A DNA stretch of 64,000 nucleotides, from assembly GCF_037893185.1 (NCBI RefSeq), contig NZ_CP140772.1, positions 1,302,001 to 1,366,000 of the forward strand, read 5' to 3'. The notes beneath the pieces were generated by a model. That model ran no database searches, had not been told where the DNA came from, and saw nothing but the letters and a program-made list of their open reading frames with translations. Shown here one piece after another: positions 1-64,000 of the stretch (position 1 is its first letter; the number at the start of each line of letters is the position of its first letter). This stretch comes from Chitinophaga sp. 180180018-3. Its GTDB lineage: Bacteria > Bacteroidota > Bacteroidia > Chitinophagales > Chitinophagaceae. The translations under genes and the position numbers were made by a program.

Positions 1-536
1 TTCAGTTTCATGCAGACCTATTTATTAATGGAAAGCATGCCGGGGAGGCAAGCAATGATGGTAATGGTGGCTCCTGTTCCTATGAAGGATATACCCCCGA
101 AGGCAAAAAGTTAATTCACGATGCCGAAGCATACTTTAAAAGCCTCCCACCAATAAATATTGCCGATCAGGGGGAAAATTTACTATTGATCGAACAAAGC
201 CTGGAATATCGTATTTCCGAACTATCCTATGAATATTACAACAACAGGGAGCGGAATCGTATGATGTTAAAGGGGTTCGTGTTTGGTCAAAATGGTGTCA
301 TACAATGGCTGGAATTTAAGAAGCCGATTTCCCACTTCCTAAAAACTCAAAACGGTGAAGACTTCCTCAAGCGAACCCTCGAAACAGAAGTTGTTCCGCT
401 TATGAAGGAAGGAGATGTGTTATTCAATACCAATCTCCCAGCGTCTGTTACTGAAAAACTTTCACATAAACAGCTTACCATGAAGGCTCCTCGCGTAATT
501 AAACCTGATAAACCCGGACGTAAAAACCGACTTTAA
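1..536 (+). CDS. Hypothetical ICE protein, 5' end outside window
   Basis: The reading frame is open from base 3 to the stop at 534-536, giving 177 visible residues, so the gene starts to the left of the window. A start at the TTG at 186 would discard well-formed coding sequence upstream (for example GYTPEGKKLIHDAEAYF) and is unlikely. The product is soluble looking, with a basic Pro/Lys-rich tail (IKPDKPGRKNRL) and no signal peptide or membrane segment. I do not recognise the family. It is followed 25 bases later by another small gene on the same strand, in a run of small genes leading to the mobilisation module. Confidence 0.7.
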   Translation, partial: QFHADLFINGKHAGEASNDGNGGSCSYEGYTPEGKKLIHDAEAYFKSLPPINIADQGENLLLIEQSLEYRISELSYEYYNNRERNRMMLKGFVFGQNGVIQWLEFKKPISHFLKTQNGEDFLKRTLETEVVPLMKEGDVLFNTNLPASVTEKLSHKQLTMKAPRVIKPDKPGRKNRL

Positions 537-561
537 CTTTCATCACCATAAATTAATCAGT

Positions 562-807
562 ATGTACTTACGCTATCAATTAGAATCAAAAAAATTTAGT
601 GAACCATTCACTATTGACTACCCGGTTGCTGATGCGCAGCAATCAAAAGATTATATGAAAATGCTGTTAAGTAAGCAGGGAGAAGGTAAACGGTACAGCC
701 ATTTTGCTTTGCTCGACATGGCAAAAAATGTAATCGAGCGTTACCCATTAATTCGCAAAAAAATTCAACAGCAAAAACCTATCATTTCCATACGCAAAAA
801 ATTATAG
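562..807 (+). CDS. Small hypothetical ICE protein
   Basis: An 81-residue protein starting at ATG 562. It is lysine rich towards the end (IRKKIQQQKPIISIRKKL) with no signal peptide or transmembrane segment. The stop is only two bases before the next ATG at 810, so the two are probably translationally coupled. No family recognised. Its place in a tight same-strand series upstream of relaxase genes suggests an ICE maintenance or transfer accessory protein, but that is context only. Confidence 0.6.
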   Translation: MYLRYQLESKKFSEPFTIDYPVADAQQSKDYMKMLLSKQGEGKRYSHFALLDMAKNVIERYPLIRKKIQQQKPIISIRKKL

Positions 808-809
808 CT

Positions 810-1100
810 ATGGCAATCGTAAAAAAAGACACCATCGTTTTTTCCAACGGCAGGGAAATTACAGCACCTGGCGGTATTATTTCAATTACCAGGACACTTG
901 AACTTTCAGACTATTATTCCAGAAATGTTTTCTTTTTAGATTCTTCCGGAAAGGTTATTAATATCTATCAACTTACAAAAGATGAACTGATAGAAATAGC
1001 TGATTTGATGATTCAGCTCTGGATGGAATTAAAAGACAATGTTCGCCAGGCCGATATTACCAGCCCGACAATTTTCAAAACAAAGGGTGCAAGAAAATGA
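810..1100 (+). CDS. Small hypothetical ICE protein
   Basis: A 96-residue protein starting two bases after the preceding stop, which supports a shared transcript. It has short beta-strand-like segments followed by an amphipathic helix near residues 55-75 (LIEIADLMIQLWMELKDNV) and a basic C-terminus. There is no signal peptide or membrane segment. Not recognised; the next gene begins 6 bases downstream. Confidence 0.6.
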   Translation: MAIVKKDTIVFSNGREITAPGGIISITRTLELSDYYSRNVFFLDSSGKVINIYQLTKDELIEIADLMIQLWMELKDNVRQADITSPTIFKTKGARK

Positions 1101-1106
1101 TGAACT

Positions 1107-1550
1107 ATGAGCGAATACTATCACATTCTGGACATCCACTTGAATTTGCTGCGGGATAAAGGATACCGGGAGCAGGATTTATGTAGTCCCAATGTTGAAG
1201 GTCTACTTTTCCGAGAATTTCAAGCTAAATTATCAACTGCTGTCAACGAAGCGTTGCGTTTTGGTGAGCCTACCGATTTTACTGTTGATGCGATAGGATG
1301 GTTTAAAAGTAAACTTGAAAATCCGGTTAACATTAAATTATCCTATCGCTTTGATCCTGAAAATGGGGACTTGTCTATAGATCAGCTTTCGCTCGAATAC
1401 AATGGAATGGTAACGGCAAGACGCATTGCGTCCAATAAAGAACTACCACATTCCGGGCAAATCCCGTTAATGGTGAAGCGTGAAATTTCGCAGAAAACGA
1501 GAATAGTCCGATCGCCCCCAACAACGGATTCCACCCGGAGAAAGTTGTGA
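1107..1550 (+). CDS. Hypothetical ICE protein
   Basis: A 147-residue protein starting at ATG 1107, six bases after the upstream stop. The first 110 residues look like an ordered alpha/beta domain. The last 30 or so residues are basic and low in hydrophobicity (QKTRIVRSPPTTDSTRRKL), so the tail is probably disordered. Not recognised. It sits in the same tight gene series; the overlapping antisense frame at 1375-1572 has no features of a gene. Confidence 0.6.
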   Translation: MSEYYHILDIHLNLLRDKGYREQDLCSPNVEGLLFREFQAKLSTAVNEALRFGEPTDFTVDAIGWFKSKLENPVNIKLSYRFDPENGDLSIDQLSLEYNGMVTARRIASNKELPHSGQIPLMVKREISQKTRIVRSPPTTDSTRRKL

Positions 1551-1583
1551 AAAAATCATGTGTAACATTCAAACTATGCGGTT

Positions 1584-2003
1584 ATGTTTGATAGCAGTTT
1601 ATATGTAACAGACCTTAATGGATTAAAACGGTTGGCCGAAGTTATTTCCAATATTTCACACACCAACTTATTTCCGGTAGTGTTATCGGATGATAACTAT
1701 AAGCGCATCAGCGATTCTACTTTTCAAAAGGGAACGGAACTTATTGAGATCGCAAATACAAAAGGCGAATGGCGTTACCGCAATAAAAACTGTGATTGGG
1801 ATACCGGAAATATTGTTCAATTCATTGCCAACAGATACCAGGAAGGGCTACGAAAATGCGACGACCTTTCTGTACTTCATGTATCCGCTTTCATTGCCAA
1901 ACAGTATTACGAAGACCTGAAAAAGACTTACCGAAAAGAGCATAAGAAAAATGATAAGATGCGTGTAAAACCAACAGAAAAGCAACCCGGAAATAAATTG
2001 TAA
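1584..2003 (+). CDS. Hypothetical ICE protein
   Basis: A 139-residue protein, last of the small series before the mobilisation region. It has a compact N-terminal part and a very basic Lys/Arg-rich tail from about residue 110 (KKTYRKEHKKNDKMRVKP), which could contact nucleic acid. No known motif, signal peptide or membrane segment is visible. The next gene starts after about 200 bases that hold several inverted repeats. Confidence 0.6.
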   Translation: MFDSSLYVTDLNGLKRLAEVISNISHTNLFPVVLSDDNYKRISDSTFQKGTELIEIANTKGEWRYRNKNCDWDTGNIVQFIANRYQEGLRKCDDLSVLHVSAFIAKQYYEDLKKTYRKEHKKNDKMRVKPTEKQPGNKL

Positions 2004-2029
2004 GCTAATTTTTCCTGAAAAATAAAAGT

Positions 2030-2178
2030 AATAACAGCTTTCGCAATTCCCTGTTATTTCCAATTCCGGCTGCCTTTATTCGCATCCAGCAAGTTGTATC
2101 GTTGTTACACAACGAACTTGTTGGCGCCTCCGAAGTCGGCTGCCAATAAAGTAGATAACGCTCGGAACTCGCGTTATC
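2030..2178 (+). other. Candidate oriT: cluster of inverted repeats upstream of the relaxase genes
   Basis: Three inverted repeats fill the gap before the mobilisation genes. (1) AATAACAG at 2030-2037 with CTGTTATT at 2051-2058. (2) CAAGTT, a 4-base bulge (gtat), then CGTTGT at 2090-2105, with ACAACGAACTTG at 2109-2120 and a 3-base loop. (3) GATAACGC at 2154-2161 with GCGTTATC at 2171-2178. Relaxosome origins in Bacteroidetes elements commonly lie directly upstream of the accessory protein and relaxase genes and contain such repeats. The nick site is not identified, so oriT is an inference from position and structure. Confidence 0.5.
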
Positions 2179-2200
2179 AATTCACCAATAAAACGGTTAT

Positions 2201-2611
2201 GTGTGTATGGAAAAGAGTGTTGAAGTTAAACCGAACCAGCGTAAGTTTTGGTGTAATATCCGGCTTACAGAACAGGAATTTGAATTGTTACACAGCAAAC
2301 TCGAAACAACGACCTGCCGCAAGATCAGCGAGTATGTGCGTAACGTTTTATTCGATAGACCAGTTACTATCAGGCAAAGGAATCAATCTTTGGATGACTT
2401 AATGACTGCGCTCATTCTTTACCGAAATGATCTGAATGCACTGGGAAATAATTTTAACCAGGTGGTAAAAAGGATTAATAGTATTCCACCCGGACCGGAA
2501 TTTTTTGCCTGGTTACCTGTTGCAGAAAACCTGCAAAAAGAGTTGTTAGAAAAAATTGGCAGCTTCCAGAAACAGATCGATCAACTCGGTGAAAAATGGT
2601 TGGGAAAATAG
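2201..2611 (+). CDS. Ribbon-helix-helix relaxosome accessory protein (MobC/MobA-like)
   Basis: A 136-residue protein. Residues about 12-50 have the ribbon-helix-helix pattern of Bacteroidetes mobilisation accessory proteins (FWCNIRLTEQEF, then KISEYVRNVLF), followed by a helical region containing ALGNNFNQVVKRIN, a signature of MobC-type relaxosome proteins. It would bind oriT DNA and help the relaxase. ATG 2201 and ATG 2207 are both possible starts. It overlaps the relaxase gene by 16 bases, indicating translational coupling, and lies directly after the oriT-like repeats. Confidence 0.85.
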   Translation: MCMEKSVEVKPNQRKFWCNIRLTEQEFELLHSKLETTTCRKISEYVRNVLFDRPVTIRQRNQSLDDLMTALILYRNDLNALGNNFNQVVKRINSIPPGPEFFAWLPVAENLQKELLEKIGSFQKQIDQLGEKWLGK

Positions 2612-4104
2612 AGAGTGGCCCAAATATACGTGGTGCGCTGAACTACAATGAAAATAAAGTCAAGGCGGGAAAAGCTACTCTTATCGGCGCCGGTTTATAC
2701 CATAAAGACGCCGATAAGTTGTCGTTCAATGAAAAAATATCCCGGCTGCAACACCGTGCAGATTTGCACGGTACCGCGAAGCATAAGTGCATACACATTT
2801 CTATTAACCTTGATCCCTCGGAGAATATTCCCAATGAAATGTTTCTAAAGCTGGCGGCAGAATACATGGAATTGATCGGGCTGGAACAGCAGCCTTATCT
2901 GGTTTACCGTCATTCAGATGTTGCGCATCCGCATATTCACATTGTTACCACCTCGATATTACCCACTGGCAAGCAAAAAAACTTGCATAACCTGGGCCGC
3001 AAAGAATCGTTTGCTGCCTGCCGGGAAATTGAGCGTCGGCATAACCTGATTGCCGCAGACAAGGTGCAGCCCAAAATGTTACACACCATTAAACCGGTTG
3101 ACATTACTAAGGTTGAATATGGCCTCAAAGAAACGAAAGCGGCTATCGGGCGCATACTGTATTCAGTTCTTGCGAACTATGATTTTGGCTCGTTTGCTGA
3201 GCTGAACGCCATATTAAAACAATACAATATCGTTGCAGATCCCGGAGCACCTGGTACCAGAATGGAGAAGCATAAAGGCCTCGTTTATTCTATGCTGGAT
3301 GAAAAAGGCAAGAAAATCGGGGTTCCCATTAAGGCAAGCAAATATTATTTCAAGGCCAAACTTTCCCACATCGAAACCCTTGCTGAAAAAGGCGAACAGG
3401 GCAAGAAACGACACAGGCAGGACCTGAAAATGGACATTGAAGAGGCACTAAGAAAGTCAGCAAGTCGCGCAGATTTTATACAAGTGTTATCGCAGAAGCA
3501 TATCAATGCGGTATTTCGGAGCAATGCCGATGGCAGGTTCTATGGCCTTACTTTTATTGATAACAAGCGCGGATGTGTATTCAACGGCAGTGACATTGAC
3601 CGGGAATTTTCCTGCAAGAAAATACTGGACCGCCTTGACCGGCCTTATTTACATCAAGCAAAAGAACAACATTTTAATAAGCAGTTTAGTGAAGCCGTAA
3701 TCGCCGAAACTGATTTCAGCAACGGCTATAAGAATGTTCTTGCCGAATGGTCAGCGAAGGGTTTGTTAATCCAATCCGCAGATGGTAAAGCAGGTTTTCA
3801 ATCGGGCCATTTTCAATTACCCAACAGCGCATACAATCCTGTTCCCGCGAAAATCGCACATTATCTTCGGGCGAATGCTTACTCCGCAAGACATGCAGTT
3901 GCTATAGAAAAGTTCCTTCGCAGTAATGCCGATAAATTCGCGCTTGATATTTCCATGTCTCCGGTAACACCTGTACCGACGGTTTTCATCGCGGCAATTT
4001 CCCAATTCTTTACCAACCTGTTCCAACCGGTCGAGCAAGACCCAGTGGACGTTCAGTGGCTTCGAGAAAGTAAGAAAAAGAGGAAGCGGCGCCGCCCTTC
4101 CTAA
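2596..4104 (+). CDS. Relaxase/mobilization nuclease
   Basis: A 502-residue protein with the relaxase three-histidine motif HPHIHIV at residues 111-117, which binds the metal ion. Tyr17 in the N-terminal stretch GALNYNENKV is the likely DNA-linking nucleophile. This is the MobP/MobB-type nuclease that nicks oriT and stays covalently attached to the transferred strand. The C-terminal half (about 270-500) is family-typical in length and lysine rich at the end. It overlaps the accessory gene upstream and is followed 26 bases later by the coupling ATPase, completing a mobilisation module. Confidence 0.93.
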   Translation: MVGKIESGPNIRGALNYNENKVKAGKATLIGAGLYHKDADKLSFNEKISRLQHRADLHGTAKHKCIHISINLDPSENIPNEMFLKLAAEYMELIGLEQQPYLVYRHSDVAHPHIHIVTTSILPTGKQKNLHNLGRKESFAACREIERRHNLIAADKVQPKMLHTIKPVDITKVEYGLKETKAAIGRILYSVLANYDFGSFAELNAILKQYNIVADPGAPGTRMEKHKGLVYSMLDEKGKKIGVPIKASKYYFKAKLSHIETLAEKGEQGKKRHRQDLKMDIEEALRKSASRADFIQVLSQKHINAVFRSNADGRFYGLTFIDNKRGCVFNGSDIDREFSCKKILDRLDRPYLHQAKEQHFNKQFSEAVIAETDFSNGYKNVLAEWSAKGLLIQSADGKAGFQSGHFQLPNSAYNPVPAKIAHYLRANAYSARHAVAIEKFLRSNADKFALDISMSPVTPVPTVFIAAISQFFTNLFQPVEQDPVDVQWLRESKKKRKRRRPS

Positions 4105-4130
4105 AAATAGCACCCTTAAAAATGTGAGTT

Positions 4131-6119
4131 ATGAGTAGTGGAGAAAATGAACAAGGGCTTAGAGCCATCACCGATTTTATGCGCAAAGGGAGTATCATCC
4201 TGCTGATACTTCACTTTTATGTTTTTTGTTACGCAGCTTTTGAATTATGGGGATTGACGGCAACACCTGTAAAAAATGTCCTATTGAATCTAGGAAAGAC
4301 CGGCATTTTTTCCGACCTCCATATTACCAAAGGTTTTTCTTTGTTACTGCTCCTGCTTTCTGTTTTTGGCAGTAAAGGCAAGAAAGATGAAACAATCCAT
4401 CCTGGTGAAGTGGTTACCTATATTCTTTTAGGTATCTCCATTTTTTTTGGAAGTTATTTTTTTCTTGCCATCGGGTTAGCTGTAGATATTACAGCTATCG
4501 CATACATTTCTGTAACAACGATTGGGTTTGTTTTGTTCCTCACCGGTGCGGCGCGGCTTTCCCGGTTGATTAAAGTAAAACTTGGCGGCGACATTTTCAA
4601 CGAAGAAAACGAAACCTTCCCGCAGGAAGAAAGATTGCTGGAAAACCCATTCAGCGTAAATCTTCCTGGTAAATATCAATACAAAGGCCAGGTCCGTAAG
4701 ATGTGGCTCAATATCATTAATGGGGCAAGGATGGTGCTCATTATCGGCGGTCCAGGAGCAGGTAAGACTTACTTTCTTATCCGTAATGTCATCAAGCAAA
4801 AAATCGAACGGAAGAATTTTCCCGGCATGTTGTTATATGATTTCAAGTATGATGATCTTGCCGTTATTGCATACAACTCCTGGTTAAAAGCGGGACATCT
4901 GTATAAAAAAAAGCCCCGTTTCCTCATAATCAATTTCGATAATCCTATTGATAGGTGTAATCCACTAGAACCCTCCACCATGCGAGATATTACGGATGCC
5001 AGTGAAAGCGCCCGTACCATCCTGCTCGGTCTTAACATGCAGTGGATTCAGAAAACCGGGGATTTCTTCGTGGAGAGTCCAATTAATTTCTTGACTGCTA
5101 TTATCTGGTTTTTAAAAAAGTTTAAAGGTGGTAAGTTCTGCACTCTTCCGCATGCTATAGAATTGATGCAAGCTGATTACGATGATCTTTTTCCAATTCT
5201 CTCTACCGAACCAGAAATTGAAGTGCTTATCAATCCCTTCATTTCCGCGTACATGAACCGGGCAATGGAGCAACTCGAAGGACAGATTGCATCTGCAAAA
5301 ATCGCACTTGCACGTCTGGCTTCTCCATTATTATACTACGTTCTTGGCGCCAGTGATTTCACGCTTGATATAAATAATCCTGATGATCCTAAAATTGTAG
5401 TGCTGGCAAACAATCCTGAAAAAACGCAGATTTATGGAGCTGTAATATCTCTTTATCTCAATCGTGTTTTCCGCATCCTACCCAAAAAAGGGATGGAAAA
5501 GTGCTGCATTATTGCTGATGAATTTTCCAGCCTGTATGCCAACGGTATCGAAAATTTCCTGGCAATTTCCAGGGGGTATAAAATTTTTTGTTACCTGGCA
5601 ATTCAGAATATTGCGCAGCTTCGCAAAAGTTATGGTCGTGAACAAGCCGATGTTATCTTCAATCTGGCCGGTAATATAATTTGCGGCCAGGCCATCGGTG
5701 ATACCGCCAAATCTGTAAGTGAAGCTATTGGAAAGATCGTCCAAAAACGGGAAAGTATTTCCATCAACCGTCAGGATACCAGCATAAGCCGTAATACACA
5801 ACTGGATTTTGCTGTTCCGGCTTCCAAAATATCTACGCTCTCTGCAGGTGAGTTTGTCGGAATTTTAGCCGATAACCCCGACCAGGTAATCAAGTATAAA
5901 GCCTTTCATACGGCTATACAAAATGACCATGAAGCAATCAGGGCCGAAGAATCAAAGTACAAATCGCTGCCAACAGGCAACGTGACGGACCTCGATGTGC
6001 AGAATAATTACATTCAGATAAAAAATGATATAATTGATTTGATAGAAACAGAAATCGAGCGGATCAAAAACGATCCCGATCTTGCGCACCTCATTTTTGT
6101 GAAACAAGAGGGCAAGTGA
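4131..6119 (+). CDS. Type IV coupling protein (VirD4/TraG-type ATPase)
   Basis: A 662-residue inner-membrane ATPase. Hydrophobic segments at roughly 20-45, 65-85 and 95-145 anchor it. The Walker A motif GGPGAGKT is at about residues 206-213 and a Walker B-like IIADEFSSLY at about 460. It links the relaxosome to the secretion channel and energises DNA export. Gene order accessory protein, relaxase, coupling protein is typical of Bacteroidetes conjugative elements, where this gene is often called mobC. The channel genes themselves lie 27 kb downstream, with cargo between. Confidence 0.92.
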   Translation: MSSGENEQGLRAITDFMRKGSIILLILHFYVFCYAAFELWGLTATPVKNVLLNLGKTGIFSDLHITKGFSLLLLLLSVFGSKGKKDETIHPGEVVTYILLGISIFFGSYFFLAIGLAVDITAIAYISVTTIGFVLFLTGAARLSRLIKVKLGGDIFNEENETFPQEERLLENPFSVNLPGKYQYKGQVRKMWLNIINGARMVLIIGGPGAGKTYFLIRNVIKQKIERKNFPGMLLYDFKYDDLAVIAYNSWLKAGHLYKKKPRFLIINFDNPIDRCNPLEPSTMRDITDASESARTILLGLNMQWIQKTGDFFVESPINFLTAIIWFLKKFKGGKFCTLPHAIELMQADYDDLFPILSTEPEIEVLINPFISAYMNRAMEQLEGQIASAKIALARLASPLLYYVLGASDFTLDINNPDDPKIVVLANNPEKTQIYGAVISLYLNRVFRILPKKGMEKCCIIADEFSSLYANGIENFLAISRGYKIFCYLAIQNIAQLRKSYGREQADVIFNLAGNIICGQAIGDTAKSVSEAIGKIVQKRESISINRQDTSISRNTQLDFAVPASKISTLSAGEFVGILADNPDQVIKYKAFHTAIQNDHEAIRAEESKYKSLPTGNVTDLDVQNNYIQIKNDIIDLIETEIERIKNDPDLAHLIFVKQEGK

Positions 6120-6128
6120 ATGTTACCA

Positions 6129-6359
6129 TTACACGGTTTTGGGGTATAGTTCATTGGGTTCAACTTCCAATGCCCACATGATTTTTATTAGGGTGGTGGT
6201 AGCCGGGTCTTTTAGTCCTCGTTCAATAAGGGATATTTGCGCCTCGGTGGTTTCCGAAAGGTCGGCCAGGTGCGCCTGGCTCCACCTCCGTTTTTTACGG
6301 AGTTTCCTTAAATTACTTCCTAGCTCTAAGAGTACTATGCTGTCGCTGTTGCCTGCCAT
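6129..6359 (-). CDS. XRE-family helix-turn-helix regulator
   Basis: A 76-residue single-domain DNA-binding protein. The Cro/C1-type HTH covers about residues 12-70 (LRKLRKKRRWSQAHLADLS, then EAQISLIERGLKDPATTTL). It has no effector domain, so it probably acts as a dimeric repressor. It is transcribed away from a receiver-like gene; the shared intergenic region carries a 7-bp-arm palindrome at 6394-6409 that is a good candidate operator. Converges with the coupling protein gene (9-base gap). Confidence 0.88.
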   Translation of the reverse strand: MAGNSDSIVLLELGSNLRKLRKKRRWSQAHLADLSETTEAQISLIERGLKDPATTTLIKIMWALEVEPNELYPKTV

Positions 6360-6393
6360 CTGTGAAAAGTGGCATCAAAATCTGGCACCAACC

Positions 6394-6409
6394 TTATACG
6401 CTCGTATAA
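6394..6409. promoter_or_regulatory. Palindrome TTATACG-CT-CGTATAA, candidate XRE operator
   Basis: A perfect 7-base inverted repeat with a 2-base centre, lying 35 bases upstream of the XRE gene start (6359) and 77 bases upstream of the receiver-like gene (6486). Size and symmetry fit a dimeric XRE repressor site. A similar arrangement is found upstream of the XRE gene at 18576-18842. Confidence 0.5.
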
Positions 6410-6417
6410 TTCTAAAA

Positions 6418-6436
6418 AAATTCCTAAATTACTGCT
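6418..6436 (-). promoter_or_regulatory. Element shared by two XRE promoters (AGCAGTAATTTA)
   Basis: On the minus strand this reads AGCAGTAATTTA followed by an A/T-rich stretch, directly before the palindrome at 6394-6409. The same 12 bases occur at 18899-18910 upstream of the second XRE gene, again just outside a palindrome. Probably a shared promoter element for small XRE repressors; the role is inferred from position. Confidence 0.4.
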
Positions 6437-6485
6437 TGTTTTTACTCCGGTTACAGCAATTCGACCCTTCAAAAAACCTGAAACT

Positions 6486-6944
6486 ATGATTTTTAGCTTT
6501 TTATTATTTAAAAAGAAGAATTTCTTCCTCAAAAAGAGGAACTTTCCCGGTAAATCCCTTATTGTTATCGACAGGGATAAGGCAGCCCTCGATAAGATCA
6601 CGGCGGTATGCAAAGAACACAAAATCGATTGTTTCACAGCCCATGATCCTAAAAGGGGTCTTGAACTGGTGACGGCGCATAAACCATATGCGGCTGTATT
6701 GAGTGCTGATTTCGCTCCCGACCTGCCGCGCCTTCGCAGTTCGCACGAGGAATACAAAAATCTACTGGTGATTATTCTAGCGGAGGAAAAATGGGCCGGT
6801 AGCAGGGCCGCGCTCGTCGATTCACTTATTAAAACCGGCGCCCAGGAATTTGTTTCTAAACCGATCAATCCAAACAAACTTATTGGTGTAATTGAACGGC
6901 TATTCACAGGCAAACCCATAACATCAAAAAGCACAGCCCAATAA
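6486..6944 (+). CDS. Receiver-domain protein, atypical
   Basis: A 152-residue protein from ATG 6486. The frame extends upstream to 6369, but that part overlaps the regulatory palindrome and has no domain character. After a basic 20-residue leader it has a receiver fold: acidic pair IDRD at the end of strand 1, the phosphoacceptor position in VLSAD, and the conserved lysine in FVSKPIN. The switch Thr/Ser after strand 4 is absent (IILAEEKW). There is no output domain, so it would act as a stand-alone signalling protein. It is one of three receiver-like proteins within 4 kb. Confidence 0.7.
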   Translation: MIFSFLLFKKKNFFLKKRNFPGKSLIVIDRDKAALDKITAVCKEHKIDCFTAHDPKRGLELVTAHKPYAAVLSADFAPDLPRLRSSHEEYKNLLVIILAEEKWAGSRAALVDSLIKTGAQEFVSKPINPNKLIGVIERLFTGKPITSKSTAQ

Positions 6945-7031
6945 TTGCTTAACTCCTTATATTAGCTTAACGATAGATCCTGTAGCCGCCAGCAGGTTAT
7001 TTACCCCTGTCCCCCTAAACAAATAACCGTA

Positions 7032-7370
7032 ATGAATAAATTTTCATGTAATTGGCAATCATTCGGTGTAGAAAGCAGCTTGGAACTATTTAAAGATTTG
7101 GAAAATACATCATTTGGTATGGCGATCACAAACATACCGAAAGAACAACGAGGCCCACTTCTGGAAAAATTGGTAGATGAATTAGAACAATTGATAAAAA
7201 CTACTACCGACCTTCAAAAGTCAAATGGCAACCGCGACGAGATAAAAGAAACGTTGAACATATTAATCGAAAAGTATCATTATTACAACTTCGCATACTT
7301 CACGTTTTTCAAAAAATTTAGAGAAGAAAAAAACAAGACAGAAAATTCAATGCAGCATGAAGAAAATTAG
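7032..7370 (+). CDS. Hypothetical protein, helical
   Basis: A 112-residue protein predicted largely helical and rich in Lys/Glu (KLVDELEQLIKTTTDL). It has no signal peptide, membrane segment or known motif. Its last codons overlap the start of a small secreted-peptide gene at 7357, suggesting coupled translation. Not recognised. Confidence 0.55.
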   Translation: MNKFSCNWQSFGVESSLELFKDLENTSFGMAITNIPKEQRGPLLEKLVDELEQLIKTTTDLQKSNGNRDEIKETLNILIEKYHYYNFAYFTFFKKFREEKNKTENSMQHEEN

Positions 7371-7482
7371 AAAGATATCACACTTAATAGTGGTTTTTTG
7401 CCTGGTATCGTTGATGTGTTCCGTCAGTCAAAGCTCTACCAAGCCCGGCCTTCCGACATTGCCACCGATTAAATTTTCTTAG
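7357..7482 (+). CDS. Small secreted peptide (41 aa)
   Basis: This short frame starts at ATG 7357 inside the end of the preceding gene. It encodes a basic start (MKKIRKISH), a hydrophobic core (LIVVFCLVSLMCSV) and a short polar tail (SSTKPGLPTLPPIKFS). This is the layout of a signal peptide with a mature tail of about 15-20 residues. The cysteine in LMCSV could also serve as a weak lipobox. Function unknown; the evidence is the coupled start and clear signal-peptide shape. Confidence 0.45.
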   Translation: MKKIRKISHLIVVFCLVSLMCSVSQSSTKPGLPTLPPIKFS

Positions 7483-7576
7483 AAGATTTTTAAGTGTCAG
7501 GCGGAATTGTAGTAAAAAACTGTTATTGCTGGTGTAGTATCTCGAAAAGTTTACTCATAGATAAACACAACTACAG

Positions 7577-7906
7577 ATGGAAATGGATCTCGAACACATT
7601 AGACAGTTGTATTTGCAACAGCTATGTGCTACGCTTTCTTCCGATGAAGAAATTGCACTTGCGGAAGCTATCCGGCTTCCGCATATCCGCAGAATGTGTG
7701 ATGAACTTAGCGAGCTTTATCACAGCCCTGAAATGATGAAGTTGTTGCGTGAACGACCGACTGAAAAGCGATGGAAAGAGCTGAAAGAACTTGCACAACT
7801 TTCACTGGAAACTAACGAAGAAATAGTTCTGCCAGGTTGGAAAGACGTTTTTGTTCTTTCGCTGCTCATGATTGCAGCAGCGTATATCTTTTGGAAAGTT
7901 TTATAG
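7577..7906 (+). CDS. Small protein with C-terminal membrane anchor, anti-sigma-like N-terminus
   Basis: A 109-residue protein with a helical N-terminal region (ATLSSDEEIALAEAIRL) resembling the first part of FecR-type anti-sigma factors. A single hydrophobic segment lies at the end (VFVLSLLMIAAAYIFWKVL). It lacks the periplasmic FecR domain, as does the protein at 26955-27275. No sigma factor gene is adjacent, so an anti-sigma role is only a suggestion. Confidence 0.55.
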   Translation: MEMDLEHIRQLYLQQLCATLSSDEEIALAEAIRLPHIRRMCDELSELYHSPEMMKLLRERPTEKRWKELKELAQLSLETNEEIVLPGWKDVFVLSLLMIAAAYIFWKVL

Positions 7907-7965
7907 TTGATAAAAAATGGTGTTAACTGTATCGTGTATCCTCGAATTACCTTAATTTTTTTTCA

Positions 7966-8418
7966 ATGTCAGAAAATCCGATAACCCCCGGAAATAATAT
8001 ATTTCCAGATAATCAACATAAGGTAAAACTATTGATTGCAGAAGATGACCATATCGCACAAATGATCGTCAACAAGCAACTAGAACCATATCCGTTTTAT
8101 GAAATTACCTTTTGCGATGATGGCGACGAGTTTATGGTTATGCTGGAAAGTATTGAGCCGGACCTAATCTTAATGGATATTCGCCTGCCGAACATTTCGG
8201 GAATTGAACTTATACGTCAAATACGGGTACATGAAAAATTTAAAGATCTTCCTATCCTGGTATTAAGCGCATCCGCATTTAAGGAAGATATTGACGCAGG
8301 TATAAAAGCAGGAGCTACTGAATATATCACGAAACCCTACAATCTTGAAAAATTTATCGACAGGTTATTATATTACACGATGAAGGTTGCCGAACCAGGT
8401 CAAAATCCAGCCCATTAA
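7966..8418 (+). CDS. Response regulator, receiver domain only
   Basis: A 150-residue protein with a complete receiver domain at about residues 23-140: acidic pocket IAEDD, phosphoacceptor Asp in LILMDIRLP, switch Ser in VLSAS, and Lys in YITKPYN. There is no DNA-binding output domain, so it acts like CheY/Spo0F-type single-domain regulators. No histidine kinase is encoded in the window, so phosphorylation must come from a chromosomal or distant kinase. Its stop codon overlaps the convergent ATPase gene by 4 bases. Confidence 0.9.
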   Translation: MSENPITPGNNIFPDNQHKVKLLIAEDDHIAQMIVNKQLEPYPFYEITFCDDGDEFMVMLESIEPDLILMDIRLPNISGIELIRQIRVHEKFKDLPILVLSASAFKEDIDAGIKAGATEYITKPYNLEKFIDRLLYYTMKVAEPGQNPAH

Positions 8419-9575
8419 TTTTGATGCAGTTCAGATTGTAAAGCCAAATTTTCGCTGGTATCTTCATTCGTATTATCACTAACACACACCAGTTTGTAAA
8501 AAGCATTTTTCCCTTTCTTATGATAAGTTAGCTTCATGGTTTTACCTTGTGTAGTCGTGATAGTGTTACCATCATTAATGATGGTTTGTAATTTTCTGCC
8601 GATTGTTTCCATTCTGATTTTCAACTTTGATCCTAGCGCGTTACAAAGGTCAGCTCGCGAAATTTCCATATCTGGCACCGCTATTTCAAGAATAGACGAA
8701 AGTATTGTTTCATACTGGCTGAATTCAGTTTCCCCATCAGGCTTTTCGCATCTAATCAACGTCTGCACTTTTTCATCAAATGTAACATAGATACTAGGTG
8801 GCTTTTTGCGATTCCTCGTCTTCTTAAACCGAACCTCAAAAATATCTTCATCGTCATCTGATTTCACATTCCGAATAGCTATAGCAGTTGTTGCTTTATT
8901 CTCCAATTCCGTACCTACGTGTCCTCTTGCTTTATCGCTACCGGGGTTTTCGTGAATAACTGCCAGGAAAGTACAGTTCTGTTTATCACACATGGCATTG
9001 ATCCAGTCTATCAGCTCAAATGCTGATGAAGCAGAATTTATTTCGGCAATGCAGTCCGTTATAACATCGAGCGCGATAAACAAGTGTCCTTTGATGCCAT
9101 TTCGACGCTTTTCAACGTATTTTTTCAGCACCTCCATCCTATAGGGCCGTGGGATATTGATTAATGAAACAGGGATAAAATTATCTGAAATTTCCAGTTT
9201 ATTATATCCAGCTACTTTATGCACTTCTTGCACTGCAAATGGGAATTGATCCCGGATATTTCGCTCCGTATCTACGTATAAGACGGTAGTTGGTATCTGT
9301 TCATTGGTTGTAAATCCTAATTTATCAAAATCCGCCGCACTCTTTTTGGGTGGCGGCATTATTGCAGAACAGATAATTTGGGACAACCTACTTTTGTGTA
9401 TGCCTGTTTGTCCTTGCACTACAACAATAGTGTTCCGATGAATAAGATCGCTCTGATCGAGTTTAATTATCGCCGGTGCAGGCGTTACGTTTTGCTGAGA
9501 GTTTTTCTTAACACGTTCAGCGTCTTTTTCAAGTTGTTCCAGGTATTTGGCTACCTGTGATTTCGTTTCATTCAT
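8415..9575 (-). CDS. RepA-like RecA-fold ATPase of mobile elements
   Basis: A 386-residue protein. Residues about 45-70 carry a P-loop of the form GQTGIHKS, a variant seen in Bacteroidetes mobile-element ATPases. A Walker B-like strand (LFIALDVITDC) and a downstream VIHENPG...GHVGTELENKA block resemble the hexameric RepA/DnaB-type helicase fold. The C-terminal part may be a winged-helix domain. Probably a replication or plasmid-like maintenance helicase for the ICE. Its upstream region (9576-9730) holds palindromic repeats. Confidence 0.75.
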   Translation of the reverse strand: MNETKSQVAKYLEQLEKDAERVKKNSQQNVTPAPAIIKLDQSDLIHRNTIVVVQGQTGIHKSRLSQIICSAIMPPPKKSAADFDKLGFTTNEQIPTTVLYVDTERNIRDQFPFAVQEVHKVAGYNKLEISDNFIPVSLINIPRPYRMEVLKKYVEKRRNGIKGHLFIALDVITDCIAEINSASSAFELIDWINAMCDKQNCTFLAVIHENPGSDKARGHVGTELENKATTAIAIRNVKSDDDEDIFEVRFKKTRNRKKPPSIYVTFDEKVQTLIRCEKPDGETEFSQYETILSSILEIAVPDMEISRADLCNALGSKLKIRMETIGRKLQTIINDGNTITTTQGKTMKLTYHKKGKNAFYKLVCVSDNTNEDTSENLALQSELHQN

Positions 9576-9630
9576 ACGGATTAAGAAATTGGGATTTAAA
9601 TTTATAACTTCTTAAAAGGAAAGAATGCTA

Positions 9631-9724
9631 ATTAACCGTTAATGAAAACAACTTTTAATAATTTAGTTATAAAAGCATGTATGTATGTGACGTGCGTATA
9701 GCATATATGCGTGCATACATTCAT
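9631..9724. repeat. Palindromes upstream of the RepA-like ATPase
   Basis: ATTAAC-C-GTTAAT at 9631-9643 is a perfect 6-base inverted repeat. Further on, 9675-9724 is rich in ATGTATG/CATACAT and related alternating purine-pyrimidine words, forming an imperfect long palindrome (atgtatg near 9679, catacat near 9714). Such sequences could be an operator, a replication origin for the adjacent ATPase, or the terminator region of the convergent side. No iteron series was found. Confidence 0.3.
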
Positions 9725-9730
9725 TATGGT

Positions 9731-10093
9731 TTAACAGACATCATTCTCTTGAATCATACTGATAGCATTCAATAAATTTGAAGCTGTGAAAGGTTTATAT
9801 ATTACGTTGAAAGGGTTATTAAGGGTTGGAAAGTTGATACCCATCTCAACAAATCCGAGAAGTAAAAGTATCGGAATTTTAGATGTTGTATTAAGTGATG
9901 AAATGGCGATCAATATTTCACAAGCTCGTTTGTCAAACGTATTAAATCCTAAAACAATCAGGTTTGTTTTTGCATTTATATTCTTAAAATCTTCCTTATC
10001 AATGATTATTTCCAGATCAAATTTATTCTTCAATATAATAGAGTATATTTTCCTATTCTCTTCATTTGCCTCAAATAATTTAACTGATTTCAT
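9731..10093 (-). CDS. Pseudo-receiver protein lacking the phosphoacceptor
   Basis: A 120-residue protein if started at the internal Met (MKSVKLFEANEENRK), which fits the domain start. The longer frame to 10135 adds only 14 residues. The fold order is that of a receiver and the conserved Lys-Pro is present (VIYKPFT). The acidic pocket is EANEE and the phosphoacceptor position is glycine (LIVLGFN), so it should not be phosphorylated conventionally. It lies 43 bases beyond the ancestral stop of the broken AraC gene and may share its transcript. Confidence 0.6.
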   Translation of the reverse strand: MKSVKLFEANEENRKIYSIILKNKFDLEIIIDKEDFKNINAKTNLIVLGFNTFDKRACEILIAISSLNTTSKIPILLLLGFVEMGINFPTLNNPFNVIYKPFTASNLLNAISMIQENDVC

Positions 10094-10136
10094 GGTCATT
10101 AGTTTGAGTTGAATAATAGCGATTTGCTTGTTCAAA

Positions 10137-11068
10137 TTAAATGGACAAAATATCTCCTATTGAACATTCAAAATAATTCTCAAAATCACTTTCAAAGAAT
10201 GCCCGATTTCTATACCCTAAGTTACGGGCAATCTCGTCAAGTTTTTTGTAGGACCCGGCCAACCACCGAAGGCCGTCATTAACTTTTCCTGGTGAATGTA
10301 GTCATGAAGAGCGATATTAAAATAACTCTCAAAACCATCGCGCAATGTTTGAACCGATATACTGTAATCTTTTGCGACCCACTCATAAGAAGTAAACAAT
10401 AATGGCTGTATTTGCGCTCGCTCCCGTATTAGTTGAAGAATCGATTTTGTTGTTTTTATAAGTTGATATTTGCGGTCTTTATTTCCATTCTGGTACCAGT
10501 AGCAATCGAGCAGATTTTTAAAATTCCTTTCTTGGTAAAATTCAGCGCACCTACCGACAAATTTACACGATAAAACCCTCTTAATTATTCTGAAAGATAC
10601 GGGGCTTATCGGATAGGGCAATTCATTGATAATTTTAGATAGGTGTGATCCGTCAGGGTTAGTAGAAGAGGCGTTAGTATTATCTATAAAGTTAATATGA
10701 AAGCTGATAGCATTTCCTGGCAACGGCCATGCTGTATATTCTGCTGCTGGCAGGTAGAATAGGGTACAATCATCCAGGATAATAGTTTGGCCTTGCTCCA
10801 GCCTTGCTGGAATTCTTCGCGCCAACCAAAAATGAAGTGCCCAGGTATCTTTTATTGCAAAAGGATATAAAAGTGTGAGGTCCGACAACCATATTCTATG
10901 AACCCATCCGGTAAATTTCCTGCCGGGTATTTTCTGATCCAGTATTATACCATCATCGCCATGTGTAAACCTTGCAAGGGCGCCGGGTATCAAGTAGTAT
11001 CTGTAACCATCAGGAACTATTAACGGTGGCTCGAAAAAATCGTCCGAGGCTTCAATGGGAAGGATCAT
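10137..11068 (-). pseudogene. AraC-family regulator broken by a frameshift in the HTH region
   Basis: The intact frame runs from 11068 to 10217 (283 residues) and ends in a non-conserved tail (FGGWPGPTKNLTRLPVT). Reading the adjacent frame from about 10273 restores an AraC second helix-turn-helix: LRWLAGSYKKLDEIARN, then LGYRNRAFFESDFENYF, ending at a stop at 10137-10139. One base is therefore missing near 10270-10275. The first HTH (WVAKDYSISVQTLRDGFESY) is intact. The gene is divergent from the susC-like gene and probably once regulated it. It could be a true pseudogene or an assembly error. Confidence 0.75.
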
Positions 11069-11213
11069 TTGGGATAAGGTTTGGGTGTTTAGGGTTTATC
11101 CGGGTCTGCCACATATTTCTACATCCCTGTAACTTAACAATTTTTGAATGTACGAAAATTTACGTATATTTTCTTCCACTTTTTCCCAAAAAAGTTCCCC
11201 AACCGTGTACCAA

Positions 11214-11221
11214 TATTTTTG
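11214..11221 (+). promoter_or_regulatory. Candidate -7 box TATTTTTG for the susC-like gene
   Basis: TATTTTTG matches the Bacteroidetes TAnnTTTG -7 consensus and lies 59 bases upstream of ATG 11281. No clear TTG -33 box is seen at the usual spacing, so the promoter may depend on an activator or an alternative sigma factor. Confidence 0.4.
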
Positions 11222-11280
11222 TGTTTCGATCACTATAAGGATGTGCGCGCCGAAATCTTTTATCAATCAAACTAACTTCA

Positions 11281-14200
11281 ATGAGGAAAATAATGCTCTT
11301 ATTCGGGGTATTCTGTATTGCGCTACATGCTTATTCATCTGATGCAGGTAGGGAACCGGAGCCCAAAATTACTATAAGTGGAACATACACATTAAAAGCT
11401 GTATTCGACATTATACGTTCACAAACCGGAAAGCAAGTTGCTTATGCTTCCGACTTACTCAACGATAAAAAGAAGGTCCAGGTAAACTTTTCTGCTACTC
11501 CGTTGCAGGAAGTGTTGACCACACTTTTAAAAGACCACAAGCTCTCCTGGAAACAATCCGATGAATATATTACTTTGTACCGTACCAATGAAAAACCACC
11601 CACTTCCGAAATACCTATTGGTAAAGATACCGTTCCGCGTTTTTCAGTAAGCGGAAAGGTCACTGATTCGGTCGGCTCCCCCCTTGCGGGAGCCTCCGTT
11701 CAGGTGCAAGGCAGCACTATCGGTACTGCTACAGATGCCAGCGGAAATTTTACGCTGGATGGGCTGAAACCAAACACTATACTTCTTATTGGTTATACTG
11801 GTTATTTGCCTGCACATCTTTCTGTATCTGGCAGTAAAAGTATTCAAGTCGCATTACAGCAAACGGTTACCGAGCTGGAAGGCGTTTCAGTTTATTCCAC
11901 CGGTTATCAAACGGTACCTAAAGAAAGAGCCACTGGATCATTCGTACAGGTAAGTAACCAATTATATAATCGAAGCGTTGGGCCAAATGTATTAAACCGA
12001 TTAGAGGGTATTACTAGTAGTGTGTCTTTTAATAAAAATGGAAATCTTCAGCAAGGTCAATCCTCAATATCTATCAGGGGTAGGAGTACTATTTTGGGAA
12101 ATGCCGAGCCTCTTATTGTACTAGACAATTTTCCATTTTCAGGGGACATAAATTCATTAAATCCTAATGACATCGAATCAGTGACGATACTCCGCGATGC
12201 CGCTTCCGCTTCAATTTGGGGTACCAGGGCTGCAAATGGAGTAATTGTAATTACAACCAAAAAAGGTGTGTCAAATTCTCGACCAACAATTAGCCTTAAT
12301 GCCAATGCCACGGTATCTCAAAAGCCGAATCTATTCTACACACCCCAAATGAGTAGCTCAGAGTACGTAGATGCAGAAAAATTCCTTTTTTCAAAAGGCG
12401 CATACGATATTTATTTAGGGTTGATCCCCTATTTATATAGTTCAGATGTAGTCAATTTTTTATGGTTAGAAAAGAACGGAATAATTTCAAATATTGAATC
12501 AGTGACGAGGATTAAAGAGATTTCAAACACTGATATTAGAAATGATGTGAGTAAGTATATCTATAAACCACTAATACAACAACAATATTCCATTGGTATT
12601 TCCGGTGGCAATAATTGGAACAAATACTACTACTCTTTGGGATATGACGGCGATAATGGGCAGATCGTAAAGAATAACTCCAAAAGATTTACTGTTAATG
12701 GAAGAAATTCGTTTGTACTTGTAAAAAATAAACTTGAACTATCATCAGGTTTAATATACTCAAAAACACAAAATCATAGCACAGCAATCCCAAGTAGTTA
12801 TAAGACACCCTATGGTAAACTAAAAAATTCCGATGGAAGGAACGATATAATATCAGGGAATTTTCGACGCGCATATACTGATACAGCAGGATCGGGACTG
12901 CTCATGAACTGGGACTATAGACCACTAGATGATATTAACGAAGTTGATTTAAATAGTAACATCAACGAGTTTATAGGCAATGTAGATTTGAAATATTCGC
13001 TTTGTAAAACTTTAAATTTGCATTTGCTTTATCAATATTCAAAAGGTGAAAATGAAAACAGCAATTACTTTAGTGAAAATTCGTATTTAGCGCGAAATAT
13101 AATTAACAGTTTTTCCCAAGTCAATAATCGAGAGGTAATATATCAGATCCCTAAAGGAGCAATTCTCGATTTTGCACAAACCACACATGAATCAAATGAT
13201 TTTAGAGTTAATCTAACTTATTCTAAGAATATTCTGAAACATTCAATTAATGCAATTGCTGGTGCAGAAAAAAGATCAAATAAAATTCTTCTCGCTCCGA
13301 ATCAAAGGATGTATGGATATGATAAACAAAATGAATCTTATGTACAAATGGATTATACCAAATCCTATCTGCAAGTGACCGGCAATACAGCAGCGATCCC
13401 CAATAATTCATTCGGTATTCTTCGGCAGCAACAAGTTGATAATAACATTTCGTACTTTTTTAACGGTAGTTATAACTATAATAACCGTTACACAGCTTCT
13501 ATTAGTGTCAGAAAAGATGAATCAAATATTTTCGGTGTCAACACAAATCAGAAAGGTGTGCCTCTTTATTCAGCAGGATTTGCGTGGTCAATAAGTAAAG
13601 AGGAATTTTATCATTTTAAAGAACTTCCAAGTTTAAAGATACGACTTACCTATGGCTATAACGGAAATCTTGATAAGCGTACAACAGCATACCTAACCGC
13701 TACCTCTTATATAAATCTATTTAATAACCCTAGTGTTTTTATTTCAAGTGCGCCAAACCCTAATCTTACTTGGGAAAAAATATCAATGGCAAATGTCGCT
13801 ATTGATTTTGCATCGACTAACAGTGTAGTTTCAGGATCGATTGAGTATTTCAAGAAACATGGAGTAAATATGATAGGGATTAGTCCCCTAGCACCGTCAG
13901 ATGGAATTTCTCAATACCGTGGTAATAACGCAAATATGAAAGGAAGTGGAATTGATCTTTCTCTAACAACTATTAACCTGGATGCATCAATAAAATGGGT
14001 GACCAATTTGCTTATAAGTTATGCTACCGATGAAGTTACGAAATTTAAAACGAAGCCTGGATCGGTAAGCAGCTATATGTTATATGGAATTAACCCGATC
14101 GAAGGGAATCCAGTTTATTCAATTTATAGCTATAAGTGGGGCGGACTTGATCCGCTAAACGGTGATCCTATTGGAATTGTTGATGGAAAGCCTAGTAAAG

Positions 14201-14766
14201 ACTATTCCGCTATTACGGGCACGAATGACAATGCTACTCTTCGGTTTCATGGTTCAGCGGTACCGACAACAAATATGAGCATACGAAATACGTTTACTTA
14301 TAAGCAGATTGATCTTTCTTTTAATGTAACAGGTAAATTCGGGTATTATTTTAGAAGAAATTCTTTGGACTATGGAAGTATCCTAAATCCAGCCGTACCT
14401 TTAAATTTCTACAATCCTGATTATGGAAAACGTTGGAAAGCACCTGGAGATGAATTGAGAACAAACGTTCCATCAATTGTATATCCTGATAATCCCTCTC
14501 GAAGTAACCTTTACTCATTGTCCGAAATAAACGTTGAAAAAGGAGATCACGTAAGGCTGCAAGATATTCAATTATCCTATTTACTTCCTACAGAAAGAAT
14601 AATGCGTTTTGTAAATGAACTGCGTTTATACGCCTATATTAATAATGTTGGTCTATTATGGCGCTCCAATAAGTTTAGTATTGATCCAGATTTTATACCA
14701 GGAAACTTTATAAGCTATCCAACCCCGAGATCGTATTCATTAGGTATAAGTGTAAAATTTAAATGA
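11281..14766 (+). CDS. SusC/RagA-type TonB-dependent outer membrane transporter with STN domain
   Basis: A 1161-residue protein. It has a signal peptide (MRKIMLLFGVFCIALHAYSS), then an STN signalling domain at about 30-100 (TLKAVFDIIRSQTGKQVAYA). A carboxypeptidase-regulatory-like domain follows (VSGKVTDSVGSPLAGASVQV), then the plug (near 205-320, ITTKKGV) and a long beta barrel ending in LGISVKFK. SusC proteins import large oligosaccharides or peptides with a SusD lid, using TonB energy. The STN domain usually talks to a FecR anti-sigma factor, but no FecI/FecR pair is adjacent; the nearest starts at 19390. The partner SusD gene follows after 6 bases. Confidence 0.95.
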   Translation: MRKIMLLFGVFCIALHAYSSDAGREPEPKITISGTYTLKAVFDIIRSQTGKQVAYASDLLNDKKKVQVNFSATPLQEVLTTLLKDHKLSWKQSDEYITLYRTNEKPPTSEIPIGKDTVPRFSVSGKVTDSVGSPLAGASVQVQGSTIGTATDASGNFTLDGLKPNTILLIGYTGYLPAHLSVSGSKSIQVALQQTVTELEGVSVYSTGYQTVPKERATGSFVQVSNQLYNRSVGPNVLNRLEGITSSVSFNKNGNLQQGQSSISIRGRSTILGNAEPLIVLDNFPFSGDINSLNPNDIESVTILRDAASASIWGTRAANGVIVITTKKGVSNSRPTISLNANATVSQKPNLFYTPQMSSSEYVDAEKFLFSKGAYDIYLGLIPYLYSSDVVNFLWLEKNGIISNIESVTRIKEISNTDIRNDVSKYIYKPLIQQQYSIGISGGNNWNKYYYSLGYDGDNGQIVKNNSKRFTVNGRNSFVLVKNKLELSSGLIYSKTQNHSTAIPSSYKTPYGKLKNSDGRNDIISGNFRRAYTDTAGSGLLMNWDYRPLDDINEVDLNSNINEFIGNVDLKYSLCKTLNLHLLYQYSKGENENSNYFSENSYLARNIINSFSQVNNREVIYQIPKGAILDFAQTTHESNDFRVNLTYSKNILKHSINAIAGAEKRSNKILLAPNQRMYGYDKQNESYVQMDYTKSYLQVTGNTAAIPNNSFGILRQQQVDNNISYFFNGSYNYNNRYTASISVRKDESNIFGVNTNQKGVPLYSAGFAWSISKEEFYHFKELPSLKIRLTYGYNGNLDKRTTAYLTATSYINLFNNPSVFISSAPNPNLTWEKISMANVAIDFASTNSVVSGSIEYFKKHGVNMIGISPLAPSDGISQYRGNNANMKGSGIDLSLTTINLDASIKWVTNLLISYATDEVTKFKTKPGSVSSYMLYGINPIEGNPVYSIYSYKWGGLDPLNGDPIGIVDGKPSKDYSAITGTNDNATLRFHGSAVPTTNMSIRNTFTYKQIDLSFNVTGKFGYYFRRNSLDYGSILNPAVPLNFYNPDYGKRWKAPGDELRTNVPSIVYPDNPSRSNLYSLSEINVEKGDHVRLQDIQLSYLLPTERIMRFVNELRLYAYINNVGLLWRSNKFSIDPDFIPGNFISYPTPRSYSLGISVKFK

Positions 14767-14772
14767 ATCACT

Positions 14773-16179
14773 ATGTTGAAATTTTCAATACATATAATTG
14801 CAATAATGGCACTTTCCGCAATGATTTCCTGTAGTAAGGATTTCCTTAATGAAAAGCCTAGCACTGATTTGGTTATCCCAAATAGTTTGTCTGATTTAGA
14901 TTTGATGTTGGAAGATATAAATACCACCTTCTCTTTCAGTCCAGAAATCGGAGAATTTTCAGCAGACGATTACTATTTGCCGAGTTTGGCAAGTTGGCAA
15001 GCATTCGGTGATACAAAAATTAGGAATTGTTATGTCTGGAATGCTGATATTTATGAAGGGCTTACTGATATTGACGACTGGAATGTGCCTTATAAGCAGA
15101 TTTTTAGTTGTAACAATATTTTTAAAGTACTTTCAAATATTAATATAACTGATGAAAATAGGAATCAGTGGAAGGGAATAAAGGGTAGTGCTCATTTCTT
15201 ACGGGCCTATGCGTATTTTAACCTAACTCAAATTTTTTGTCTTGCTTACGATTCCACTACAGCAAAAGAAAATCTAGGACTTCCAATTAAAACTGATCCT
15301 GATATAAACAAGAAGGTAAAAAGATCAAATTTATTTCAAACATATAATCAAATAATTTCGGATCTACAAGAAGCGGAATTAAATATCTTTCGCGATTTTA
15401 ATGATAAGAAACCATATAGACCAACACTTCTTACCGTATATTCCTTGTTTGCAAGAGTGTATTTGGTAATGGGAAATCATGAAAAGGCTGGTCTGTATGC
15501 TAACAAAGTTATTTCATTGAAAAATACTTTGATTAAATTTTCAACACTTAGTAAAACAGCCAGAAATCCTTGGCCCGTTTTGCCACAAAATATAAATCCA
15601 GAAATGATTTTTTATGACAGATTTGTTAGAAATTTCTATTTATCCTCTTCAAATTCTGCTTTAATTGTCGATAGCAATTTAATCAAGCTGTATGAACCTA
15701 ATGACCTTAGAAAAACTATTTATTTTCGTTCAATTGGAAATAACTCGCTTTCTTTGAAAGCCAGTTATATTAACACTTCTTATTGTTTTACTGGGTTAGC
15801 TCTCGATGAAATGTATTTAATAAGTGCTGAATCATCTGCAAGGGCAGGTGATTTTCATAGTGCAATGAAAACATTAAATATACTATTGAAATCAAGGTGG
15901 GACGTTGATGCAAATGGGCAATCAATGTATGTGGATAAAAATGCCTCAGATAGCAAAGAGGCATTGTCTATTATTATCTCTGAAAGGAGGAAAGAACTTG
16001 CATTTCGAGGAATAAGGTGGACAGACATTAAAAGATTAAATATAGAAGGATACCAAATTACTATAAAGAGAATTTTAGACAATAAAGAATATTCATTACA
16101 ACCAAATGATAAAAAGTATGCTTTGCCTATTCCAAAAAATGAAATTGATCTAGGAGGTATTGAACAGAATGAACGGTGA
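14773..16179 (+). CDS. SusD/RagB-type surface lipoprotein
   Basis: A 468-residue lipoprotein with signal peptide and lipobox (MALSAMISCSKDF, lipidated Cys at about residue 17). It has the SusD TPR-like helices (IKGSAHFLRAYAYFNLTQIF) and the C-terminal RagB/SusD region with ISERRKELAFRGIRWTDIKR. It would form the lid over the SusC channel on the cell surface and choose the ligand. It begins 6 bases after the susC stop and ends at a strong hairpin terminator. The ligand cannot be told from sequence; no glycosidase or peptidase gene accompanies the pair. Confidence 0.95.
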   Translation: MLKFSIHIIAIMALSAMISCSKDFLNEKPSTDLVIPNSLSDLDLMLEDINTTFSFSPEIGEFSADDYYLPSLASWQAFGDTKIRNCYVWNADIYEGLTDIDDWNVPYKQIFSCNNIFKVLSNINITDENRNQWKGIKGSAHFLRAYAYFNLTQIFCLAYDSTTAKENLGLPIKTDPDINKKVKRSNLFQTYNQIISDLQEAELNIFRDFNDKKPYRPTLLTVYSLFARVYLVMGNHEKAGLYANKVISLKNTLIKFSTLSKTARNPWPVLPQNINPEMIFYDRFVRNFYLSSSNSALIVDSNLIKLYEPNDLRKTIYFRSIGNNSLSLKASYINTSYCFTGLALDEMYLISAESSARAGDFHSAMKTLNILLKSRWDVDANGQSMYVDKNASDSKEALSIIISERRKELAFRGIRWTDIKRLNIEGYQITIKRILDNKEYSLQPNDKKYALPIPKNEIDLGGIEQNER

Positions 16180-16191
16180 TAGTATAAAAGA

Positions 16192-16227
16192 AATACCCGA
16201 AAGCATTTGCTTCCGGGTATTTTTTTT
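16192..16227. terminator. Rho-independent terminator between convergent susD-like and peptide genes
   Basis: AATACCCG, an internal mismatch, AAGC, loop ATTT, GCTT, CGGGTATT, then a T run at 16219-16227. On the other strand the hairpin is followed by TTTCTTTT, so it probably stops transcription from both sides. Confidence 0.8.
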
Positions 16228-16483
16228 ACAATTGAACGCGGTTTCCACTGCATTGAACAAAAGTACCGTCAGCCTTTTTTACATAGCGGCACGTTGCCTG
16301 AGCATTAGGATTGCACCCGTAGTCGTCCAGATAGGTTCCGGGAATCTGAAAACTAGGGTTGTCTATTGGTTGAGTATAACCAATGGGAGCGGTTGCACAA
16401 AGTGGGTCATCTGCAAATGCAAATGCTGATAAGGTACCCAACACTAAGGCTGCGGATGCCATTAAAACTTTAATTTTTTTCAT
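16226..16483 (-). CDS. Secreted four-cysteine peptide, DUF6520-like
   Basis: An 85-residue protein with a signal peptide (MKKIKVLMASAALVLGTLSA) and a mature part of about 60 residues. It shows four cysteines in the contexts PLCATAP, YGCNP, ATCRYV and VQCSG. It is a clear paralogue of the next gene upstream, which keeps all four cysteines and the phrases QPIDNP, IPGTY and CRYVKK. The layout matches small secreted Bacteroidetes proteins of the DUF6520 type (name from memory). A MauE/DoxX-like membrane protein is encoded just upstream on the same strand. Function unknown. Confidence 0.75.
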   Translation of the reverse strand: MKKIKVLMASAALVLGTLSAFAFADDPLCATAPIGYTQPIDNPSFQIPGTYLDDYGCNPNAQATCRYVKKADGTFVQCSGNRVQL

Positions 16484-16581
16484 AACACTAAAATTTACAT
16501 GGTGATTAAATAGAAATTACAAGTAAGCCTGAAAGGTAGACCACACCTGTTATTTGCGCGCAATAACTATTTTGAAAGGCA

Positions 16582-16845
16582 TTATTTATATAGAATAATT
16601 AAATTTCCTGAACATGCAACGAAATATCCATCCGTTTTTTTGACATACCTGCATATTTCCGTTGTGCTTGGAATGCACAAGTATGTGATGCCATAAGTTC
16701 CGGGAATAATATATGTAGGATTGTCGATAGGTTGAATATATCCCACCGGCGAAATTGCGCATACAGGATCATCCGCAAAAGCAAATGCTGGAATGATGCC
16801 AGACGCCATAGCAAAAATGACAACCAATGTTCTTACTTTTTTCAT
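16582..16845 (-). CDS. Secreted four-cysteine peptide, DUF6520-like paralogue
   Basis: An 87-residue protein with a signal peptide ending near AFA|DDP and cysteines in PVCAISP, YLCIP, EICRYV and VACSG. It aligns along its whole length with the protein at 16226-16483, showing a recent tandem duplication. It starts 13 bases after the stop of the MauE/DoxX-like gene, so the three genes look like one transcript. Two disulfides are likely in the periplasm or outside; the role is unknown. Confidence 0.75.
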   Translation of the reverse strand: MKKVRTLVVIFAMASGIIPAFAFADDPVCAISPVGYIQPIDNPTYIIPGTYGITYLCIPSTTEICRYVKKTDGYFVACSGNLIILYK

Positions 16846-16858
16846 CCTTACCTTATTA

Positions 16859-17311
16859 TTACGTAGCTAGCTGCTTTTGCTTCGGTAGCGTAGGATTTTT
16901 TTGTAAAAAAATGCCAATGATTCCAAGAGCGACATATCCCAGGTTGAACCAAAAATGTTCCGGCCAGTCCATTGCCGCCATAAACCCGCCGCAACTACAC
17001 GGCACCTTGAAATTCTCACGACCAAACCAAATTATGCCGACATACACCGTGAATACAGCCATCAGCGCTGTAGCACCGTAAAGACCCCATTTTCTGGTGC
17101 GCCCTACCGCCATCAGTATGCACAGTACTATTTCAAGTGAAGGAATGAACCAGGTTAAAAAGGGAGCAAACATCGTATCAAACGGCTGATTCCACATTTG
17201 CTGATACGTTTTATCGTAGTGGATCAACTTTGTAACTCCGGCATACATAAGCATAGCAATGTAGAGGAATACAATCACCTCCAGGGCAATGTCGCGTCTT
17301 TTCATGGTCAA
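16859..17311 (-). CDS. MauE/DoxX-like redox-associated membrane protein
   Basis: A 150-residue inner-membrane protein with four hydrophobic segments, near 10-28, 45-65, 75-95 and 120-140. A cysteine motif in a non-membrane loop (VPCSCGGFMAAMDWPEHFWFN region) is typical of MauE/DoxX proteins linked to disulfide or electron transfer. It is first in a minus-strand unit with two four-cysteine secreted peptides, so a role in forming or reducing their disulfides is a reasonable inference. An AraC gene lies upstream. Confidence 0.75.
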   Translation of the reverse strand: MTMKRRDIALEVIVFLYIAMLMYAGVTKLIHYDKTYQQMWNQPFDTMFAPFLTWFIPSLEIVLCILMAVGRTRKWGLYGATALMAVFTVYVGIIWFGRENFKVPCSCGGFMAAMDWPEHFWFNLGYVALGIIGIFLQKNPTLPKQKQLAT

Positions 17312-17438
17312 CGTAAATAAAGGTTTGCAACAATGGGCTTACGATTAGCTGGCAACATAACGTGGTCGTAAATCCAACTCAAAATTCTTTAATTTCTGCT
17401 GCGCCTGGTTGTCATTTCTTGATTGCTGTATTCATGCG

Positions 17439-18449
17439 CTACATATTTCGCCGCATACCCGATAGACCTTTATCTTTTCGTACCTGGCTAGGCGTTGCCT
17501 GGTAATAACGGTCAAACGCACGGGTGAAATTCGATTTTGAATTGTACCCCAGTTCATCCGCTATTTCCGCGATGGGCTTCTCACTATCCACGATAAGCAG
17601 CAAAGCCTTTTCCATCACCCGTAGCCGTAGGTAATCGACAAAGTGTATTTTAAATAGAAAATGGAACTGCCTGGAAATGGTAGAAGGTTCGATGTGATAT
17701 TTCTTTGCCAAGTTATCAAGCGAGTATAGCTTGATGTTTGGCTCGTTGCTGATGGCCTGTTTTATTTCCAGTAATGTTTCCTTGTAGATAGAATAGGGCA
17801 GATCCTCCGTACTCCGGTCCTCCAGGATAGACGAATTTGCCTGCACCAGCAATTGCAGGAGCTGCGTCTTTAACTGTAATGCAACGCTGGTAGATCCATC
17901 GGATGCGACCAGGTGCTCTATCAACTGGCGAATCTCGTAGGTAAGAGGAAAGGTTACCAGCGGGATGCCTGCCTGCGGGCTTTCCCGGATATACTCCAAT
18001 GCTTCGCTGAAATCTTTCAGGTCCTTTGAGAGTTCTTCCAGCAGGTGGCTGGTGAACTCCACATGAAAACTGATGAAAGGGACAGCACCTATCGTTGCCA
18101 GATTTGCCCCCGGCACCAGATAGAAAATTCCTGCCATGCCCTCTTTAAGAATGTGTATATGGTTACCACCCGCCAGTTCCCCCATAGCGTTGCCACGCAA
18201 AGTAAACTGCAACGCAATCGTCGGTTTGCTGGCGACAATATGTACCTGTTGAGAACTTGTAAAATGGAGATAGTAATAATGAAGCGTAAAGTCGCGGTGA
18301 AATAGCTTCGCTTTGGCGGCCCATCCGCCAGGATATTCCCGGTAGTCTTTGGTTAACCAGCAAGGAAGCAATTTTTTCAAGACAGCAGGCAATGGCCGGG
18401 GCTTTCCATTGTCAATGCCACCGGCAAAGGGTTGAACAATGAGCTCCAT
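17439..18449 (-). CDS. AraC-family transcriptional regulator
   Basis: A 336-residue protein with an N-terminal sensing region. The C-terminal double helix-turn-helix covers about 245-330: first HTH LDNLAKKYHIEPSTISRQF, second IAEIADELGYNSKSNFTRAF. Both helices are intact, unlike the AraC gene at 10137-11068. It probably senses a small ligand and activates a nearby operon, most likely the MauE/peptide genes downstream on the same strand. The intervening 127 bases contain no obvious terminator. Confidence 0.9.
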   Translation of the reverse strand: MELIVQPFAGGIDNGKPRPLPAVLKKLLPCWLTKDYREYPGGWAAKAKLFHRDFTLHYYYLHFTSSQQVHIVASKPTIALQFTLRGNAMGELAGGNHIHILKEGMAGIFYLVPGANLATIGAVPFISFHVEFTSHLLEELSKDLKDFSEALEYIRESPQAGIPLVTFPLTYEIRQLIEHLVASDGSTSVALQLKTQLLQLLVQANSSILEDRSTEDLPYSIYKETLLEIKQAISNEPNIKLYSLDNLAKKYHIEPSTISRQFHFLFKIHFVDYLRLRVMEKALLLIVDSEKPIAEIADELGYNSKSNFTRAFDRYYQATPSQVRKDKGLSGMRRNM

Positions 18450-18575
18450 ACGGAATAAGGTTTTGTTTTTCGTTTAAGCACGGGTTCAAACGCTTTACAA
18501 TTTACAAAATTTAAAAGCGCAAACACCAGCCCGAAAAACTTTATGGTGGCTGCAATCCCGGTGCAGGGGAAATTG

Positions 18576-18842
18576 TTATGCCTGCTCTTCAAACCAATGG
18601 TCAGGCATGAAATACTTCGGGGAACATTCCAATGCCCTGGCTAATTCATTAATCATCCGCACGCTGAAAGCCTTCCCGCGTTTGTGGCTTTCAAACTGGC
18701 TGATATAGCCTTCTGATTTGTTTAATCGGAATGATAAATCTTCCTGGCTTAACTTCAATTCTTCTCTGCGTTTCTTTACTTGTCCTGTTACATACGAATC
18801 TATCGCTGAAATCTTCGGCATATTTCTTTTTGCCGCAATCAA
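18576..18842 (-). CDS. XRE-family helix-turn-helix regulator
   Basis: An 88-residue single-domain regulator. The Cro/C1 HTH spans about residues 20-75 (RREELKLSQEDLSFRLNKS, EGYISQFESHKRG). No effector domain is present. A 25-base near-palindrome lies just upstream of its start at 18860-18884, and further upstream is a promoter-like 12-mer shared with the XRE gene at 6129-6359, so autoregulation is likely. It precedes the AraC gene on the same strand. Confidence 0.88.
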   Translation of the reverse strand: MIAAKRNMPKISAIDSYVTGQVKKRREELKLSQEDLSFRLNKSEGYISQFESHKRGKAFSVRMINELARALECSPKYFMPDHWFEEQA

Positions 18843-18859
18843 ATCCGGTATTTCTGCAC

Positions 18860-18884
18860 AAATACATAACTATAGTATGTATTT
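18860..18884. promoter_or_regulatory. Palindrome AAATACATA-N7-TATGTATTT, candidate XRE operator
   Basis: Perfect 9-base arms around the centre ACTATAG, 17 bases upstream of the XRE start codon. Size, symmetry and position fit autorepression. The shared element AGCAGTAATTTA (minus strand, 18899-18910) lies just beyond it, as at the 6129-6359 XRE gene. Confidence 0.55.
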
Positions 18885-19041
18885 ATCTGGAAATTTCTTA
18901 AATTACTGCTGGTAAAGGGTAAAGAAACAAAAAAAAGTTTCTCTGTCCCATTTTAGTATATAATAAAATAGTGTTATGAAATCAGGTTAAAAAAATATTA
19001 CTTTGCGATCTTAAAATATTTCGCATTGTCATCCTCTTATA

Positions 19042-19180
19042 ACCTGTGTAGCTTGGCGGCACCAGGGAGTAAGTAGCGATGCCTGCGTACCATCATATGG
19101 GCGCAGGCTCGCTTGTATGCTGTATCCGGTGCCGCCAAGCTACACGGGTCGCTGCAAGATTGAGCCCTGCGCCCTCCCTA
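19042..19180. ncRNA. Large structured inverted-repeat element, candidate noncoding RNA
   Basis: Arms at 19042-19063 and 19128-19149 are complementary over 22 bases with one G-U type mismatch (core GTGTAGCTTGGCGGCACC). Inside is a second hairpin GCCTGCG (19081-19087) with CGCAGGC (19102-19108). Downstream, 19162-19174 (GAGCCCTGCGCCC) can pair with the inner 3' strand 19099-19110, and CTCCCT at 19174-19179 with AGGGAG at 19064-19069. So the RNA could adopt two competing folds. No coding frame covers it and no T run follows, so it is not a simple terminator. It lies in a 547-base gap between the XRE and sigma genes. The strand is undetermined. Confidence 0.5.
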
Positions 19181-19389
19181 TGTCGTGGATGGCCCTAGCT
19201 CCACTTAACTTTAGTTACAAGGGTTCTGGTTAGCATTTATTGAACCATTTCGGAGAAATTGACGTATATTATATGTATTCTTCCGGGCATCCCCATGCTC
19301 TTTTGAATACAATTCTCCAATTAGATATAAGTGGTTAGAAATCATCCCCGTTACGCTAGAGTTTGCAGTTAATTTCATAATTTTGTAAT

Positions 19390-19932
19390 ATGAACACCGA
19401 TCCACTCCTGCAACAATTGAAGGAAGGAGATCCTGGGGCTTTGAAGAATCTCTATACCACCTATTTCAACATGCTTTATGCAAAGGCATTCAGTATTGTA
19501 GGTGATGAGTTTATCGCAAAAGACCTGGTTCAAAACTGCTTCCTGGAAGTGTATGAGAAAAAAACATACCTGCAGGTTCATACCTCTCTGCAGGCGTATC
19601 TAATGGTTAGCATTCGTCGTCAGTGTTTTCTGTTCATCAAAGAGCAACGGCGCAAAAAAGCCCAAATGAGCCGCTACATGCTAACCCTCGAACAACCTAC
19701 CGACTTTATTTCCGAGAAGATTACCCAGGAAGACCGTGCCTGCAAGGGCAAGGAATTAAATAAAGCATTGGGTAAGTTATCACCGCAGGAAATGAAAGTC
19801 TTGGAAACTGTAGTGTTCCAGGGGAAAACGCATAAGGAGGCAGCGGCCATCAATGGCATGAATGCCGGCACTTTGCATACTTACATCTATCGTGCTTTTG
19901 GAAAGTTGAAAAAATATGTTTCAGCCTCATAA
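19390..19932 (+). CDS. ECF RNA polymerase sigma factor (FecI-like)
   Basis: A 180-residue sigma factor. Region 2 is at about 20-60 (FNMLYAKAFSIVGDEFIAKD, then LVQNCFLEVYEKK) and region 4 at about 125-175 (LSPQEMKVLETVVFQGKTHK). A FecR anti-sigma gene follows, with overlapping or adjacent starts, the standard cell-surface signalling arrangement of Bacteroidetes. Normally a SusC-like transporter gene follows the anti-sigma gene; here a small unknown gene follows instead. Confidence 0.92.
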   Translation: MNTDPLLQQLKEGDPGALKNLYTTYFNMLYAKAFSIVGDEFIAKDLVQNCFLEVYEKKTYLQVHTSLQAYLMVSIRRQCFLFIKEQRRKKAQMSRYMLTLEQPTDFISEKITQEDRACKGKELNKALGKLSPQEMKVLETVVFQGKTHKEAAAINGMNAGTLHTYIYRAFGKLKKYVSAS

Positions 19933-19942
19933 CACTATCTCG

Positions 19943-21052
19943 ATGAATAACGAACAACGGGCATATTACGAAGGACTAATACTGCGCAATTACTATAACG
20001 AACTTTCAGCGACGGAGCAACTAGAACTGCACGGCGCATTGCAGAATTACCCGCAGGTACGGGCAATCAATCAGAACCTTACGCATTTCCTGCAAACCAA
20101 TCGGCTGCCGGAAAAACTGGAACAACAGGCTATCCTGGCCGAATTTGGAAAATTTGAAAGTCAGGTCCATGTACAAAAAACGGATCGACGCCTTTGGTTG
20201 GTAGCGGCCAGCATTATCGTGTTAGTAGGCGCTTCGCTGTTATTCTTTTTAATCCGGCACCTTCCCGGCGTAAGGAAAGATAACCTCACCCCGCTTGCCG
20301 GGGTACAGCTAAAACTAGCCAATGGCTCTACACACGTAATGAACGTTGATTTCACGATAGCAAATAACGGCTTTATGCAGGGAACGAAGGATTCCCTAAC
20401 CATCATAGATCCGTCCACTGAACCGGGAATGAACGAACTTATAGTGCCTGCAACCTATGAATATAAACTTATTCTGGCCGATGGTTCTACGGTGCATATG
20501 AACGCTGATTCAAAGCTGCGCTTCTCTAATGATTTCAAAAATATTCCCGAAGTATATCTGGAAGGTGAAGCCTATTTTGAAGTAACTCCTGATGCTAAAA
20601 GGGTCTTTCTTGTTCATTATCCCGGCGGTACGGTGCGGGTATTGGGAACCAGCTTTAATATTAATACGTATCTGCCGCAGCGTCCAGTCACCGTTTTAAT
20701 CTCCGGCAAAGTAGACCTTGTTGCAAAAGATTCCGTCCACGCATTGCTTTCTCCTGGGCAGGCGGGAACTTATACGGCTGGCAAATGGCAAATCCAATCA
20801 GTTGATACAGCAGAAGCGTTGGCCTGGCGCCAGGGCGTGCAATATTTTAACGACATACCCCTGGAAGAAATCGTCCCTGTTATGGAGCGTTGGTATAACG
20901 TAAAAGTAGTATTGGATGGGGATGCAGCCAACGTGAAACTGAACACCCGCTTGAACAAACACAGGCCACTCAAGGAATTTTTAGAAATGATGGCAACGAC
21001 TTCCGGGCTGAAATACCAAGAGCAGGAAAACACCATCCGCATTTACCGTTGA
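19943..21052 (+). CDS. FecR-family anti-sigma factor
   Basis: A 369-residue protein from ATG 19943. The frame also has ATG 19916 inside the sigma gene, but the N-terminal domain begins naturally at MNNEQRAYYEGL. A cytoplasmic sigma-binding region precedes one membrane segment at about 83-107 (WLVAASIIVLVGASLLFFLI). A periplasmic FecR domain follows (YKLILADGSTVHMNADSKL), then a C-terminal DUF4974-type domain (IPLEEIVPVMERWYNVKVV). It would hold the sigma factor until a transporter with an STN domain signals; the SusC-like protein at 11281 has such a domain. Confidence 0.92.
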   Translation: MNNEQRAYYEGLILRNYYNELSATEQLELHGALQNYPQVRAINQNLTHFLQTNRLPEKLEQQAILAEFGKFESQVHVQKTDRRLWLVAASIIVLVGASLLFFLIRHLPGVRKDNLTPLAGVQLKLANGSTHVMNVDFTIANNGFMQGTKDSLTIIDPSTEPGMNELIVPATYEYKLILADGSTVHMNADSKLRFSNDFKNIPEVYLEGEAYFEVTPDAKRVFLVHYPGGTVRVLGTSFNINTYLPQRPVTVLISGKVDLVAKDSVHALLSPGQAGTYTAGKWQIQSVDTAEALAWRQGVQYFNDIPLEEIVPVMERWYNVKVVLDGDAANVKLNTRLNKHRPLKEFLEMMATTSGLKYQEQENTIRIYR

Positions 21053-21061
21053 TCCACATGT

Positions 21062-21478
21062 ATGTTTGTGACTTCCATTTACAGCGCCTTTATCAAAGGA
21101 AAAAATAAAATATTTCGGTATCTTAACCTGGCTAAAAGTTTACCTCAAATGCCCAACCTTACCATAGAGGACCTTTCAAAAGAGGCGATCTTTATTAAAA
21201 AAATAACAACAGGTGACGCTCTAAGCTGGGAAATGTTTTATGTCAGCAATCGGGATGTGTACATGCGCTGCGTTTTATGGATGGGCCATTCCTCCGCGAC
21301 CAGCTATTGCATTGTACAGCGTTTCTTTGTTCATCTGCTAAGTTCAGGAATGTACAAAGCATTCACCAGTACAACCTACCAGGAATTGAAAAAAGAAGTA
21401 TTTCTGGAATTGAAAAAGTACATGCGGCAGCCTGTTCCGCCAAGAAAAAAACAACTATCGACACTGATCGGTAAATAA
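21062..21478 (+). CDS. Small protein with weak sigma region 2 resemblance
   Basis: A 138-residue protein starting 9 bases after the anti-sigma stop and probably in the same transcript. Residues about 45-95 (ITTGDALSWEMFYVSNRDVY and IVQRFFVHLL) faintly resemble sigma-70 region 2, where similar spacing separates a helix from an IVQ-type segment. No region 4 is present. It could be a sigma-like decoy or modulator, or unrelated. Position after a FecI/FecR pair, where a transporter gene is usual, is notable. Confidence 0.5.
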   Translation: MFVTSIYSAFIKGKNKIFRYLNLAKSLPQMPNLTIEDLSKEAIFIKKITTGDALSWEMFYVSNRDVYMRCVLWMGHSSATSYCIVQRFFVHLLSSGMYKAFTSTTYQELKKEVFLELKKYMRQPVPPRKKQLSTLIGK

Positions 21479-21482
21479 CTTT

Positions 21483-24400
21483 TTATTCAGGGAGTTCCTG
21501 CCGGTAAAACTGCCTTGCCTTTTCGATACGAAGGGCGCAACCCGCCTTTAAAATTTCCAAACAATACTGCTGGTTATCGGTTTCTGCTTCCAGTAACATT
21601 TTTCGGCTCACCCTGCCGGCACGAAATTGCGCCTGCCGCAAACGTAATAGTGCTTCCATAGCCTTTCCTTTCTCTACCGCTATTTGAAGTGTTTCCTCAG
21701 CTATTTGAATTTTTGCAGAAACCTCCTGCCGGGAAAGATCCAGCGCCGCCTTTGTCAACTGCTCCTGGTAGCGGGTGGCAGATAGCTGATAGTTCAAAGC
21801 TGTTACCTGCGCACGGCGTGAACCACCGTCAAAAATAGGGATCGAGAGCCCAACAGCTCCGTACCCACTAACAAAGGATGATTTGGGCAACATTCCACCA
21901 CTACCCGCCGGTCCAAGCCAGTAATAAGGGCCACCGGTAAGTGCCACCTTTGGCCGCCCGGCAGCTTTCAAAAGGTCTATTTCTACTTGCAGTTCTTGCG
22001 AGCGCAAACCGGCCTGGCGAACGAGTGGATGCAGTGAAGTAGTATCCTCCTGCTTTGAAAACAATTCATTGCTCATAACCGGTTTTTCATTCCTACTGAT
22101 AACGACGGTGGCGGTATCAGTACCTATCAAAAGGCATATCCTGGCTTTCAATAATCGTAGTTGTGTGGCAATTTGTTTTTGATGTACTGCATTTTCCATA
22201 AATGCAACAGCGAGTAATAAAGAATCTTCACGCTCCTGGCTACCGGCCCGGATAGCTTCTTTTGTTTCAAACAGACTTCTTTCTATTGCTCTTGCATGTT
22301 GGGAAACCACGGCCTCAGAAGCAGACGCAGTTTGATATTCCCAATACAGCTTTTCTGTGGCGAATAATACCTTATTAATTTTTGCCTCTAAATCTACCTC
22401 TGCTATCTCTTTACCCAATACCGCACCGCGTCGTTTGATATGCGTATAACCGCCACCATAAATGAGTTGTTCCACGCCAATCGAGGCAACACCGCCGTAA
22501 GGGGCGAGTAGATCTTTTAACGGCGCGCCGGTGGCGAAACCGTAAACATTACCGGATATTTTGGGAGCGGCTGAAAGCCGGGAAACTGTTACCGCTTCCG
22601 TCTTGTATTTCATCTGCTCCCTGGTTGCTTTAATACCTATATTGTTTTGCAGAGCCTTTTCCTTGCATCCCTCCAGGTTCAGCTCTTGTGCTTTGGATGG
22701 AACCACAGCCAACAGGATGAACAAGGCGGTGGCAACAGCAGGATACCAGCGGGGGCGACTAAAGCGGATGGAAGGCAATTTCACCCACATAGCAAATAAC
22801 ACCGGAATGACCAGTAAAGTCTGAAAAACAGAAAACAGTACGCCAAACGCGATAACAGTAGCCAATGGCCCCCACATGGATGATCCACCCGCGATCATTG
22901 TTATCAATCCCATAGACGCCACCACAGAGGTAAGCACTACAGGACGCATCCGGCGTTTGGCTGCCTCTTTTGCCGATTCCTCGACGCTATGGCCTTCTGC
23001 CATATAAAGTATCGCATATTCCAGTTTGGTAATGGCATTTCGCTGCACTACAGCAGTCAGCGCCAGTAAACCAACTGCTGCTGTAAAACCCAACGGGTAC
23101 CCCGTAACATATAGTCCCAGGGCCGCACCGGGAACACTCAATACAAATGTCAATATCACCAGTGCAGCCATTGAAAAGTTTTTATACACCAGTAGCGACA
23201 ACAGGTAAATAATGAACAGGCCAGCCAATATAGCCGTAACCAGTCCCGGTAGATTTTCAAGTACAGTGGCAATTTCCCCGCCGTATTGCAAAGAGTAGCC
23301 CGCCGGTAATGCCATATCTCTTATTCTTTTGTCTACTTCCTTAAACACCTTGCTGGCAGGTACTCCTTTTTGAGCTTCTGCAAGAACGGTGAGCACTCTT
23401 TCACCGTTACGGTGAGTAATGGCCGCCGTATGATTTTTCAATTGGCAGTCCACGACTTCGCTTAGGGTTGTCATACCTCCATTGATTGAACGTACGGGAA
23501 CCATGCCTATTCCATCCAGAAAGCCGCCTGCTTTTTCCAGATGTACAACCAGATTGATCTTTTCGTCATTTTCATAAAATGTTCCTACGTTAATCCCATC
23601 ACCCGCAGCCTGAACAATACGCCCAATGGCAGCTTTGGGCGCCTGGTAATCGCTGGTAACCGAATTTTTCGCCACTACGTCAAGGCCGGTATAATCGCGA
23701 CCAAAAGAAGTGCGCACGTAATTAATTCCGTTGATATTTTTGATTCGATCACAAATTTCTGCACCGATGTGTTTGAGTTCTTGCAGGTTACTTCCTGCAA
23801 TATGAATTTCAATAGGGGCTTCGGTTTGGTTGAAATTGAGTGTTCGTACCTGAATATCTACGCCGGGAATGCTTCCTTCCAGGCTATCTACATACAAGCG
23901 GGCCAGGCGCCGGGTACTCGCAACATCATCGGTGGTAATGAAAAGCTGTGCGAAATTTTCACTCGCATAATGTGGTGCATAGGTAACATGGAACCGGAAT
24001 GCGGAAACGCCTAAGAATGCTGTAACATCCCGCACGCCTTCGTCCTGCCTTATTCTATCTTCCAATTGCTGCGCCACTGCGCGGGTTTGCGCCAGGCTTG
24101 CATTTACCGGTAGATTAACCAGGACATTGAATTTATTTATATCTGCATTGGGAAAGAAAACCTGCGGGGCTATTGCCAGCAGTACAATTCCTACTAGCGT
24201 AATTCCAAAAGAGGTGAACACCACTTTTTTCTTGTTGGCAAAAGACCAGTCGATCAACTTATCATATCGCTGTTGAAGGTACACACTCCACCTGTTCTTC
24301 TTTTTTTCAGGGGCCAGCGGTTTTCGCCGGTACAGCTCCCATTTACCCATATACCAGCAAAGTATGGGCGTAATGAAAACGGCTACAAAGAAAGAAGCGC

Positions 24401-25811
24401 CCACCGCAATTGCCACCGTAATAGGTAAAGTAACCATGAATTCCTTTGCAAGCCCCACAGTGAACATTGCCAGCGGAAAAAAGATCACCATAATACAAAC
24501 TGTTGCCAGCGTCAAGGGACGGAGAAGTAAATACGCCGATTTCCATGCAGCGGCAGATATACCGTATCCCCTTGCACGAAGGTCCAGGAAATTATCTGCT
24601 ACTACAATAGCATCATCTACCACAAGGCCCAGCGAAAGAATCAGCCCGGCAATTACGACCTGCTGTAGCGGTAACCCGATCATACTTATAATTGCAATGG
24701 CTATAAATACTGAAATTGGCGCGGCTATCGATGCAACGATCGCAGTACGAAAAGGAAGGCTTACTATGAGTACAAATGTTACTACCAGTAACACCACGAA
24801 AAACTCACCATTGAATTGCCGGATAGTATAATCAACATATGCTGGTTCACTTACTACCGTTTTAATAATTATATCATTGGGTAAATCGTTGCGGAGAGCG
24901 TCCAGTTGCCGGGTAAGCTGCTTGCCCACAGCTACCTCGTTGATATGACTTTTTAAAGTGACACCAAGCATGATAGCATTTCCCTGCGTACCGATAGCCA
25001 TTTTTTGCTTTCCGTATCCTTTGCTAACCGATGCCACAGCCGAAAGAGGAATATTTTTACCCTGGCTGATTGGAATGGAGATATTTTTAATCGATTCTAT
25101 CGTGTGCAACCTCCCGGTTACACTGAAAGGTAGGCTGTATGCTTGTTGTGTTAATGTGCCTCCTGCCAACGCCTGATGGTTGCTTGTAATGCCCTGTATG
25201 ACCGTTTCTATGTCAAGCTGGTACATCTTTAATTGCTGCGGGTTCACCGTAATCCCAATTTCCTCCGGCTGTTCACCCATCTGGCGAACGCCCGCAACGC
25301 CATCCTGCTCTAACAACAGATGGCGTACAGAATCAGTAAACATCTTTATTTCCCGTGGTGAACGGGTTGGAGAAGATACTACCAATATTATCTGTGTAAT
25401 TTCGGCCCAATCTGTTTGAATGGTGGCGCCGCTTACTGGCAATTGATTGAGGCCGTGCTGTAACTTGCTCCAAAACTCTGTCGGGTTGTCAACATCGGCT
25501 GTTAATTCGGCTTTTATATAGGAAACTCCCGGCGCAGATACGGACTGCGTTTTTTCCCGGTTGATTTGCTTAAACGTAAATAGGTAATCTTCAATCCGGT
25601 TGGTTACTTCCTTTTCTACTTCCTGTTCCGTACCTGGGGGATAGGTAGTAACAATGCTCCCTTGCAATACCCGGATATTCGGGTCTGCCTGCCGGTCCAT
25701 CACAAAAAACTGGTAGATACCATACGCTACGACAAGCGAAAAAATGCTGATGACGATGCCGCGTTGACGTATTGCCCACAATGGAATGTTATTCTGTATG
25801 CGCATACTCAA
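21483..25811 (-). CDS. RND efflux pump inner-membrane protein fused to TolC-like outer membrane channel
   Basis: A 1442-residue protein. Residues 1 to about 1020 are an RND permease: start IPLWAIRQRGIVISIFSLVV, paired blocks of transmembrane helices near 335-540 and 850-1010, and the motif GLVVDDAIVVADN in helix 4. After about residue 1040, following a second signal-like hydrophobic stretch ending VPSKAQ, it continues as a TolC/OEP outer membrane factor (LEGCKEKALQNNIGIKA). Such fusions are known in Bacteroidetes metal-type pumps. The substrate is not evident. The adaptor gene lies upstream and overlaps by 4 bases. Confidence 0.92.
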   Translation of the reverse strand: MSMRIQNNIPLWAIRQRGIVISIFSLVVAYGIYQFFVMDRQADPNIRVLQGSIVTTYPPGTEQEVEKEVTNRIEDYLFTFKQINREKTQSVSAPGVSYIKAELTADVDNPTEFWSKLQHGLNQLPVSGATIQTDWAEITQIILVVSSPTRSPREIKMFTDSVRHLLLEQDGVAGVRQMGEQPEEIGITVNPQQLKMYQLDIETVIQGITSNHQALAGGTLTQQAYSLPFSVTGRLHTIESIKNISIPISQGKNIPLSAVASVSKGYGKQKMAIGTQGNAIMLGVTLKSHINEVAVGKQLTRQLDALRNDLPNDIIIKTVVSEPAYVDYTIRQFNGEFFVVLLVVTFVLIVSLPFRTAIVASIAAPISVFIAIAIISMIGLPLQQVVIAGLILSLGLVVDDAIVVADNFLDLRARGYGISAAAWKSAYLLLRPLTLATVCIMVIFFPLAMFTVGLAKEFMVTLPITVAIAVGASFFVAVFITPILCWYMGKWELYRRKPLAPEKKKNRWSVYLQQRYDKLIDWSFANKKKVVFTSFGITLVGIVLLAIAPQVFFPNADINKFNVLVNLPVNASLAQTRAVAQQLEDRIRQDEGVRDVTAFLGVSAFRFHVTYAPHYASENFAQLFITTDDVASTRRLARLYVDSLEGSIPGVDIQVRTLNFNQTEAPIEIHIAGSNLQELKHIGAEICDRIKNINGINYVRTSFGRDYTGLDVVAKNSVTSDYQAPKAAIGRIVQAAGDGINVGTFYENDEKINLVVHLEKAGGFLDGIGMVPVRSINGGMTTLSEVVDCQLKNHTAAITHRNGERVLTVLAEAQKGVPASKVFKEVDKRIRDMALPAGYSLQYGGEIATVLENLPGLVTAILAGLFIIYLLSLLVYKNFSMAALVILTFVLSVPGAALGLYVTGYPLGFTAAVGLLALTAVVQRNAITKLEYAILYMAEGHSVEESAKEAAKRRMRPVVLTSVVASMGLITMIAGGSSMWGPLATVIAFGVLFSVFQTLLVIPVLFAMWVKLPSIRFSRPRWYPAVATALFILLAVVPSKAQELNLEGCKEKALQNNIGIKATREQMKYKTEAVTVSRLSAAPKISGNVYGFATGAPLKDLLAPYGGVASIGVEQLIYGGGYTHIKRRGAVLGKEIAEVDLEAKINKVLFATEKLYWEYQTASASEAVVSQHARAIERSLFETKEAIRAGSQEREDSLLLAVAFMENAVHQKQIATQLRLLKARICLLIGTDTATVVISRNEKPVMSNELFSKQEDTTSLHPLVRQAGLRSQELQVEIDLLKAAGRPKVALTGGPYYWLGPAGSGGMLPKSSFVSGYGAVGLSIPIFDGGSRRAQVTALNYQLSATRYQEQLTKAALDLSRQEVSAKIQIAEETLQIAVEKGKAMEALLRLRQAQFRAGRVSRKMLLEAETDNQQYCLEILKAGCALRIEKARQFYRQELPE

Positions 25812-26851
25812 TATGGGTTAAGTATAGGAATGATAGGCTTGTTGTCCAGGTTATCCGCACCGGCTACCACAACGCTGTCACCTGCGGCGAGGCCCTGAAT
25901 AATAAGGGCGTCTTTTTGGCCGCTGCCACCTTTTACCTCAATAAACGTTTTCTTGCAGGTGTTTTTACGAATAGCAAAAACAAACGGGCGTCCACTGTCG
26001 TCTATTCGCACGGCGGCTTGGGATACAGTAAGTCCCGACGTAAATTGTCCGGGAAAACTAACCGAAACGGCGGTAGCGGGTGGCAATGCAGTTTGCGGTA
26101 TATCCATATGGATCTTTATGCGGAATTGTTTATCGATAGGGTCCGGAACGGGGTTAATGAAGGCGATCTTTCCCGCTAGTCGGGTACTGTCACCAGCCGC
26201 GATAATTTCGCACACCATGCCTTCCTTTAGTTGCCGCCGCAACCCGCTGGGCACCATGCAAACTATTTTTGGAGCAGCTTTTTTCAGGAACATAAAGGCC
26301 CTTGCACCTGGTTGTACAAGCGAGCCTATATCTACATAACGGGCAATGATAATACCGTCTGCAGGCGCCAACAAATTACATTGTTCCTGTTGCACCGTTG
26401 CCAATTTTTCAGATGCAAGTGCCGATTCCAGTTGGTGGAAGTCTTCCAGGTATTTTGCACGGGCGATGCTGCCCGTACTATCTAACTGCCGGGAGGCTGC
26501 AAAACGGTCTTTCGTTGCATCCGTTGCTTTCACAGCAATTGCCTTGGTGGCCGCAGACACGGATTGTTCCAATTCCGCCAGGCGTTGTCCACGTTTCACC
26601 AAAGCACCTTCATCTACATACAAATGTTGAATTCTACCTGGTACCGTAAATCCAAGCTCGGTGGTAAAAGGTGATTCTACTTCACCGGGTAAGGTTATTG
26701 TAGCGGCTGCGCTTTGCTGCCTAACTACGGCAACACTAACGCGGTCACCGGTAACTTTGGCAGCCTGTTCTGTTGTGGCCTTGCAGGCAGGCAAAAGAAA
26801 TGCAGACAGAGCATAGCAGGAACAGATAATTAGATGAAAGCGTTTAAACAT
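25808..26851 (-). CDS. RND efflux periplasmic adaptor (MFP) lipoprotein
   Basis: A 347-residue membrane fusion protein with a signal peptide and lipobox (SAFLLPACKAT). It has a biotinyl-lipoyl-like domain (LYVDEGALVKRGQRLAELEQ), a shortened coiled-coil hairpin, the second lipoyl half (LLAPADGIIIARYVDIGSLV) and a beta-barrel domain. It bridges the inner-membrane pump to the outer-membrane channel. The 4-base overlap with the fused pump gene shows one operon. The sigma/anti-sigma pair upstream on the same strand is a possible regulator of the pump. Confidence 0.9.
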   Translation of the reverse strand: MFKRFHLIICSCYALSAFLLPACKATTEQAAKVTGDRVSVAVVRQQSAAATITLPGEVESPFTTELGFTVPGRIQHLYVDEGALVKRGQRLAELEQSVSAATKAIAVKATDATKDRFAASRQLDSTGSIARAKYLEDFHQLESALASEKLATVQQEQCNLLAPADGIIIARYVDIGSLVQPGARAFMFLKKAAPKIVCMVPSGLRRQLKEGMVCEIIAAGDSTRLAGKIAFINPVPDPIDKQFRIKIHMDIPQTALPPATAVSVSFPGQFTSGLTVSQAAVRIDDSGRPFVFAIRKNTCKKTFIEVKGGSGQKDALIIQGLAAGDSVVVAGADNLDNKPIIPILNPY

Positions 26852-26954
26852 GCTTTTGGAATTTACAACATGGGTTATTGGGATCGTGGGGCCAACTATT
26901 AACGCCCCGGTATTAAGTACAATGGGGTAGAACTATTTGGGTATAAGCTGATAT

Positions 26955-27275
26955 TTAATTCTTACAAATTATCCAACAAAATAGCAATGCTGTTAAAATA
27001 GCAGCAATCAGTATAATGATTAATAAAAATTTACGGTCCTTGCGTCTATTCTTTACTGTAGAAATTACTTCCTGCCAGCCATCAGCGCGGGACTTAGGGG
27101 TGAAGTATCCCTTTGACATGTTGCGTTGCATCCGTTCCAACTGTTCCGCCCACAAGGCAGCAACCTCCGTATCCGAAGAAATCAATTCATCTACTATGGC
27201 TTCGTCTTTTTCACTGATAACACCCGCTGCCTTTTGCATAAGCAGATCCAGTACTACTTCTCTAGTAAGTTTCAT
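26955..27275 (-). CDS. Short FecR-like anti-sigma factor without periplasmic domain
   Basis: A 106-residue protein. The N-terminal 70 residues resemble the cytoplasmic anti-sigma region of FecR (LLMQKAAGVISEKDEAIVDE), and a single membrane segment lies near the C-terminus (LLIIILIAAILTALLFCWII). The protein stops there, so the periplasmic sensing domain of FecR is absent. It begins inside the end of the upstream sigma gene (overlap 14 bases), a strong sign of a sigma/anti-sigma pair. Release must work without the usual transporter contact. Confidence 0.75.
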   Translation of the reverse strand: MKLTREVVLDLLMQKAAGVISEKDEAIVDELISSDTEVAALWAEQLERMQRNMSKGYFTPKSRADGWQEVISTVKNRRKDRKFLLIIILIAAILTALLFCWIICKN

Positions 27276-27798
27276 TGGAGGGTACCTGCGTTTTGATACA
27301 GCTAATCGCTTTTTGGATATATTGTTTTACGGAATGCACATTCATATGAAGCGTAGCGGCGATCTGTTTGTACTTGAAATGGTTAAAATAGGCCTCGGTG
27401 ACACTTCTTAATTTTTGCGGCATGTGCAGTACAATTTCATCCATCTTTTCAAACACCTGGTCTGAAAAATGGGGTAACTCCTGTTGCCGGTGATATGCCG
27501 TGTATTCTAGCAGGTTATCGGTTTCGGTTTTCTTTTGGCGAAGAAAGTTTATCGCCCGTTGGCGGCACATCATTTTTAATAAATGTACTAAAGATGTTGA
27601 ATTTTCATAATACTTTTTTGTAAAAAGAGCAATAAAAACCGTCTGCACAATGTCGGCAACGTCATCTCTATCGTCAACGAGTGCATTTACGCACTGGAAG
27701 CAATAAATATAGTACTTATCGTATATGTCTTTGAACACAGCATCCAGATCTTCACCTTTTTGAAGCCGGGCTAAAAGTTCGTTTTCTTTGGAGAACAC
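27262..27798 (-). CDS. ECF RNA polymerase sigma factor
   Basis: A 178-residue ECF sigma factor with region 2 near 20-65 (DDRDDVADIVQTVFIALFTK) and region 4 near 120-170 (YKQIAATLHMNVHSVKQYIQ). It is followed by an overlapping short anti-sigma gene and then the efflux genes on the same strand. A TATATTTC sequence upstream of its start, near 27828-27835 on the minus strand, resembles a Bacteroidetes -7 box. It probably controls its own operon and perhaps the pump. Confidence 0.9.
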   Translation of the reverse strand: MFSKENELLARLQKGEDLDAVFKDIYDKYYIYCFQCVNALVDDRDDVADIVQTVFIALFTKKYYENSTSLVHLLKMMCRQRAINFLRQKKTETDNLLEYTAYHRQQELPHFSDQVFEKMDEIVLHMPQKLRSVTEAYFNHFKYKQIAATLHMNVHSVKQYIQKAISCIKTQVPSNETY

Positions 27799-27917
27799 GG
27801 GATTCAGGATTGGTTGACCAACGGAAATATACCATTAATTTTACATTGTTAACGAAAAAACTGCCGCCCGGTGTACCAACTTTTATGCCTTTGCCCCACT
27901 ATAGGGAAAACGGTTAA

Positions 27918-29450
27918 ATGAAATTTGTGCTTTTTTCCTGTATGTTGCTGCTCGCAACGGCGAGCTTCGGCCAATCCACTGCTGTAAAATTATCCGGTCA
28001 CATTGAAGGGCTGGCAGATTCGGATTCAGTAGAACTATTGCTATGGACATACCTGCCCGAAATAAGCCAGGCTGTCAACCTCCCTCATGTACGCCAGGCA
28101 GTTCCTGCTAAAACCGGTGCCTTCCGGTTTACTGTTCCCGGTTTTTCTAAACCCCGTTATTTTACGCTGAATATTCTTACCCCCGAAAAGAAAACAGTCC
28201 TGCTGAATTATTATTTATTAACGCCCGGCAGTAACATTGACCTCTATTTTGCATCGAAAAGCGCCGCCTTTCGGCGCGAAGATTATCCCACCTACATGCA
28301 ACAATTACCCTACGCGCTTACTGCAAAAGGAAACGGTGCCGCCGTTATAGCCGCCCAGTGGCAACTGGAAAAGCAAACCGGTAGCATGCTGTTGTCCAAT
28401 AATGCAGCCGAAGTTCCTTCCATCTTCAACCCTGCCTATACAACATCCCTTTCTGAGCTTGGAAATTTTGAAAAAAAACTGCAAATGCTCGATTCCTTAA
28501 AACACCTGTCACTGGAAAATTTGCGTTCGCTAAAGAACACTACCACAAACGAAGTTTTTAAAATCACTAGTCTGAATGTCATTACTCATTTTGATTATTC
28601 AAAATTGCGGGAATATGTTACCAAAGCATGGCTTTTACGCTTGCAACAAAGGGATACACTACTTCCGGCGCTTCAAGGCATATACCGGCGCATGATCCAG
28701 ACGGATACTATCACCGGTACGCTAACAGAGTATTTCCCATTTTCGCCACTATGGCAGAGTTATACGGTTGAACGAACCTATCAGAATGAAAAGCTAAGAA
28801 ACCCTTCCTTTAAAATAGACAGTTTAACGGTTTTACTGCAACGCGTTCAAGACAAAGACCTACAGGAATACCTTACAACCAATCACCTTGTAACCATGTA
28901 TGGTACTGGTGGATTCAAAAGGTTGGATTCGGTAGCGCTTACGTTTATGGATCGCCTGCAAAATCCTTTCCTCAAAGAAATTCTGCATCCTTACGTGCAG
29001 CTTTCCAAAGGATCATCCGCCTTTGTGTTTTCCTTACCGGATAGTTCCAATACTTACCATAAGCTGGACGACTACCGCGGAAAAGTGGTTTTCATTGATT
29101 TTTGGTACACCGGCTGCGGCGCCTGTATATCCTACTATAAAAACACGTTAAAGGAGATCGAAGCCCAATACGCCGGTAATGAGCATATTGTTTTTTTTAC
29201 TGTCAGTATTGATCGCCAGGCGGCGCTTTGGAAGAAATCCCTGCAAACCGGCAATTTTACCGGCGAACATGCCATTAACCTGATTACAGAGCAAAAGGGT
29301 ACAGAACATCCTATCATCAATTATTACAAAATCCAAGGGTATCCGGCCCCACTGCTGATCGATAAAAGAGGAAAGATATTTGCCAAAGGCCAGGAACTCC
29401 GTACCAAAGAAGGGCTTACAGCGAGTATCGATGCAGCATTGCAGCAGTGA
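27918..29450 (+). CDS. TlpA-like thiol-disulfide oxidoreductase with N-terminal DUF4369-like region
   Basis: A 510-residue exported protein with a signal peptide (MKFVLFSCMLLLATASFGQS). An N-terminal beta-rich region follows (VKLSGHIEGLADSDSVELLL), typical of Bacteroidetes thioredoxin-like proteins. The C-terminal TlpA/AhpC-type thioredoxin domain is at about 370-508, with the active site CGAC near residue 400 in YTGCGACISYY. It would reduce or exchange disulfides in the periplasm. It is divergent from the sigma/efflux operon, and could in principle act on the four-cysteine peptides encoded 11 kb upstream. Confidence 0.88.
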   Translation: MKFVLFSCMLLLATASFGQSTAVKLSGHIEGLADSDSVELLLWTYLPEISQAVNLPHVRQAVPAKTGAFRFTVPGFSKPRYFTLNILTPEKKTVLLNYYLLTPGSNIDLYFASKSAAFRREDYPTYMQQLPYALTAKGNGAAVIAAQWQLEKQTGSMLLSNNAAEVPSIFNPAYTTSLSELGNFEKKLQMLDSLKHLSLENLRSLKNTTTNEVFKITSLNVITHFDYSKLREYVTKAWLLRLQQRDTLLPALQGIYRRMIQTDTITGTLTEYFPFSPLWQSYTVERTYQNEKLRNPSFKIDSLTVLLQRVQDKDLQEYLTTNHLVTMYGTGGFKRLDSVALTFMDRLQNPFLKEILHPYVQLSKGSSAFVFSLPDSSNTYHKLDDYRGKVVFIDFWYTGCGACISYYKNTLKEIEAQYAGNEHIVFFTVSIDRQAALWKKSLQTGNFTGEHAINLITEQKGTEHPIINYYKIQGYPAPLLIDKRGKIFAKGQELRTKEGLTASIDAALQQ

Positions 29451-29520
29451 GCAAGGTAAATACTACTTAATAGGTATTTTCAATTTTAGGGAAAATCTGT
29501 ACTTTTAAAAAAACGCCCCA

Positions 29521-30342
29521 ATGAAATTTACCTATACCTTATTTCCTTGCATGCTTGCCATGCTGCTATTCACACATTCAGGCAATGCGCAATCGTCTTT
29601 TTGGACAGCTCTATCCAGTAATGCAAATGTTTATAAAACAAATACTAAACTGGAAGTAAAAAAAGTGTATAAAATACAAACGAGAGAAAACGTATCAGAT
29701 ACAACTGTTTACACCATTGATCCCAATCCGAACGGCGGGGTGAAAAACTTTCTTCGATATGTGCTGATTGATCATGACGAAGACATTATCAGGATATTGC
29801 CACAAGTCAAAGACACTATTATTGAAGGCGAAAAGCACATTATTTACCGGCGGGATAACCAGCAACAAACGGACGATCCCGCTGATTTTTATTACAAAAT
29901 CGTGGATGAAGAAACTACGCCAGCAAAGAAGTATTTGGCAAGTGAAAGGTTAATGGCAATACCTGTTACAATTCCCTTTAAAGTGCGCTTTGGCGTCTAT
30001 GAAGGTGATGATAATCCGACTTTCGATGCTAACATTTCTTATGCCTTCGGTTATAGAGTACGGGTAAATAACAATCCTTATAAAAAACGATATATCAGAT
30101 ACCTTTTATCCTTTGGTATCAGCTCCCAAAAGTACATGCCCAAAGATTCAGTGGATTCTAAAACCTTTGAACCTTCAAATAAAGTGGCATTGACAGATGC
30201 ACTCGGCGTCACCTACGAATTCGCAGATAAACTCAACTTTGGTGTATTCATCGGCCAGGACTGGATGTTTGGGGCCAATAAAAACTGGTACTACCAGGGT
30301 AAACCCTGGATCGGCATAGGCATTGGTTTCAAATTTGAATGA
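29521..30342 (+). CDS. Exported barrel-like hypothetical protein
   Basis: A 273-residue protein with a signal peptide (MLAMLLFTHSGNAQ). The C-terminal half consists of alternating hydrophobic strands ending in WIGIGIGFKFE, the aromatic-ended pattern of outer-membrane beta barrels. The N-terminal 100 residues are polar. It follows the TlpA-like gene after 70 bases on the same strand. No family recognised. Confidence 0.6.
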   Translation: MKFTYTLFPCMLAMLLFTHSGNAQSSFWTALSSNANVYKTNTKLEVKKVYKIQTRENVSDTTVYTIDPNPNGGVKNFLRYVLIDHDEDIIRILPQVKDTIIEGEKHIIYRRDNQQQTDDPADFYYKIVDEETTPAKKYLASERLMAIPVTIPFKVRFGVYEGDDNPTFDANISYAFGYRVRVNNNPYKKRYIRYLLSFGISSQKYMPKDSVDSKTFEPSNKVALTDALGVTYEFADKLNFGVFIGQDWMFGANKNWYYQGKPWIGIGIGFKFE

Positions 30343-30729
30343 GTACCTCATTACCGGCCATCCGCCCGCTGCGTTATTGCCGCAGTTAAAATAGGTAACT
30401 TACTGTAAGACTTTGAAAATCACTTTGGCATATAAATGGGCTGCTTCTTTAAGCGCCCTTTTTGCTTTCTACTACATCAAAACCCCATCAGGATAAGATG
30501 GTAAGTTCGGAACAGTTTATATGTTTCCATTGCGCTCCTAAGTAGGAGTGCTTATACTGTTATGAATATATGTATATAATTGGTAACTAGATAATTATAA
30601 TAAATCTGTTGTATATTTCTGATACCGAAAATGAACTAAATACGTTATATTAGCTCACCACCTTAGTAAACAGGGGAAAAGTTTTAACCAGTCTTTGTTT
30701 GTTTGTTTAGCCTAAAAACGGAATATTCC
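30343..30729. other. Intergenic region before the ICE regulatory block
   Basis: 387 bases without a gene. A weak hairpin with a T run (GGGC...GCCCTTTTT, about 30437-30462) may end the upstream transcript. CTCCTA-AG-TAGGAG at 30535-30548 is a small perfect inverted repeat. The last 150 bases are very AT rich and probably hold the promoter of the next gene. Nothing else is apparent. Confidence 0.4.
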
Positions 30730-32052
30730 ATGATAATGAACGAGTTATCTAATGTAGAAAAATGGCTTACGACGATAGTTCCCGACCAGCTAATTTCCCT
30801 GCCCGCCAATCAGCAAAGGCTGAAAGATGAATTGGCCTGGCTTGGAGCGGAGAGTTACCGCATTAAGGGGGATTTTCAGTGGCGTTTTCATGATTATAAG
30901 ATCCGGCATGCTCAGGATTATATCCGTAAAAACCAAATGAGCGTACTGCGACTACTTGACCAAATAGAAGATTTTTTACAGTTAACCGAAACCACCATCG
31001 GGCCGGAATTGATGGCTTTCTACCAGGACGTGTACCTGCATCTGGAAAAGATCCTGCTGCATCTTACCCGTTATTACAACAAAGCCATTGACGATGCGCT
31101 CCCTATGCCGGCACGTTACGCCCAACACGAAAAGGCAAAGCTCTTACCTGATTTTGAGCAGTTGCTTCAACTCTATGAACATGCCGGTATTCAAAAGCAA
31201 CTACTCGACGTTGCTTTCCGGCCCCTGAAAGCCTTTTTTCATCAGCATTCTTTAGTATTCACCTTCCGGCAATGGAATTACTTTAAAATATTTATAGCTG
31301 AACTGCTGCCCCTGCTGGATATTGCTTCCCGTTTTCCGGGAACAGCCAGCGGGAACCCCAAGCCTTTAAACGGACATTCCCTAACAACCGGCGAACACTT
31401 GAATGGTCACGACTTGCCTGAAATGGACGATCTTAACTGGCAATTGCACTACAAATTGCACTTTCTGAACTTCAATAACCTGGAATACCGCAACTTTTGC
31501 ACCCGGCAACTGCATGCCAAACTAGAGGTAATGCCTTCACTCACCCAAAGGGTGGAACGGGTCAACTGGTACATTAGTACCGAACGCCGACAGCATACCA
31601 AGCCAGGTGTTGCCCTGGAACCCGGACTTCCAGTTATCAGCGAACAAATTTTACGGGTGATTGAAGAAGAATATAAGTACCTGCTGGAACAAGAAAGTTT
31701 ATTGGGTGCCAAACCCTCACGCCCCTACGAAAATGAATATACCAAACTGAAATTGAAATTATCCTCCCTGGAACTCGCACAATTCGCTGCTGCCTGCGAG
31801 GAAGCTGGTATGCTCGAAGGAAAAAAAGTAGATATAATCAGTTACCTGGCGCGCAATTTCATTTCAGAAAATGGGGAGGAACTGAATGAAGCCTCCTTGC
31901 GTACACAGTACTATACATCCCGTACTAACCCGGCAGCCTACCAGCACATCATTGACTGGATGCAAAAAATACAGGACATATTAAGCTCTAAGATCAACAA
32001 AACTGCTTTAACGTTATTTTGGGTAATTACTGGTAATTGCCTGTGGTGGTAA
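30730..32052 (+). CDS. Hypothetical helical protein upstream of rteC
   Basis: A 440-residue protein from ATG 30730 (ATG 30736 is equally possible; a TTG start at 30703 is less likely). It is predicted almost entirely helical and soluble, with no signal peptide. Its C-terminal region (LLEQESLLGAKPSRPYENEY and ISYLARNFISENGEELNEAS) recalls the C-terminal half of RteC-like regulators, and the next gene encodes an RteC. It may be a related regulatory protein. That similarity is faint and visual only. Confidence 0.6.
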   Translation: MIMNELSNVEKWLTTIVPDQLISLPANQQRLKDELAWLGAESYRIKGDFQWRFHDYKIRHAQDYIRKNQMSVLRLLDQIEDFLQLTETTIGPELMAFYQDVYLHLEKILLHLTRYYNKAIDDALPMPARYAQHEKAKLLPDFEQLLQLYEHAGIQKQLLDVAFRPLKAFFHQHSLVFTFRQWNYFKIFIAELLPLLDIASRFPGTASGNPKPLNGHSLTTGEHLNGHDLPEMDDLNWQLHYKLHFLNFNNLEYRNFCTRQLHAKLEVMPSLTQRVERVNWYISTERRQHTKPGVALEPGLPVISEQILRVIEEEYKYLLEQESLLGAKPSRPYENEYTKLKLKLSSLELAQFAAACEEAGMLEGKKVDIISYLARNFISENGEELNEASLRTQYYTSRTNPAAYQHIIDWMQKIQDILSSKINKTALTLFWVITGNCLWW

Positions 32053-32123
32053 TCAACGGGTAACATTGCATAGGACTTTCTTTTGCGGTTATAAAGCAAA
32101 CATAACCCATAAAAAGAAAAGCT

Positions 32124-32969
32124 ATGCAAATGACCCATCCTATTTGGAATGCCCTCCAAGTAAATCTTAACCATGAACAGACCACCGAACAGGCAACCAT
32201 CAACCGCATTAACCGCTGCCTCTACCTGGTACAAAACGCCCTCACTGAATTAAAAAACCTGGTCTTAGCCACAGGCTTCAAAGACCCTGCCGAAGAAATC
32301 GAGTTTTTCAAAGAGGACCTTCCCCGGTTTTATGCGCTATTCCTCCATTTTACCCGCATCCACCAGCTTGAAACCCGCATGCCGCCAGGGAAAGAAAACC
32401 AGTTGAAATTTCTGGAAAAAGAAATGAAACGACTGTCCTTTTATTTTGAGCAGCATGCTGATTGGGTACTTTATTACCGTAGCGGCGCCACCCACCAGGA
32501 CGAGCGGTATTTTCTTCGCCAAACCAGCAACGGGCTGCCCACCGTATTTTGCCCGGTAGTACTCGATCTTCGTTTTACCACTTACGGTAGCTATCCCTTT
32601 TCAAAAATCCAGTCGCTGGAACTTACCCATGCGTATATCGATCAAAAGATCGCAGTGCTGCGCCATTTCCCGGTACGCACCGATGCCACCAAGCCCAAAG
32701 CCTTGCTGCGCTGGACAGGTTCTAAGTCCGACCTGATCGAGCTGCTGTATGCACTCCACTCTTCCCGGTTGTTCAACAATGATGAATTCCTTGATGTGCG
32801 CCAGATTGCCACCTGGCTTGAAACTACACTGAACATAGACCTGGGCAACTACTACCGCGTTTTCCAGGGTATCCGTATCCGTAAGAAAAACCGTACACAG
32901 TTTCTTGATACGCTTAAAGAAAACCTGATACGGCGAATGGACGATGCCGATGAAAACCCGCGTAACTAA
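32124..32969 (+). CDS. rteC: RteC-family regulator of ICE excision and transfer
   Basis: A 281-residue protein matching RteC by its order of motifs: IEFFKEDLPRFYALFLHFTR near residue 50, LEKEMKRLSFYFEQHADWVL, and the C-terminal WTGSKSDLIELLYALHSS with VRQIATWLETTLNIDLGNYY. In CTnDOT, RteC activates the excision operon by binding an inverted repeat. Here the palindrome TCTTACACC-N10-GGTGTAAGA starts two bases after the rteC stop, ahead of the tra operon. It recurs upstream of the excisionase-like gene at 56577. RteA/RteB partners are not in the window. Confidence 0.88.
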   Translation: MQMTHPIWNALQVNLNHEQTTEQATINRINRCLYLVQNALTELKNLVLATGFKDPAEEIEFFKEDLPRFYALFLHFTRIHQLETRMPPGKENQLKFLEKEMKRLSFYFEQHADWVLYYRSGATHQDERYFLRQTSNGLPTVFCPVVLDLRFTTYGSYPFSKIQSLELTHAYIDQKIAVLRHFPVRTDATKPKALLRWTGSKSDLIELLYALHSSRLFNNDEFLDVRQIATWLETTLNIDLGNYYRVFQGIRIRKKNRTQFLDTLKENLIRRMDDADENPRN

Positions 32970-32970
32970 A

Positions 32971-32998
32971 TCTTACACCTAACAGTTCTGGTGTAAGA
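32971..32998. promoter_or_regulatory. Palindrome TCTTACACC-N10-GGTGTAAGA upstream of the tra operon
   Basis: Nine-base perfect arms with a 10-base spacer, immediately after rteC. The same 28-base element with the same spacing occurs at 56510-56537. The right arm ends 20 bases before a CATATTTG -7-like box (33019-33026), so it occupies the -33 area, as expected for an activator site. No T run follows, so it is not a terminator. Candidate RteC operator. Confidence 0.65.
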
Positions 32999-33018
32999 AA
33001 CCCCCTCTCCGGCACCCC

Positions 33019-33026
33019 CATATTTG
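33019..33026 (+). promoter_or_regulatory. Candidate -7 box CATATTTG of the tra operon
   Basis: Matches the Bacteroidetes TAnnTTTG -7 pattern at seven of eight positions, 34 bases before the ATG at 33061. No separate -33 TTG box is visible; the palindrome arm lies there instead, suggesting an activator-dependent promoter. Confidence 0.45.
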
Positions 33027-33060
33027 TGATGTAATCAGACAAAACATTGTTACATCAAAT

Positions 33061-33558
33061 ATGATCGTTATGCTGGAAAATATTTCATGGTCCCAATTCA
33101 TACTTTTTACAGGAGCTGCCCTAGCCGTTTATTATGTATTGCTCGTTGTAGTGTTTGGCAAGAAAGCGGGGAAGGGCAATTCATCGGCCGGGCAGCTTCC
33201 TGTTCTATCGACCCGCAAACGTGTATGGCAACCACTCGACAATCCTGAACCCGCTGCCGAACCCTTACCGGTAGAGCAACCCACCGTCCAAACAAAGCAG
33301 GTCATTTCCGCAGAGGATGAACTCTTTGACCTGTTGGAACAATTGGCCGATGAAATTCAGGATAAGGTGAGCCAGGCCAACCGCAACGACTGGCACGCAC
33401 TGCGACCGCAGTTACAACAATTGGTAGCCAGTTATCCTGCGTTACACGGGGAACCGTATCGCAAAGCCATTATCACCCACACAGAAAAGTGTGTCAAAGA
33501 CTATCTCGACATGGAATTGCCTGCCGATACCCTCACGGCTGTATGGCAGCAAGACTGA
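33061..33558 (+). CDS. Tra operon leader protein with N-terminal membrane anchor
   Basis: A 165-residue protein. Residues about 10-33 form one membrane segment (FILFTGAALAVYYVLLVVVF). A Pro-rich linker follows, then a helical cytoplasmic domain (ELFDLLEQLADEIQDKVSQA). It is the first gene after the tra promoter region and is followed by TraE. In similar Bacteroidetes elements a small membrane protein occupies this place, but I cannot name the family with certainty. Confidence 0.65.
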   Translation: MIVMLENISWSQFILFTGAALAVYYVLLVVVFGKKAGKGNSSAGQLPVLSTRKRVWQPLDNPEPAAEPLPVEQPTVQTKQVISAEDELFDLLEQLADEIQDKVSQANRNDWHALRPQLQQLVASYPALHGEPYRKAIITHTEKCVKDYLDMELPADTLTAVWQQD

Positions 33559-33605
33559 TACCGCTAGATCCCCATTGAAATTCTGAAAATTAAAAATAGT
33601 GTAGA

Positions 33606-33962
33606 ATGAAAAGTGATGTTGGAAAATTTTTGAGAAGGAAAAACTTCTCCAGGGAGAATATTGCCCTAACTGTTCTGGTGATGGCTCTTTTAGTGAATTG
33701 TGCTGATGTGTATGCACAAGCCGGTGGAAACGGAAACGCGGGGATCACCGCCGCTGAAACACAGGTAAAAGGGTATTTCAGCACCGCCGTCAATTTGGTG
33801 TATGCGATAGGCGCTATTGTTGGCCTGGTGGGGGCCGTCAAAGTGTTCAACAAATGGAATTCCGGCGACCAGGATACCGGAAAAGTAGCGAGTGCCTGGT
33901 TCGGGTCCTGCATTTTCCTGGTTGTGGTAGCAACGGTGCTGAAAGGATTTTTTGGCGTGTAA
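33606..33962 (+). CDS. traE: Conjugative transposon protein TraE (DUF4134)
   Basis: A 118-residue membrane protein with a signal-like N-terminal segment (ENIALTVLVMALLVNCADVY) and two further hydrophobic segments (VYAIGAIVGLVGAVKVF and CIFLVVVATVLKGFFGV). The KVFNKWNSGD linker and overall length match TraE/DUF4134, the small VirB2-like subunit of Bacteroidetes type IV secretion. It begins a tra gene run; an unrelated small gene separates it from TraF. Confidence 0.85.
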   Translation: MKSDVGKFLRRKNFSRENIALTVLVMALLVNCADVYAQAGGNGNAGITAAETQVKGYFSTAVNLVYAIGAIVGLVGAVKVFNKWNSGDQDTGKVASAWFGSCIFLVVVATVLKGFFGV

Positions 33963-33993
33963 CCGCCACCGTTACTATCACCGATCGTAAAAT

Positions 33994-34449
33994 GTGCGTA
34001 TGCAAAACGAACGAACAATTCCGGTAGTGCATATTGAGCAAGGAAGTTTTAAAGCAACGTTTGCCGTTGATATACCAAACAACCAGATAAAAAATGTAGC
34101 GCCTCCTTTTAACACCATAGCGTTTACGCAAATGGACTATGCAATGAATTATGAGGACTATATTTTTTTGATCGACAAACAAACCGGTGAGCAATTTCAT
34201 CCGCCAAAAGGCAGTCATTGTCTGCCAGATCAGGTGATCGCTGTAAAAATTCCAAATGAGCGTGTACTCGATCCCGAAGGTATGAAGCTCCATCACAACA
34301 GTTGGCCGGATTGGTTAAGCGAATATCAACAACGCGGCGAGCATAAAGCTGTAATTGTTCCGGTAGCTAAATTAGGTTATAAGCGTTTCAAACCGCGAAA
34401 CATCCGGCTACCGACAAAGAATACTGGTAACGTGAAAAAGAAAACGTGA
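33994..34449 (+). CDS. Hypothetical protein inserted between traE and traF
   Basis: A 151-residue soluble protein with no signal peptide or membrane segment (NERTIPVVHIEQGSFKATF; basic tail NTGNVKKKT). Its stop overlaps the traF ATG at 34449, so it is part of the operon. Bacteroidetes elements usually have traE and traF adjacent, so this looks like an insertion of an accessory gene. Function unknown. Confidence 0.6.
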   Translation: MRMQNERTIPVVHIEQGSFKATFAVDIPNNQIKNVAPPFNTIAFTQMDYAMNYEDYIFLIDKQTGEQFHPPKGSHCLPDQVIAVKIPNERVLDPEGMKLHHNSWPDWLSEYQQRGEHKAVIVPVAKLGYKRFKPRNIRLPTKNTGNVKKKT

Positions 34450-34775
34450 TGACGGGAGTGTTTACCATCAACAAAGGCATCAACAAAGCATTAGAATTCA
34501 AGGGCATCAAGGCGCAGTACCTTGCCTACCTCCTGATTGGGTTAATCAGCTTGTTGATTGTTTTTGCGGTGTGCTATATGGCAGGAGTGCCGACGTATGT
34601 GTTAATTCCGGGTGTGTTGCTGTTGGGTATTGTGCTTTTCTCATGGGTATCCCGGTTTTCACATAAATACGGCCAGCATGGGCTGATGAAGCTAGCTGGC
34701 TACCGCCAGGTTACTCCTGCCATTACATGCCGAACTAGAAAAATGTTCTTTGAAATACTGAAAAATAGGAAGTGA
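34449..34775 (+). CDS. traF: Conjugative transposon protein TraF (DUF4133)
   Basis: A 108-residue protein starting at ATG 34449 (a GTG at 34446 is in frame). It shows the TraF/DUF4133 features: INKGINKALEFKGIKAQYLA followed by two membrane segments (LLIGLISLLIVFAVCYMAGV and VLIPGVLLLGIVLFSWV). It is the VirB3-like inner-membrane component, always next to the TraG ATPase. Its stop overlaps the traG ATG at 34775. Confidence 0.85.
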   Translation: MTGVFTINKGINKALEFKGIKAQYLAYLLIGLISLLIVFAVCYMAGVPTYVLIPGVLLLGIVLFSWVSRFSHKYGQHGLMKLAGYRQVTPAITCRTRKMFFEILKNRK

Positions 34776-37288
34776 TGATTGTAGTTGTAGCGTGTGCGTT
34801 AGTGGCGCTTGCCGCCCTTATTTTGCATTTAAAAGAAGAGAAATCAAAAACGCTGGCACTTGAAAAAGTGCTGCCGGTATATAAAGTGGAAAGTGACCTT
34901 ATACTTTCCAAACATGGTGATGTAACCTGTGCCTATAAACTTGACCTGCCGGAGATCTTCACCCTCTCCAATTCCGAGTATGATACCATTCACCAGATTT
35001 GGTTAAAAGCGATGAAGGTACTTCCGGCAGGCACTATTATTCATAAACAAGATTGGTTTTGCAAGCAGGCATACCAACCACCCCAGGATCAGCCTTCCCA
35101 AACTTTTCTGGCGCAAAAAAGCAATGCGTATTTCACGGGAAGGCCCTTCCTGGCTCATTCCTGCTACCTGATGCTAACCCGCAAAGCCGCCAACCGCAAG
35201 CCGGCCAGCTCCGTGTTTTCCAACCTACTGCGCCCTTTGCTGCATGCGCAACCTGCGAACCTCAAAGCACTGGGCGATTTTGTAGATAAGGCAGGCCAAT
35301 TTCAAAAGTTACTTTCGGAAGGCGGCTTTATAAAAGTCGAACGCATGAAAGATGATGCACTCGCGGGTACAGAAGCTAGTCCTGGTTTACTGGAAAGGTA
35401 TTGCTTTTTGCTTTCTGAAACCGAAGAACCCATGATCCGTGATATTGGTTTTAAACCTGAATGGAAAATCGGTGACCGCTATTGTAATATGTATGCGTTG
35501 AGCGACGTGGAAGACATGCCTGCCGTGTGCGGCAGCAAAATGGTGTATGATAAGTATTCAACCGACAAGACACGCTTTCCTATTGGATTTGCGGCACCCA
35601 TCGGCCAGTTGCTTACCTGCGACCATATATACAACCAGGTAATCATTATCGAGGATACGCAAAAAACGATAAAATTGCTGGAGAGCAAAAGACGCCGCCT
35701 GCAATCATTAGCCGCTTACAGCCGGGAAAATACCTACAGCATGGAAGCCACCAATGCCTTTCTCAATGAAGCAGTCAGCGAACAACGCCAGCCAGTAAAA
35801 GCGCATTTTAATTTAATTGTTTGGACAGAGGACAGGGAACAGTTGGGCGAGCTGCGTAACCAGGTATCTGCTGCCATCGCACAGATGGATGGTACACCCA
35901 GGCAGGAAGTTCATGGAGCCCCACAGGTTTTTTGGGCTTGCCTGCCGGGCAACGCAGCAGACTGCCCCGTGAATGATACCTTCGATACGTTTGCCGAGCA
36001 GGCCATTTGCTTCCTGAATATGGAAACTGCTTACCGTTCTGCTTCCCCCCAAGACGGCATCCGTTTTTCAGACAGGCTTTCCGGTCGTCCCGTATTTGTA
36101 GACCTATACAACGGGCCGCGTAAAGCCGGGATCACCAGCAACATGGGAACGCTTGTATGTGGTACCAGCGGAGGCGGTAAAAGCATGACGGTAAACCACA
36201 TTCTTCGTACCCTGTTCGACCAGGGCGCACATTGCGTAACCGTGGACATTGGCGGAAGCTATAAGGGTTTGTGTGAACTTTTGAAGGGCTATTATTTTAC
36301 TTACGAAGAAAGCAACCCGATAAAGTTCAACCCCTTTTATCTTTCCGAGGGAGCTACCCTGGACACCGAGAAAAAAGAAAGCCTTAAAAGCCTGCTGGTA
36401 GCGCTTTGGAAACAGGACAATGAAAACTTTAACCGCAGTGAATATGTAGCGTTGTCCAATGCCTTGCAAGGCTATTACCTGCACCTTGAAAAGTTCCCTG
36501 AAATATTCCCCTGCTTTAACAGCTTTTATGAATACCTGGAAACCATTTACACCCAGGAGCTGAAAGCCTTCAATGTTAAGGACCGCGATTTTGACGTCAA
36601 CAATTTCCTGTATGTTCTGCGGCCATTTTACAAGGGTGGGGAATTTGACTACCTATTGAATGCCACAGAAAAGCTCGATGCGTTCAACCAGCCCTTCGTT
36701 GTATTTGAGCTGGACAATGTGAAAGATCATCCTATACTTTTCCCGGTCATTACATTAATAATCATGGAATTGTTTATTAGTAAAATGCGTAAACTAAAAG
36801 GTGTACGCAAGGTGCTAACCATCGATGAAGCCTGGAAAGCCATCGCCAAATCAGGTATGGCAGAGTTCTTAAAATATGCGTTTAAAACCATCCGTAAGTT
36901 TAACGGTGTTCCAATTGTGATTACGCAAGAATTAGATGACTTGATAAGTTCACCCATTATCAAAGACGCCATCATCAACAACGCCGACATTAAAATCTTG
37001 ATGGACATGCGCAAGTTTGTAAACAAATTTGACAAGCTGCAAGACGTACTGGGCATGAGTGAAAAAGGAAAAAACATTCTACTGTCCGTTAATAAAGATA
37101 ACCGGGAAATATTTATCGACATTGGCGGGCAAATTATGAAAGTGTATAAAAATGAATTGTGTCCGGAAGAATATTTCTCCTATACGACCGAAGGCAGGGA
37201 ACGTGTTATGGTACTGGATTATGCGGAACGGATGGGTAGCATGGAAGCGGGCATTGAACAATTGATAAAAGACAGGAAAAGCGCGTAA
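34775..37288 (+). CDS. traG: Conjugation ATPase TraG (VirB4-like)
   Basis: An 837-residue ATPase from ATG 34775, overlapping the traF stop. The N-terminal third has one hydrophobic segment and the TraG N-terminal domain. Walker A is CGTSGGGKSMT at about residues 462-472 and Walker B VLTIDEAWKAI is near 682. Other VirB4 marks include VVFELDNVKDHP and PIVITQELDDL. It powers assembly of the type IV channel. Length and gene position are typical of Bacteroidetes TraG. Confidence 0.95.
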   Translation: MIVVVACALVALAALILHLKEEKSKTLALEKVLPVYKVESDLILSKHGDVTCAYKLDLPEIFTLSNSEYDTIHQIWLKAMKVLPAGTIIHKQDWFCKQAYQPPQDQPSQTFLAQKSNAYFTGRPFLAHSCYLMLTRKAANRKPASSVFSNLLRPLLHAQPANLKALGDFVDKAGQFQKLLSEGGFIKVERMKDDALAGTEASPGLLERYCFLLSETEEPMIRDIGFKPEWKIGDRYCNMYALSDVEDMPAVCGSKMVYDKYSTDKTRFPIGFAAPIGQLLTCDHIYNQVIIIEDTQKTIKLLESKRRRLQSLAAYSRENTYSMEATNAFLNEAVSEQRQPVKAHFNLIVWTEDREQLGELRNQVSAAIAQMDGTPRQEVHGAPQVFWACLPGNAADCPVNDTFDTFAEQAICFLNMETAYRSASPQDGIRFSDRLSGRPVFVDLYNGPRKAGITSNMGTLVCGTSGGGKSMTVNHILRTLFDQGAHCVTVDIGGSYKGLCELLKGYYFTYEESNPIKFNPFYLSEGATLDTEKKESLKSLLVALWKQDNENFNRSEYVALSNALQGYYLHLEKFPEIFPCFNSFYEYLETIYTQELKAFNVKDRDFDVNNFLYVLRPFYKGGEFDYLLNATEKLDAFNQPFVVFELDNVKDHPILFPVITLIIMELFISKMRKLKGVRKVLTIDEAWKAIAKSGMAEFLKYAFKTIRKFNGVPIVITQELDDLISSPIIKDAIINNADIKILMDMRKFVNKFDKLQDVLGMSEKGKNILLSVNKDNREIFIDIGGQIMKVYKNELCPEEYFSYTTEGRERVMVLDYAERMGSMEAGIEQLIKDRKSA

Positions 37289-37333
37289 AAAATCGGGCGA
37301 TTTTCGTTAAATTCAGGGATAAACAATTATACT

Positions 37334-37732
37334 ATGAAGAAATCATTTTTAGCTATTGTTTTTGTTGCCACATGTACCGTCACTTTTTTTGGATGCGCCG
37401 GTAAAGGAGATCTGAAAGCCATCGAAGGTGAATATGTCCGTTACAACAAAACGGAACGGTCGGTCGTAAAAGATCAGTATTTTATTAAGCTGTTTAATGA
37501 AGAAACAGGACAGGTCAGCATTCAAAAGATTGCCAACATTACAAGAATTGTAGACGGTCAAATGCAAACGCCTTATGTCACGACGGATAAGTTTACGGGC
37601 TTTTATTTTCCCAACGAAAACAAATTAACGATAGCAGAGCGTGGACTGGACTTCAAGGTGGATTTAAAGGATAGCACCCTGTCCGTACCCAATGAAGTGT
37701 TTAAAAAAGTAAGCACCGCCACCGCTCCCTAA
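37334..37732 (+). CDS. Small lipoprotein in the tra operon
   Basis: A 132-residue lipoprotein with signal peptide and lipobox (TCTVTFFGCAGKGD). The mature part is beta-rich (GEYVRYNKTERSVVKDQYFI), with no recognised family. It sits between the VirB4-like TraG and the TraI-like genes. A surface or periplasmic lipoprotein here could take part in pilus assembly or in entry exclusion; both are guesses from position. Confidence 0.6.
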   Translation: MKKSFLAIVFVATCTVTFFGCAGKGDLKAIEGEYVRYNKTERSVVKDQYFIKLFNEETGQVSIQKIANITRIVDGQMQTPYVTTDKFTGFYFPNENKLTIAERGLDFKVDLKDSTLSVPNEVFKKVSTATAP

Positions 37733-37940
37733 AGTGATCTGCTTGCCCCAACCCATGTACGCATGTAGAATGCCCCTATAGGTATCCTGCATGCGTGCAT
37801 GGATCAAGCGATACCTTTCTGTTTTGTTAACCACCTCCTCTAAGCCCACACTACATCAATTTCCCCCTTCTTATTTTTTAGTATTTGACCGCACTGCGGC
37901 CAACAAGGTACCTATTGTGTCAAATGAAAATGTGTGCGAA

Positions 37941-38612
37941 ATGAAAAAGTGTATCTGGTTATCCGTGATTGTCTGCCTGTTTACTATCATGCCCACGAAA
38001 CGCAGCCATGCTATTGTTTGGGTAGTAGTAAAAGCCGCAGCAAAGAAAATTATCAAGGCCATTGACTTACAGGTGCAACGCTTGCAAAACAAAACCATCG
38101 GCTTACAAAACGCGCAGCGTGCCGTTGAAAATACGCTGTCCAAACTCAAACTCAATGAAATCGGGGATTGGATGGACAAGCAACGCGAGCAATATGCAAA
38201 GTATTACGATGAACTGCAAAAAGTGCGCAATACGATTGCCTATTACCGGCGCGTGAAAGCAATCATCCAGCGACAGATCGACCTGGTAGATGAATACAAA
38301 CGCGCTTATGCACTGTTTAAGCGTGACAAGAATTTCACCCCGCAAGAGATCGAGCAAATGGGCTTTATCTACCAGGGCATTTTTGATGAAAGCATGAAGA
38401 ACATCGATGAACTGTTGCTCGTAGTAAATGCGCTGTCCACCAGAATGTCAGATGCCAAACGCCTGGAACTAATTTCCGCAGCAGGCGAACGTGTTGATCG
38501 CAATTTTAGCCACCTGCTGGAATTCAACCGCAATAACGCTTTATTAAGCATGCAACGGGCAAAAGATCAAACAGAAGTAATGGGATTAAAAGCCCTGTAC
38601 GGAATAAAATAG
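37941..38612 (+). CDS. TraI-like exported protein, first of three paralogues
   Basis: A 223-residue protein from ATG 37941, where a signal peptide begins (MKKCIWLSVIVCLFTIMPTK); the longer frame to 37791 lacks sense. It is almost all helix, with coiled-coil character (LQNAQRAVENTLSKLKLNEI) and the motif RMSDAKRLELI. It resembles the VirB5-like TraI of Bacteroidetes elements, thought to sit at the pilus or in the periplasm. Two relatives follow directly. Confidence 0.75.
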   Translation: MKKCIWLSVIVCLFTIMPTKRSHAIVWVVVKAAAKKIIKAIDLQVQRLQNKTIGLQNAQRAVENTLSKLKLNEIGDWMDKQREQYAKYYDELQKVRNTIAYYRRVKAIIQRQIDLVDEYKRAYALFKRDKNFTPQEIEQMGFIYQGIFDESMKNIDELLLVVNALSTRMSDAKRLELISAAGERVDRNFSHLLEFNRNNALLSMQRAKDQTEVMGLKALYGIK

Positions 38613-38618
38613 TGTAGT

Positions 38619-39266
38619 ATGAAAATGTGTGTATTATTTCTGATCGCCCTTTGCATGGCTACGGCATCGTATGCCCAGGGCGTAGATGAATGGTTACGGC
38701 AAAAGGCCACGCAACGCAAATATCTTATCCAGCAAATTGTTGCCTTGCAGGCGCAGATTGCCCAAATAAAAAAAGGATATGAGATTGCGAAACAAGGTTA
38801 CAATACCATCCATGCCATTAAGAACGGTGAATTCTCCCTTCACACCGCTTTTTTTACTGGACTGAAAACTGTCAATCCGAAAGTGAAAAAATATGCACGG
38901 GTGGCCGATATTATTGCCAACCAGGTCACCATTGTGCAGGTAGCCCATCAAAGTATCCGCCAGGCCAGAAGCAGCCCCCGTTTCGCCAGCGGAGAACTGG
39001 CAGCAGTATCTGAAATCACTGATGCCTTACTTAGTGAAGTGGCTAAAACCATCGATCAGTTATCCGCTGTTGTACTCAACGGTAAGTATGAAATGAGCGA
39101 TGACGAACGCCTGCGGCGCATTGACAATTTATACCTCACCAGTACACAGCAGGCAAAAACAGCCTACACACTTTCCCAACACGTCGGATTCATTGACCGC
39201 AGCCGTTTGCAGGAACTTTCCGAGAACCGCGCTATGCGGGAACTCTACAACCTTCCTGCGCAGTAA
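38619..39266 (+). CDS. TraI-like exported protein, second paralogue
   Basis: A 215-residue exported helical protein (signal MKMCVLFLIALCMATASYAQ). It contains GEFSLHTAFFTGLKTVNPKV and EMSDDERLRRIDNLY, both aligning with the third paralogue (GNYKLHQAFLDGL, RMSDEERLSAIDRIY). It starts 6 bases after the preceding stop. VirB5-like role inferred from position and helical build. Confidence 0.72.
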   Translation: MKMCVLFLIALCMATASYAQGVDEWLRQKATQRKYLIQQIVALQAQIAQIKKGYEIAKQGYNTIHAIKNGEFSLHTAFFTGLKTVNPKVKKYARVADIIANQVTIVQVAHQSIRQARSSPRFASGELAAVSEITDALLSEVAKTIDQLSAVVLNGKYEMSDDERLRRIDNLYLTSTQQAKTAYTLSQHVGFIDRSRLQELSENRAMRELYNLPAQ

Positions 39267-39287
39267 ATAAATTTTAATCAGGAAAAA

Positions 39288-39932
39288 ATGATTTCCATGA
39301 AACGCATATGTAGTGTAATGCTTTTGTTGCTGGTGGCATCCTTTCCCTATCGTGCCAACGCACAAGCGGCAGAACTGGCGCAACTGGCGCTCAATATCGA
39401 AAAGCTCACGCAGTTTAAACAGATCCTGGAGCAGATGTATAAGGGATATAAAGTACTTACCGAAGGATACAACAAGGTCAAAGACGTTGCCTCTGGTAAT
39501 TACAAACTGCACCAGGCATTTCTTGATGGCCTTTACCTGGTATCCCCGGAAGTGCGCAAGTACCAACGCATACCGGATATTGTAAATTATCAAATCGACA
39601 TTCTGAACGAATACAAAGCTGCTTTTCGTCACTTCAAAAATTCCGGTGCTTTTACCGAAAGTAACCTCGCTTATCTGGAAGCAGTGTATAACAACCTGTT
39701 CCAGCGAAGTCTTGCCAACCTGGAAGAATTAACAATGGTCATCACTACCAACCAGCTACGCATGTCCGATGAAGAACGCCTAAGCGCCATAGACCGGATT
39801 TACAAAGAAATGAAGGAGAAAAGAACCTTCCTGCGGCAATTCAATGAAGAAGCGAAAATGCTTTATCTGCAAAAGCGCAAGGAGAAAGTGGAAGTTGATA
39901 ACCTCAACGGCCTTTACAATTTTAAAAATTAA
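39288..39932 (+). CDS. TraI-like exported protein, third paralogue
   Basis: A 214-residue exported helical protein (signal LLLLVASFPYRANAQ). Its first half matches the second paralogue and its second half matches both relatives (LRMSDEERLSAIDRIYKEMK). Tandem triplication of a VirB5-like gene is a feature of this operon. It ends 14 bases before traJ. Confidence 0.72.
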   Translation: MISMKRICSVMLLLLVASFPYRANAQAAELAQLALNIEKLTQFKQILEQMYKGYKVLTEGYNKVKDVASGNYKLHQAFLDGLYLVSPEVRKYQRIPDIVNYQIDILNEYKAAFRHFKNSGAFTESNLAYLEAVYNNLFQRSLANLEELTMVITTNQLRMSDEERLSAIDRIYKEMKEKRTFLRQFNEEAKMLYLQKRKEKVEVDNLNGLYNFKN

Positions 39933-39946
39933 TTCAATCGTAGGGT

Positions 39947-41014
39947 ATGAAATATTGTGTGGGCGCCAGCTTATTGCTGCTGGCAGTGTGCTGTCCATTT
40001 CTTTCCCAGGCACAGGGAATGGCGGGTGATATTAAAAGTTTCCAGTCCGTCCTGGAAACACTGTACAAAGATATGCTGCCCAAAGTCGGCAGCCTGATAA
40101 ACGTAGGGCGCGCTGTCGCTGGGTTTGCGGCTATATGGTACATTGCTTACCGCGTATGGGGGCATATTGCCCGCGCCGAAAGCATTGACTTCTATCCGCT
40201 TTTTCGACCGTTCGCCCTCGGCCTTGCCATCACGCTGTTTCCCCAGGTACTAGCGGTTATCAACGGGGCTTTGAATCCCATTGTTACCGGCACTGCGCAA
40301 CTGGTGGATAATTCCGATAAAGCTATTGCCGAATTATTTAAAAAGAAGGAGGCGGAAATGCGTAAAAGTGACCAGTGGAAGGCACTCGTCGGTGAAAGCG
40401 GAACCGGTGACCGTTCACTCTGGATGGAGTATGCACACCCTGATGTGCAACAAGAAGGGTGGGTAGAAAAGATCGGTAACTCGATGGAATTTGTAATGGC
40501 AAAAATGGCCTACAACTTCACCAATGATATAAAGCGCATCATCAGTATCATCCTGCAAATTATCTATGCCGCTGCCGCCCTTTGTATAAATACGCTACGA
40601 ACGTTTAACCTGATAATTTTAGCCATGCTCGGCCCACTGGTGCTCGGCATCAGCGTATTTGATGGCTTCCAACACACGCTCAACATGTACCTGGCACGCT
40701 ACATCAATATCTACCTCTGGCTACCGGTTGCCAATATCCTGGGTGCTGTACTGGGCACCATTCAGGAAAACATACTAAAAATGGATTTGAAAAATCTCGC
40801 GGAAACCGGTACCACTTTTTTTAGCACCTACGACCTGGGGTATATCATATTCATGCTGATCGGCATCATTGCCTACACGACTGTACCCAGTATTGCCGAC
40901 CAGATCGTACATGTGGGAGGTGGTGGCGCCCTTCAACAGAAAGCCACCCAAACTTTTAGCGGTGTAGCTTTTGGCGCACCGACTGCGGTGGCAACTGGCA
41001 AGGTTTCTTTTTAA
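39947..41014 (+). CDS. traJ: Conjugative transposon protein TraJ (VirB6-like)
   Basis: A 355-residue polytopic inner-membrane protein with a cleavable signal (LLLLAVCCPFLSQAQ). Hydrophobic segments lie at about 45-65, 85-105, 195-215, 220-240 and 295-320. The blocks FDGFQHTLNMYLARYINIYL and LPVANILGAVLGTI are typical of Bacteroidetes TraJ. It forms the inner-membrane part of the DNA channel. Gene order with traK, traM and traN downstream is canonical. Confidence 0.88.
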   Translation: MKYCVGASLLLLAVCCPFLSQAQGMAGDIKSFQSVLETLYKDMLPKVGSLINVGRAVAGFAAIWYIAYRVWGHIARAESIDFYPLFRPFALGLAITLFPQVLAVINGALNPIVTGTAQLVDNSDKAIAELFKKKEAEMRKSDQWKALVGESGTGDRSLWMEYAHPDVQQEGWVEKIGNSMEFVMAKMAYNFTNDIKRIISIILQIIYAAAALCINTLRTFNLIILAMLGPLVLGISVFDGFQHTLNMYLARYINIYLWLPVANILGAVLGTIQENILKMDLKNLAETGTTFFSTYDLGYIIFMLIGIIAYTTVPSIADQIVHVGGGGALQQKATQTFSGVAFGAPTAVATGKVSF

Positions 41015-41052
41015 CATGAAAATTATTGTGTGACCGATAAAGTGAAGAAGAT

Positions 41053-41673
41053 ATGTTTCATCAATTAAAGAACCTGGATACCGCATTCAAGCATGTGCGC
41101 TTGTTCAGTCTTGTACTTATCCTGGCAAACATCATCATCAGTTGCTATGCACTGTTCTATGCCATGAATTTTGCCACCGCAGCCCAACAGCGCGTGTATA
41201 TCATTTCAGATGGTAAAGCTATCGAAGCCTTTGCCAGTAATAAGAAGGACAACATCGCTGTAGAAGCCCGCGACCATATCAAAGTATTTCACCATCTTTT
41301 TTTCAGTTTATCGCCTGATGATAAGGCCATCACTGAAAACTTGAAAAAGGCGCTCTACCTCGCCGACAACAGTGCTAAAGCGCAGTATGACAATTTGCTG
41401 GAAAAGGGATATTACATGCAAGTGGTGAGTGCCAATATCAGCCAGGACGTAACACCGGATAGTATTGCCGTCAATACCACCAACTACCCATACTATTTCC
41501 GCTACTACGGCAAGCAACGCATAGTCCGTTCAACCTCCATCGTCACCCGTAGCCTTATAACCGAAGGGTATATACGGGATCTCCAGGAACGCAGCGACAA
41601 CAACCCGCACGGCTTTCTGATCGAACGCTGGTCCACCCTTGAAAACCGCGATTTAGAAATCACCAAACGATAA
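41053..41673 (+). CDS. traK: Conjugative transposon protein TraK (VirB8-like)
   Basis: A 206-residue protein with one N-terminal membrane segment (LFSLVLILANIIISCYALFY, residues about 17-36) and a periplasmic domain with the TraK signature DHIKVFHHLFFSLSPDDKA. VirB8-like proteins assemble the core complex between the two membranes. It lies between traJ and traL/traM as in CTnDOT-type elements. Confidence 0.88.
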   Translation: MFHQLKNLDTAFKHVRLFSLVLILANIIISCYALFYAMNFATAAQQRVYIISDGKAIEAFASNKKDNIAVEARDHIKVFHHLFFSLSPDDKAITENLKKALYLADNSAKAQYDNLLEKGYYMQVVSANISQDVTPDSIAVNTTNYPYYFRYYGKQRIVRSTSIVTRSLITEGYIRDLQERSDNNPHGFLIERWSTLENRDLEITKR

Positions 41674-41677
41674 GGTT

Positions 41678-42136
41678 ATGTGGAAAAGGAAACAAAACAG
41701 ACCTCCATCAGTGCTTGCCATCCGTACCTCGCAAATGTTTGCCTGGTTGCAAAAGAAATGGGTGAACTGGATGCAGCAGCGGGAAGCGCGTCTTACGATG
41801 GCTCAAAAAAAATGGAGCCTTGCCATCTTCATGCTTTGCTCCTGTAGCGGCTGCGTACTCATTTTCCTGGCGGGAATAACACCTGGCATTAACAGCTTCT
41901 CGGCACCGGTAGCAGTACAGCCTTTAAGGATGCCAGCTATTCAACCGAATACCAACGCTAACGTACAAACGCCCATCACTAGGGAGGATACGCTAACCAT
42001 TCGCCGCTACCTGCAAACCATTGATAGTATGAGCCAGACCCAGGAAGGTAAAGCGCAATTAGATGCGTACTTCCGGCAACGCCCCGGTTTGTCTGATAGT
42101 ATCGCTGTACTTAGAAAAATATTTTATCATCAATAA
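41678..42136 (+). CDS. Small membrane protein at the TraL position
   Basis: A 152-residue protein with a basic cytoplasmic N-terminus, one membrane segment (SLAIFMLCSCSGCVLIFLAG, about residues 47-66) and a Pro/Asn-rich periplasmic tail. It occupies the place of TraL (DUF3989) between traK and traM and starts 5 bases after traK. I see no diagnostic TraL motif, so the name is by position only. Confidence 0.6.
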   Translation: MWKRKQNRPPSVLAIRTSQMFAWLQKKWVNWMQQREARLTMAQKKWSLAIFMLCSCSGCVLIFLAGITPGINSFSAPVAVQPLRMPAIQPNTNANVQTPITREDTLTIRRYLQTIDSMSQTQEGKAQLDAYFRQRPGLSDSIAVLRKIFYHQ

Positions 42137-42146
42137 CAATGTGAAC

Positions 42147-43397
42147 ATGGAACAGTGGGAAAGAAAAAAGAGATTCTTGATGGTAGTGCCGGTACTGGTA
42201 CTTCCTTTTGTTGCCTTCCTTTTTTGGTCGCTTGGTGGAGGCAAAGGAAAAGTCGCACCGGTAGCAAATGCGCAAGGTATCAATGCCAGCCTGCCGTCGG
42301 CGCAGCTTCTTAAAGATGGCCCGGCAGACAAAATGAGCTTATACCAGCAGGCAGATAAAGATTCCCTGGAACTGCGAGAACAGATGCGCAACGATCCTTT
42401 CCGTCAGGATAGTGAACATGACCCGGCGGAAATCAGTCCCTTTGCCAGTCAGCCCGGCGCTTCACCCGCTCCGTATGAAAGCGATGATGCCAATGAGCGA
42501 AAAGTGCGCGAGAAGCTCACAGAACTGGAACAGCAGCTACGTACGGAGCCTCCCAAACCTGTAGCCACAGCAGCAACGGCCACCGAATCCGTCTATCAAC
42601 AAAAGGACGAAGATATGGCGCGACTGGAAGCTATGATGCAAAGCCTTAGCGGTTCTACCGCCACAGCCGGGAGTGATCCTGAATTGGCGCAGTTGAACGG
42701 TATGCTCGAAAAAGTGCTGGATATTCAACATCCCGAAAGAGTGCGTGATAAACTGAAAGCTAATTCCAGCAAAGACAAGGATAAGGTCTTTCCAATACAG
42801 AACCAGGAAGAAAGCCAGCTCGATGACTTACTGGCAGAAGATTCCACCCGTAAAAAAATGCTATCCCGTATCAGCGCCGCAAGCGCATCTATTACCGGGT
42901 TTTATGGCCTTGAAGAAACAACCCCCGACTTTTCCAATAACGGCATCACCGCTGTTATCCACGAAAACCAAACTCTTGTGAGCGGTGCCAACGTAAAACT
43001 GCGCACGACGCAAGACTTGTTCCTGCAAGGTAAGCTGATTCCCACGGGCACATTCGTGGCCGGAGTAGCTACCCTGAACGGCGAACGTCTGCAAATTCAT
43101 ATTGAGCATATCCGCTACCAGGATGCCGTGTTCCCGGTGGACTTGACGGTTTTCTCGCTCGATGGTATCGAAGGTATTCATATTCCGGGGGCCATTTCCC
43201 GTGACGCAGCCAAGCAAGGTGCCGACGATGCTTTGCAAACGCTTCAAATGTCCTCTTTAGATCCGTCGATCACCGCACAGGCGGCATCCGCAGGGATCGA
43301 AACGGTAAAATCCTTTTTGTCTAAAAAAACAAAACTCGTGCGGGTGACGGTGAAAGCCGACCATCCCGTATTACTCATGAATTCCAATAACAATTAA
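42147..43397 (+). CDS. traM: Conjugative transposon protein TraM (VirB10-like)
   Basis: A 416-residue protein from ATG 42147 (the frame extends to 42063 inside the preceding gene). A cytoplasmic start MEQWERKKRFL leads to a membrane segment (MVVPVLVLPFVAFLFWSLGG), then a long Ala/Pro/Glu-rich linker. The C-terminal domain carries the TraM pattern NQTLVSGANVKLRTTQDLFL and GTFVAGVATLNGERLQIHIE. It spans the periplasm and energises the outer-membrane pore with TraN. Confidence 0.9.
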   Translation: MEQWERKKRFLMVVPVLVLPFVAFLFWSLGGGKGKVAPVANAQGINASLPSAQLLKDGPADKMSLYQQADKDSLELREQMRNDPFRQDSEHDPAEISPFASQPGASPAPYESDDANERKVREKLTELEQQLRTEPPKPVATAATATESVYQQKDEDMARLEAMMQSLSGSTATAGSDPELAQLNGMLEKVLDIQHPERVRDKLKANSSKDKDKVFPIQNQEESQLDDLLAEDSTRKKMLSRISAASASITGFYGLEETTPDFSNNGITAVIHENQTLVSGANVKLRTTQDLFLQGKLIPTGTFVAGVATLNGERLQIHIEHIRYQDAVFPVDLTVFSLDGIEGIHIPGAISRDAAKQGADDALQTLQMSSLDPSITAQAASAGIETVKSFLSKKTKLVRVTVKADHPVLLMNSNNN

Positions 43398-43406
43398 TCA
43401 TTAAAC

Positions 43407-44219
43407 GTGAAAAAGATGAAAGTGCTGTTTGTATTAATGATCCTGGTTTCCGGTTTTTTTAACGCGCAGGCGCAAGTGCCGGCATATCCGCAATCTATCC
43501 AGGTGGGAAAAAATACTACTACTATGCTGGTATTTCCTACTGCCATTAAAGATGCTGATCGCGGCAGTGCCGATATTATCATCCAGCCGGTGAAAAACGC
43601 CCGGCACGTATTAAAGGTAAAAGCCGTCAAAGATGGTTTTCAACAGACAAATCTTACCGTATTCACCGAGGACGATAAAATTTATACCGTCAGCGTTTCC
43701 TATAACCCATCGCCCTTTGAACTGGCGTATAATTTTACCCAGGCGCCACTGAATTTGCCGCCAGCTACAGAACGGCCGCTCAACGACCCGGAAGTACAGG
43801 CACAGTCTGAACTGATCGCCGGTTTGCTACCTATAACCCGCCATCCGGCTAAAAGATCATATGCGATGGAAATGCGCCTCGATGGTATTTATGCAAAAGG
43901 CGGTGTATTGTTTTTCCAGTTTTCTTTAACGAACCATTCCAATATACCTTTTTCACTGGCCTTTCTTCGTACCTATCACCGCGATAAGACCAAAGCCAAA
44001 CGTTCTTCGCGTATGGAAAAGGAAGTATTGCCACGCTACTTCGCCCAGCGACCGGTTATAGACCCGCACACCAGTGGCCACTTCGTAGTAGCGATGGATC
44101 AGTTTACGATTGCCGACAACAAATTGTTTGTCATGGAATGCTTCGAGAAGAACGGCGACCGCCACATGGCTCTGAAAATTAAAGGCAAGCATATACTTCG
44201 CGCCCGATCCCTGCGGTAA
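43407..44219 (+). CDS. traN: Conjugative transposon protein TraN (VirB9-like)
   Basis: A 270-residue exported protein (signal VLMILVSGFFNAQAQ). It starts with QVGKNTTTMLVFPTAIKDAD, has the TraN block ADIIIQPVKNARHVLKVKA, and ends in beta structure. VirB9-like TraN pairs with TraM to build the periplasmic and outer-membrane part of the channel. It begins 9 bases after traM. Confidence 0.9.
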   Translation: MKKMKVLFVLMILVSGFFNAQAQVPAYPQSIQVGKNTTTMLVFPTAIKDADRGSADIIIQPVKNARHVLKVKAVKDGFQQTNLTVFTEDDKIYTVSVSYNPSPFELAYNFTQAPLNLPPATERPLNDPEVQAQSELIAGLLPITRHPAKRSYAMEMRLDGIYAKGGVLFFQFSLTNHSNIPFSLAFLRTYHRDKTKAKRSSRMEKEVLPRYFAQRPVIDPHTSGHFVVAMDQFTIADNKLFVMECFEKNGDRHMALKIKGKHILRARSLR

Positions 44220-44251
44220 AATCGATTTTCTCATTTTTAAATGTATTCATT

Positions 44252-44866
44252 ATGAGCCGTATTGATGCTGCTATGGCGTCCTGGCAAGACCGCGAAAAGC
44301 ATTACCGACAACGCTATGGTGAAGGTCTTGAAAACAGCCGTGCCTTCGCCAAAGTGAAACTCAAAGCCTGGAAACGAACCTTGCGCGAAACACGCGGGCT
44401 GAAACTAACGGAACAGGAGAAGGACGACCGTAACATCCTGAAATCGCAAACCCGCGACCTGGAAAGAAAACTTACACCCAATCCCGTGCTTCGATTTGTA
44501 AAACGGGTAGTAGAACGCACCCAAGAAGTTGCTGTTGCGGCCTGGGGACTTGCTGTTCGTGCTATCGAGAACCGCAGAAACAAGAATACCGCTGATGTAT
44601 TGAACACCGCACAGGTAGATTATGCGCAGGGCCGTAACAATGGTACGCCTTCGCCTTCTGCGTCCAATGCTCAAACGCAAGACCAGGCGCCCAGGGAATT
44701 ACCTGCTCCGGCACCAGCGCAGCATCAACGGTCAACGCCTATCACCGGATCAGATAATCCGCAGGTATCCTTTACCAATACTCACCAGAACCGCCTGGCG
44801 CTAAGAAAAACACACCGCCAACGCACCGTTCTGGCTGCGAGTACAGGTAAATCACAATCACTGTAA
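44252..44866 (+). CDS. Basic hypothetical protein after traN
   Basis: A 204-residue, strongly basic protein. The first 110 residues are helical and Arg/Lys rich (FAKVKLKAWKRTLRETRGLK), the rest is a Pro/Gln/Thr-rich, probably disordered tail ending in TGKSQSL. No signal peptide. In CTnDOT-like elements traO, traP and traQ follow traN; this protein does not show their features to my eye. Possibly a DNA- or relaxosome-associated protein. Confidence 0.55.
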   Translation: MSRIDAAMASWQDREKHYRQRYGEGLENSRAFAKVKLKAWKRTLRETRGLKLTEQEKDDRNILKSQTRDLERKLTPNPVLRFVKRVVERTQEVAVAAWGLAVRAIENRRNKNTADVLNTAQVDYAQGRNNGTPSPSASNAQTQDQAPRELPAPAPAQHQRSTPITGSDNPQVSFTNTHQNRLALRKTHRQRTVLAASTGKSQSL

Positions 44867-44878
44867 AAAAATAGCTTT

Positions 44879-46183
44879 ATGGAACAGAACAGGGAAGAAA
44901 ACGTGGAAAAGCTCTTGCAGGAATTTGACCGTATGGGCATTCCCCGTGCAAAATTTGAAAAAGATATACGTACAGCCATTGACGATGGCCTCGGTCAATT
45001 TGCCATGTATGAAACCTTTGAGCGCGGTGACAAATACATGGATATGGAAATCCGTGTAGACTACAATAAAAAATTGGAACGGCATAGCCTTTCCGCGGTG
45101 GAAGCGTCCATTACGGATGTTAAAGTGCCTTCGGAAATCGCTAATTCAACTCATTTCAAAGAGGTGGAATTTTTGTTGCAATACCCGCCGTCTGTTGACA
45201 TGACACAACCAAACGCGCAGGAGCTCTACAATGAGCGTGCGGCTGAACATGGCCGACAGATCGCCTCTACGATGCAGATGCTGCACAACGAGGCGCCGGA
45301 AATCTTTGATGTAATTGTTGCAAAATACAATCCCATTACGCCGTTTGAAATCAGTCCCGAAAGAGCAGCAGGCATTGAAAAGGTGATCCAGGATAATACC
45401 GTAACAGCCACGTTTAGCTCATACTATAAACTACAGCCGGACGAAATGTTCAACCTGTTAACGGTGGAAAATTCCTACGTGCAAAAGCGGTTGTATAAAA
45501 AGGCACCGGAAGGCCAACCATCGAACTTCATCGGTTGGGTACAGCCCATATTGAACCAGGTGCATGAAAGCGGGGTAACACAGATGAAACTGGCAAATGA
45601 TTTTCCAATTACCGAGAAACTTTTGAGCCTGAACCTGGTGGAAGTGGTGGATGCCGCGAAGTTCAAGTTCCTGGATACAGAATTGCGTAGGGGCGGCACC
45701 GTAGTGGTGAACAATCTCAATAAAACGGGCGATGCAAGAATCCTTATTAAAGCTGATCCTGATAATGGAAGCATTCAACTAACCTCTTTGAAAACCGGTA
45801 AGATCCTTCCGCATAATGATTACCGTAAAGACCAAATGGTTATAATTCAAACTGCGGAAGGAAGCGTGGTAGTGGGTAAGAAAGAAGCGCCTGAACATTT
45901 TGAGCCCAAAGCGTCAGTTACCGTACCGCGTGAAAATACCCTGCAAAAAAAAAGAGAACAACCGGCTGGCACAGCACAAAAAACTGAACCGGATGTTACT
46001 GCTAATCCCGCAGTAGGGAAGGAAGGGCCAGCGGTGGGGGCCGAAAATTCTGTAAAAACGACACCCGTGGAACAACCTCACCAGGAAGGGCAAAAAGGAG
46101 CAAAGGAACTTAATGGCCGTTCCGGCAAAAAGGTACGCGAGGTAAAAGCAGACACCGGTAGAAGCCAGCGAAAACATGCTTGA
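44879..46183 (+). CDS. Large hypothetical ICE protein
   Basis: A 434-residue soluble protein starting 12 bases after the previous gene. The N-terminal 250 residues are helical. Residues 250-340 form a beta-rich domain (LRRGGTVVVNNLNKTGDARI, HNDYRKDQMVIIQTAEGSVV), and the last 100 residues are a low-complexity Glu/Lys/Pro/Gly tail. It ends at a hairpin terminator, so it closes the tra transcript. Not recognised. Confidence 0.65.
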   Translation: MEQNREENVEKLLQEFDRMGIPRAKFEKDIRTAIDDGLGQFAMYETFERGDKYMDMEIRVDYNKKLERHSLSAVEASITDVKVPSEIANSTHFKEVEFLLQYPPSVDMTQPNAQELYNERAAEHGRQIASTMQMLHNEAPEIFDVIVAKYNPITPFEISPERAAGIEKVIQDNTVTATFSSYYKLQPDEMFNLLTVENSYVQKRLYKKAPEGQPSNFIGWVQPILNQVHESGVTQMKLANDFPITEKLLSLNLVEVVDAAKFKFLDTELRRGGTVVVNNLNKTGDARILIKADPDNGSIQLTSLKTGKILPHNDYRKDQMVIIQTAEGSVVVGKKEAPEHFEPKASVTVPRENTLQKKREQPAGTAQKTEPDVTANPAVGKEGPAVGAENSVKTTPVEQPHQEGQKGAKELNGRSGKKVREVKADTGRSQRKHA

Positions 46184-46241
46184 TTTTTTTGGTGTCAGCG
46201 TTTACTGGCTGTTCAGCCCCCGTTGCGACGCTCCGTTCATC

Positions 46242-46277
46242 GTCTGCCCGCTGTTTTGCGGCGGGCAGACATTTTTT
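46242..46277 (+). terminator. Rho-independent terminator at the end of the tra operon
   Basis: GTCTGCCCGC (46242-46251), a 9-base loop, GCGGGCAGAC (46261-46270), then TTTTTT at 46272-46277. A strong 10-bp GC-rich stem with a T run, 58 bases after the last stop. Confidence 0.85.
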
Positions 46278-46296
46278 ACTATTTTCCGTTTGTTGT

Positions 46297-46797
46297 ATGT
46301 ACACTTTAGCTATTCAGTTCTATCCGCATAAACCAGAAATGCCCCCGGCTACGGAAACCACGGCGCCAACGGAAACCTTCACACAATACCGCTCCCTGCA
46401 TAAAGCAATGGGCGCCGTACAGGCTTTCGATATGCGTGAGTTTATTCCTGAACTTTCCCAGGAACTACGCCTTGCGCGGCAACTAAAAACGGCTGCCATC
46501 CTCGATGAAAGTGCCAACGTTCTACTTACTGTACGCTATTTTGACCAGTACGAGAATATCGGGATGCCACCCGGTATCTACCTGAACATGCGGCCTTCAA
46601 TGTATTCCCTGGAGAGCTTTGAAAAACTTTCCCGTTTTCCCCTTTCTTCCTATAAGGCAATGGGGCCACGGGAAGAACATTTTCTGCTGCATACCAAAGA
46701 GGAGCTGGTAAAAAAACAGCACTCCATAATTGATAAGCATTATCATCATACGCCCCGCAAAGTAAAGTCGGATCGCAATTCGCATTTAAAACCCTAA
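46297..46797 (+). CDS. Hypothetical ICE protein, paralogue of the next gene
   Basis: A 166-residue protein from ATG 46297, the first Met after the terminator; the frame to 46180 would run through the terminator and is rejected. It contains FDMREFIPELSQELRLARQL and MPPGIYLNMRPSMYSLESFE, both matching the following gene (DMRMLVPQLALNFKL and LPEGIYLNINTNAISVKDFE). No signal peptide. Family unknown; the pair is a tandem duplication. Confidence 0.65.
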   Translation: MYTLAIQFYPHKPEMPPATETTAPTETFTQYRSLHKAMGAVQAFDMREFIPELSQELRLARQLKTAAILDESANVLLTVRYFDQYENIGMPPGIYLNMRPSMYSLESFEKLSRFPLSSYKAMGPREEHFLLHTKEELVKKQHSIIDKHYHHTPRKVKSDRNSHLKP

Positions 46798-46798
46798 A

Positions 46799-47308
46799 AT
46801 GCCAGTGATGAAATATGATGTGGTATGTTCAGTGAGGAACCTGGAAAAGATGTGGTATAATGAAAAGGGTATGCCTTCACAAACCATCATTGTAGACAGC
46901 TTTCATAATTTAAAACATGCGGCTGCCTGGATGGAAAAAATTGACATGCGTATGCTGGTGCCGCAACTTGCACTCAACTTTAAACTGCCCGCTTTTATTC
47001 AGGAACTGGCACTGGCAAAACACCGTCAGGAGCTGCTGGCTACAAAACTGTATATGCCGGAAAACAAATGGCGCCACCTGCCGGAAGGAATTTACCTGAA
47101 CATCAATACAAATGCTATCAGCGTAAAGGATTTTGAAAAAAAAAGCGGCCTGTATCTTTCCCGTGAGCGTAACCTGCACGGCGATGAAAAAACATTTTTA
47201 GCTACTACCACCAAAGACCTGATCCAACAGGAAATTGAAACACTTAGGAAACACCTGTTTGTGCGGCTTATACGGCCAGATGAAAATAAAGGTATAACGT
47301 TGAACTAA
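46799..47308 (+). CDS. Hypothetical ICE protein, paralogue of the previous gene
   Basis: A 169-residue soluble protein starting two bases after the preceding stop (coupled). It shares with it the Met-Arg start of a helix, the xLPxGIYLNxN segment and the C-terminal TTKDLIQQEIETLRKHLF. Function not recognised. It is followed by a structured, noncoding region and a terminator. Confidence 0.65.
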   Translation: MPVMKYDVVCSVRNLEKMWYNEKGMPSQTIIVDSFHNLKHAAAWMEKIDMRMLVPQLALNFKLPAFIQELALAKHRQELLATKLYMPENKWRHLPEGIYLNINTNAISVKDFEKKSGLYLSRERNLHGDEKTFLATTTKDLIQQEIETLRKHLFVRLIRPDENKGITLN

Positions 47309-47311
47309 ACT

Positions 47312-47418
47312 ATTAGGCTCGAAGAGGACCCCGGCTCTGCAGGAGTGCAACCGGTGAAGCAATACAGCCTAATCAGGGATAAGTAAGGGCGCGTCCGAAA
47401 GGATAGCGCCCTTTTTTT
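47312..47418 (+). ncRNA. Candidate structured RNA ending in a terminator
   Basis: ATTAGGCT at 47312-47319 pairs with AGCCTAAT at 47366-47373, enclosing about 46 bases. Inside, CCGG...CCGG and TGCA-GGAG-TGCA can form a small hairpin. A short linker leads to a terminator: GGGCGC-G-TCC, tetraloop GAAA, GGA-TA-GCGCCC, then seven T at 47412-47418. A closed stem with internal hairpins directly before a terminator is the layout of a riboswitch or small RNA. No known class is recognised, and it may instead be the 3' UTR of the upstream gene. Confidence 0.45.
47387..47418 (+). terminator. Rho-independent terminator with GNRA loop
   Basis: Stem GGGCGC(G)TCC / GGA(TA)GCGCCC capped by a GAAA tetraloop and followed by seven T. 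It ends the 46297-47308 transcript or the candidate RNA before it. Confidence 0.85.
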
Positions 47419-47739
47419 ATGCCTTTTATTTCACAAATGAAGATGCCAGTACCAATATATTCTAAAATGGCCTTTCACTCACCCTTTTCGCGAAGTTAAT
47501 GCACGGTGGATGCCTCCGAACAAGGAGTCTTAAAAAAAATCTCCACCCCTTTCTCTCGCTCTCTTCCCATCTCTTTCACTGCGGTTGTCGCACCTCATGA
47601 TGGCCCGGCGCCTTCGCCGGGTAGTATTTTTTTTAAAGTCCTCGTTCTCCAGCATCCCCCGTGAATTGGCTGGTCGCTACGGGTATGTGGAAGGCGGCAG
47701 GCGTTCACTACGGCTTTAAAAAACTTTAAAAACATCATT
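47419..47739. other. Gene-free stretch
   Basis: 321 bases with no convincing gene. The segment 47496-47520 by chance resembles the 5' end of 23S rRNA (see rejected items). The last 40 bases are A/T rich before ATG 47740 and probably contain its translation start region. I see no other structure. Confidence 0.4.
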
Positions 47740-47952
47740 ATGAAACGACACACTTTTTCACTCGTCGCGCTCATGCAAACAAGCTGGCAGATCCAGCGCG
47801 CGAAACATGTTTCCCGCGCTAAGGCCCTCACCAGCGCATGGGCCATTTTTCAGAATGCGGATATAATGGTTTATCACCTGGCGCGCAAGCACTCGCGCAA
47901 AGGCATTGACCCGGCCCGCACTGCTCAACACCTCACTTTGTTCACCGCATAA
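47740..47952 (+). CDS. Small basic hypothetical protein
   Basis: A 70-residue helical, basic protein (LVALMQTSWQIQRAKHVSRA). It opens a GC-rich run of small genes on the same strand with short gaps; the next ATG follows 12 bases after its stop. No signal peptide. Such small proteins are common in ICE leading regions; function unknown. Confidence 0.6.
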   Translation: MKRHTFSLVALMQTSWQIQRAKHVSRAKALTSAWAIFQNADIMVYHLARKHSRKGIDPARTAQHLTLFTA

Positions 47953-47964
47953 ACCGCCCACCTC

Positions 47965-48441
47965 ATGCAGTACTTTAAAAATTGCTCCACGATCGACGAA
48001 ATAAAAGCCCTTTACAGGGAACTGGCAAAAACGCACCACCCCGACAGGGGCGGAGATACCGCCACCATGCAGGCCATTAATAGGGAATACGCGGAAGCCT
48101 GCGCCGCCATTTACCGGGGCGCTGATCTTTCCGACGCCGAGCAGGAAGAAGCGATCACCGAAACAGAGCGTTACCGCGAAACGCTCGAAAAAATTATTCA
48201 CCTGGAAGGCGTCATCATTGAACTGGTGGGCCTTTGGATTTGGGTATCCGGCAACACCTACGCCGTACGCAAAGAGCTAAAAGCCGCCGGGCTTTTTTAT
48301 GCTTCCAAAAAACAATGCTGGTACTACCGGCCGGAAGAATACAAATGTTTACACGGCGGTAACCTCACACTAGAGCAGATTAAAAACCGCTATGGCAGCC
48401 AAACCATCGCCCGCAACACGCGCCCGCTGCTAACCCATTAA
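47965..48441 (+). CDS. J-domain protein
   Basis: A 158-residue protein. A J-domain occupies about residues 8-55 with the HPD motif that stimulates Hsp70 ATPase (LYRELAKTHHPDRGGDTATM). The C-terminal half (LWIWVSGNTYAVRKELKAAG and CWYYRPEEYK) is of the type seen in ICE-encoded DnaJ-like proteins and is probably DNA or partner binding. It would recruit host DnaK. A second, shorter J-domain protein is encoded at 49211. Confidence 0.85.
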   Translation: MQYFKNCSTIDEIKALYRELAKTHHPDRGGDTATMQAINREYAEACAAIYRGADLSDAEQEEAITETERYRETLEKIIHLEGVIIELVGLWIWVSGNTYAVRKELKAAGLFYASKKQCWYYRPEEYKCLHGGNLTLEQIKNRYGSQTIARNTRPLLTH

Positions 48442-48479
48442 AAACACCCTTCCATTTTTTCACTTCAAAATAATACACG

Positions 48480-48911
48480 ATGAAAAATTTGAATCAATCC
48501 GCTACAAAAGTGTTTTGCACCCTCCTGGACAAAGCAAACAACAGTTTCCACGAATTTAAAAGCGAGGGGTTTATGCCCCTCATTCTTTCCAAAGTCGGCC
48601 CCCTGCATGGCGACGGCGAAACACACACCGCCGACATTTACCAGCTCGCGCACACCTTCTTACAATACGGCGATACAATGCACGATCCCGCTATGGATTT
48701 TATTGTTATGGGCTATGCAAAAGGCTGCAACCCTAAAACGGTAATTATCTGCCCCGCATCCTTTCGCCAGGATACTACCGGCCATTACCGCGAAAGTGTG
48801 CGCTTTAACGGCAGCAGCTTTGGCGGTTTCTATCCGCGTGAACAAGCCGACCAAACCTATTTCGCCAATATCTGGCTGCGCAACATCAAGCAACAAGGCT
48901 TTTTACAATAA
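48480..48911 (+). CDS. Hypothetical ICE protein (DUF6908-like)
   Basis: A 143-residue soluble protein with a helical start and a beta-rich second half (FIVMGYAKGCNPKTVIICPA). It fits from memory the DUF6908 family found in Bacteroidetes mobile elements; that name is not verified. Function unknown. It lies between the J-domain protein and the SWIM protein on the same strand. Confidence 0.6.
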   Translation: MKNLNQSATKVFCTLLDKANNSFHEFKSEGFMPLILSKVGPLHGDGETHTADIYQLAHTFLQYGDTMHDPAMDFIVMGYAKGCNPKTVIICPASFRQDTTGHYRESVRFNGSSFGGFYPREQADQTYFANIWLRNIKQQGFLQ

Positions 48912-48967
48912 CAGATCCGGGGGCGCCCCGGCGCCCTCTCATTTTCTCACACTAAATAATGTAAACC

Positions 48968-49198
48968 ATGATTACCATTTATGTAAATGCAGAACTGCAA
49001 TTACCGGATAACGACCAATGGCAAAACCGGTTCAACATCAGGAGCGCCAGCTCTAACCGCCTCTATATAATCGCTCAAAACATCAAAAAAAGACATTGGG
49101 TATGTAGCTGCCCCGGCTGGAAGGCGCACCGCCATTGCAAGCACCTGGACGCTCTCAACTTACCCGGTAAAGAAATCCTTTTGAAGTCAACATTATAA
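48968..49198 (+). CDS. SWIM zinc-finger protein
   Basis: A 76-residue protein with a CxC...CxH motif (WVCSCPGWKAHRHCKHLDAL), the SWIM zinc-binding signature. SWIM fingers bind DNA or proteins and occur in transposases and helicase accessories. Here the protein is essentially only the finger plus a short beta lead-in. It is followed after 12 bases by the second J-domain gene. Confidence 0.75.
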   Translation: MITIYVNAELQLPDNDQWQNRFNIRSASSNRLYIIAQNIKKRHWVCSCPGWKAHRHCKHLDALNLPGKEILLKSTL

Positions 49199-49210
49199 AC
49201 CACTAACACC

Positions 49211-49519
49211 ATGGCAAAATCATTTTTAGACGGTTACCAAACCTACGACACCGGCGACGGCTACGGCGATGCAAACCAGTGGAAAGGGGCATTTAAAGAC
49301 CGCATGAGCAAAGAAGATGCCACCGCCTTTTTTCAGGGCCAAGCGCAAACACCCCACGAAGTACTGAACATACCATCAGACGCCAGCCCCGCGGCCATAA
49401 AAAAAGCATTTCGGCAACTGATGATGCAGTGGCACCCCGACCGCAACCCGGACCGCGCAGCAGAGGCGGAAGAAATGAGCAAAAAGATCATTGCTGCTTA
49501 CACCCTCTTAACCAGTTAA
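49211..49519 (+). CDS. J-domain protein (short)
   Basis: A 102-residue protein. The J-domain is at about 52-102 with HPD in FRQLMMQWHPDRNPDRAAEA and the typical start HEVLNIPSDASPAAIKKAF. The first 50 residues are Gly/Asp-rich and unlike known DnaJ. No G/F or zinc domain. Together with 47965-48441 the ICE encodes two Hsp70 co-chaperones. Confidence 0.85.
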   Translation: MAKSFLDGYQTYDTGDGYGDANQWKGAFKDRMSKEDATAFFQGQAQTPHEVLNIPSDASPAAIKKAFRQLMMQWHPDRNPDRAAEAEEMSKKIIAAYTLLTS

Positions 49520-49529
49520 TCCACCCGCT

Positions 49530-49739
49530 ATGCAGAAAAACAAACAAGTCAAGCACACCCACGGGATGGAATGGTTCCGCTTCACCCTCCGCCACGACCG
49601 CGGCACGACCCGCCTAACCATCGGCCCATCTTCGGGCCTGATGGCGGCCATTGCACAACTGCTTTGCCTCGAAGGCTGCCCGCTTTGCGCCATTGAGCGC
49701 ATCCGCCAAGTTCGCTCACCTAAAAAAAGGAAATGGTAA
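49530..49739 (+). CDS. Small hypothetical protein
   Basis: A 69-residue protein (MQKNKQVKHTHGMEWFRFTL; basic end RSPKKRKW). It begins 10 bases after the J-domain gene on the same strand. The GC-rich antisense frame is not credible. Function unknown; basic ends suggest nucleic acid contact. Confidence 0.5.
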   Translation: MQKNKQVKHTHGMEWFRFTLRHDRGTTRLTIGPSSGLMAAIAQLLCLEGCPLCAIERIRQVRSPKKRKW

Positions 49740-49785
49740 CACTTAAAGCGGCCGCGCCTCCGCCGCCTACTGGCGCACTTCTTCC

Positions 49786-49995
49786 ATGCAAACATATCAT
49801 TTTCAAATAATCGTACTCGGTTACCGGACGCCCTCGGCCTTTATCCCTGCGTATTCCCGGCGCTTTAAAAGTCGCAAAAAAGCCGAAGCGCTCGCCCTTC
49901 GCACCGCGTGCTTTTACAAAGCAGAGGTAAGGCTAACGACCGGCAAACAGCCGAGCAGCGGCACTTCCCATTATTTCCGCCATCCCAATTTTTAA
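49786..49995 (+). CDS. Small hypothetical protein
   Basis: A 69-residue basic protein (YSRRFKSRKKAEALALRTAC). It ends 17 bases before the DUF3560 gene. A different frame starting at 49908 overlaps it, but that frame is the upstream extension of DUF3560 and not needed. Function unknown. Confidence 0.5.
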   Translation: MQTYHFQIIVLGYRTPSAFIPAYSRRFKSRKKAEALALRTACFYKAEVRLTTGKQPSSGTSHYFRHPNF

Positions 49996-50012
49996 AACAA
50001 AAACATACATAT

Positions 50013-50795
50013 ATGAAACACAATTATCACGAAAGAAAACAACGGCGCATAGACTACGCCAGAGAGCAAGCCGCCAAAAGCGAACAGGAATCTACCCGCC
50101 GTTACAATACGGCTGATGAAATCAGTAGTTTCATTCCTCCCGGTCAGCCGATACTGGTAGGCCATCACTCCGAAAAGCGCCACCGCCGCGACCTGGAGAA
50201 GATCAACAACAACATGCGCAAAAGCATCGAAGCGACACAAAAAGCTGCCTACTATGAGGATAAAGCGGAATCCATCGAAAAAAATACCGCTATATCTTCC
50301 GACAACCCGGACGCGCTGGACCTGCTGAAAAATAAGTTAGAACGGCTTACCGCTATGCAGGAATTCATGAAGCTAACCAATAAGTATATTAAGAAAGGCG
50401 ATAAAGCTGCATTCCTGCAACTCCCCGGTGCCACAGAGGCCCTTTGGACAGAGCTTACCAGTGCCACCAGCCGGTGGGATATAGGCTATCCGCGCTACCG
50501 GTTAAGTAATAACAATGCCGTGATACGCACTACCAAACAGCGTATTGCCCAATTGGAAAAACTGGCAGCCCTCACCACGCAGGAATTTACTTTTAAGGGC
50601 GTGCGCATCGTGCAGAATGTAGAAGTCAACCGCCTGCAATTGATCTTTCCCGGCAAACCCGCCGAAGCGGTGCGCGAGGCGCTTCGCCATAGTGGCTTTA
50701 TATTTTGCCGGGAGGAAATGGCCTGGCAGCGCCAACTGAACAATGCCGGTTTTTATGCTGCCAAATCTTTTTTACGGGAATATAACCCCGAATAA
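50013..50795 (+). CDS. DUF3560 domain protein
   Basis: A 260-residue protein from ATG 50013; the frame extends to 49908, but the upstream part overlaps the previous gene. It has the DUF3560 core AAYYEDKAESIEKNTAISSD followed by DALDLLKNKLERLTAMQEFM and a C-terminal AWQRQLNNAGFYAAKSFL. DUF3560 proteins are frequent in conjugative elements and plasmids; the biochemical role is unknown. It is followed by a strong hairpin at 50799-50830. Confidence 0.85.
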   Translation: MKHNYHERKQRRIDYAREQAAKSEQESTRRYNTADEISSFIPPGQPILVGHHSEKRHRRDLEKINNNMRKSIEATQKAAYYEDKAESIEKNTAISSDNPDALDLLKNKLERLTAMQEFMKLTNKYIKKGDKAAFLQLPGATEALWTELTSATSRWDIGYPRYRLSNNNAVIRTTKQRIAQLEKLAALTTQEFTFKGVRIVQNVEVNRLQLIFPGKPAEAVREALRHSGFIFCREEMAWQRQLNNAGFYAAKSFLREYNPE

Positions 50796-50798
50796 TCC

Positions 50799-50830
50799 AA
50801 CAGCGGGCGCCGCTGCCGGTGCCCGCTGTT
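50799..50830 (+). terminator. Strong hairpin after the DUF3560 gene
   Basis: AACAGCGGGC at 50799-50808 pairs perfectly with GCCCGCTGTT at 50821-50830 over a 12-base loop. There is only a weak T-rich tail, so it may be an attenuator, a 3' stabilising hairpin or an inefficient terminator between two cotranscribed genes. Confidence 0.5.
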
Positions 50831-50853
50831 ATTCACCTTTAAACTACATCACT

Positions 50854-51396
50854 ATGTCAATTATACTGATCAGTTTAGCCTATTGGGAGAAAACCGTCTT
50901 ACAAAAACTGGCGCCCGGCTCTAAAATATTTTTGGTGGTGCCGGTTGAAATGATCCGATCCCATACCACGGCCCCCGCCGTTGAGTTCTTTAAAATCATC
51001 AGCACCGACCCTTTGCGCTTCCAGGCCACTGTAATGTGGACCTTTGAAGGCTATGACGATGATCCCCGCGAGGTCTGCGATATTCCCGAAGTGCGGCGCT
51101 TTGTGCAATCGGTGGTGCAGGCGTTCCCGGAAATGCTGTTTTTCATGAACCAGGATGAAATTACCGGCCTGCCGGATTTTGACCACCTGTTTATGCTGAT
51201 GGTGGACAGCAGCCCCGTGATGGATGCAGGACCCGCTGGCATGTACGCCATCGACCTGCTGGGAGTGCGGGAGTTCTGGCAAATGTCATTAAAAGCCATT
51301 GCCGCCATGCTGGACAAACAGCAGTTTTCTAAATCAAATATTTATCAATTATTGAGGGGCCTCCGGCAGCGTTACCACGCAACCTTCGGCCAGTGA
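50854..51396 (+). CDS. Hypothetical ICE protein
   Basis: A 180-residue soluble protein from ATG 50854, which follows the hairpin; the frame reaching 50743 would overlap DUF3560 and the hairpin. Features include SIILISLAYWEKTVLQKLAP at the start and a helical end. Not recognised. It ends at another hairpin (51410-51441). Confidence 0.6.
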   Translation: MSIILISLAYWEKTVLQKLAPGSKIFLVVPVEMIRSHTTAPAVEFFKIISTDPLRFQATVMWTFEGYDDDPREVCDIPEVRRFVQSVVQAFPEMLFFMNQDEITGLPDFDHLFMLMVDSSPVMDAGPAGMYAIDLLGVREFWQMSLKAIAAMLDKQQFSKSNIYQLLRGLRQRYHATFGQ

Positions 51397-51409
51397 TAAC
51401 AAAAATGGC

Positions 51410-51446
51410 GGCGCGCAGCAGATAATTTTCTGTTGCGCGCCTTATT
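51410..51446 (+). terminator. Terminator-like hairpin
   Basis: GGCGCGC at 51410-51416 with GCGCGCC at 51435-51441, extended inward by CAGA/TCTG pairs, then TTATTTA. It ends the 47.7-51.4 kb small-gene run. Confidence 0.65.
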
Positions 51447-51579
51447 TACGGGTTGCCGGACCGCTTGTTCTCTCTTGGAGACCACTATTTATATGGAACA
51501 GCTCTTATCTTTTGAGCAGCTTCTTTCTTGATAGTCCGTCAAGAAAGAAGCAAAGAAGCGGCTTTTGCTCGCTCTTTCA

Positions 51580-52058
51580 TCAATCACTCATTGCCCTGCG
51601 GCGCCACCTGCCAAAGTTCAGCAGGTCACGCCCTTCAACTTCCCACAGTACTGCACGAAGTACGACAACACTGCAAACAGAATCTATAAACAGGATGATC
51701 GCGAGCCACACCGGTATTTCAGCTCCTATTTTTATGTGTTCAACATCAAAATTGGTTTTGGTGGTCAACCAATACGGGAGCCCGGCCACGATCAACAGAT
51801 CCAGGAAATAACGAAGAGGTTTCGCCACTCGCAGCTTTATTTTCTGTTGCACCTGGTAAATGAACATACACAGAAGGTAAACACCCGCAATAAATAAGGG
51901 GTTCAAAAACAAAACACCACCGCCACCCTGGCGTCCACCATCAGTTTGAGTAAATAGGCAATATCCAGTGAACAAATCCATGTAACAATGTACACGGTGT
52001 GAAATACCCTTGAATAGTTCGGCTGTTCCACCTTATGCTGTTGATTGTCCATTCCCAT
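51580..52058 (-). pseudogene. Small membrane protein split by a one-base frameshift in a homopolymer
   Basis: An N-terminal frame starts at ATG 52058 (or 52052), five bases after the preceding stop. It reads MGMDNQQHKVEQPNYSRVF and then two hydrophobic segments, reaching VAVVFCF and a TGA at about 51905. The adjacent frame continues naturally from there: LNPLFIAGVYLLCMFIYQV, then LRYFLDLLIVAGLPYWL, to 51580. Joining them at the run of five A at 51905-51909 (plus strand) gives one protein of about 158 residues with roughly four membrane helices. One base lost from the run would explain it. Other explanations are programmed slippage, phase variation or sequencing error. Confidence 0.6.
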
Positions 52059-52060
52059 AT

Positions 52061-52486
52061 TTATACTGCCGTAGAGTTGAAATAAGGGCTTTTTTTGCTG
52101 TCAATTTGCACCAGTAAACGCAGGCCCCCGGACGCTATAGCAAGGACGATGAAAGCGGCTGTAAAGCCTTTCCAATCAATATTCCAGTGTAAAGGATTCA
52201 ATGAGTGATAATAAAAGCACATGGCGATGTAAACAGCTATAAATCCAATTATATGCCCTGCGACAATACGCCAGGCAAATGGCCGTTTTCTTTTGCTGTG
52301 ATGGTCTATTAGACGAACGACCCAAAACATGGCATATAATCCCAACAGCAGCCCAGCCTGGCCGAGCGTGAACAGGCAGTGTTCTTTGAGCGTAGGCCGG
52401 AAGTCGAACCACCATATCAAGCCGCAGTTTGCCGATTCCGCAAAGGCAATAATGAGCAAAATATTCAAGCACAACTGTTTTGTCAT
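52061..52486 (-). CDS. Small four-helix membrane protein
   Basis: A 141-residue protein with hydrophobic segments at about 6-24, 40-58, 72-92 and 105-122 (IIGFIAVYIAMCFYY; AFIVLAIASGGLRLLV). No known motif. It is directly upstream of, and practically overlaps, the frameshifted membrane protein gene, so both were one operon. A 52-kb-region promoter is not evident. Possibly an effector pair; function unknown. Confidence 0.65.
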   Translation of the reverse strand: MTKQLCLNILLIIAFAESANCGLIWWFDFRPTLKEHCLFTLGQAGLLLGLYAMFWVVRLIDHHSKRKRPFAWRIVAGHIIGFIAVYIAMCFYYHSLNPLHWNIDWKGFTAAFIVLAIASGGLRLLVQIDSKKSPYFNSTAV

Positions 52487-52669
52487 CTTTCAGATAATTA
52501 AGGGAGGTTACTATCTAAGAGAGCAATGGGGTATAAAATTGGGTGAATAATCAAATAAAAATACACACTGTAAATATAAAATGTTACAAGTGTGCAGAAA
52601 TGCTTACTTTTCCATTTTCATAGGATAAGGTTTCGGTAAGGAACTGATTAGTAGGCCCTGTAAGGGGCC

Positions 52670-54229
52670 TTATTTTTTACCATACTTACGGAATGCCGCT
52701 ACAAATTGGAAAATAAAAAAACCTACCACCAATTTGCCAAAAAAATCTACTGCCAGGGTGAAATGACCAAATTCCCCTTTTGTTACCAGGAAGTCATTTC
52801 GGTGTGTTAAGTCGATAAAAGCAAAATAGTAGCCGATAAGCGACGGATCAAAATCAGCCTGGCAATTGAAGATCCGCCCCAAAGTCACCAGATACAGGAT
52901 ATAAACAATCCCGGAACTGATCCAAAAACCCCAAAAGGCTCTTTTAAGTGATATACCGTGATTGTTGGAAACCTTGTTAATGCAGAGTATTACATTATCC
53001 CACCAGGATAAACGTTTGATCTCCCGCAGGGCATCGTTGGAAACAGCATGCAATTTCAGGGATTCCTGAAAATTGCCCGTCCCTTCCAATGCTTTGCGCA
53101 ATTGTAGGAAAATCTCGTACATATCCATGTGGTAGTTGTCTTTCTTCTTGTGGGGATAGTGAATGTTTTCTACCGAACGGAAATTGTCGAACTGCCTGTA
53201 GTCATCCGGGAAATTGCAGGCCGAAAAAATAGTTTTGGAAAAGCGTGTACGGAAAAGAGAAACGCTACTGTAAGCAGCAAAATCAAAATTATCAAACCAA
53301 GCATTATCCAACGTACACTGGTGTATCTCTACCTTTGATACGTCATCCGGTTTTCCCGCCGCATCAGGGCCGGCCAAAACGTCAGCAGGTACTCGTTTTT
53401 GCTGCGTACTGATGTAGTAAAAAACCAATTCCCCTTTAGGTACCAATTTGCGCAGGTATAATCGGTCGATGGTGCATTCTTCCACATTTATTTTACCGCT
53501 GGCCGTTCCTTGCAGTGAGAGGGTACGCAGGTAAATGTTTTTTACTTCTGTTACCTTCGCCTTATCCGTACCACTGTACTTAATATCCAGATTCAGGCTC
53601 ATGCTGGCTTTTTCACCAGCGGTTAGCCTGTAACGGTAACGTGAATCCCTTATTTTGTCCAGTTTCGTTTTATAGATTCCTGGCTTACCGGTAGCGTCAT
53701 GCTGCGCTACAACGTGTAGATTCTCAATATCCTCCACATAGTATGCTATCTTTCGCTCTAATAGCCTATTGAACTGGTCCTTATTTCCCAATTTGCGAAG
53801 CAAGGCCCGCCAGCGCAATGGATAAATAGTCGATTCGGTGTATTCAATGCGCACCAGATCGGTGTTTTTGATGAAAAAACCATCGCTAATGCAATTTACC
53901 AGTTGAACGCTTTTCAGTTCTCCTTCCCGCATCACACCGCTGTCGATAATAGTATTATGAAAATAAACGCCCAGGTTTTTACCTACTGCGGATCGCACTT
54001 CCAGCCGTTCGATGAAGCAGTCAAGAAAAGTAAGGTCTATCAGGTCATATGCCAGGGGCTGATCGTAAATAATGGTCACCTTCTTAAACAGGCAGCGTTC
54101 CAGGAAAAGCATGGACTTACCAGGTAATGCGGTCACATGTTGAAACATGGCCGTGGTGAGCTCAATTTCAATGTCACCAAACGCTTTGTCAGCTATTGGC
54201 TGATAAGGGGTAATAGGTAGTACAGCCAT
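52670..54229 (-). CDS. Pentapeptide-like beta-helix protein with C-terminal channel-like membrane segments
   Basis: A 519-residue protein. Residues about 20-130 and 210-340 have repeated short strands of the pentapeptide/beta-helix type (LFLERCLFKKVTIIYDQPL; VSLFRTRFSKTIFSACNF). The last 110 residues hold two membrane segments (GFWISSGIVYILYLVTLG; LVVGFFIFQFVAAFRK) with a loop between (YYFAFIDLTHRNDFL). That TM-loop-TM layout recalls two-helix ion channels, but no potassium filter motif is present. Neighbours are a GIY-YIG protein and an XRE regulator in the same direction. A membrane effector in phage defence is an inference. Confidence 0.6.
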   Translation of the reverse strand: MAVLPITPYQPIADKAFGDIEIELTTAMFQHVTALPGKSMLFLERCLFKKVTIIYDQPLAYDLIDLTFLDCFIERLEVRSAVGKNLGVYFHNTIIDSGVMREGELKSVQLVNCISDGFFIKNTDLVRIEYTESTIYPLRWRALLRKLGNKDQFNRLLERKIAYYVEDIENLHVVAQHDATGKPGIYKTKLDKIRDSRYRYRLTAGEKASMSLNLDIKYSGTDKAKVTEVKNIYLRTLSLQGTASGKINVEECTIDRLYLRKLVPKGELVFYYISTQQKRVPADVLAGPDAAGKPDDVSKVEIHQCTLDNAWFDNFDFAAYSSVSLFRTRFSKTIFSACNFPDDYRQFDNFRSVENIHYPHKKKDNYHMDMYEIFLQLRKALEGTGNFQESLKLHAVSNDALREIKRLSWWDNVILCINKVSNNHGISLKRAFWGFWISSGIVYILYLVTLGRIFNCQADFDPSLIGYYFAFIDLTHRNDFLVTKGEFGHFTLAVDFFGKLVVGFFIFQFVAAFRKYGKK

Positions 54230-54257
54230 AAGGAACTAAATTTCATGGTGGTAAAAG

Positions 54258-54638
54258 TCAATCGAGCACTGTATGTAATCCCACGTGCAACGGGCATAAC
54301 ATGCCACAGGCAAGGGCTTCGAGCAGTACCCGTTCACGGGCATTTGCCACAGGAAGAAACTGGAAGCTGAAACCTGTTCTCACCGTTAGATGTTTTGGTT
54401 GAAGATAATTACGTACAAAGGAAGATTGCCCGTAAATATGGTTGTTTAACCGCTGGCAAAGCCCGTCTTTTCCTGTACGGGTATTGCCAACATGCGCAAC
54501 AATGTTATCCTGATAAATAATATATACGCCCTTTAGACCCGTGATATTTAACCCGCCCCGCTCCGGGAACGGGTGGAGTGGCTCGTTTACCAGCGCGTCA
54601 AAAAGCTGTCTTATCCGTAGGGTTTCTTCGCTGTTCAT
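54258..54638 (-). CDS. GIY-YIG-like nuclease domain protein
   Basis: A 126-residue protein with the GIY-YIG fold pattern: GVYIIYQDNIVAHVGNT (the GVY...HVG strands), then GLCQRLNNHIYGQSSF, and a late Glu in RERVLLEALA. The YIG-equivalent is HVG, and the usual catalytic Arg position is Arg/Gln-rich. It may be an active small nuclease or a degenerate DNA-binding form. It lies between the XRE regulator and the pentapeptide-like protein on the same strand. Confidence 0.65.
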   Translation of the reverse strand: MNSEETLRIRQLFDALVNEPLHPFPERGGLNITGLKGVYIIYQDNIVAHVGNTRTGKDGLCQRLNNHIYGQSSFVRNYLQPKHLTVRTGFSFQFLPVANARERVLLEALACGMLCPLHVGLHTVLD

Positions 54639-54648
54639 GTATAAGGGT

Positions 54649-55077
54649 TTATTGGCCCAGTGCCTTTTTTAAGCGGTCGATTTCGGCTTTGTATTCCGCC
54701 CGCTCTTTTTCCCAAAACTCCAGCAACTTATCCAAAGGCATTACATAGGTTTGCTGATTATGAATATGCGTTGCAAATTGTTGATGGGAATGATCGTGGT
54801 TGGTAAACGTATTATTAAAAACCTGAATGGCAGAATCCAGATCCAGGTGTTTAAGAACTTCCGGCGTTACTTTAAGAATTTCAGCAATATGTTGCAATAG
54901 TTCTTCATCTGCTATTTCCGGGCGATCCTCTAAATCGCTAATGAACTGCTGGCTCACCGGGTGGCCGCTTTTTTCTTCCAGCATATGGGCAAGTCCTGCC
55001 TGGGAATAATCCCACAGCAGCCGGAACCTTCTGATATTCAAGCCCACATGGGCGGTGGGTTTGGAGCTATTTACCAT
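54649..55077 (-). CDS. XRE-family regulator with coiled-coil tail
   Basis: A 142-residue protein with a Cro/C1-type HTH at about 10-70 (IRRFRLLWDYSQAGLAHMLE; VSQQFISDLEDRP) and a C-terminal coiled coil (WEKERAEYKAEIDRLKKAL), likely for dimerisation. It is divergent from the gene at 55237; between them are nested inverted repeats. It starts 11 bases upstream of the GIY-YIG gene's region and probably regulates that operon. Confidence 0.85.
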   Translation of the reverse strand: MVNSSKPTAHVGLNIRRFRLLWDYSQAGLAHMLEEKSGHPVSQQFISDLEDRPEIADEELLQHIAEILKVTPEVLKHLDLDSAIQVFNNTFTNHDHSHQQFATHIHNQQTYVMPLDKLLEFWEKERAEYKAEIDRLKKALGQ

Positions 55078-55129
55078 AAAGCGTTAATTCTGTGTATTCA
55101 CAAATATATAAAATCCTGAACGTAAGATG

Positions 55130-55191
55130 ACAAGTTGCCGTAAAGTACGGCTGTCGGCGGTAGGTTACGGCATTAATGGGTGCTAACTTGT
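55130..55191. repeat. Nested inverted repeats between divergent genes
   Basis: ACAAGTT (55130-55136) pairs with AACTTGT (55185-55191). Inside, GCCGTA (55137-55142) and TACGGC (55146-55151) form a tight palindrome with a 3-base centre, and TTACGGC recurs at 55165-55171. These are candidate operator sites for the XRE regulator at 54649-55077, located between divergent genes. Confidence 0.45.
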
Positions 55192-55236
55192 AAACAGATG
55201 ATGAAACCAATTTAGTAACCCGACAACTATCCTGTA

Positions 55237-55842
55237 ATGAAAAAACATGACTACCTGGATACCTCGTTGTGGTATAAGGAAAAAATCAAAGATCCCTTTC
55301 AGGTGATTGCCGAAGCCTTTAGCTTCGCCGAAATCTCCTTTTACCGCAAACTCATTACGCGGGTATTGCATGCCGCCAGTTCCGAAAAAGTGTATAGCAA
55401 ATGTTCTCCCTCCAACCTGCTGTTTGAAATGAAAATGCTGGAATCGGTCATCAATGCTGCTTACCTGATTTACAAAGAGAGGCGAAAAAGCCCTTTGCTT
55501 ATTTCCAGCGCAGATTTACAGAACAGGAACCTTTATTACACGGGACGCCCTGGCACCGAATACGATGATATGCCAAAGTCCCTTTCCCAAAAAGAGTTCA
55601 TGAACCCTTACCTGGTATTTAAACGCTCTTTTAAACGCCTTCCACTTGATAAGTTGAAAGGGCAGATTGAAGAAATAGTAGAGTACTCGCTTTCTGCTCA
55701 CGCCTATGACGATATTGAAATAGACTGTTTATCCCTATACCTGCAACTTAACAAGATCGTAGAAGCCGCCCATCTTATTGATGTTCGTGAGATCATCCAT
55801 GTTGACGGCCACCTGAAAAACAGGCTCAAAACCACGTATTAA
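55237..55842 (+). CDS. Hypothetical protein, first of a two-gene unit
   Basis: A 201-residue, mostly helical protein (IAEAFSFAEISFYRKLITRV; IEEIVEYSLSAHAYDDIEID). The four-helix character and the adjacent nucleotidyltransferase-like gene suggest a HEPN-type partner. The HEPN catalytic Rx4-6H motif is not clearly present, however, so the assignment is left open. No signal peptide. It precedes the next gene by 10 bases. Confidence 0.6.
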   Translation: MKKHDYLDTSLWYKEKIKDPFQVIAEAFSFAEISFYRKLITRVLHAASSEKVYSKCSPSNLLFEMKMLESVINAAYLIYKERRKSPLLISSADLQNRNLYYTGRPGTEYDDMPKSLSQKEFMNPYLVFKRSFKRLPLDKLKGQIEEIVEYSLSAHAYDDIEIDCLSLYLQLNKIVEAAHLIDVREIIHVDGHLKNRLKTTY

Positions 55843-55852
55843 ATTATCTTAC

Positions 55853-56470
55853 ATGAAAACACGTAAATCCATCAGCCACCTCACGGGCAATGAACAGACC
55901 ACCCTGCATGAAATAAAAAAGCAAGTGGTGAAAATGGTACAACCGCTGATTATCTACTGTTACGGCAGTGAGTTGAACACCACCATCAGGCGAAGCTGTT
56001 TTACTACGCCTGTACGGGAAGAGAGCTGGCAATTTAGTTGTGACCTCCTGGTTGTAGTTCCCGACAATCACGAACTTCCGGCTACCATTGCCACCGAAAT
56101 TGCCGAGGCAACCGCACAATGGGGCCGGGTCACCGTTCGGGTTCATACCCATGAAGTCGTATCACGGCATCTGCACAATGAAAATCTATTTTTTTCATGG
56201 GTGCATAAATTTGCGATGCTACTCTATGAGCAAAATGGCGCCACTGCAAAATTGCCGCCGCCAATCAATAAGCGAGCGGAATATCAGCAGCAGGCTTTCC
56301 AGTTTTATACAGCCAATCCTGAAATGCCTTCTTACCTTACGGAGAAACTGGTAACTATCGTTCAGGAAATTCCCGTCCAGTCTACAAGAACCGAGCAAAA
56401 GCCCATTGAACTTAGGTTATTTCTTTATTTAAAAGACGGAAAACTCGAACAGGCAACGACCGGCAGTTAA
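55853..56470 (+). CDS. Nucleotidyltransferase-like protein (degenerate MNT)
   Basis: A 205-residue protein with a pattern like minimal nucleotidyltransferases: IIYCYGSELNTT near residue 37 (Gly-Ser) and CDLLVVVPDN near 62, where Asp-x-Leu-Val normally gives the metal-binding carboxylates. The spacing is longer than usual and the second catalytic Asp is not clear. Paired with the helical gene upstream, it could form a HEPN/MNT-type toxin-antitoxin or defence pair; this is an inference. Confidence 0.5.
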   Translation: MKTRKSISHLTGNEQTTLHEIKKQVVKMVQPLIIYCYGSELNTTIRRSCFTTPVREESWQFSCDLLVVVPDNHELPATIATEIAEATAQWGRVTVRVHTHEVVSRHLHNENLFFSWVHKFAMLLYEQNGATAKLPPPINKRAEYQQQAFQFYTANPEMPSYLTEKLVTIVQEIPVQSTRTEQKPIELRLFLYLKDGKLEQATTGS

Positions 56471-56509
56471 AAAACATTCTGCAACATCCATCCGAAAACG
56501 TCCGTTTTT

Positions 56510-56537
56510 TCTTACACCTGTATGTGGTGGTGTAAGA
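56510..56537. promoter_or_regulatory. Palindrome TCTTACACC-N10-GGTGTAAGA upstream of the excisionase-like gene
   Basis: The same nine-base arms and 10-base spacing as at 32971-32998. It ends 40 bases before ATG 56577, and 18 bases before a CCATTTTG sequence (56556-56563) whose TTTG could serve as part of a -7 box. Candidate RteC-type operator controlling excision. Confidence 0.65.
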
Positions 56538-56576
56538 GAAGTTCCGCTCACCGGGCCATTTTGCAGTAAAAAAACG

Positions 56577-56828
56577 ATGGTAAATAAGGACGAACTGGTG
56601 GTAATGCGGGCTATTGCCCTTTGTTTTAAACCCTTTTTAAAGCCGGAGGAAGCGCAGGTGTACACCAACCTGGGAAAGTCACAACTGGCGAAAAAAGCAC
56701 AGGAAATGGGCGTTTACAAAAACGCAAGCGGATACTATAAACGGGAGGAGCTGGATTGCCTGATGAATGGCGAAGCGTCACCATTCATCGCAGCGGCAGC
56801 CAGCCTCTCCATTAAAAAGATCAAATAA
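56577..56828 (+). CDS. Excisionase-like HTH protein
   Basis: An 83-residue protein with a helix-turn-helix of the excisionase/MerR-like (HTH_17) type: FLKPEEAQVYTNLGKSQLAK, then KKAQEMGVYKNASGYYKREE, with the usual aromatic wing and final LDCLM helix. Such proteins act as recombination directionality factors that turn the integrase towards excision. It lies 40 bases after the palindrome shared with the tra operon and 2.7 kb from the integrase gene. Similar HTH proteins can also be simple regulators. Confidence 0.6.
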   Translation: MVNKDELVVMRAIALCFKPFLKPEEAQVYTNLGKSQLAKKAQEMGVYKNASGYYKREELDCLMNGEASPFIAAAASLSIKKIK

Positions 56829-56946
56829 TTCCCCGATAAAAAAGTATCGGAAATAAAACTCAACGATAGGCTCTCTCGTAAATTTAATGGCTGCTTTGCT
56901 TCACCTGATAGATGTTTTACAAAATTTAATTAATTAGAGGAACCCA

Positions 56947-57480
56947 ATGAATCGTACCCCCTCAAAGCCCCCTGTAACCCGCAGACCGATTTTCCGCGTA
57001 ATACCCACTACAACCTGGGAGCGGGGCAATATGCTGTTTGACTATTGGCAGAAGTTTAAACACAGAAATATTCCTGCTATTCTAACAGACATAGACGATA
57101 AACAGTTTCACTTTCTTCAACAATTGCCGCAAACGGAAAGATTACTTTTCTTCCAAACTGCCTACGACCTCGCAGAAAAGCGGGCAATCGACTGCAAATT
57201 ATCGTCCAATCTGGATACGGTTTATATTGAAACACTGGCAAGTTCCAATAACTATGAGTTAAAAGTCCGTATATGGTTTTTGGACCAAAACATGGAGCCC
57301 AAACACGACTATCGTTTGCGCGTAACCGTTTGGGCCTGCAAGATGTTTCATGATTTACTGGACTTGCATTTTAAGTTGACAAGCCTTTACCATTTATACC
57401 GGAGCCGGCCATCATATATTGAACTGGTTCGTAGCGGCTTTATCAAAGATGACTATGGCAGGTTTGGGGATCTTTTATAG
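56947..57480 (+). CDS. Hypothetical protein
   Basis: A 177-residue soluble protein with a basic start (MNRTPSKPPVTRRPIFRVIP) and a helical rest (FHFLQQLPQTERLLFFQTAY; HDLLDLHFKLTSLYHLYRS). No motif recognised. It is 118 bases downstream of the excisionase-like gene. The 200 bases after it hold no gene I can see. Confidence 0.55.
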   Translation: MNRTPSKPPVTRRPIFRVIPTTTWERGNMLFDYWQKFKHRNIPAILTDIDDKQFHFLQQLPQTERLLFFQTAYDLAEKRAIDCKLSSNLDTVYIETLASSNNYELKVRIWFLDQNMEPKHDYRLRVTVWACKMFHDLLDLHFKLTSLYHLYRSRPSYIELVRSGFIKDDYGRFGDLL

Positions 57481-57682
57481 ACTCGAAAAATAACGCAATA
57501 AGTGTCTGCAAACCCTCCCATACAGCGGCACCGACGGGCGTAAATTCTGTCGCAAACAAGGGGAATACATGGTTCTTAAAATTAAAGTAGATAAGTTTAT
57601 TTATTAGGAATTGAGAAATTAATAGATTTAATTAAATTAGCACCTAACATTATGCTAAACAGATTTCTTATCCCGTAAACTC

Positions 57683-59422
57683 ATGAGCTACATTCCCAAA
57701 ACCATTAGTGAGGTTGTAACTGAATACCTCAATAAAAACACGTTTCTTCCGGCAATCCAAAGAGAATATGTATGGAACACTAAAGCCATTGAAAAGTTGT
57801 TTGATTCCATTATGGGTGACTATCCAATTAGTACATTTTTATTCTGGAAAATACGAGAGGAAAATAAAGATCAATGGACTGCATACGAATTTATCAGAGA
57901 TTTTGATGGAGAAAAACCGCATAACAAAGAAGCTAACCTGGCAGGGGTAAATCAAGATATTTTTTTGGTTCTGGACGGACAACAACGATTAACTTCACTT
58001 TTCATTGGACTGAAAGGCTCCTATAGATTTTTTTATTACAAATGGCATAAAACAAGGTTGTATTTCAATCTTCTCACTCCGGTAGTTGAACCTGAAAATC
58101 CCGAAGAACTCACATACGACTTTGAATTTCGGACAGACAAACTATCCGACCCTAAAAACCCAAAGCCTCAATATTGGTATTTAGTAGGAGATATACTTAA
58201 TCATGCGGATGCGGAAGATGCAAAGAAAAGCATCAAAGGCGATCTGGCAAATTTTACAGAAGAACAAAAGGATATAGCCAATACGCATATTGGTCGTTTA
58301 CATTCCCGCGTCCATACACTTCGTTTGTTAAACTATTACGAAGAGAAGTCCCAAAGCTATAATAAAGTCGTTGAAGCATTTATCCGTGCAAATACCGGAG
58401 GGGTAAAACTAGGATACAGTGATATTCTTTTATCTACTGCCACTGCAAAATGGAATACATTGAATGCAAGGGAGGAAATTCACGAATTTACGGATGATAT
58501 TAATAAGATTGGTAACGGTTATACGTTTGAGAAAGATTTCGTATTGAAAGGGTGCCTTTATTTAACCGACAATCTGCCTATTCAGTACAAGGTCGAGAAT
58601 TTTACCAGAGCCAATCTGGAAAAGATAGAAAACAATTGGGAAGTAACGAAAAGCTCAATAGAAAAAGCGATAAAGCTAGTTGCAAAATTTGGATTTAACG
58701 ATAAAAACCTTGTTTCCAAAGGCGCACTATTACCCATCGCTCTATACATCCAGCTTCTAAACAAACGTAATTTTATTGAATCTACATCAAGCGCAGATGT
58801 AGTTAATCAACTGTCAATTCAACGCTGGCTTACCGTGGCTTTGTTGAAAAATGCCTTTGGTGGGTCATCTGATAGAACATTAAAATTAGTGCAAGATGTC
58901 ATAAAAACCCAACAGGATTTGTCAAAGTTTCCATTCGATGAAATAAATAAAAAACTCAATATTAACACTTCGTTCAATGAAATTGAGATTGAGCAATTAC
59001 TTAGTGTTAGCTATGGAACGAAGTATAGTTATCTGCTCTTGTCATTGCTGTATCCAAATCGCGATTGGAAAGATAGCAAGTATCACGAAGATCACATTTA
59101 CCCCAAATCTGAATTTACTACCGCCAAACTGAAACAACGTGGTTACAGCGAATCTGCTATTAAAGAGTATCAACGTTACTTTAATACAGTGGCTAATCTA
59201 CAGCTTTTAACAGATAAAGAAAATTTTGAAAAAAAAGCCATCGAATTTGATAAGTGGATTGGTAGCCGAGATGAAAACTTTAAGAATCGCCATACAATTC
59301 CAGCCCTAAGTTCCTATGATTTCGATAGTTTTTTGGTGTTTATAGATCATCGAAGTGGACTTGTAAAAGGCATGTTGAAACAAATCATTGTGGATATAGC
59401 TACTGTGAAAGAACTGGCATGA
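57683..59422 (+). CDS. GmrSD-like DUF262/DUF1524 protein, probable DNA-modification-dependent defence nuclease
   Basis: A 579-residue protein. The N-terminal DUF262 domain carries LPAIQREYVWNTKAIEKLFD (about 17-40) and the nucleotide-handling motif LVLDGQQRLTSLFIGL (about 95-110). The C-terminal part has the DUF1524 HNH-type core EDHIYPKSEF near residue 470. This order is that of GmrSD-type type IV restriction enzymes and their relatives, which cut modified phage DNA. It stands alone between small genes and the integrase, a usual cargo position. Confidence 0.85.
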   Translation: MSYIPKTISEVVTEYLNKNTFLPAIQREYVWNTKAIEKLFDSIMGDYPISTFLFWKIREENKDQWTAYEFIRDFDGEKPHNKEANLAGVNQDIFLVLDGQQRLTSLFIGLKGSYRFFYYKWHKTRLYFNLLTPVVEPENPEELTYDFEFRTDKLSDPKNPKPQYWYLVGDILNHADAEDAKKSIKGDLANFTEEQKDIANTHIGRLHSRVHTLRLLNYYEEKSQSYNKVVEAFIRANTGGVKLGYSDILLSTATAKWNTLNAREEIHEFTDDINKIGNGYTFEKDFVLKGCLYLTDNLPIQYKVENFTRANLEKIENNWEVTKSSIEKAIKLVAKFGFNDKNLVSKGALLPIALYIQLLNKRNFIESTSSADVVNQLSIQRWLTVALLKNAFGGSSDRTLKLVQDVIKTQQDLSKFPFDEINKKLNINTSFNEIEIEQLLSVSYGTKYSYLLLSLLYPNRDWKDSKYHEDHIYPKSEFTTAKLKQRGYSESAIKEYQRYFNTVANLQLLTDKENFEKKAIEFDKWIGSRDENFKNRHTIPALSSYDFDSFLVFIDHRSGLVKGMLKQIIVDIATVKELA

Positions 59423-59487
59423 TACCAAGCAACAGATTAAGAAATGAAGTAAATAGAACAAGCCGCCCTCATAAATAGTTAAATAGC

Positions 59488-59512
59488 AACGCCCGGAAAT
59501 CTACCGGGCGTT
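59488..59512. terminator. Hairpin between the GmrSD-like gene and the integrase
   Basis: AACGCCCGG (59488-59496), 7-base loop, CCGGGCGTT (59504-59512), a perfect 9-bp stem between convergent genes. The following T run is poor on both strands, so termination may be moderate. Confidence 0.55.
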
Positions 59513-59517
59513 GTTAG

Positions 59518-60645
59518 TCAGATGCTTAGAAAATAAGGTAGCAATTCCGGTGTAGGTAGCTGCGCTATGGTACCTTGCTGATCCTTTGGCCGATGCCGTT
59601 TATATGTTTTCTGTACCTGCACAGTAGTCGCATGTCCAAGCAGGTAGGCAATGGTTACATCATCCACCAGCTTATCCTGCAACAGTATCGAAAAACTTAA
59701 TCTCGCACATGACCAGGTGATATGTTTTTTAATGGTCGTTGCACTTACCCACTCGATAAGGATCTTATTTGCCCCGTCTGCACTAGGTAACCCGAATACA
59801 AACTGCCCACTGATGTCAGTATTTTCAGGTAAAGTGACCTCCAGGACCTTCCTGCGTTTTTCTAGGATCATACGGGCTATTGGATGGAGCGTTAACGTAA
59901 CGGGCAGACCTGTTTTGGCTTGTATAATTCGGGTAGTAAGTATCGCACCTTTGATTTGGCCCCAACGTAACTGGCTTACATCCACCCAACGCAGGCCGGT
60001 ATAGCAGCAGAAGATAAAGGCTTCCTGTACCTCCCTGTTAAAACAAGGGGTGTTAAGTAGCTCCAGGTATTCTTCTACTTCCAGGAACTCTTTAAGATGG
60101 GTACTCGGATTGGATTTTGCACTTACTTTCTCTGTAGGATTTTGCCTGTAGTAACCATCGGCAGTAGCGGCGGCCAACACCCATTTAAATCGGGTATAAT
60201 AATCGGAAGGCGTTTCGCCTGTATATTTATCTAGTAAATAGCGGCGAAACGCTTTGCAAAGATTTTCATTTACTTCTATCGGCGCCACGTAATCTTTACC
60301 AATGAACTTTTTGAACTGGGCTAGGCTGCATTGTAAATGCCGGTTGCCTTTTCGTTTATGTGTCTTTACGTATTCTTCGTAATAATCCAGAAAATTTTGC
60401 TTGAATTTATGCGGCGGGATAAAACCGGTGCCCACCGCCTGGCTTTCTATGATTAACTGGCTTTTCTTTAATTCAATGAGTGAAAGCGCCTGCTTGTTGT
60501 GGTTCTTTTCTGTTTGGTCTTTCGGTTTGGTGTAAATAAAAATGCCGGTAGTAGGTCGCTGTCCCTTGCCTCTGCCAAAGTCATAATAGAATACGATCTT
60601 GTCGCCTTTTTTTGTCTTTCTCTCCAGGAAATTCATACTGCACAC
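59518..60645 (-). CDS. int: Tyrosine recombinase (ICE integrase)
   Basis: A 375-residue integrase. It has an N-terminal SAM-like region, the first catalytic Arg in TGLRWVDVSQLRW, the C-terminal block ITWSCARLSFSILLQD, the LLGHATTVQVQKTYKRHRP motif and the Tyr nucleophile in QKTYKRH. In the common HxxR motif the histidine place is Ser (SCAR), a variant known in Bacteroidetes integrases. It inserts the ICE at a tRNA gene and with an excisionase removes it. Direct repeats and the tRNA-Leu lie beyond its start. Confidence 0.93.
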   Translation of the reverse strand: MCSMNFLERKTKKGDKIVFYYDFGRGKGQRPTTGIFIYTKPKDQTEKNHNKQALSLIELKKSQLIIESQAVGTGFIPPHKFKQNFLDYYEEYVKTHKRKGNRHLQCSLAQFKKFIGKDYVAPIEVNENLCKAFRRYLLDKYTGETPSDYYTRFKWVLAAATADGYYRQNPTEKVSAKSNPSTHLKEFLEVEEYLELLNTPCFNREVQEAFIFCCYTGLRWVDVSQLRWGQIKGAILTTRIIQAKTGLPVTLTLHPIARMILEKRRKVLEVTLPENTDISGQFVFGLPSADGANKILIEWVSATTIKKHITWSCARLSFSILLQDKLVDDVTIAYLLGHATTVQVQKTYKRHRPKDQQGTIAQLPTPELLPYFLSI

Positions 60646-60771
60646 ATTTTAAAGGTGATGCAATCCCGGCACAAGGATAGTGCCGTGCCGGCTTTCAAAG
60701 TCACACTGATAGCGCCATCGCAAGGAAATGGAAGAAAGGCGTCCAAAGATTTTTTTTTGTACACAACTGCC

Positions 60772-60901
60772 GGTGTGTCAGAAAAAAATGGTGTGTCACA
60801 AACGCGGTAAAACTGTCTGTTTTGGGTGTCATGAAAGGCACAAACGTGCTGGTCGTGTTCTCCCACCCGCACACGAATTTGGTGTGTCATTTGGTGTGTC
60901 A
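60772..60901 (+). repeat. Four direct repeats GGTGTGTCA, candidate integrase arm-type sites
   Basis: Exact copies at 60772-60780, 60790-60798, 60881-60889 and 60893-60901, in two close pairs. Partial copies occur near 60823 (GGGTGTCA) and 60905 (ATGTGTCA). They lie between the integrase start (60645) and the tRNA gene (61006), the place where arm-type sites of tyrosine integrases are expected. Their function is inferred. Confidence 0.6.
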
Positions 60902-60968
60902 ATTATGTGTCAACGATAGTGGGAGAAAGCGGAGGAAATGCGGAGAAAACGGAATTGACTAAAAACAA

Positions 60969-61002
60969 AAAAGGTTGTAAATCAATGACTTACAACCTTT
61001 TG
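60969..61002 (-). terminator. tRNA-Leu terminator
   Basis: On the minus strand the tRNA is followed by AAAAGGTTGTAA, a 9-base loop, TTACAACCTTTT and more T. A perfect 12-bp stem with a T-rich tail, 3-6 bases past the tRNA end. Confidence 0.8.
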
Positions 61003-61005
61003 ACG

Positions 61006-61089
61006 TGCCCAGAACTGGATTCGAACCAGCACACCCTTGCAGGCGCTGCGACCTGAACACAGTGCGTCTACCAATTTCGCCATCTGGGC
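61006..61089 (-). tRNA. tRNA-Leu (anticodon CAG)
   Basis: An 84-base class II tRNA read on the minus strand. The acceptor arm GCCCAGA/TCTGGGC pairs at 61083-61089 and 61007-61013, with A73 at 61006. The anticodon arm CTGTG/CGCAG encloses loop TTCAGGT, giving anticodon CAG, followed by a long variable arm and the T arm with GGTTCGAATCC. CCA is not encoded. The 3' end faces the ICE, consistent with integration next to a tRNA gene; the duplicate att at the far end lies outside the window. Confidence 0.92.
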
Positions 61090-61226
61090 ATCATTTTCCG
61101 TGTTTCAGGGTCGCAAATATAATCACCTTTTTTATTTCCACAAATTTTTTTTCCGTATACCCGTTCCCGTTACCCCCAAAAACCTCCACCGGATTTAACT
61201 TAACTTACACTCTTAAACACAGCCAG

Positions 61227-61799
61227 ATGCAACTCCTGATCAACAGCATTGCCGCCCACGTAACCCTCACACAGGAAGCCATGCAGCGCATTCCCGCTTT
61301 CTTCGAGCCGATGGAAACCAAACGTGCCGACTTCCTCCTCAGAGAAGGCCAGGTTTGCCGCCACGAATACTTCGTGCTGAACGGATGCTGCCGCCAGTAC
61401 GAAACCGATGCTGCCGGCAATACGAATATTCTTCATTTTGCCGTGGAAGGCTGGTGGATCACGGATCTCGACAGCATGCTCGCTGAAACGCCTTCGCTGT
61501 TTAATATCGATGTAGTTGAAGCAGGTACGGTATTGCGCATCTCCCAACAGCAACTGGAAGCCCTGTTCCTCGAAATACCGGCCGTGGAACGCTACTACCG
61601 CATTATCTCCCAAAGAGCCTACGCTGCCCTGCAACGCCGCATTCTCTTTCTACAGAAGCCTGCACTGGTGCGGTACCAGGAATGGCTGGCCCGTTACCCC
61701 TTTCTCGAAAAAAGACTACCTCAATATCAAATAGCCGCTTACCTCGGTATTACTCCGGAATCGTTGAGCCGTTTACGTAATAAGATCGCTAAATTCTGA
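61227..61799 (+). CDS. Crp/Fnr-family transcriptional regulator
   Basis: A 190-residue protein from ATG 61227; the open frame extends into the tRNA region (61005), which is not coding. It has a cyclic-nucleotide-binding-like N-terminal domain (FLLREGQVCRHEYFVLNGCC) and a C-terminal HTH (IAAYLGITPESLSRLR). It probably binds a ligand other than cAMP, as in many Bacteroidetes. It lies just upstream of the Old Yellow Enzyme gene and may regulate it. Chromosomal, outside the ICE. Confidence 0.88.
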   Translation: MQLLINSIAAHVTLTQEAMQRIPAFFEPMETKRADFLLREGQVCRHEYFVLNGCCRQYETDAAGNTNILHFAVEGWWITDLDSMLAETPSLFNIDVVEAGTVLRISQQQLEALFLEIPAVERYYRIISQRAYAALQRRILFLQKPALVRYQEWLARYPFLEKRLPQYQIAAYLGITPESLSRLRNKIAKF

Positions 61800-61872
61800 C
61801 ATAGCATTTCTTACCAAATGTCAATGTTGGGGAAGATAAACACATAGAGCTTTGCGTTAAAATTTGACCAAC

Positions 61873-62949
61873 ATGACAACTGATCTGTTATTCCAGCCAT
61901 TTCAGCTGAACGGGCTGCAGATACCCAACAGGATAACGGTAGCTCCCATGAGCCGCGCCAGCGCCACATTAGCAGGGGTGCCCTCCAATGCTATGGCCGA
62001 CTATTACGAACGCTTTGCCCGTGGCGGATTCGGGCTGATCATTTCGGAAGGCCTGTACACCGATCAATTGTTCAGCCAGGCCTATCCGCACCAGCCGGGA
62101 ATAGTGACTGATGCTCAGATAAACGGCTGGCGCCGGCTGAACGAAATCGTAAACACCCATGGCAGTATTTTCATCGCGCAACTAATGCATGCCGGCGCGC
62201 TATCGCAGCACCTTACGCACACCGCTGCACCTTCTGCCGTACAGCCCATGGGGCAAAAACTGAAGTCCTATGGCGGAGGCGATGGCGCTTTCCCTTTGCC
62301 GGCTGCCATGAGCCCCGAAGATATCGCCCACGCGGTGGCAGGATACGTCCATGCCGCCCGGAATGCGATGCTGGCGGGTTTCAAAGGAGTAGAGATACAT
62401 GCAGCCAACGGCTACCTGCCCGATCAGTTCCTGACGCCTTATACCAACCTGCGAACGGATCAATACGGCGGTACTGTTCCCAATCGCATGCGCTTTATTG
62501 CAGAGATTATCGCGGCGGTGAGGAAAGAGGTGCCTGCAGGGTTTATCGTAGGACTACGCATTTCCGAAGGAAAGGTCAATAACTTTTCTTACCGCTGGCC
62601 CGGTGGTGCTGATACTGCCCGTGCTGTATTAACAGAAGTGCAGAAAGTAAGCCCGGATTATGTACACGTTTCTGCTGAAGGCGGAAGTTGGGCTACCACC
62701 GGTTTTTATGATTCAGGGGAGTCACTGACGGGAATGACTAAACGTATTGTGGACGTGCCTGTTATTGCTAATGGTGGACTGGAAGATACTGCCGTTGCGG
62801 GCCGGGTATTGGAAGAAGGCCATGCCGACTTTATTTCGCTGGGAAAAGGAGCGCTGGCCAACCCCGATTGGCCACATAAGGTACGGAGCGGGCAGGCATT
62901 GCTGCCTTTTGATCGTTCTATGGCTGTACCTTTTCCTCCATTAAACTAG
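61873..62949 (+). CDS. Old Yellow Enzyme-type NADH:flavin oxidoreductase
   Basis: A 358-residue TIM-barrel flavoprotein from ATG 61873 (TTG 61864 possible). It has FQPFQLNGLQIPNRITVAPM at the start, the active-site strand GSIFIAQLMHAGALS, the motif GVEIHAANGYLPDQFLTPY and the NLRTDQYGG segment, which together place FMN and the catalytic His/Asn pair. It reduces activated C=C bonds of enones or nitro compounds. Its neighbour is a Crp regulator on one side and an MFS exporter on the other. Confidence 0.93.
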   Translation: MTTDLLFQPFQLNGLQIPNRITVAPMSRASATLAGVPSNAMADYYERFARGGFGLIISEGLYTDQLFSQAYPHQPGIVTDAQINGWRRLNEIVNTHGSIFIAQLMHAGALSQHLTHTAAPSAVQPMGQKLKSYGGGDGAFPLPAAMSPEDIAHAVAGYVHAARNAMLAGFKGVEIHAANGYLPDQFLTPYTNLRTDQYGGTVPNRMRFIAEIIAAVRKEVPAGFIVGLRISEGKVNNFSYRWPGGADTARAVLTEVQKVSPDYVHVSAEGGSWATTGFYDSGESLTGMTKRIVDVPVIANGGLEDTAVAGRVLEEGHADFISLGKGALANPDWPHKVRSGQALLPFDRSMAVPFPPLN

Positions 62950-64000
62950 CGAGGGCTTTTTTGTGACCGTACAAATATAAAAGTCATGGCACTTCCCAGC
63001 CACCCTAACAGTCCGCACATGGCCATTATCTTCCCATAGGTCCGGATAAAATGCTGATGATATATTTGGGTGACCAGTATCTGCTGACTACCCGGCAGCC
63101 CTTCCGGAACAGCCGCATTACCGAGGTTGGCCGTCTGCGCCATAATAGCAGCTTTCTGCGTAACCGTTAGCGGCAGCTGCTCCAGTGAATGCTGTACAGA
63201 CTCCGAGAAAAATACTACCGCCAGTGCACCAAAGATCGCCACGGCAAATACGCCGGAAATCCTGGTGATGGCATTGTTCACGCCGGAAGCGGTGCCGGAA
63301 AGCTGGCTGCCCACACATCCCATCACGGTGGCGGTAAGTGGCGCTACGGTGATGGTCATGCCCATGCCCAGTACCAGGATACCGGGAAAGAAAGTCGTCC
63401 AGTAGGCGGAAGGACCTTTAGTCTGCTGCACCAGCGACAGCAACAGCATGCCGGTGCCCGCGAGAAAAGGACCAATGATCAGAAACCACCGCGGTCCGTA
63501 CTTATCAGCCATACTGCCCGCCAGCCGGGCCAGGAATACCATCAGCAGCGTGAACGGAAGAAAAGACAGGCCCGACTCCAGCTGACTGTAGCCCTGTACC
63601 TGCACCATGTTCAGCGAAAGAAACAGCATGTTGCCACTAAGGCCGGCATACAGGAAAAAAGTGAGCAGATTGGTACCGGTAAACGTCCGGTTGTTAAAGA
63701 GATATAGTGGCAGCATCGGATGCTGCGTGCGCCGCTCCGTGATAATGAAAGCCGCCAGCAACAACAGTCCTGCGAGGATGCTGCCATAAGCCGGAAGACT
63801 GCTGAAACCGGATACAGGCACCCGCAGGAAGCCAAAAGTCAGCAGTGCCAGTCCGCATACAATAAGCACCGCGCCGGAATAATCCTGCGCCGGCGCATCT
63901 GCAGGCACTTCCTGTTCGGCCACTTTCCACCACAGGCATAAAAGGGCTATAACGCCAATGGGTATATTAATGAAGAAAATGTACCGCCACAAGCCGGCGT
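62946..64000 (-). CDS. MFS multidrug transporter (DHA2/EmrB-type), 5' end outside window
   Basis: The frame runs to the window edge at 64000, so the N-terminal part is missing. At least 350 residues are visible, with many hydrophobic segments. AGLWRYIFFINIPIGVIALL is the DHA2 motif near helix 6 and LGMGMTITVAPLTATVMGCV a later helix. The C-terminal half belongs to 14-helix EmrB/QacA-type exporters. It converges with the oxidoreductase gene (overlap 4 bases). The alternative start at 63992 is internal to the helix. Confidence 0.9.
   Translation of the reverse strand, partial: AGLWRYIFFINIPIGVIALLCLWWKVAEQEVPADAPAQDYSGAVLIVCGLALLTFGFLRVPVSGFSSLPAYGSILAGLLLLAAFIITERRTQHPMLPLYLFNNRTFTGTNLLTFFLYAGLSGNMLFLSLNMVQVQGYSQLESGLSFLPFTLLMVFLARLAGSMADKYGPRWFLIIGPFLAGTGMLLLSLVQQTKGPSAYWTTFFPGILVLGMGMTITVAPLTATVMGCVGSQLSGTASGVNNAITRISGVFAVAIFGALAVVFFSESVQHSLEQLPLTVTQKAAIMAQTANLGNAAVPEGLPGSQQILVTQIYHQHFIRTYGKIMAMCGLLGWLGSAMTFIFVRSQKSPR

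Follow-up and report, generated by a model that had tools for sequence, protein, structure and literature searches.

Operator Sites Upstream of mob, tra, and an Excisionase Candidate

Is excision coupled with transfer through a common operator in this Chitinophaga ICE, and is RteC the protein that reads it? An earlier note on the window (the whole stretch of DNA analyzed, 64,000 nt) had described one palindrome in front of both the tra operon and an excisionase-like gene, and had proposed the RteC encoded nearby as the regulator. The palindrome, TCTTACACC-N10-GGTGTAAGA, with arm centers 19 bp apart, was confirmed as an exact sequence at 32971-32998 (site 1, half-sites 32971-32979 and 32990-32998) and at 56510-56537 (site 2), both on the + strand. 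As described there, site 1 starts just past rteC, which ends at 32969, and lies 20 nt before the -7-like box of the tra promoter, CATATTTG (33019..33026, +). Site 2 is followed by 39 bases up to the ATG at 56577, with the -7-like box of the xis promoter, CCATTTTG (56556..56563, +), 18 nt after the palindrome.

These are the only two copies of the palindrome in the window at ≤3 mismatches (100 shuffles: mean 0.01, largest 1), and TCTTACACC occurs four times vs. 0.37 expected, all four occurrences lying within the two palindromes. A third copy with two mismatches, TTTTAAACC-N10-GGTGTAAGA (site 3), was found 2.2 kb left of the window and so beyond the view of the earlier note, at G000:C1:1299758-1299785 (window -2242 to -2215). 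Across the 8.13-Mb genome, three places match at ≤2 mismatches, and these are sites 1-3, with no extra copies elsewhere; two additional places appear at 3 mismatches.

Each site lies ahead of an operon that reads rightward: site 3 before mob, site 1 before tra, and site 2 before a small excisionase candidate linked to the integrase. Past site 3, the rightward genes include, all on the + strand, a MobA-like protein (2201..2611; PF21983, 9.5e-11), a relaxase (2596..4104; PF03432, 4.4e-24), and a MobC-type coupling protein (4131..6119; NF041326, 966.2 bits vs. a cut-off of 900). The tra operon, also on the + strand, opens with a 165-aa gene taken from the ORF list (33061..33558), a 30% identity homologue of which directly follows the operator in another ICE, G015, and continues with genes for a TraE-like protein (DUF4134; 33606..33962; PF13572, 1.2e-35), the TraG conjugation ATPase (34772..37288; TIGR03783, 914.8 bits vs. 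a cut-off of 261.55), and TraJ (39947..41014; TIGR03782, 324.4 bits vs. a cut-off of 289.95).

Site 2 precedes xis83 (56577..56828, +), which encodes 83 aa and matched no Pfam or NCBIfam model above its cut-off; its structural model (pLDDT 62) is too weak for use. In 19 of 29 loci, xis83 homologues lie at most about 1.5 kb from a homologue of the integrase of this ICE, and xis83 is a candidate excisionase by this integrase linkage alone. The tyrosine integrase itself is encoded at 59518..60645 (-; PF13102, 1.2e-14; PF00589, 2.4e-8). The 3′ end of a tRNA-Leu gene (61005..61089, -; ARAGORN) likely marks the right end of the ICE, and homology with the Ak27 element ends at 61022; the left end was sought and not located.

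Conservation and Promoter Spacing of the Sites

The conservation beside rteC and xis that the earlier note had proposed looking for in relatives was found in two sister Chitinophaga ICEs (Ak27 and MAG), whose rteC homologues are 80 and 88% identical to the one studied here. Sites 1-3 are all kept in 3/3 ICEs of this kind (9/9 sites): site 1 has 2 mismatches in both sisters, site 2 has 1 mismatch in Ak27 and is exact in MAG, and the promoter-proximal GGTGTAAG is invariant in 9/9 sites. The remaining 7 matches at ≤2 mismatches in 79 genomes of the genus all fall inside stop-free frames of 294-677 codons. A 173-aa gene beside site 3 is unlikely to be the regulator, as the Ak27 element keeps the site yet has no homologue of it.

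At all three sites, 26-28 nt separate the end of the palindrome from the end of a TTTG box. At sites 1 and 3 the box reads CATATTTG, CATCTTTG, or CACCTTTG, and at site 2 it reads CCATTTTG; all are similar to the -7 box of Bacteroidota promoters, for which a -7/-33 consensus (TAnnTTTG, TTTG) is given in PMC7366714. Promoters of that type have a -33 TTG, whereas none was seen by eye at ours; its absence alone is weak evidence, because Flavobacterium johnsoniae is also described as having no -33 motif found, in an excerpt of the same paper. The pattern GGTGTAA-N24-26-TTTG, whose spacing was picked after the sites were seen, matches exactly the nine sites and nothing else in 110 kb around our ICE, 60 kb of Ak27, and 65 kb of MAG; widening it to N22-28 adds 3 matches.

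A Related Geometry Downstream of rteC in Certain Distant ICEs

The RteC encoded here (32124..32969, +; PF09357, 3e-59) scores 200.8 bits vs. a family cut-off of 25.3, covering model positions 1-219 of 219, and the genome has six rteC genes in total. No family scored over its cut-off for the gene preceding rteC (30703-32052). A search for a 65% RteC relative yielded only our own in 396 genomes of the order and none in viral contigs; by sequence, no solved relative was found at E up to 1, and the RteC model (pLDDT 77) matched no PDB fold at E up to 0.001.

Downstream of rteC in some distant Bacteroidota ICEs, we found an operator of the form rcH-N1-H-N4-H, with a TTTG ending 28 nt further on, in which the half-site word H differs from ICE to ICE. 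The sites described above match this geometry, with the middle half-site degenerate in our ICE. The 149 rteC loci analyzed, a subset of all rteC matches, reduced to 128 non-redundant sequences, or 127 outside our own ICE family, after one member of it was removed. With 7-nt arms, at least 6/7 paired, a gap of 12, and a TTTG ending 27-29 nt later, the geometry follows rteC in 14/127 sequences (dinucleotide shuffles: mean 0.95, max 2), is absent from the other 113, and occurs in 4/127 upstream controls. The commonest TTTG offset is 28 (9 sequences), with 0-3 sequences at each of the offsets 20-27 and 29-39; gaps of 10 and 14 are also raised (11 and 9), partly from the same triads read in another register. 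The three-half-site form at lag 11 was found in 13/127 (shuffles: mean 1.1, max 2). Among the 13 lag-11 loci of the 128-sequence scan, 11 have TTTG in place and L187 and L227 do not, and 3/128 upstream controls reach the triad threshold without the TTTG requirement.

Eight rteC loci from other genera (L156, L157, L034, L035, L158, L172, L225, and L243) have the same arm spacing as ours and 28 nt to the TTTG end (27 in L157), but differ in having three intact half-sites and other words. At 8 of the 17 geometry loci inspected (10 next genes scanned), the next gene encodes an HTH_17 domain, presumably as expected of Xis2c-like genes. Both these 17 loci and the 17 used in the specificity-code test, which have 16 in common, were chosen by score and by eye.

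Half-Site Words and RteC Specificity

A fourth ICE, G015, was examined because its site L199 resembled ours and is thus not an unbiased draw; its word is unlike ours, but nearly identical at its mob and tra. The sequence GTTACACCAYCTTTG occurs at 22 places in 339 genomes, with the palindrome present in our ICE and G015. A second operator common to sites 1 and 3, TGRTGTAA-N15-TTACAYCA, was considered and dropped, since the gap at site 1 is 15, 16, or 18 across the three ICEs (counted by eye); a further point against it is that the TTACACC lying close to the -7 box at site 3 stays the same in G015 despite the changed word.

Apart from G015, clear reuse of the word distant from rteC was not found in the distant ICEs examined. 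None of 6 distant ICEs, nor any of 3 more, convincingly had a palindrome repeated at several of their operons; G360 and G083 have 3 recurring pairs each vs. 0-1 in shuffles, and our own ICE has 3 pairs in this test, with 0 and 3 in shuffles. Scanning 13 distant ICEs by word, with no shuffle control (5 of them also among the 6 above), gave second copies near rteC in G977 and G084 and weaker places distant from it in G894 (41560), G926 (39538), and G084 (68861).

The search for a specificity code in RteC was negative: in a Mantel test, word distance does not track the presumed recognition helix (240-249; r 0.12, p 0.23), and its correlation with the whole C domain (r 0.34, p 0.017) is much the same as that with the N domain (r 0.33, p 0.013). 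The C-terminal domain is less variable than the N-terminal domain, although the word varies between ICEs. With the helix allowed for, the remainder of the C domain still correlates with the word (r 0.38, p 0.004), so a code may lie elsewhere than in the helix.

A Model for RteC-Dependent Control and Its Alternatives

The palindrome is probably an RteC-type operator through which RteC switches mob, tra, and xis directly, a reading carried by the presence and spacing of the sites, by their conservation across three ICEs, and by the geometry that they have in common with the post-rteC sites of some distant ICEs. RteC, encoded directly upstream of site 1, would bind the two inverted half-sites as a dimer, and the bound protein would act as an activator rather than a repressor by recruiting RNA polymerase to TTTG-box promoters that have no visible -33 TTG. 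Since the same operator precedes mob, tra, and xis, a rise in RteC would induce all three together, and DNA processing, pore assembly, and excision would start in a single step. The interpretation in the earlier note is thereby partly supported. Its coupling of excision with transfer is well supported insofar as one operator is common to both, and extends to mob; its choice of RteC as regulator is strengthened by the operator geometry that follows rteC in some of the distant ICEs and weakened by the negative search for a specificity code, and binding by RteC is what we infer.

The alternative that survives best, although we consider it unlikely, is that the sites are one operator set read by another ICE protein (the MobA-like NikA/MobC_2 protein, xis83, or a small conserved protein of no family), while RteC acts elsewhere. 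The MobA-like protein at 2201-2611 indeed matches NikA-like and MobC_2 models, several small proteins common to the three ICEs have no family, and the word shows no relation to the presumed RteC recognition helix; yet the geometry stands directly after rteC in distant ICEs, and MobC, relaxase, TraG, TraJ, and TraE of our ICE were undetected around rteC in 8 of the 13 scanned. It is far less probable that the operator serves repression, with RteC or another protein keeping the three promoters shut until a signal arrives: by its spacing, the proximal half-site extends as far as the -33 region, and polymerase could be blocked by a repressor there, but the missing -33 TTG (by eye) is expected of activator-dependent promoters, and RteC of CTnDOT is described as an activator (PMC5729914, PMC10865816).

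Slightly less credible still are RNA hairpins (terminator or attenuator), chance, and duplicated DNA. Site 1 does start directly after the rteC stop, but a T run after the stem is absent and 0/9 pairs changed on both sides across the nine sites, and the intrinsic terminator or hairpin was rejected for this lack of compensatory pairing and of a T run. Chance is excluded by two exact sites vs. 0.01 expected, and duplicated promoter DNA was rejected because spacers and flanks are unlike between sites, and therefore no recent duplication occurred. Least probable of all is a host global regulator reading the sites: mobile elements can, as a matter of general knowledge, come under host regulators, but the genome has just three sites at ≤2 mismatches, all in the set of this ICE.

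Comparison with CTnDOT

To our knowledge, RteC is known mainly from CTnDOT. In regulation of that type, rteC is under the tetracycline-responsive tetQ-rteA-rteB operon, and the RteC operator consists of inverted half-sites just upstream of the excision operon promoter; Park and Salyers reportedly found in 2011 that the binding site of RteC in CTnDOT is made up of inverted half-sites upstream of the -33 box. Site 2 has inverted-half-site anatomy upstream of its promoter and precedes xis83, an excisionase candidate by linkage, and the ICE resembles CTnDOT in having an RteC-family regulator with a putative excision gene as its probable target.

The likeness to CTnDOT drawn in the earlier note is nevertheless incomplete. 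RteC of CTnDOT activates excision functions, including Xis2c (PMC5729914; activation of excision functions also in PMC10865816), and activation of the transfer genes follows the excision functions (PMC5729914), the excisionases acting as transcription factors (PMC9956884); the excerpted text of PMC1976400 has RteC controlling excision and transfer genes, with directness unstated. In our ICE, mob and tra too have the operator directly in front of them, and the same palindrome at these operons would point away from a CTnDOT-type cascade.

We tentatively suggest, at somewhat below an even chance, that RteC-linked ICEs of Bacteroidota follow one operator grammar (rcH-N1-H-N4-H, 28 nt to the TTTG end), in which differing words serve as private addresses that spare co-resident ICEs cross-activation. 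If this grammar holds, the targets of RteC in other ICEs could be predicted from their sequence, and a private regulatory address per ICE becomes testable. In the lineage studied here, the address before mob, tra, and xis would turn the cascade into a one-step regulon, and excision, DNA processing, and transfer of the ICE would all be triggered by one switch.

Results

Three Copies of One Palindrome Precede the tra, xis, and mob Operons

The earlier note had placed one palindrome at two positions in the ICE, and our scan of the window finds TCTTACACC-N10-GGTGTAAGA exactly at 32971-32998 (site 1) and 56510-56537 (site 2), with no other copy in the window at up to three mismatches (0.01 expected). 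The window is G000:C1:1302001-1366000 in a genome of 8.13 Mb, and 2.2 kb beyond its left edge is a third copy (site 3) with two mismatches, both in the same arm. Site 1 follows rteC (PF09357; 32124-32969, + strand), the proposed regulator, and stands ahead of the tra operon (DUF4134/TraE, TraG, TraJ), site 2 is ahead of an 83-aa gene, xis83 (56577-56828, + strand), and site 3 is ahead of a rightward run whose final genes encode a MobA-like protein, a relaxase, and a MobC coupling protein. The description of xis83 as excisionase-like draws support from its surroundings: at 19 of 29 loci, an xis83 homologue has a homologue of our integrase up to ~1.5 kb away. No Pfam or NCBIfam model, however, matches xis83 above cut-off. 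Two further xis83 homologues occur in the same genome, at G000:C1:1246088 (64%) and 1480977 (60%), the former adjoining an integrase homologue of 70%. Between xis83 and the integrase lies a GmrSD-type restriction enzyme gene (57683-59422; PF03235, 4.4e-30), possibly defence cargo. On the right, the ICE likely stops at the 3′ terminus of a tRNA-Leu gene; the left end was sought and not located. The genome also carries five other rteC genes (G000:C1 1877467, 3363707, 1905151, 3348294, and 3808369), and a listing of inverted repeats up to 1.5 kb from each of these does not include the palindrome.

In two sister Chitinophaga ICEs, Ak27 (rteC 80%) and MAG (rteC 88%), all three sites are kept at homologous places with 0-2 mismatches, so that the association with rteC and xis described in the earlier note holds in these two relatives. 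A search for the exact 18-base palindrome across 257 billion bases of genome contigs returned seven stretches, three of them from Chitinophaga, each homologous to site 2 or site 3. For the remaining four, and for four viral-contig matches, the surrounding stretch examined encodes no member of a set of 13 ICE proteins. Among 79 genomes of the genus, seven matches with up to two mismatches lie beyond the ICE sites; every one falls within a long frame free of stops, and we treat them as chance matches. Two further ICEs may belong to this group: RteC relatives at 72 and 54% identity and xis83 relatives at 78 and 84% come from contigs of matching length (67,089 and 123,278 bases), and that an RteC and an xis83 relative share a contig is judged from length only. 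The gene preceding rteC encodes a 449-aa protein without family in our ICE and MAG. In Ak27 the protein in this place has 722 aa, with a 102-aa frame in between, and on visual inspection resembles a hybrid kinase carrying a C-terminal HTH. The Ak27 element (L072-L074, 60 kb) retains only a minor part of the 177-aa gene that follows xis83, and no homologue of our integrase was found among frames of at least 90 aa in its 60 kb; it may no longer be mobile, though its three sites persist.

The Palindrome Lies at a Near-Constant Distance from a −7-Like Element

From the palindrome end to the end of the TTTG box, a −7-like promoter element of Bacteroidota type, the distance in our ICE, Ak27, and MAG is 28, 28, and 27 nt at site 1, 26 nt in all three at site 2, and 27 nt in all three at site 3. 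On both strands of 110 kb of our genome, 60 kb of Ak27, and 65 kb of MAG, GGTGTAA-N24-26-TTTG matches these nine sites only, and widening the spacing to N22-28 gives 12 matches. The promoter-proximal half, GGTGTAAG, is unchanged across sites, and the distal half varies without compensatory change, which fits protein-binding DNA rather than an RNA stem. A second inverted repeat, CATATTTGTGATGTAA...TTACATCAAATATG (33019-33065), spans the interval between the −7 box and the start codon of the first tra gene and might act in the 5′ leader; it is recognisable in all three ICEs, with an inner-arm gap of 15, 16, or 18 nt (counted by eye). Directly ahead of site 2, CCGAAAACGTCCGTTTTT (56492-56509) is likewise present in all three; the gene preceding it in our ICE has no homologue in Ak27, although CCGAAAACGTCCGTTTTT is kept there.

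A Similar Candidate Operator Follows rteC in Some Other ICEs

We compared the DNA downstream of rteC at 149 loci (128 non-redundant, 127 of them outside this ICE family). A three-half-site operator, rcH-N1-H-N4-H (H, half-site word; rcH, its reverse complement), reached the set threshold in 13 of 127 at lag 11; other lags gave 0-4, and dinucleotide shuffles averaged 1.1 (maximum 2). Our palindrome corresponds to the outer two half-sites of this triad, the arm centres being 19 bp apart in both; counted with 7-nt arms, our sites lie 27-29 nt from the TTTG end. A two-arm test (7-nt arms, at least 6/7 paired, gap 12, TTTG ending at 27-29) found this geometry in 14 of 127 (shuffles: mean 0.95, maximum 2; upstream of rteC: 4). 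The other 113 lack it, and we suppose that in many of these cases no ICE operon comes after rteC. Arm gaps of 10 and 14 were raised too (11 and 9), partly through the same triads in shifted register, and the TTTG offset peaks at 28 (nine sequences; other offsets, 0-3). Among 17 loci inspected, 13 have their TTTG end 28 nt past the operator, L157 at 27 nt, and L199 at 29 nt; in L015 TTTG is missing from this position, and L182 gives 22 with only part of the operator used. The next gene, scanned at 10 of the 17, carries HTH_17 in eight and DUF3853 in L172, and is without a match in L157. By eye, the next gene in L199, L222, and L026 resembles our first tra gene (L199: 30% identity, E 4e-5, tblastn). 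We recognised no description of this operator grammar in titles and abstract openings of the open-library papers that our searches listed.

The Operator Word Changes Together at mob and tra in a Distant ICE

L199 belongs to G015, a distant ICE whose RteC is 38% identical to ours. Its tra operator reads TATACAG-GTGTATA-TCTG-GTGTATA and its mob operator TGTACACC-N9-GGTGTACA, both with one base fewer between the outer half-sites than our sites, and TTTG ends 29 (tra) and 28 nt (mob) past the last 7-nt half-site. The mob site is the sole place in 80 kb where a perfect TACACC-N7-13-GGTGTA is joined by a correctly spaced TTTG, and it has the flank of our site 3 unchanged, TTGTTACACCATCTTTG; scored with the tra word, the mob site ties with one unrelated place. 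GTGTAYA stands in for GTGTAAG at mob and tra alike, and at mob in each of the two arms, a matching change as predicted by one reader per ICE. No xis83 homologue was found in these 80 kb. In the other distant ICEs scanned by word, the clear matches all lay near rteC, with weaker places in G894, G926, and G084. After site 3, TTGTTACACCAYCTTTG (L011:17296-17312; genome 1299796-1299812) is shared by four ICEs, G015 among them; because it persists there despite the different operator word, the TTACACC within it appears to be part of the promoter or to serve another factor.

Discussion

We propose that RteC would bind the two outer half-sites, of which the proximal one overlies the −33 region, and would recruit polymerase to the TTTG-type promoter. 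Although the word varies, the C-terminal domain of RteC is more conserved than the N-terminal one in each of 16 aligned relatives; a specificity code sought in the presumed recognition helix was not found.

In CTnDOT, RteC activates excision functions including Xis2c, with transfer-gene activation coming after (PMC5729914), the excisionases double as transcription factors (PMC9956884), and RteC is described as controlling excision and transfer genes, with no statement on directness (PMC1976400). Whereas the transfer genes of CTnDOT are thus activated after the excision functions, in our ICE the operator itself precedes mob, tra, and xis, and we therefore propose that the three would form a one-step RteC regulon.
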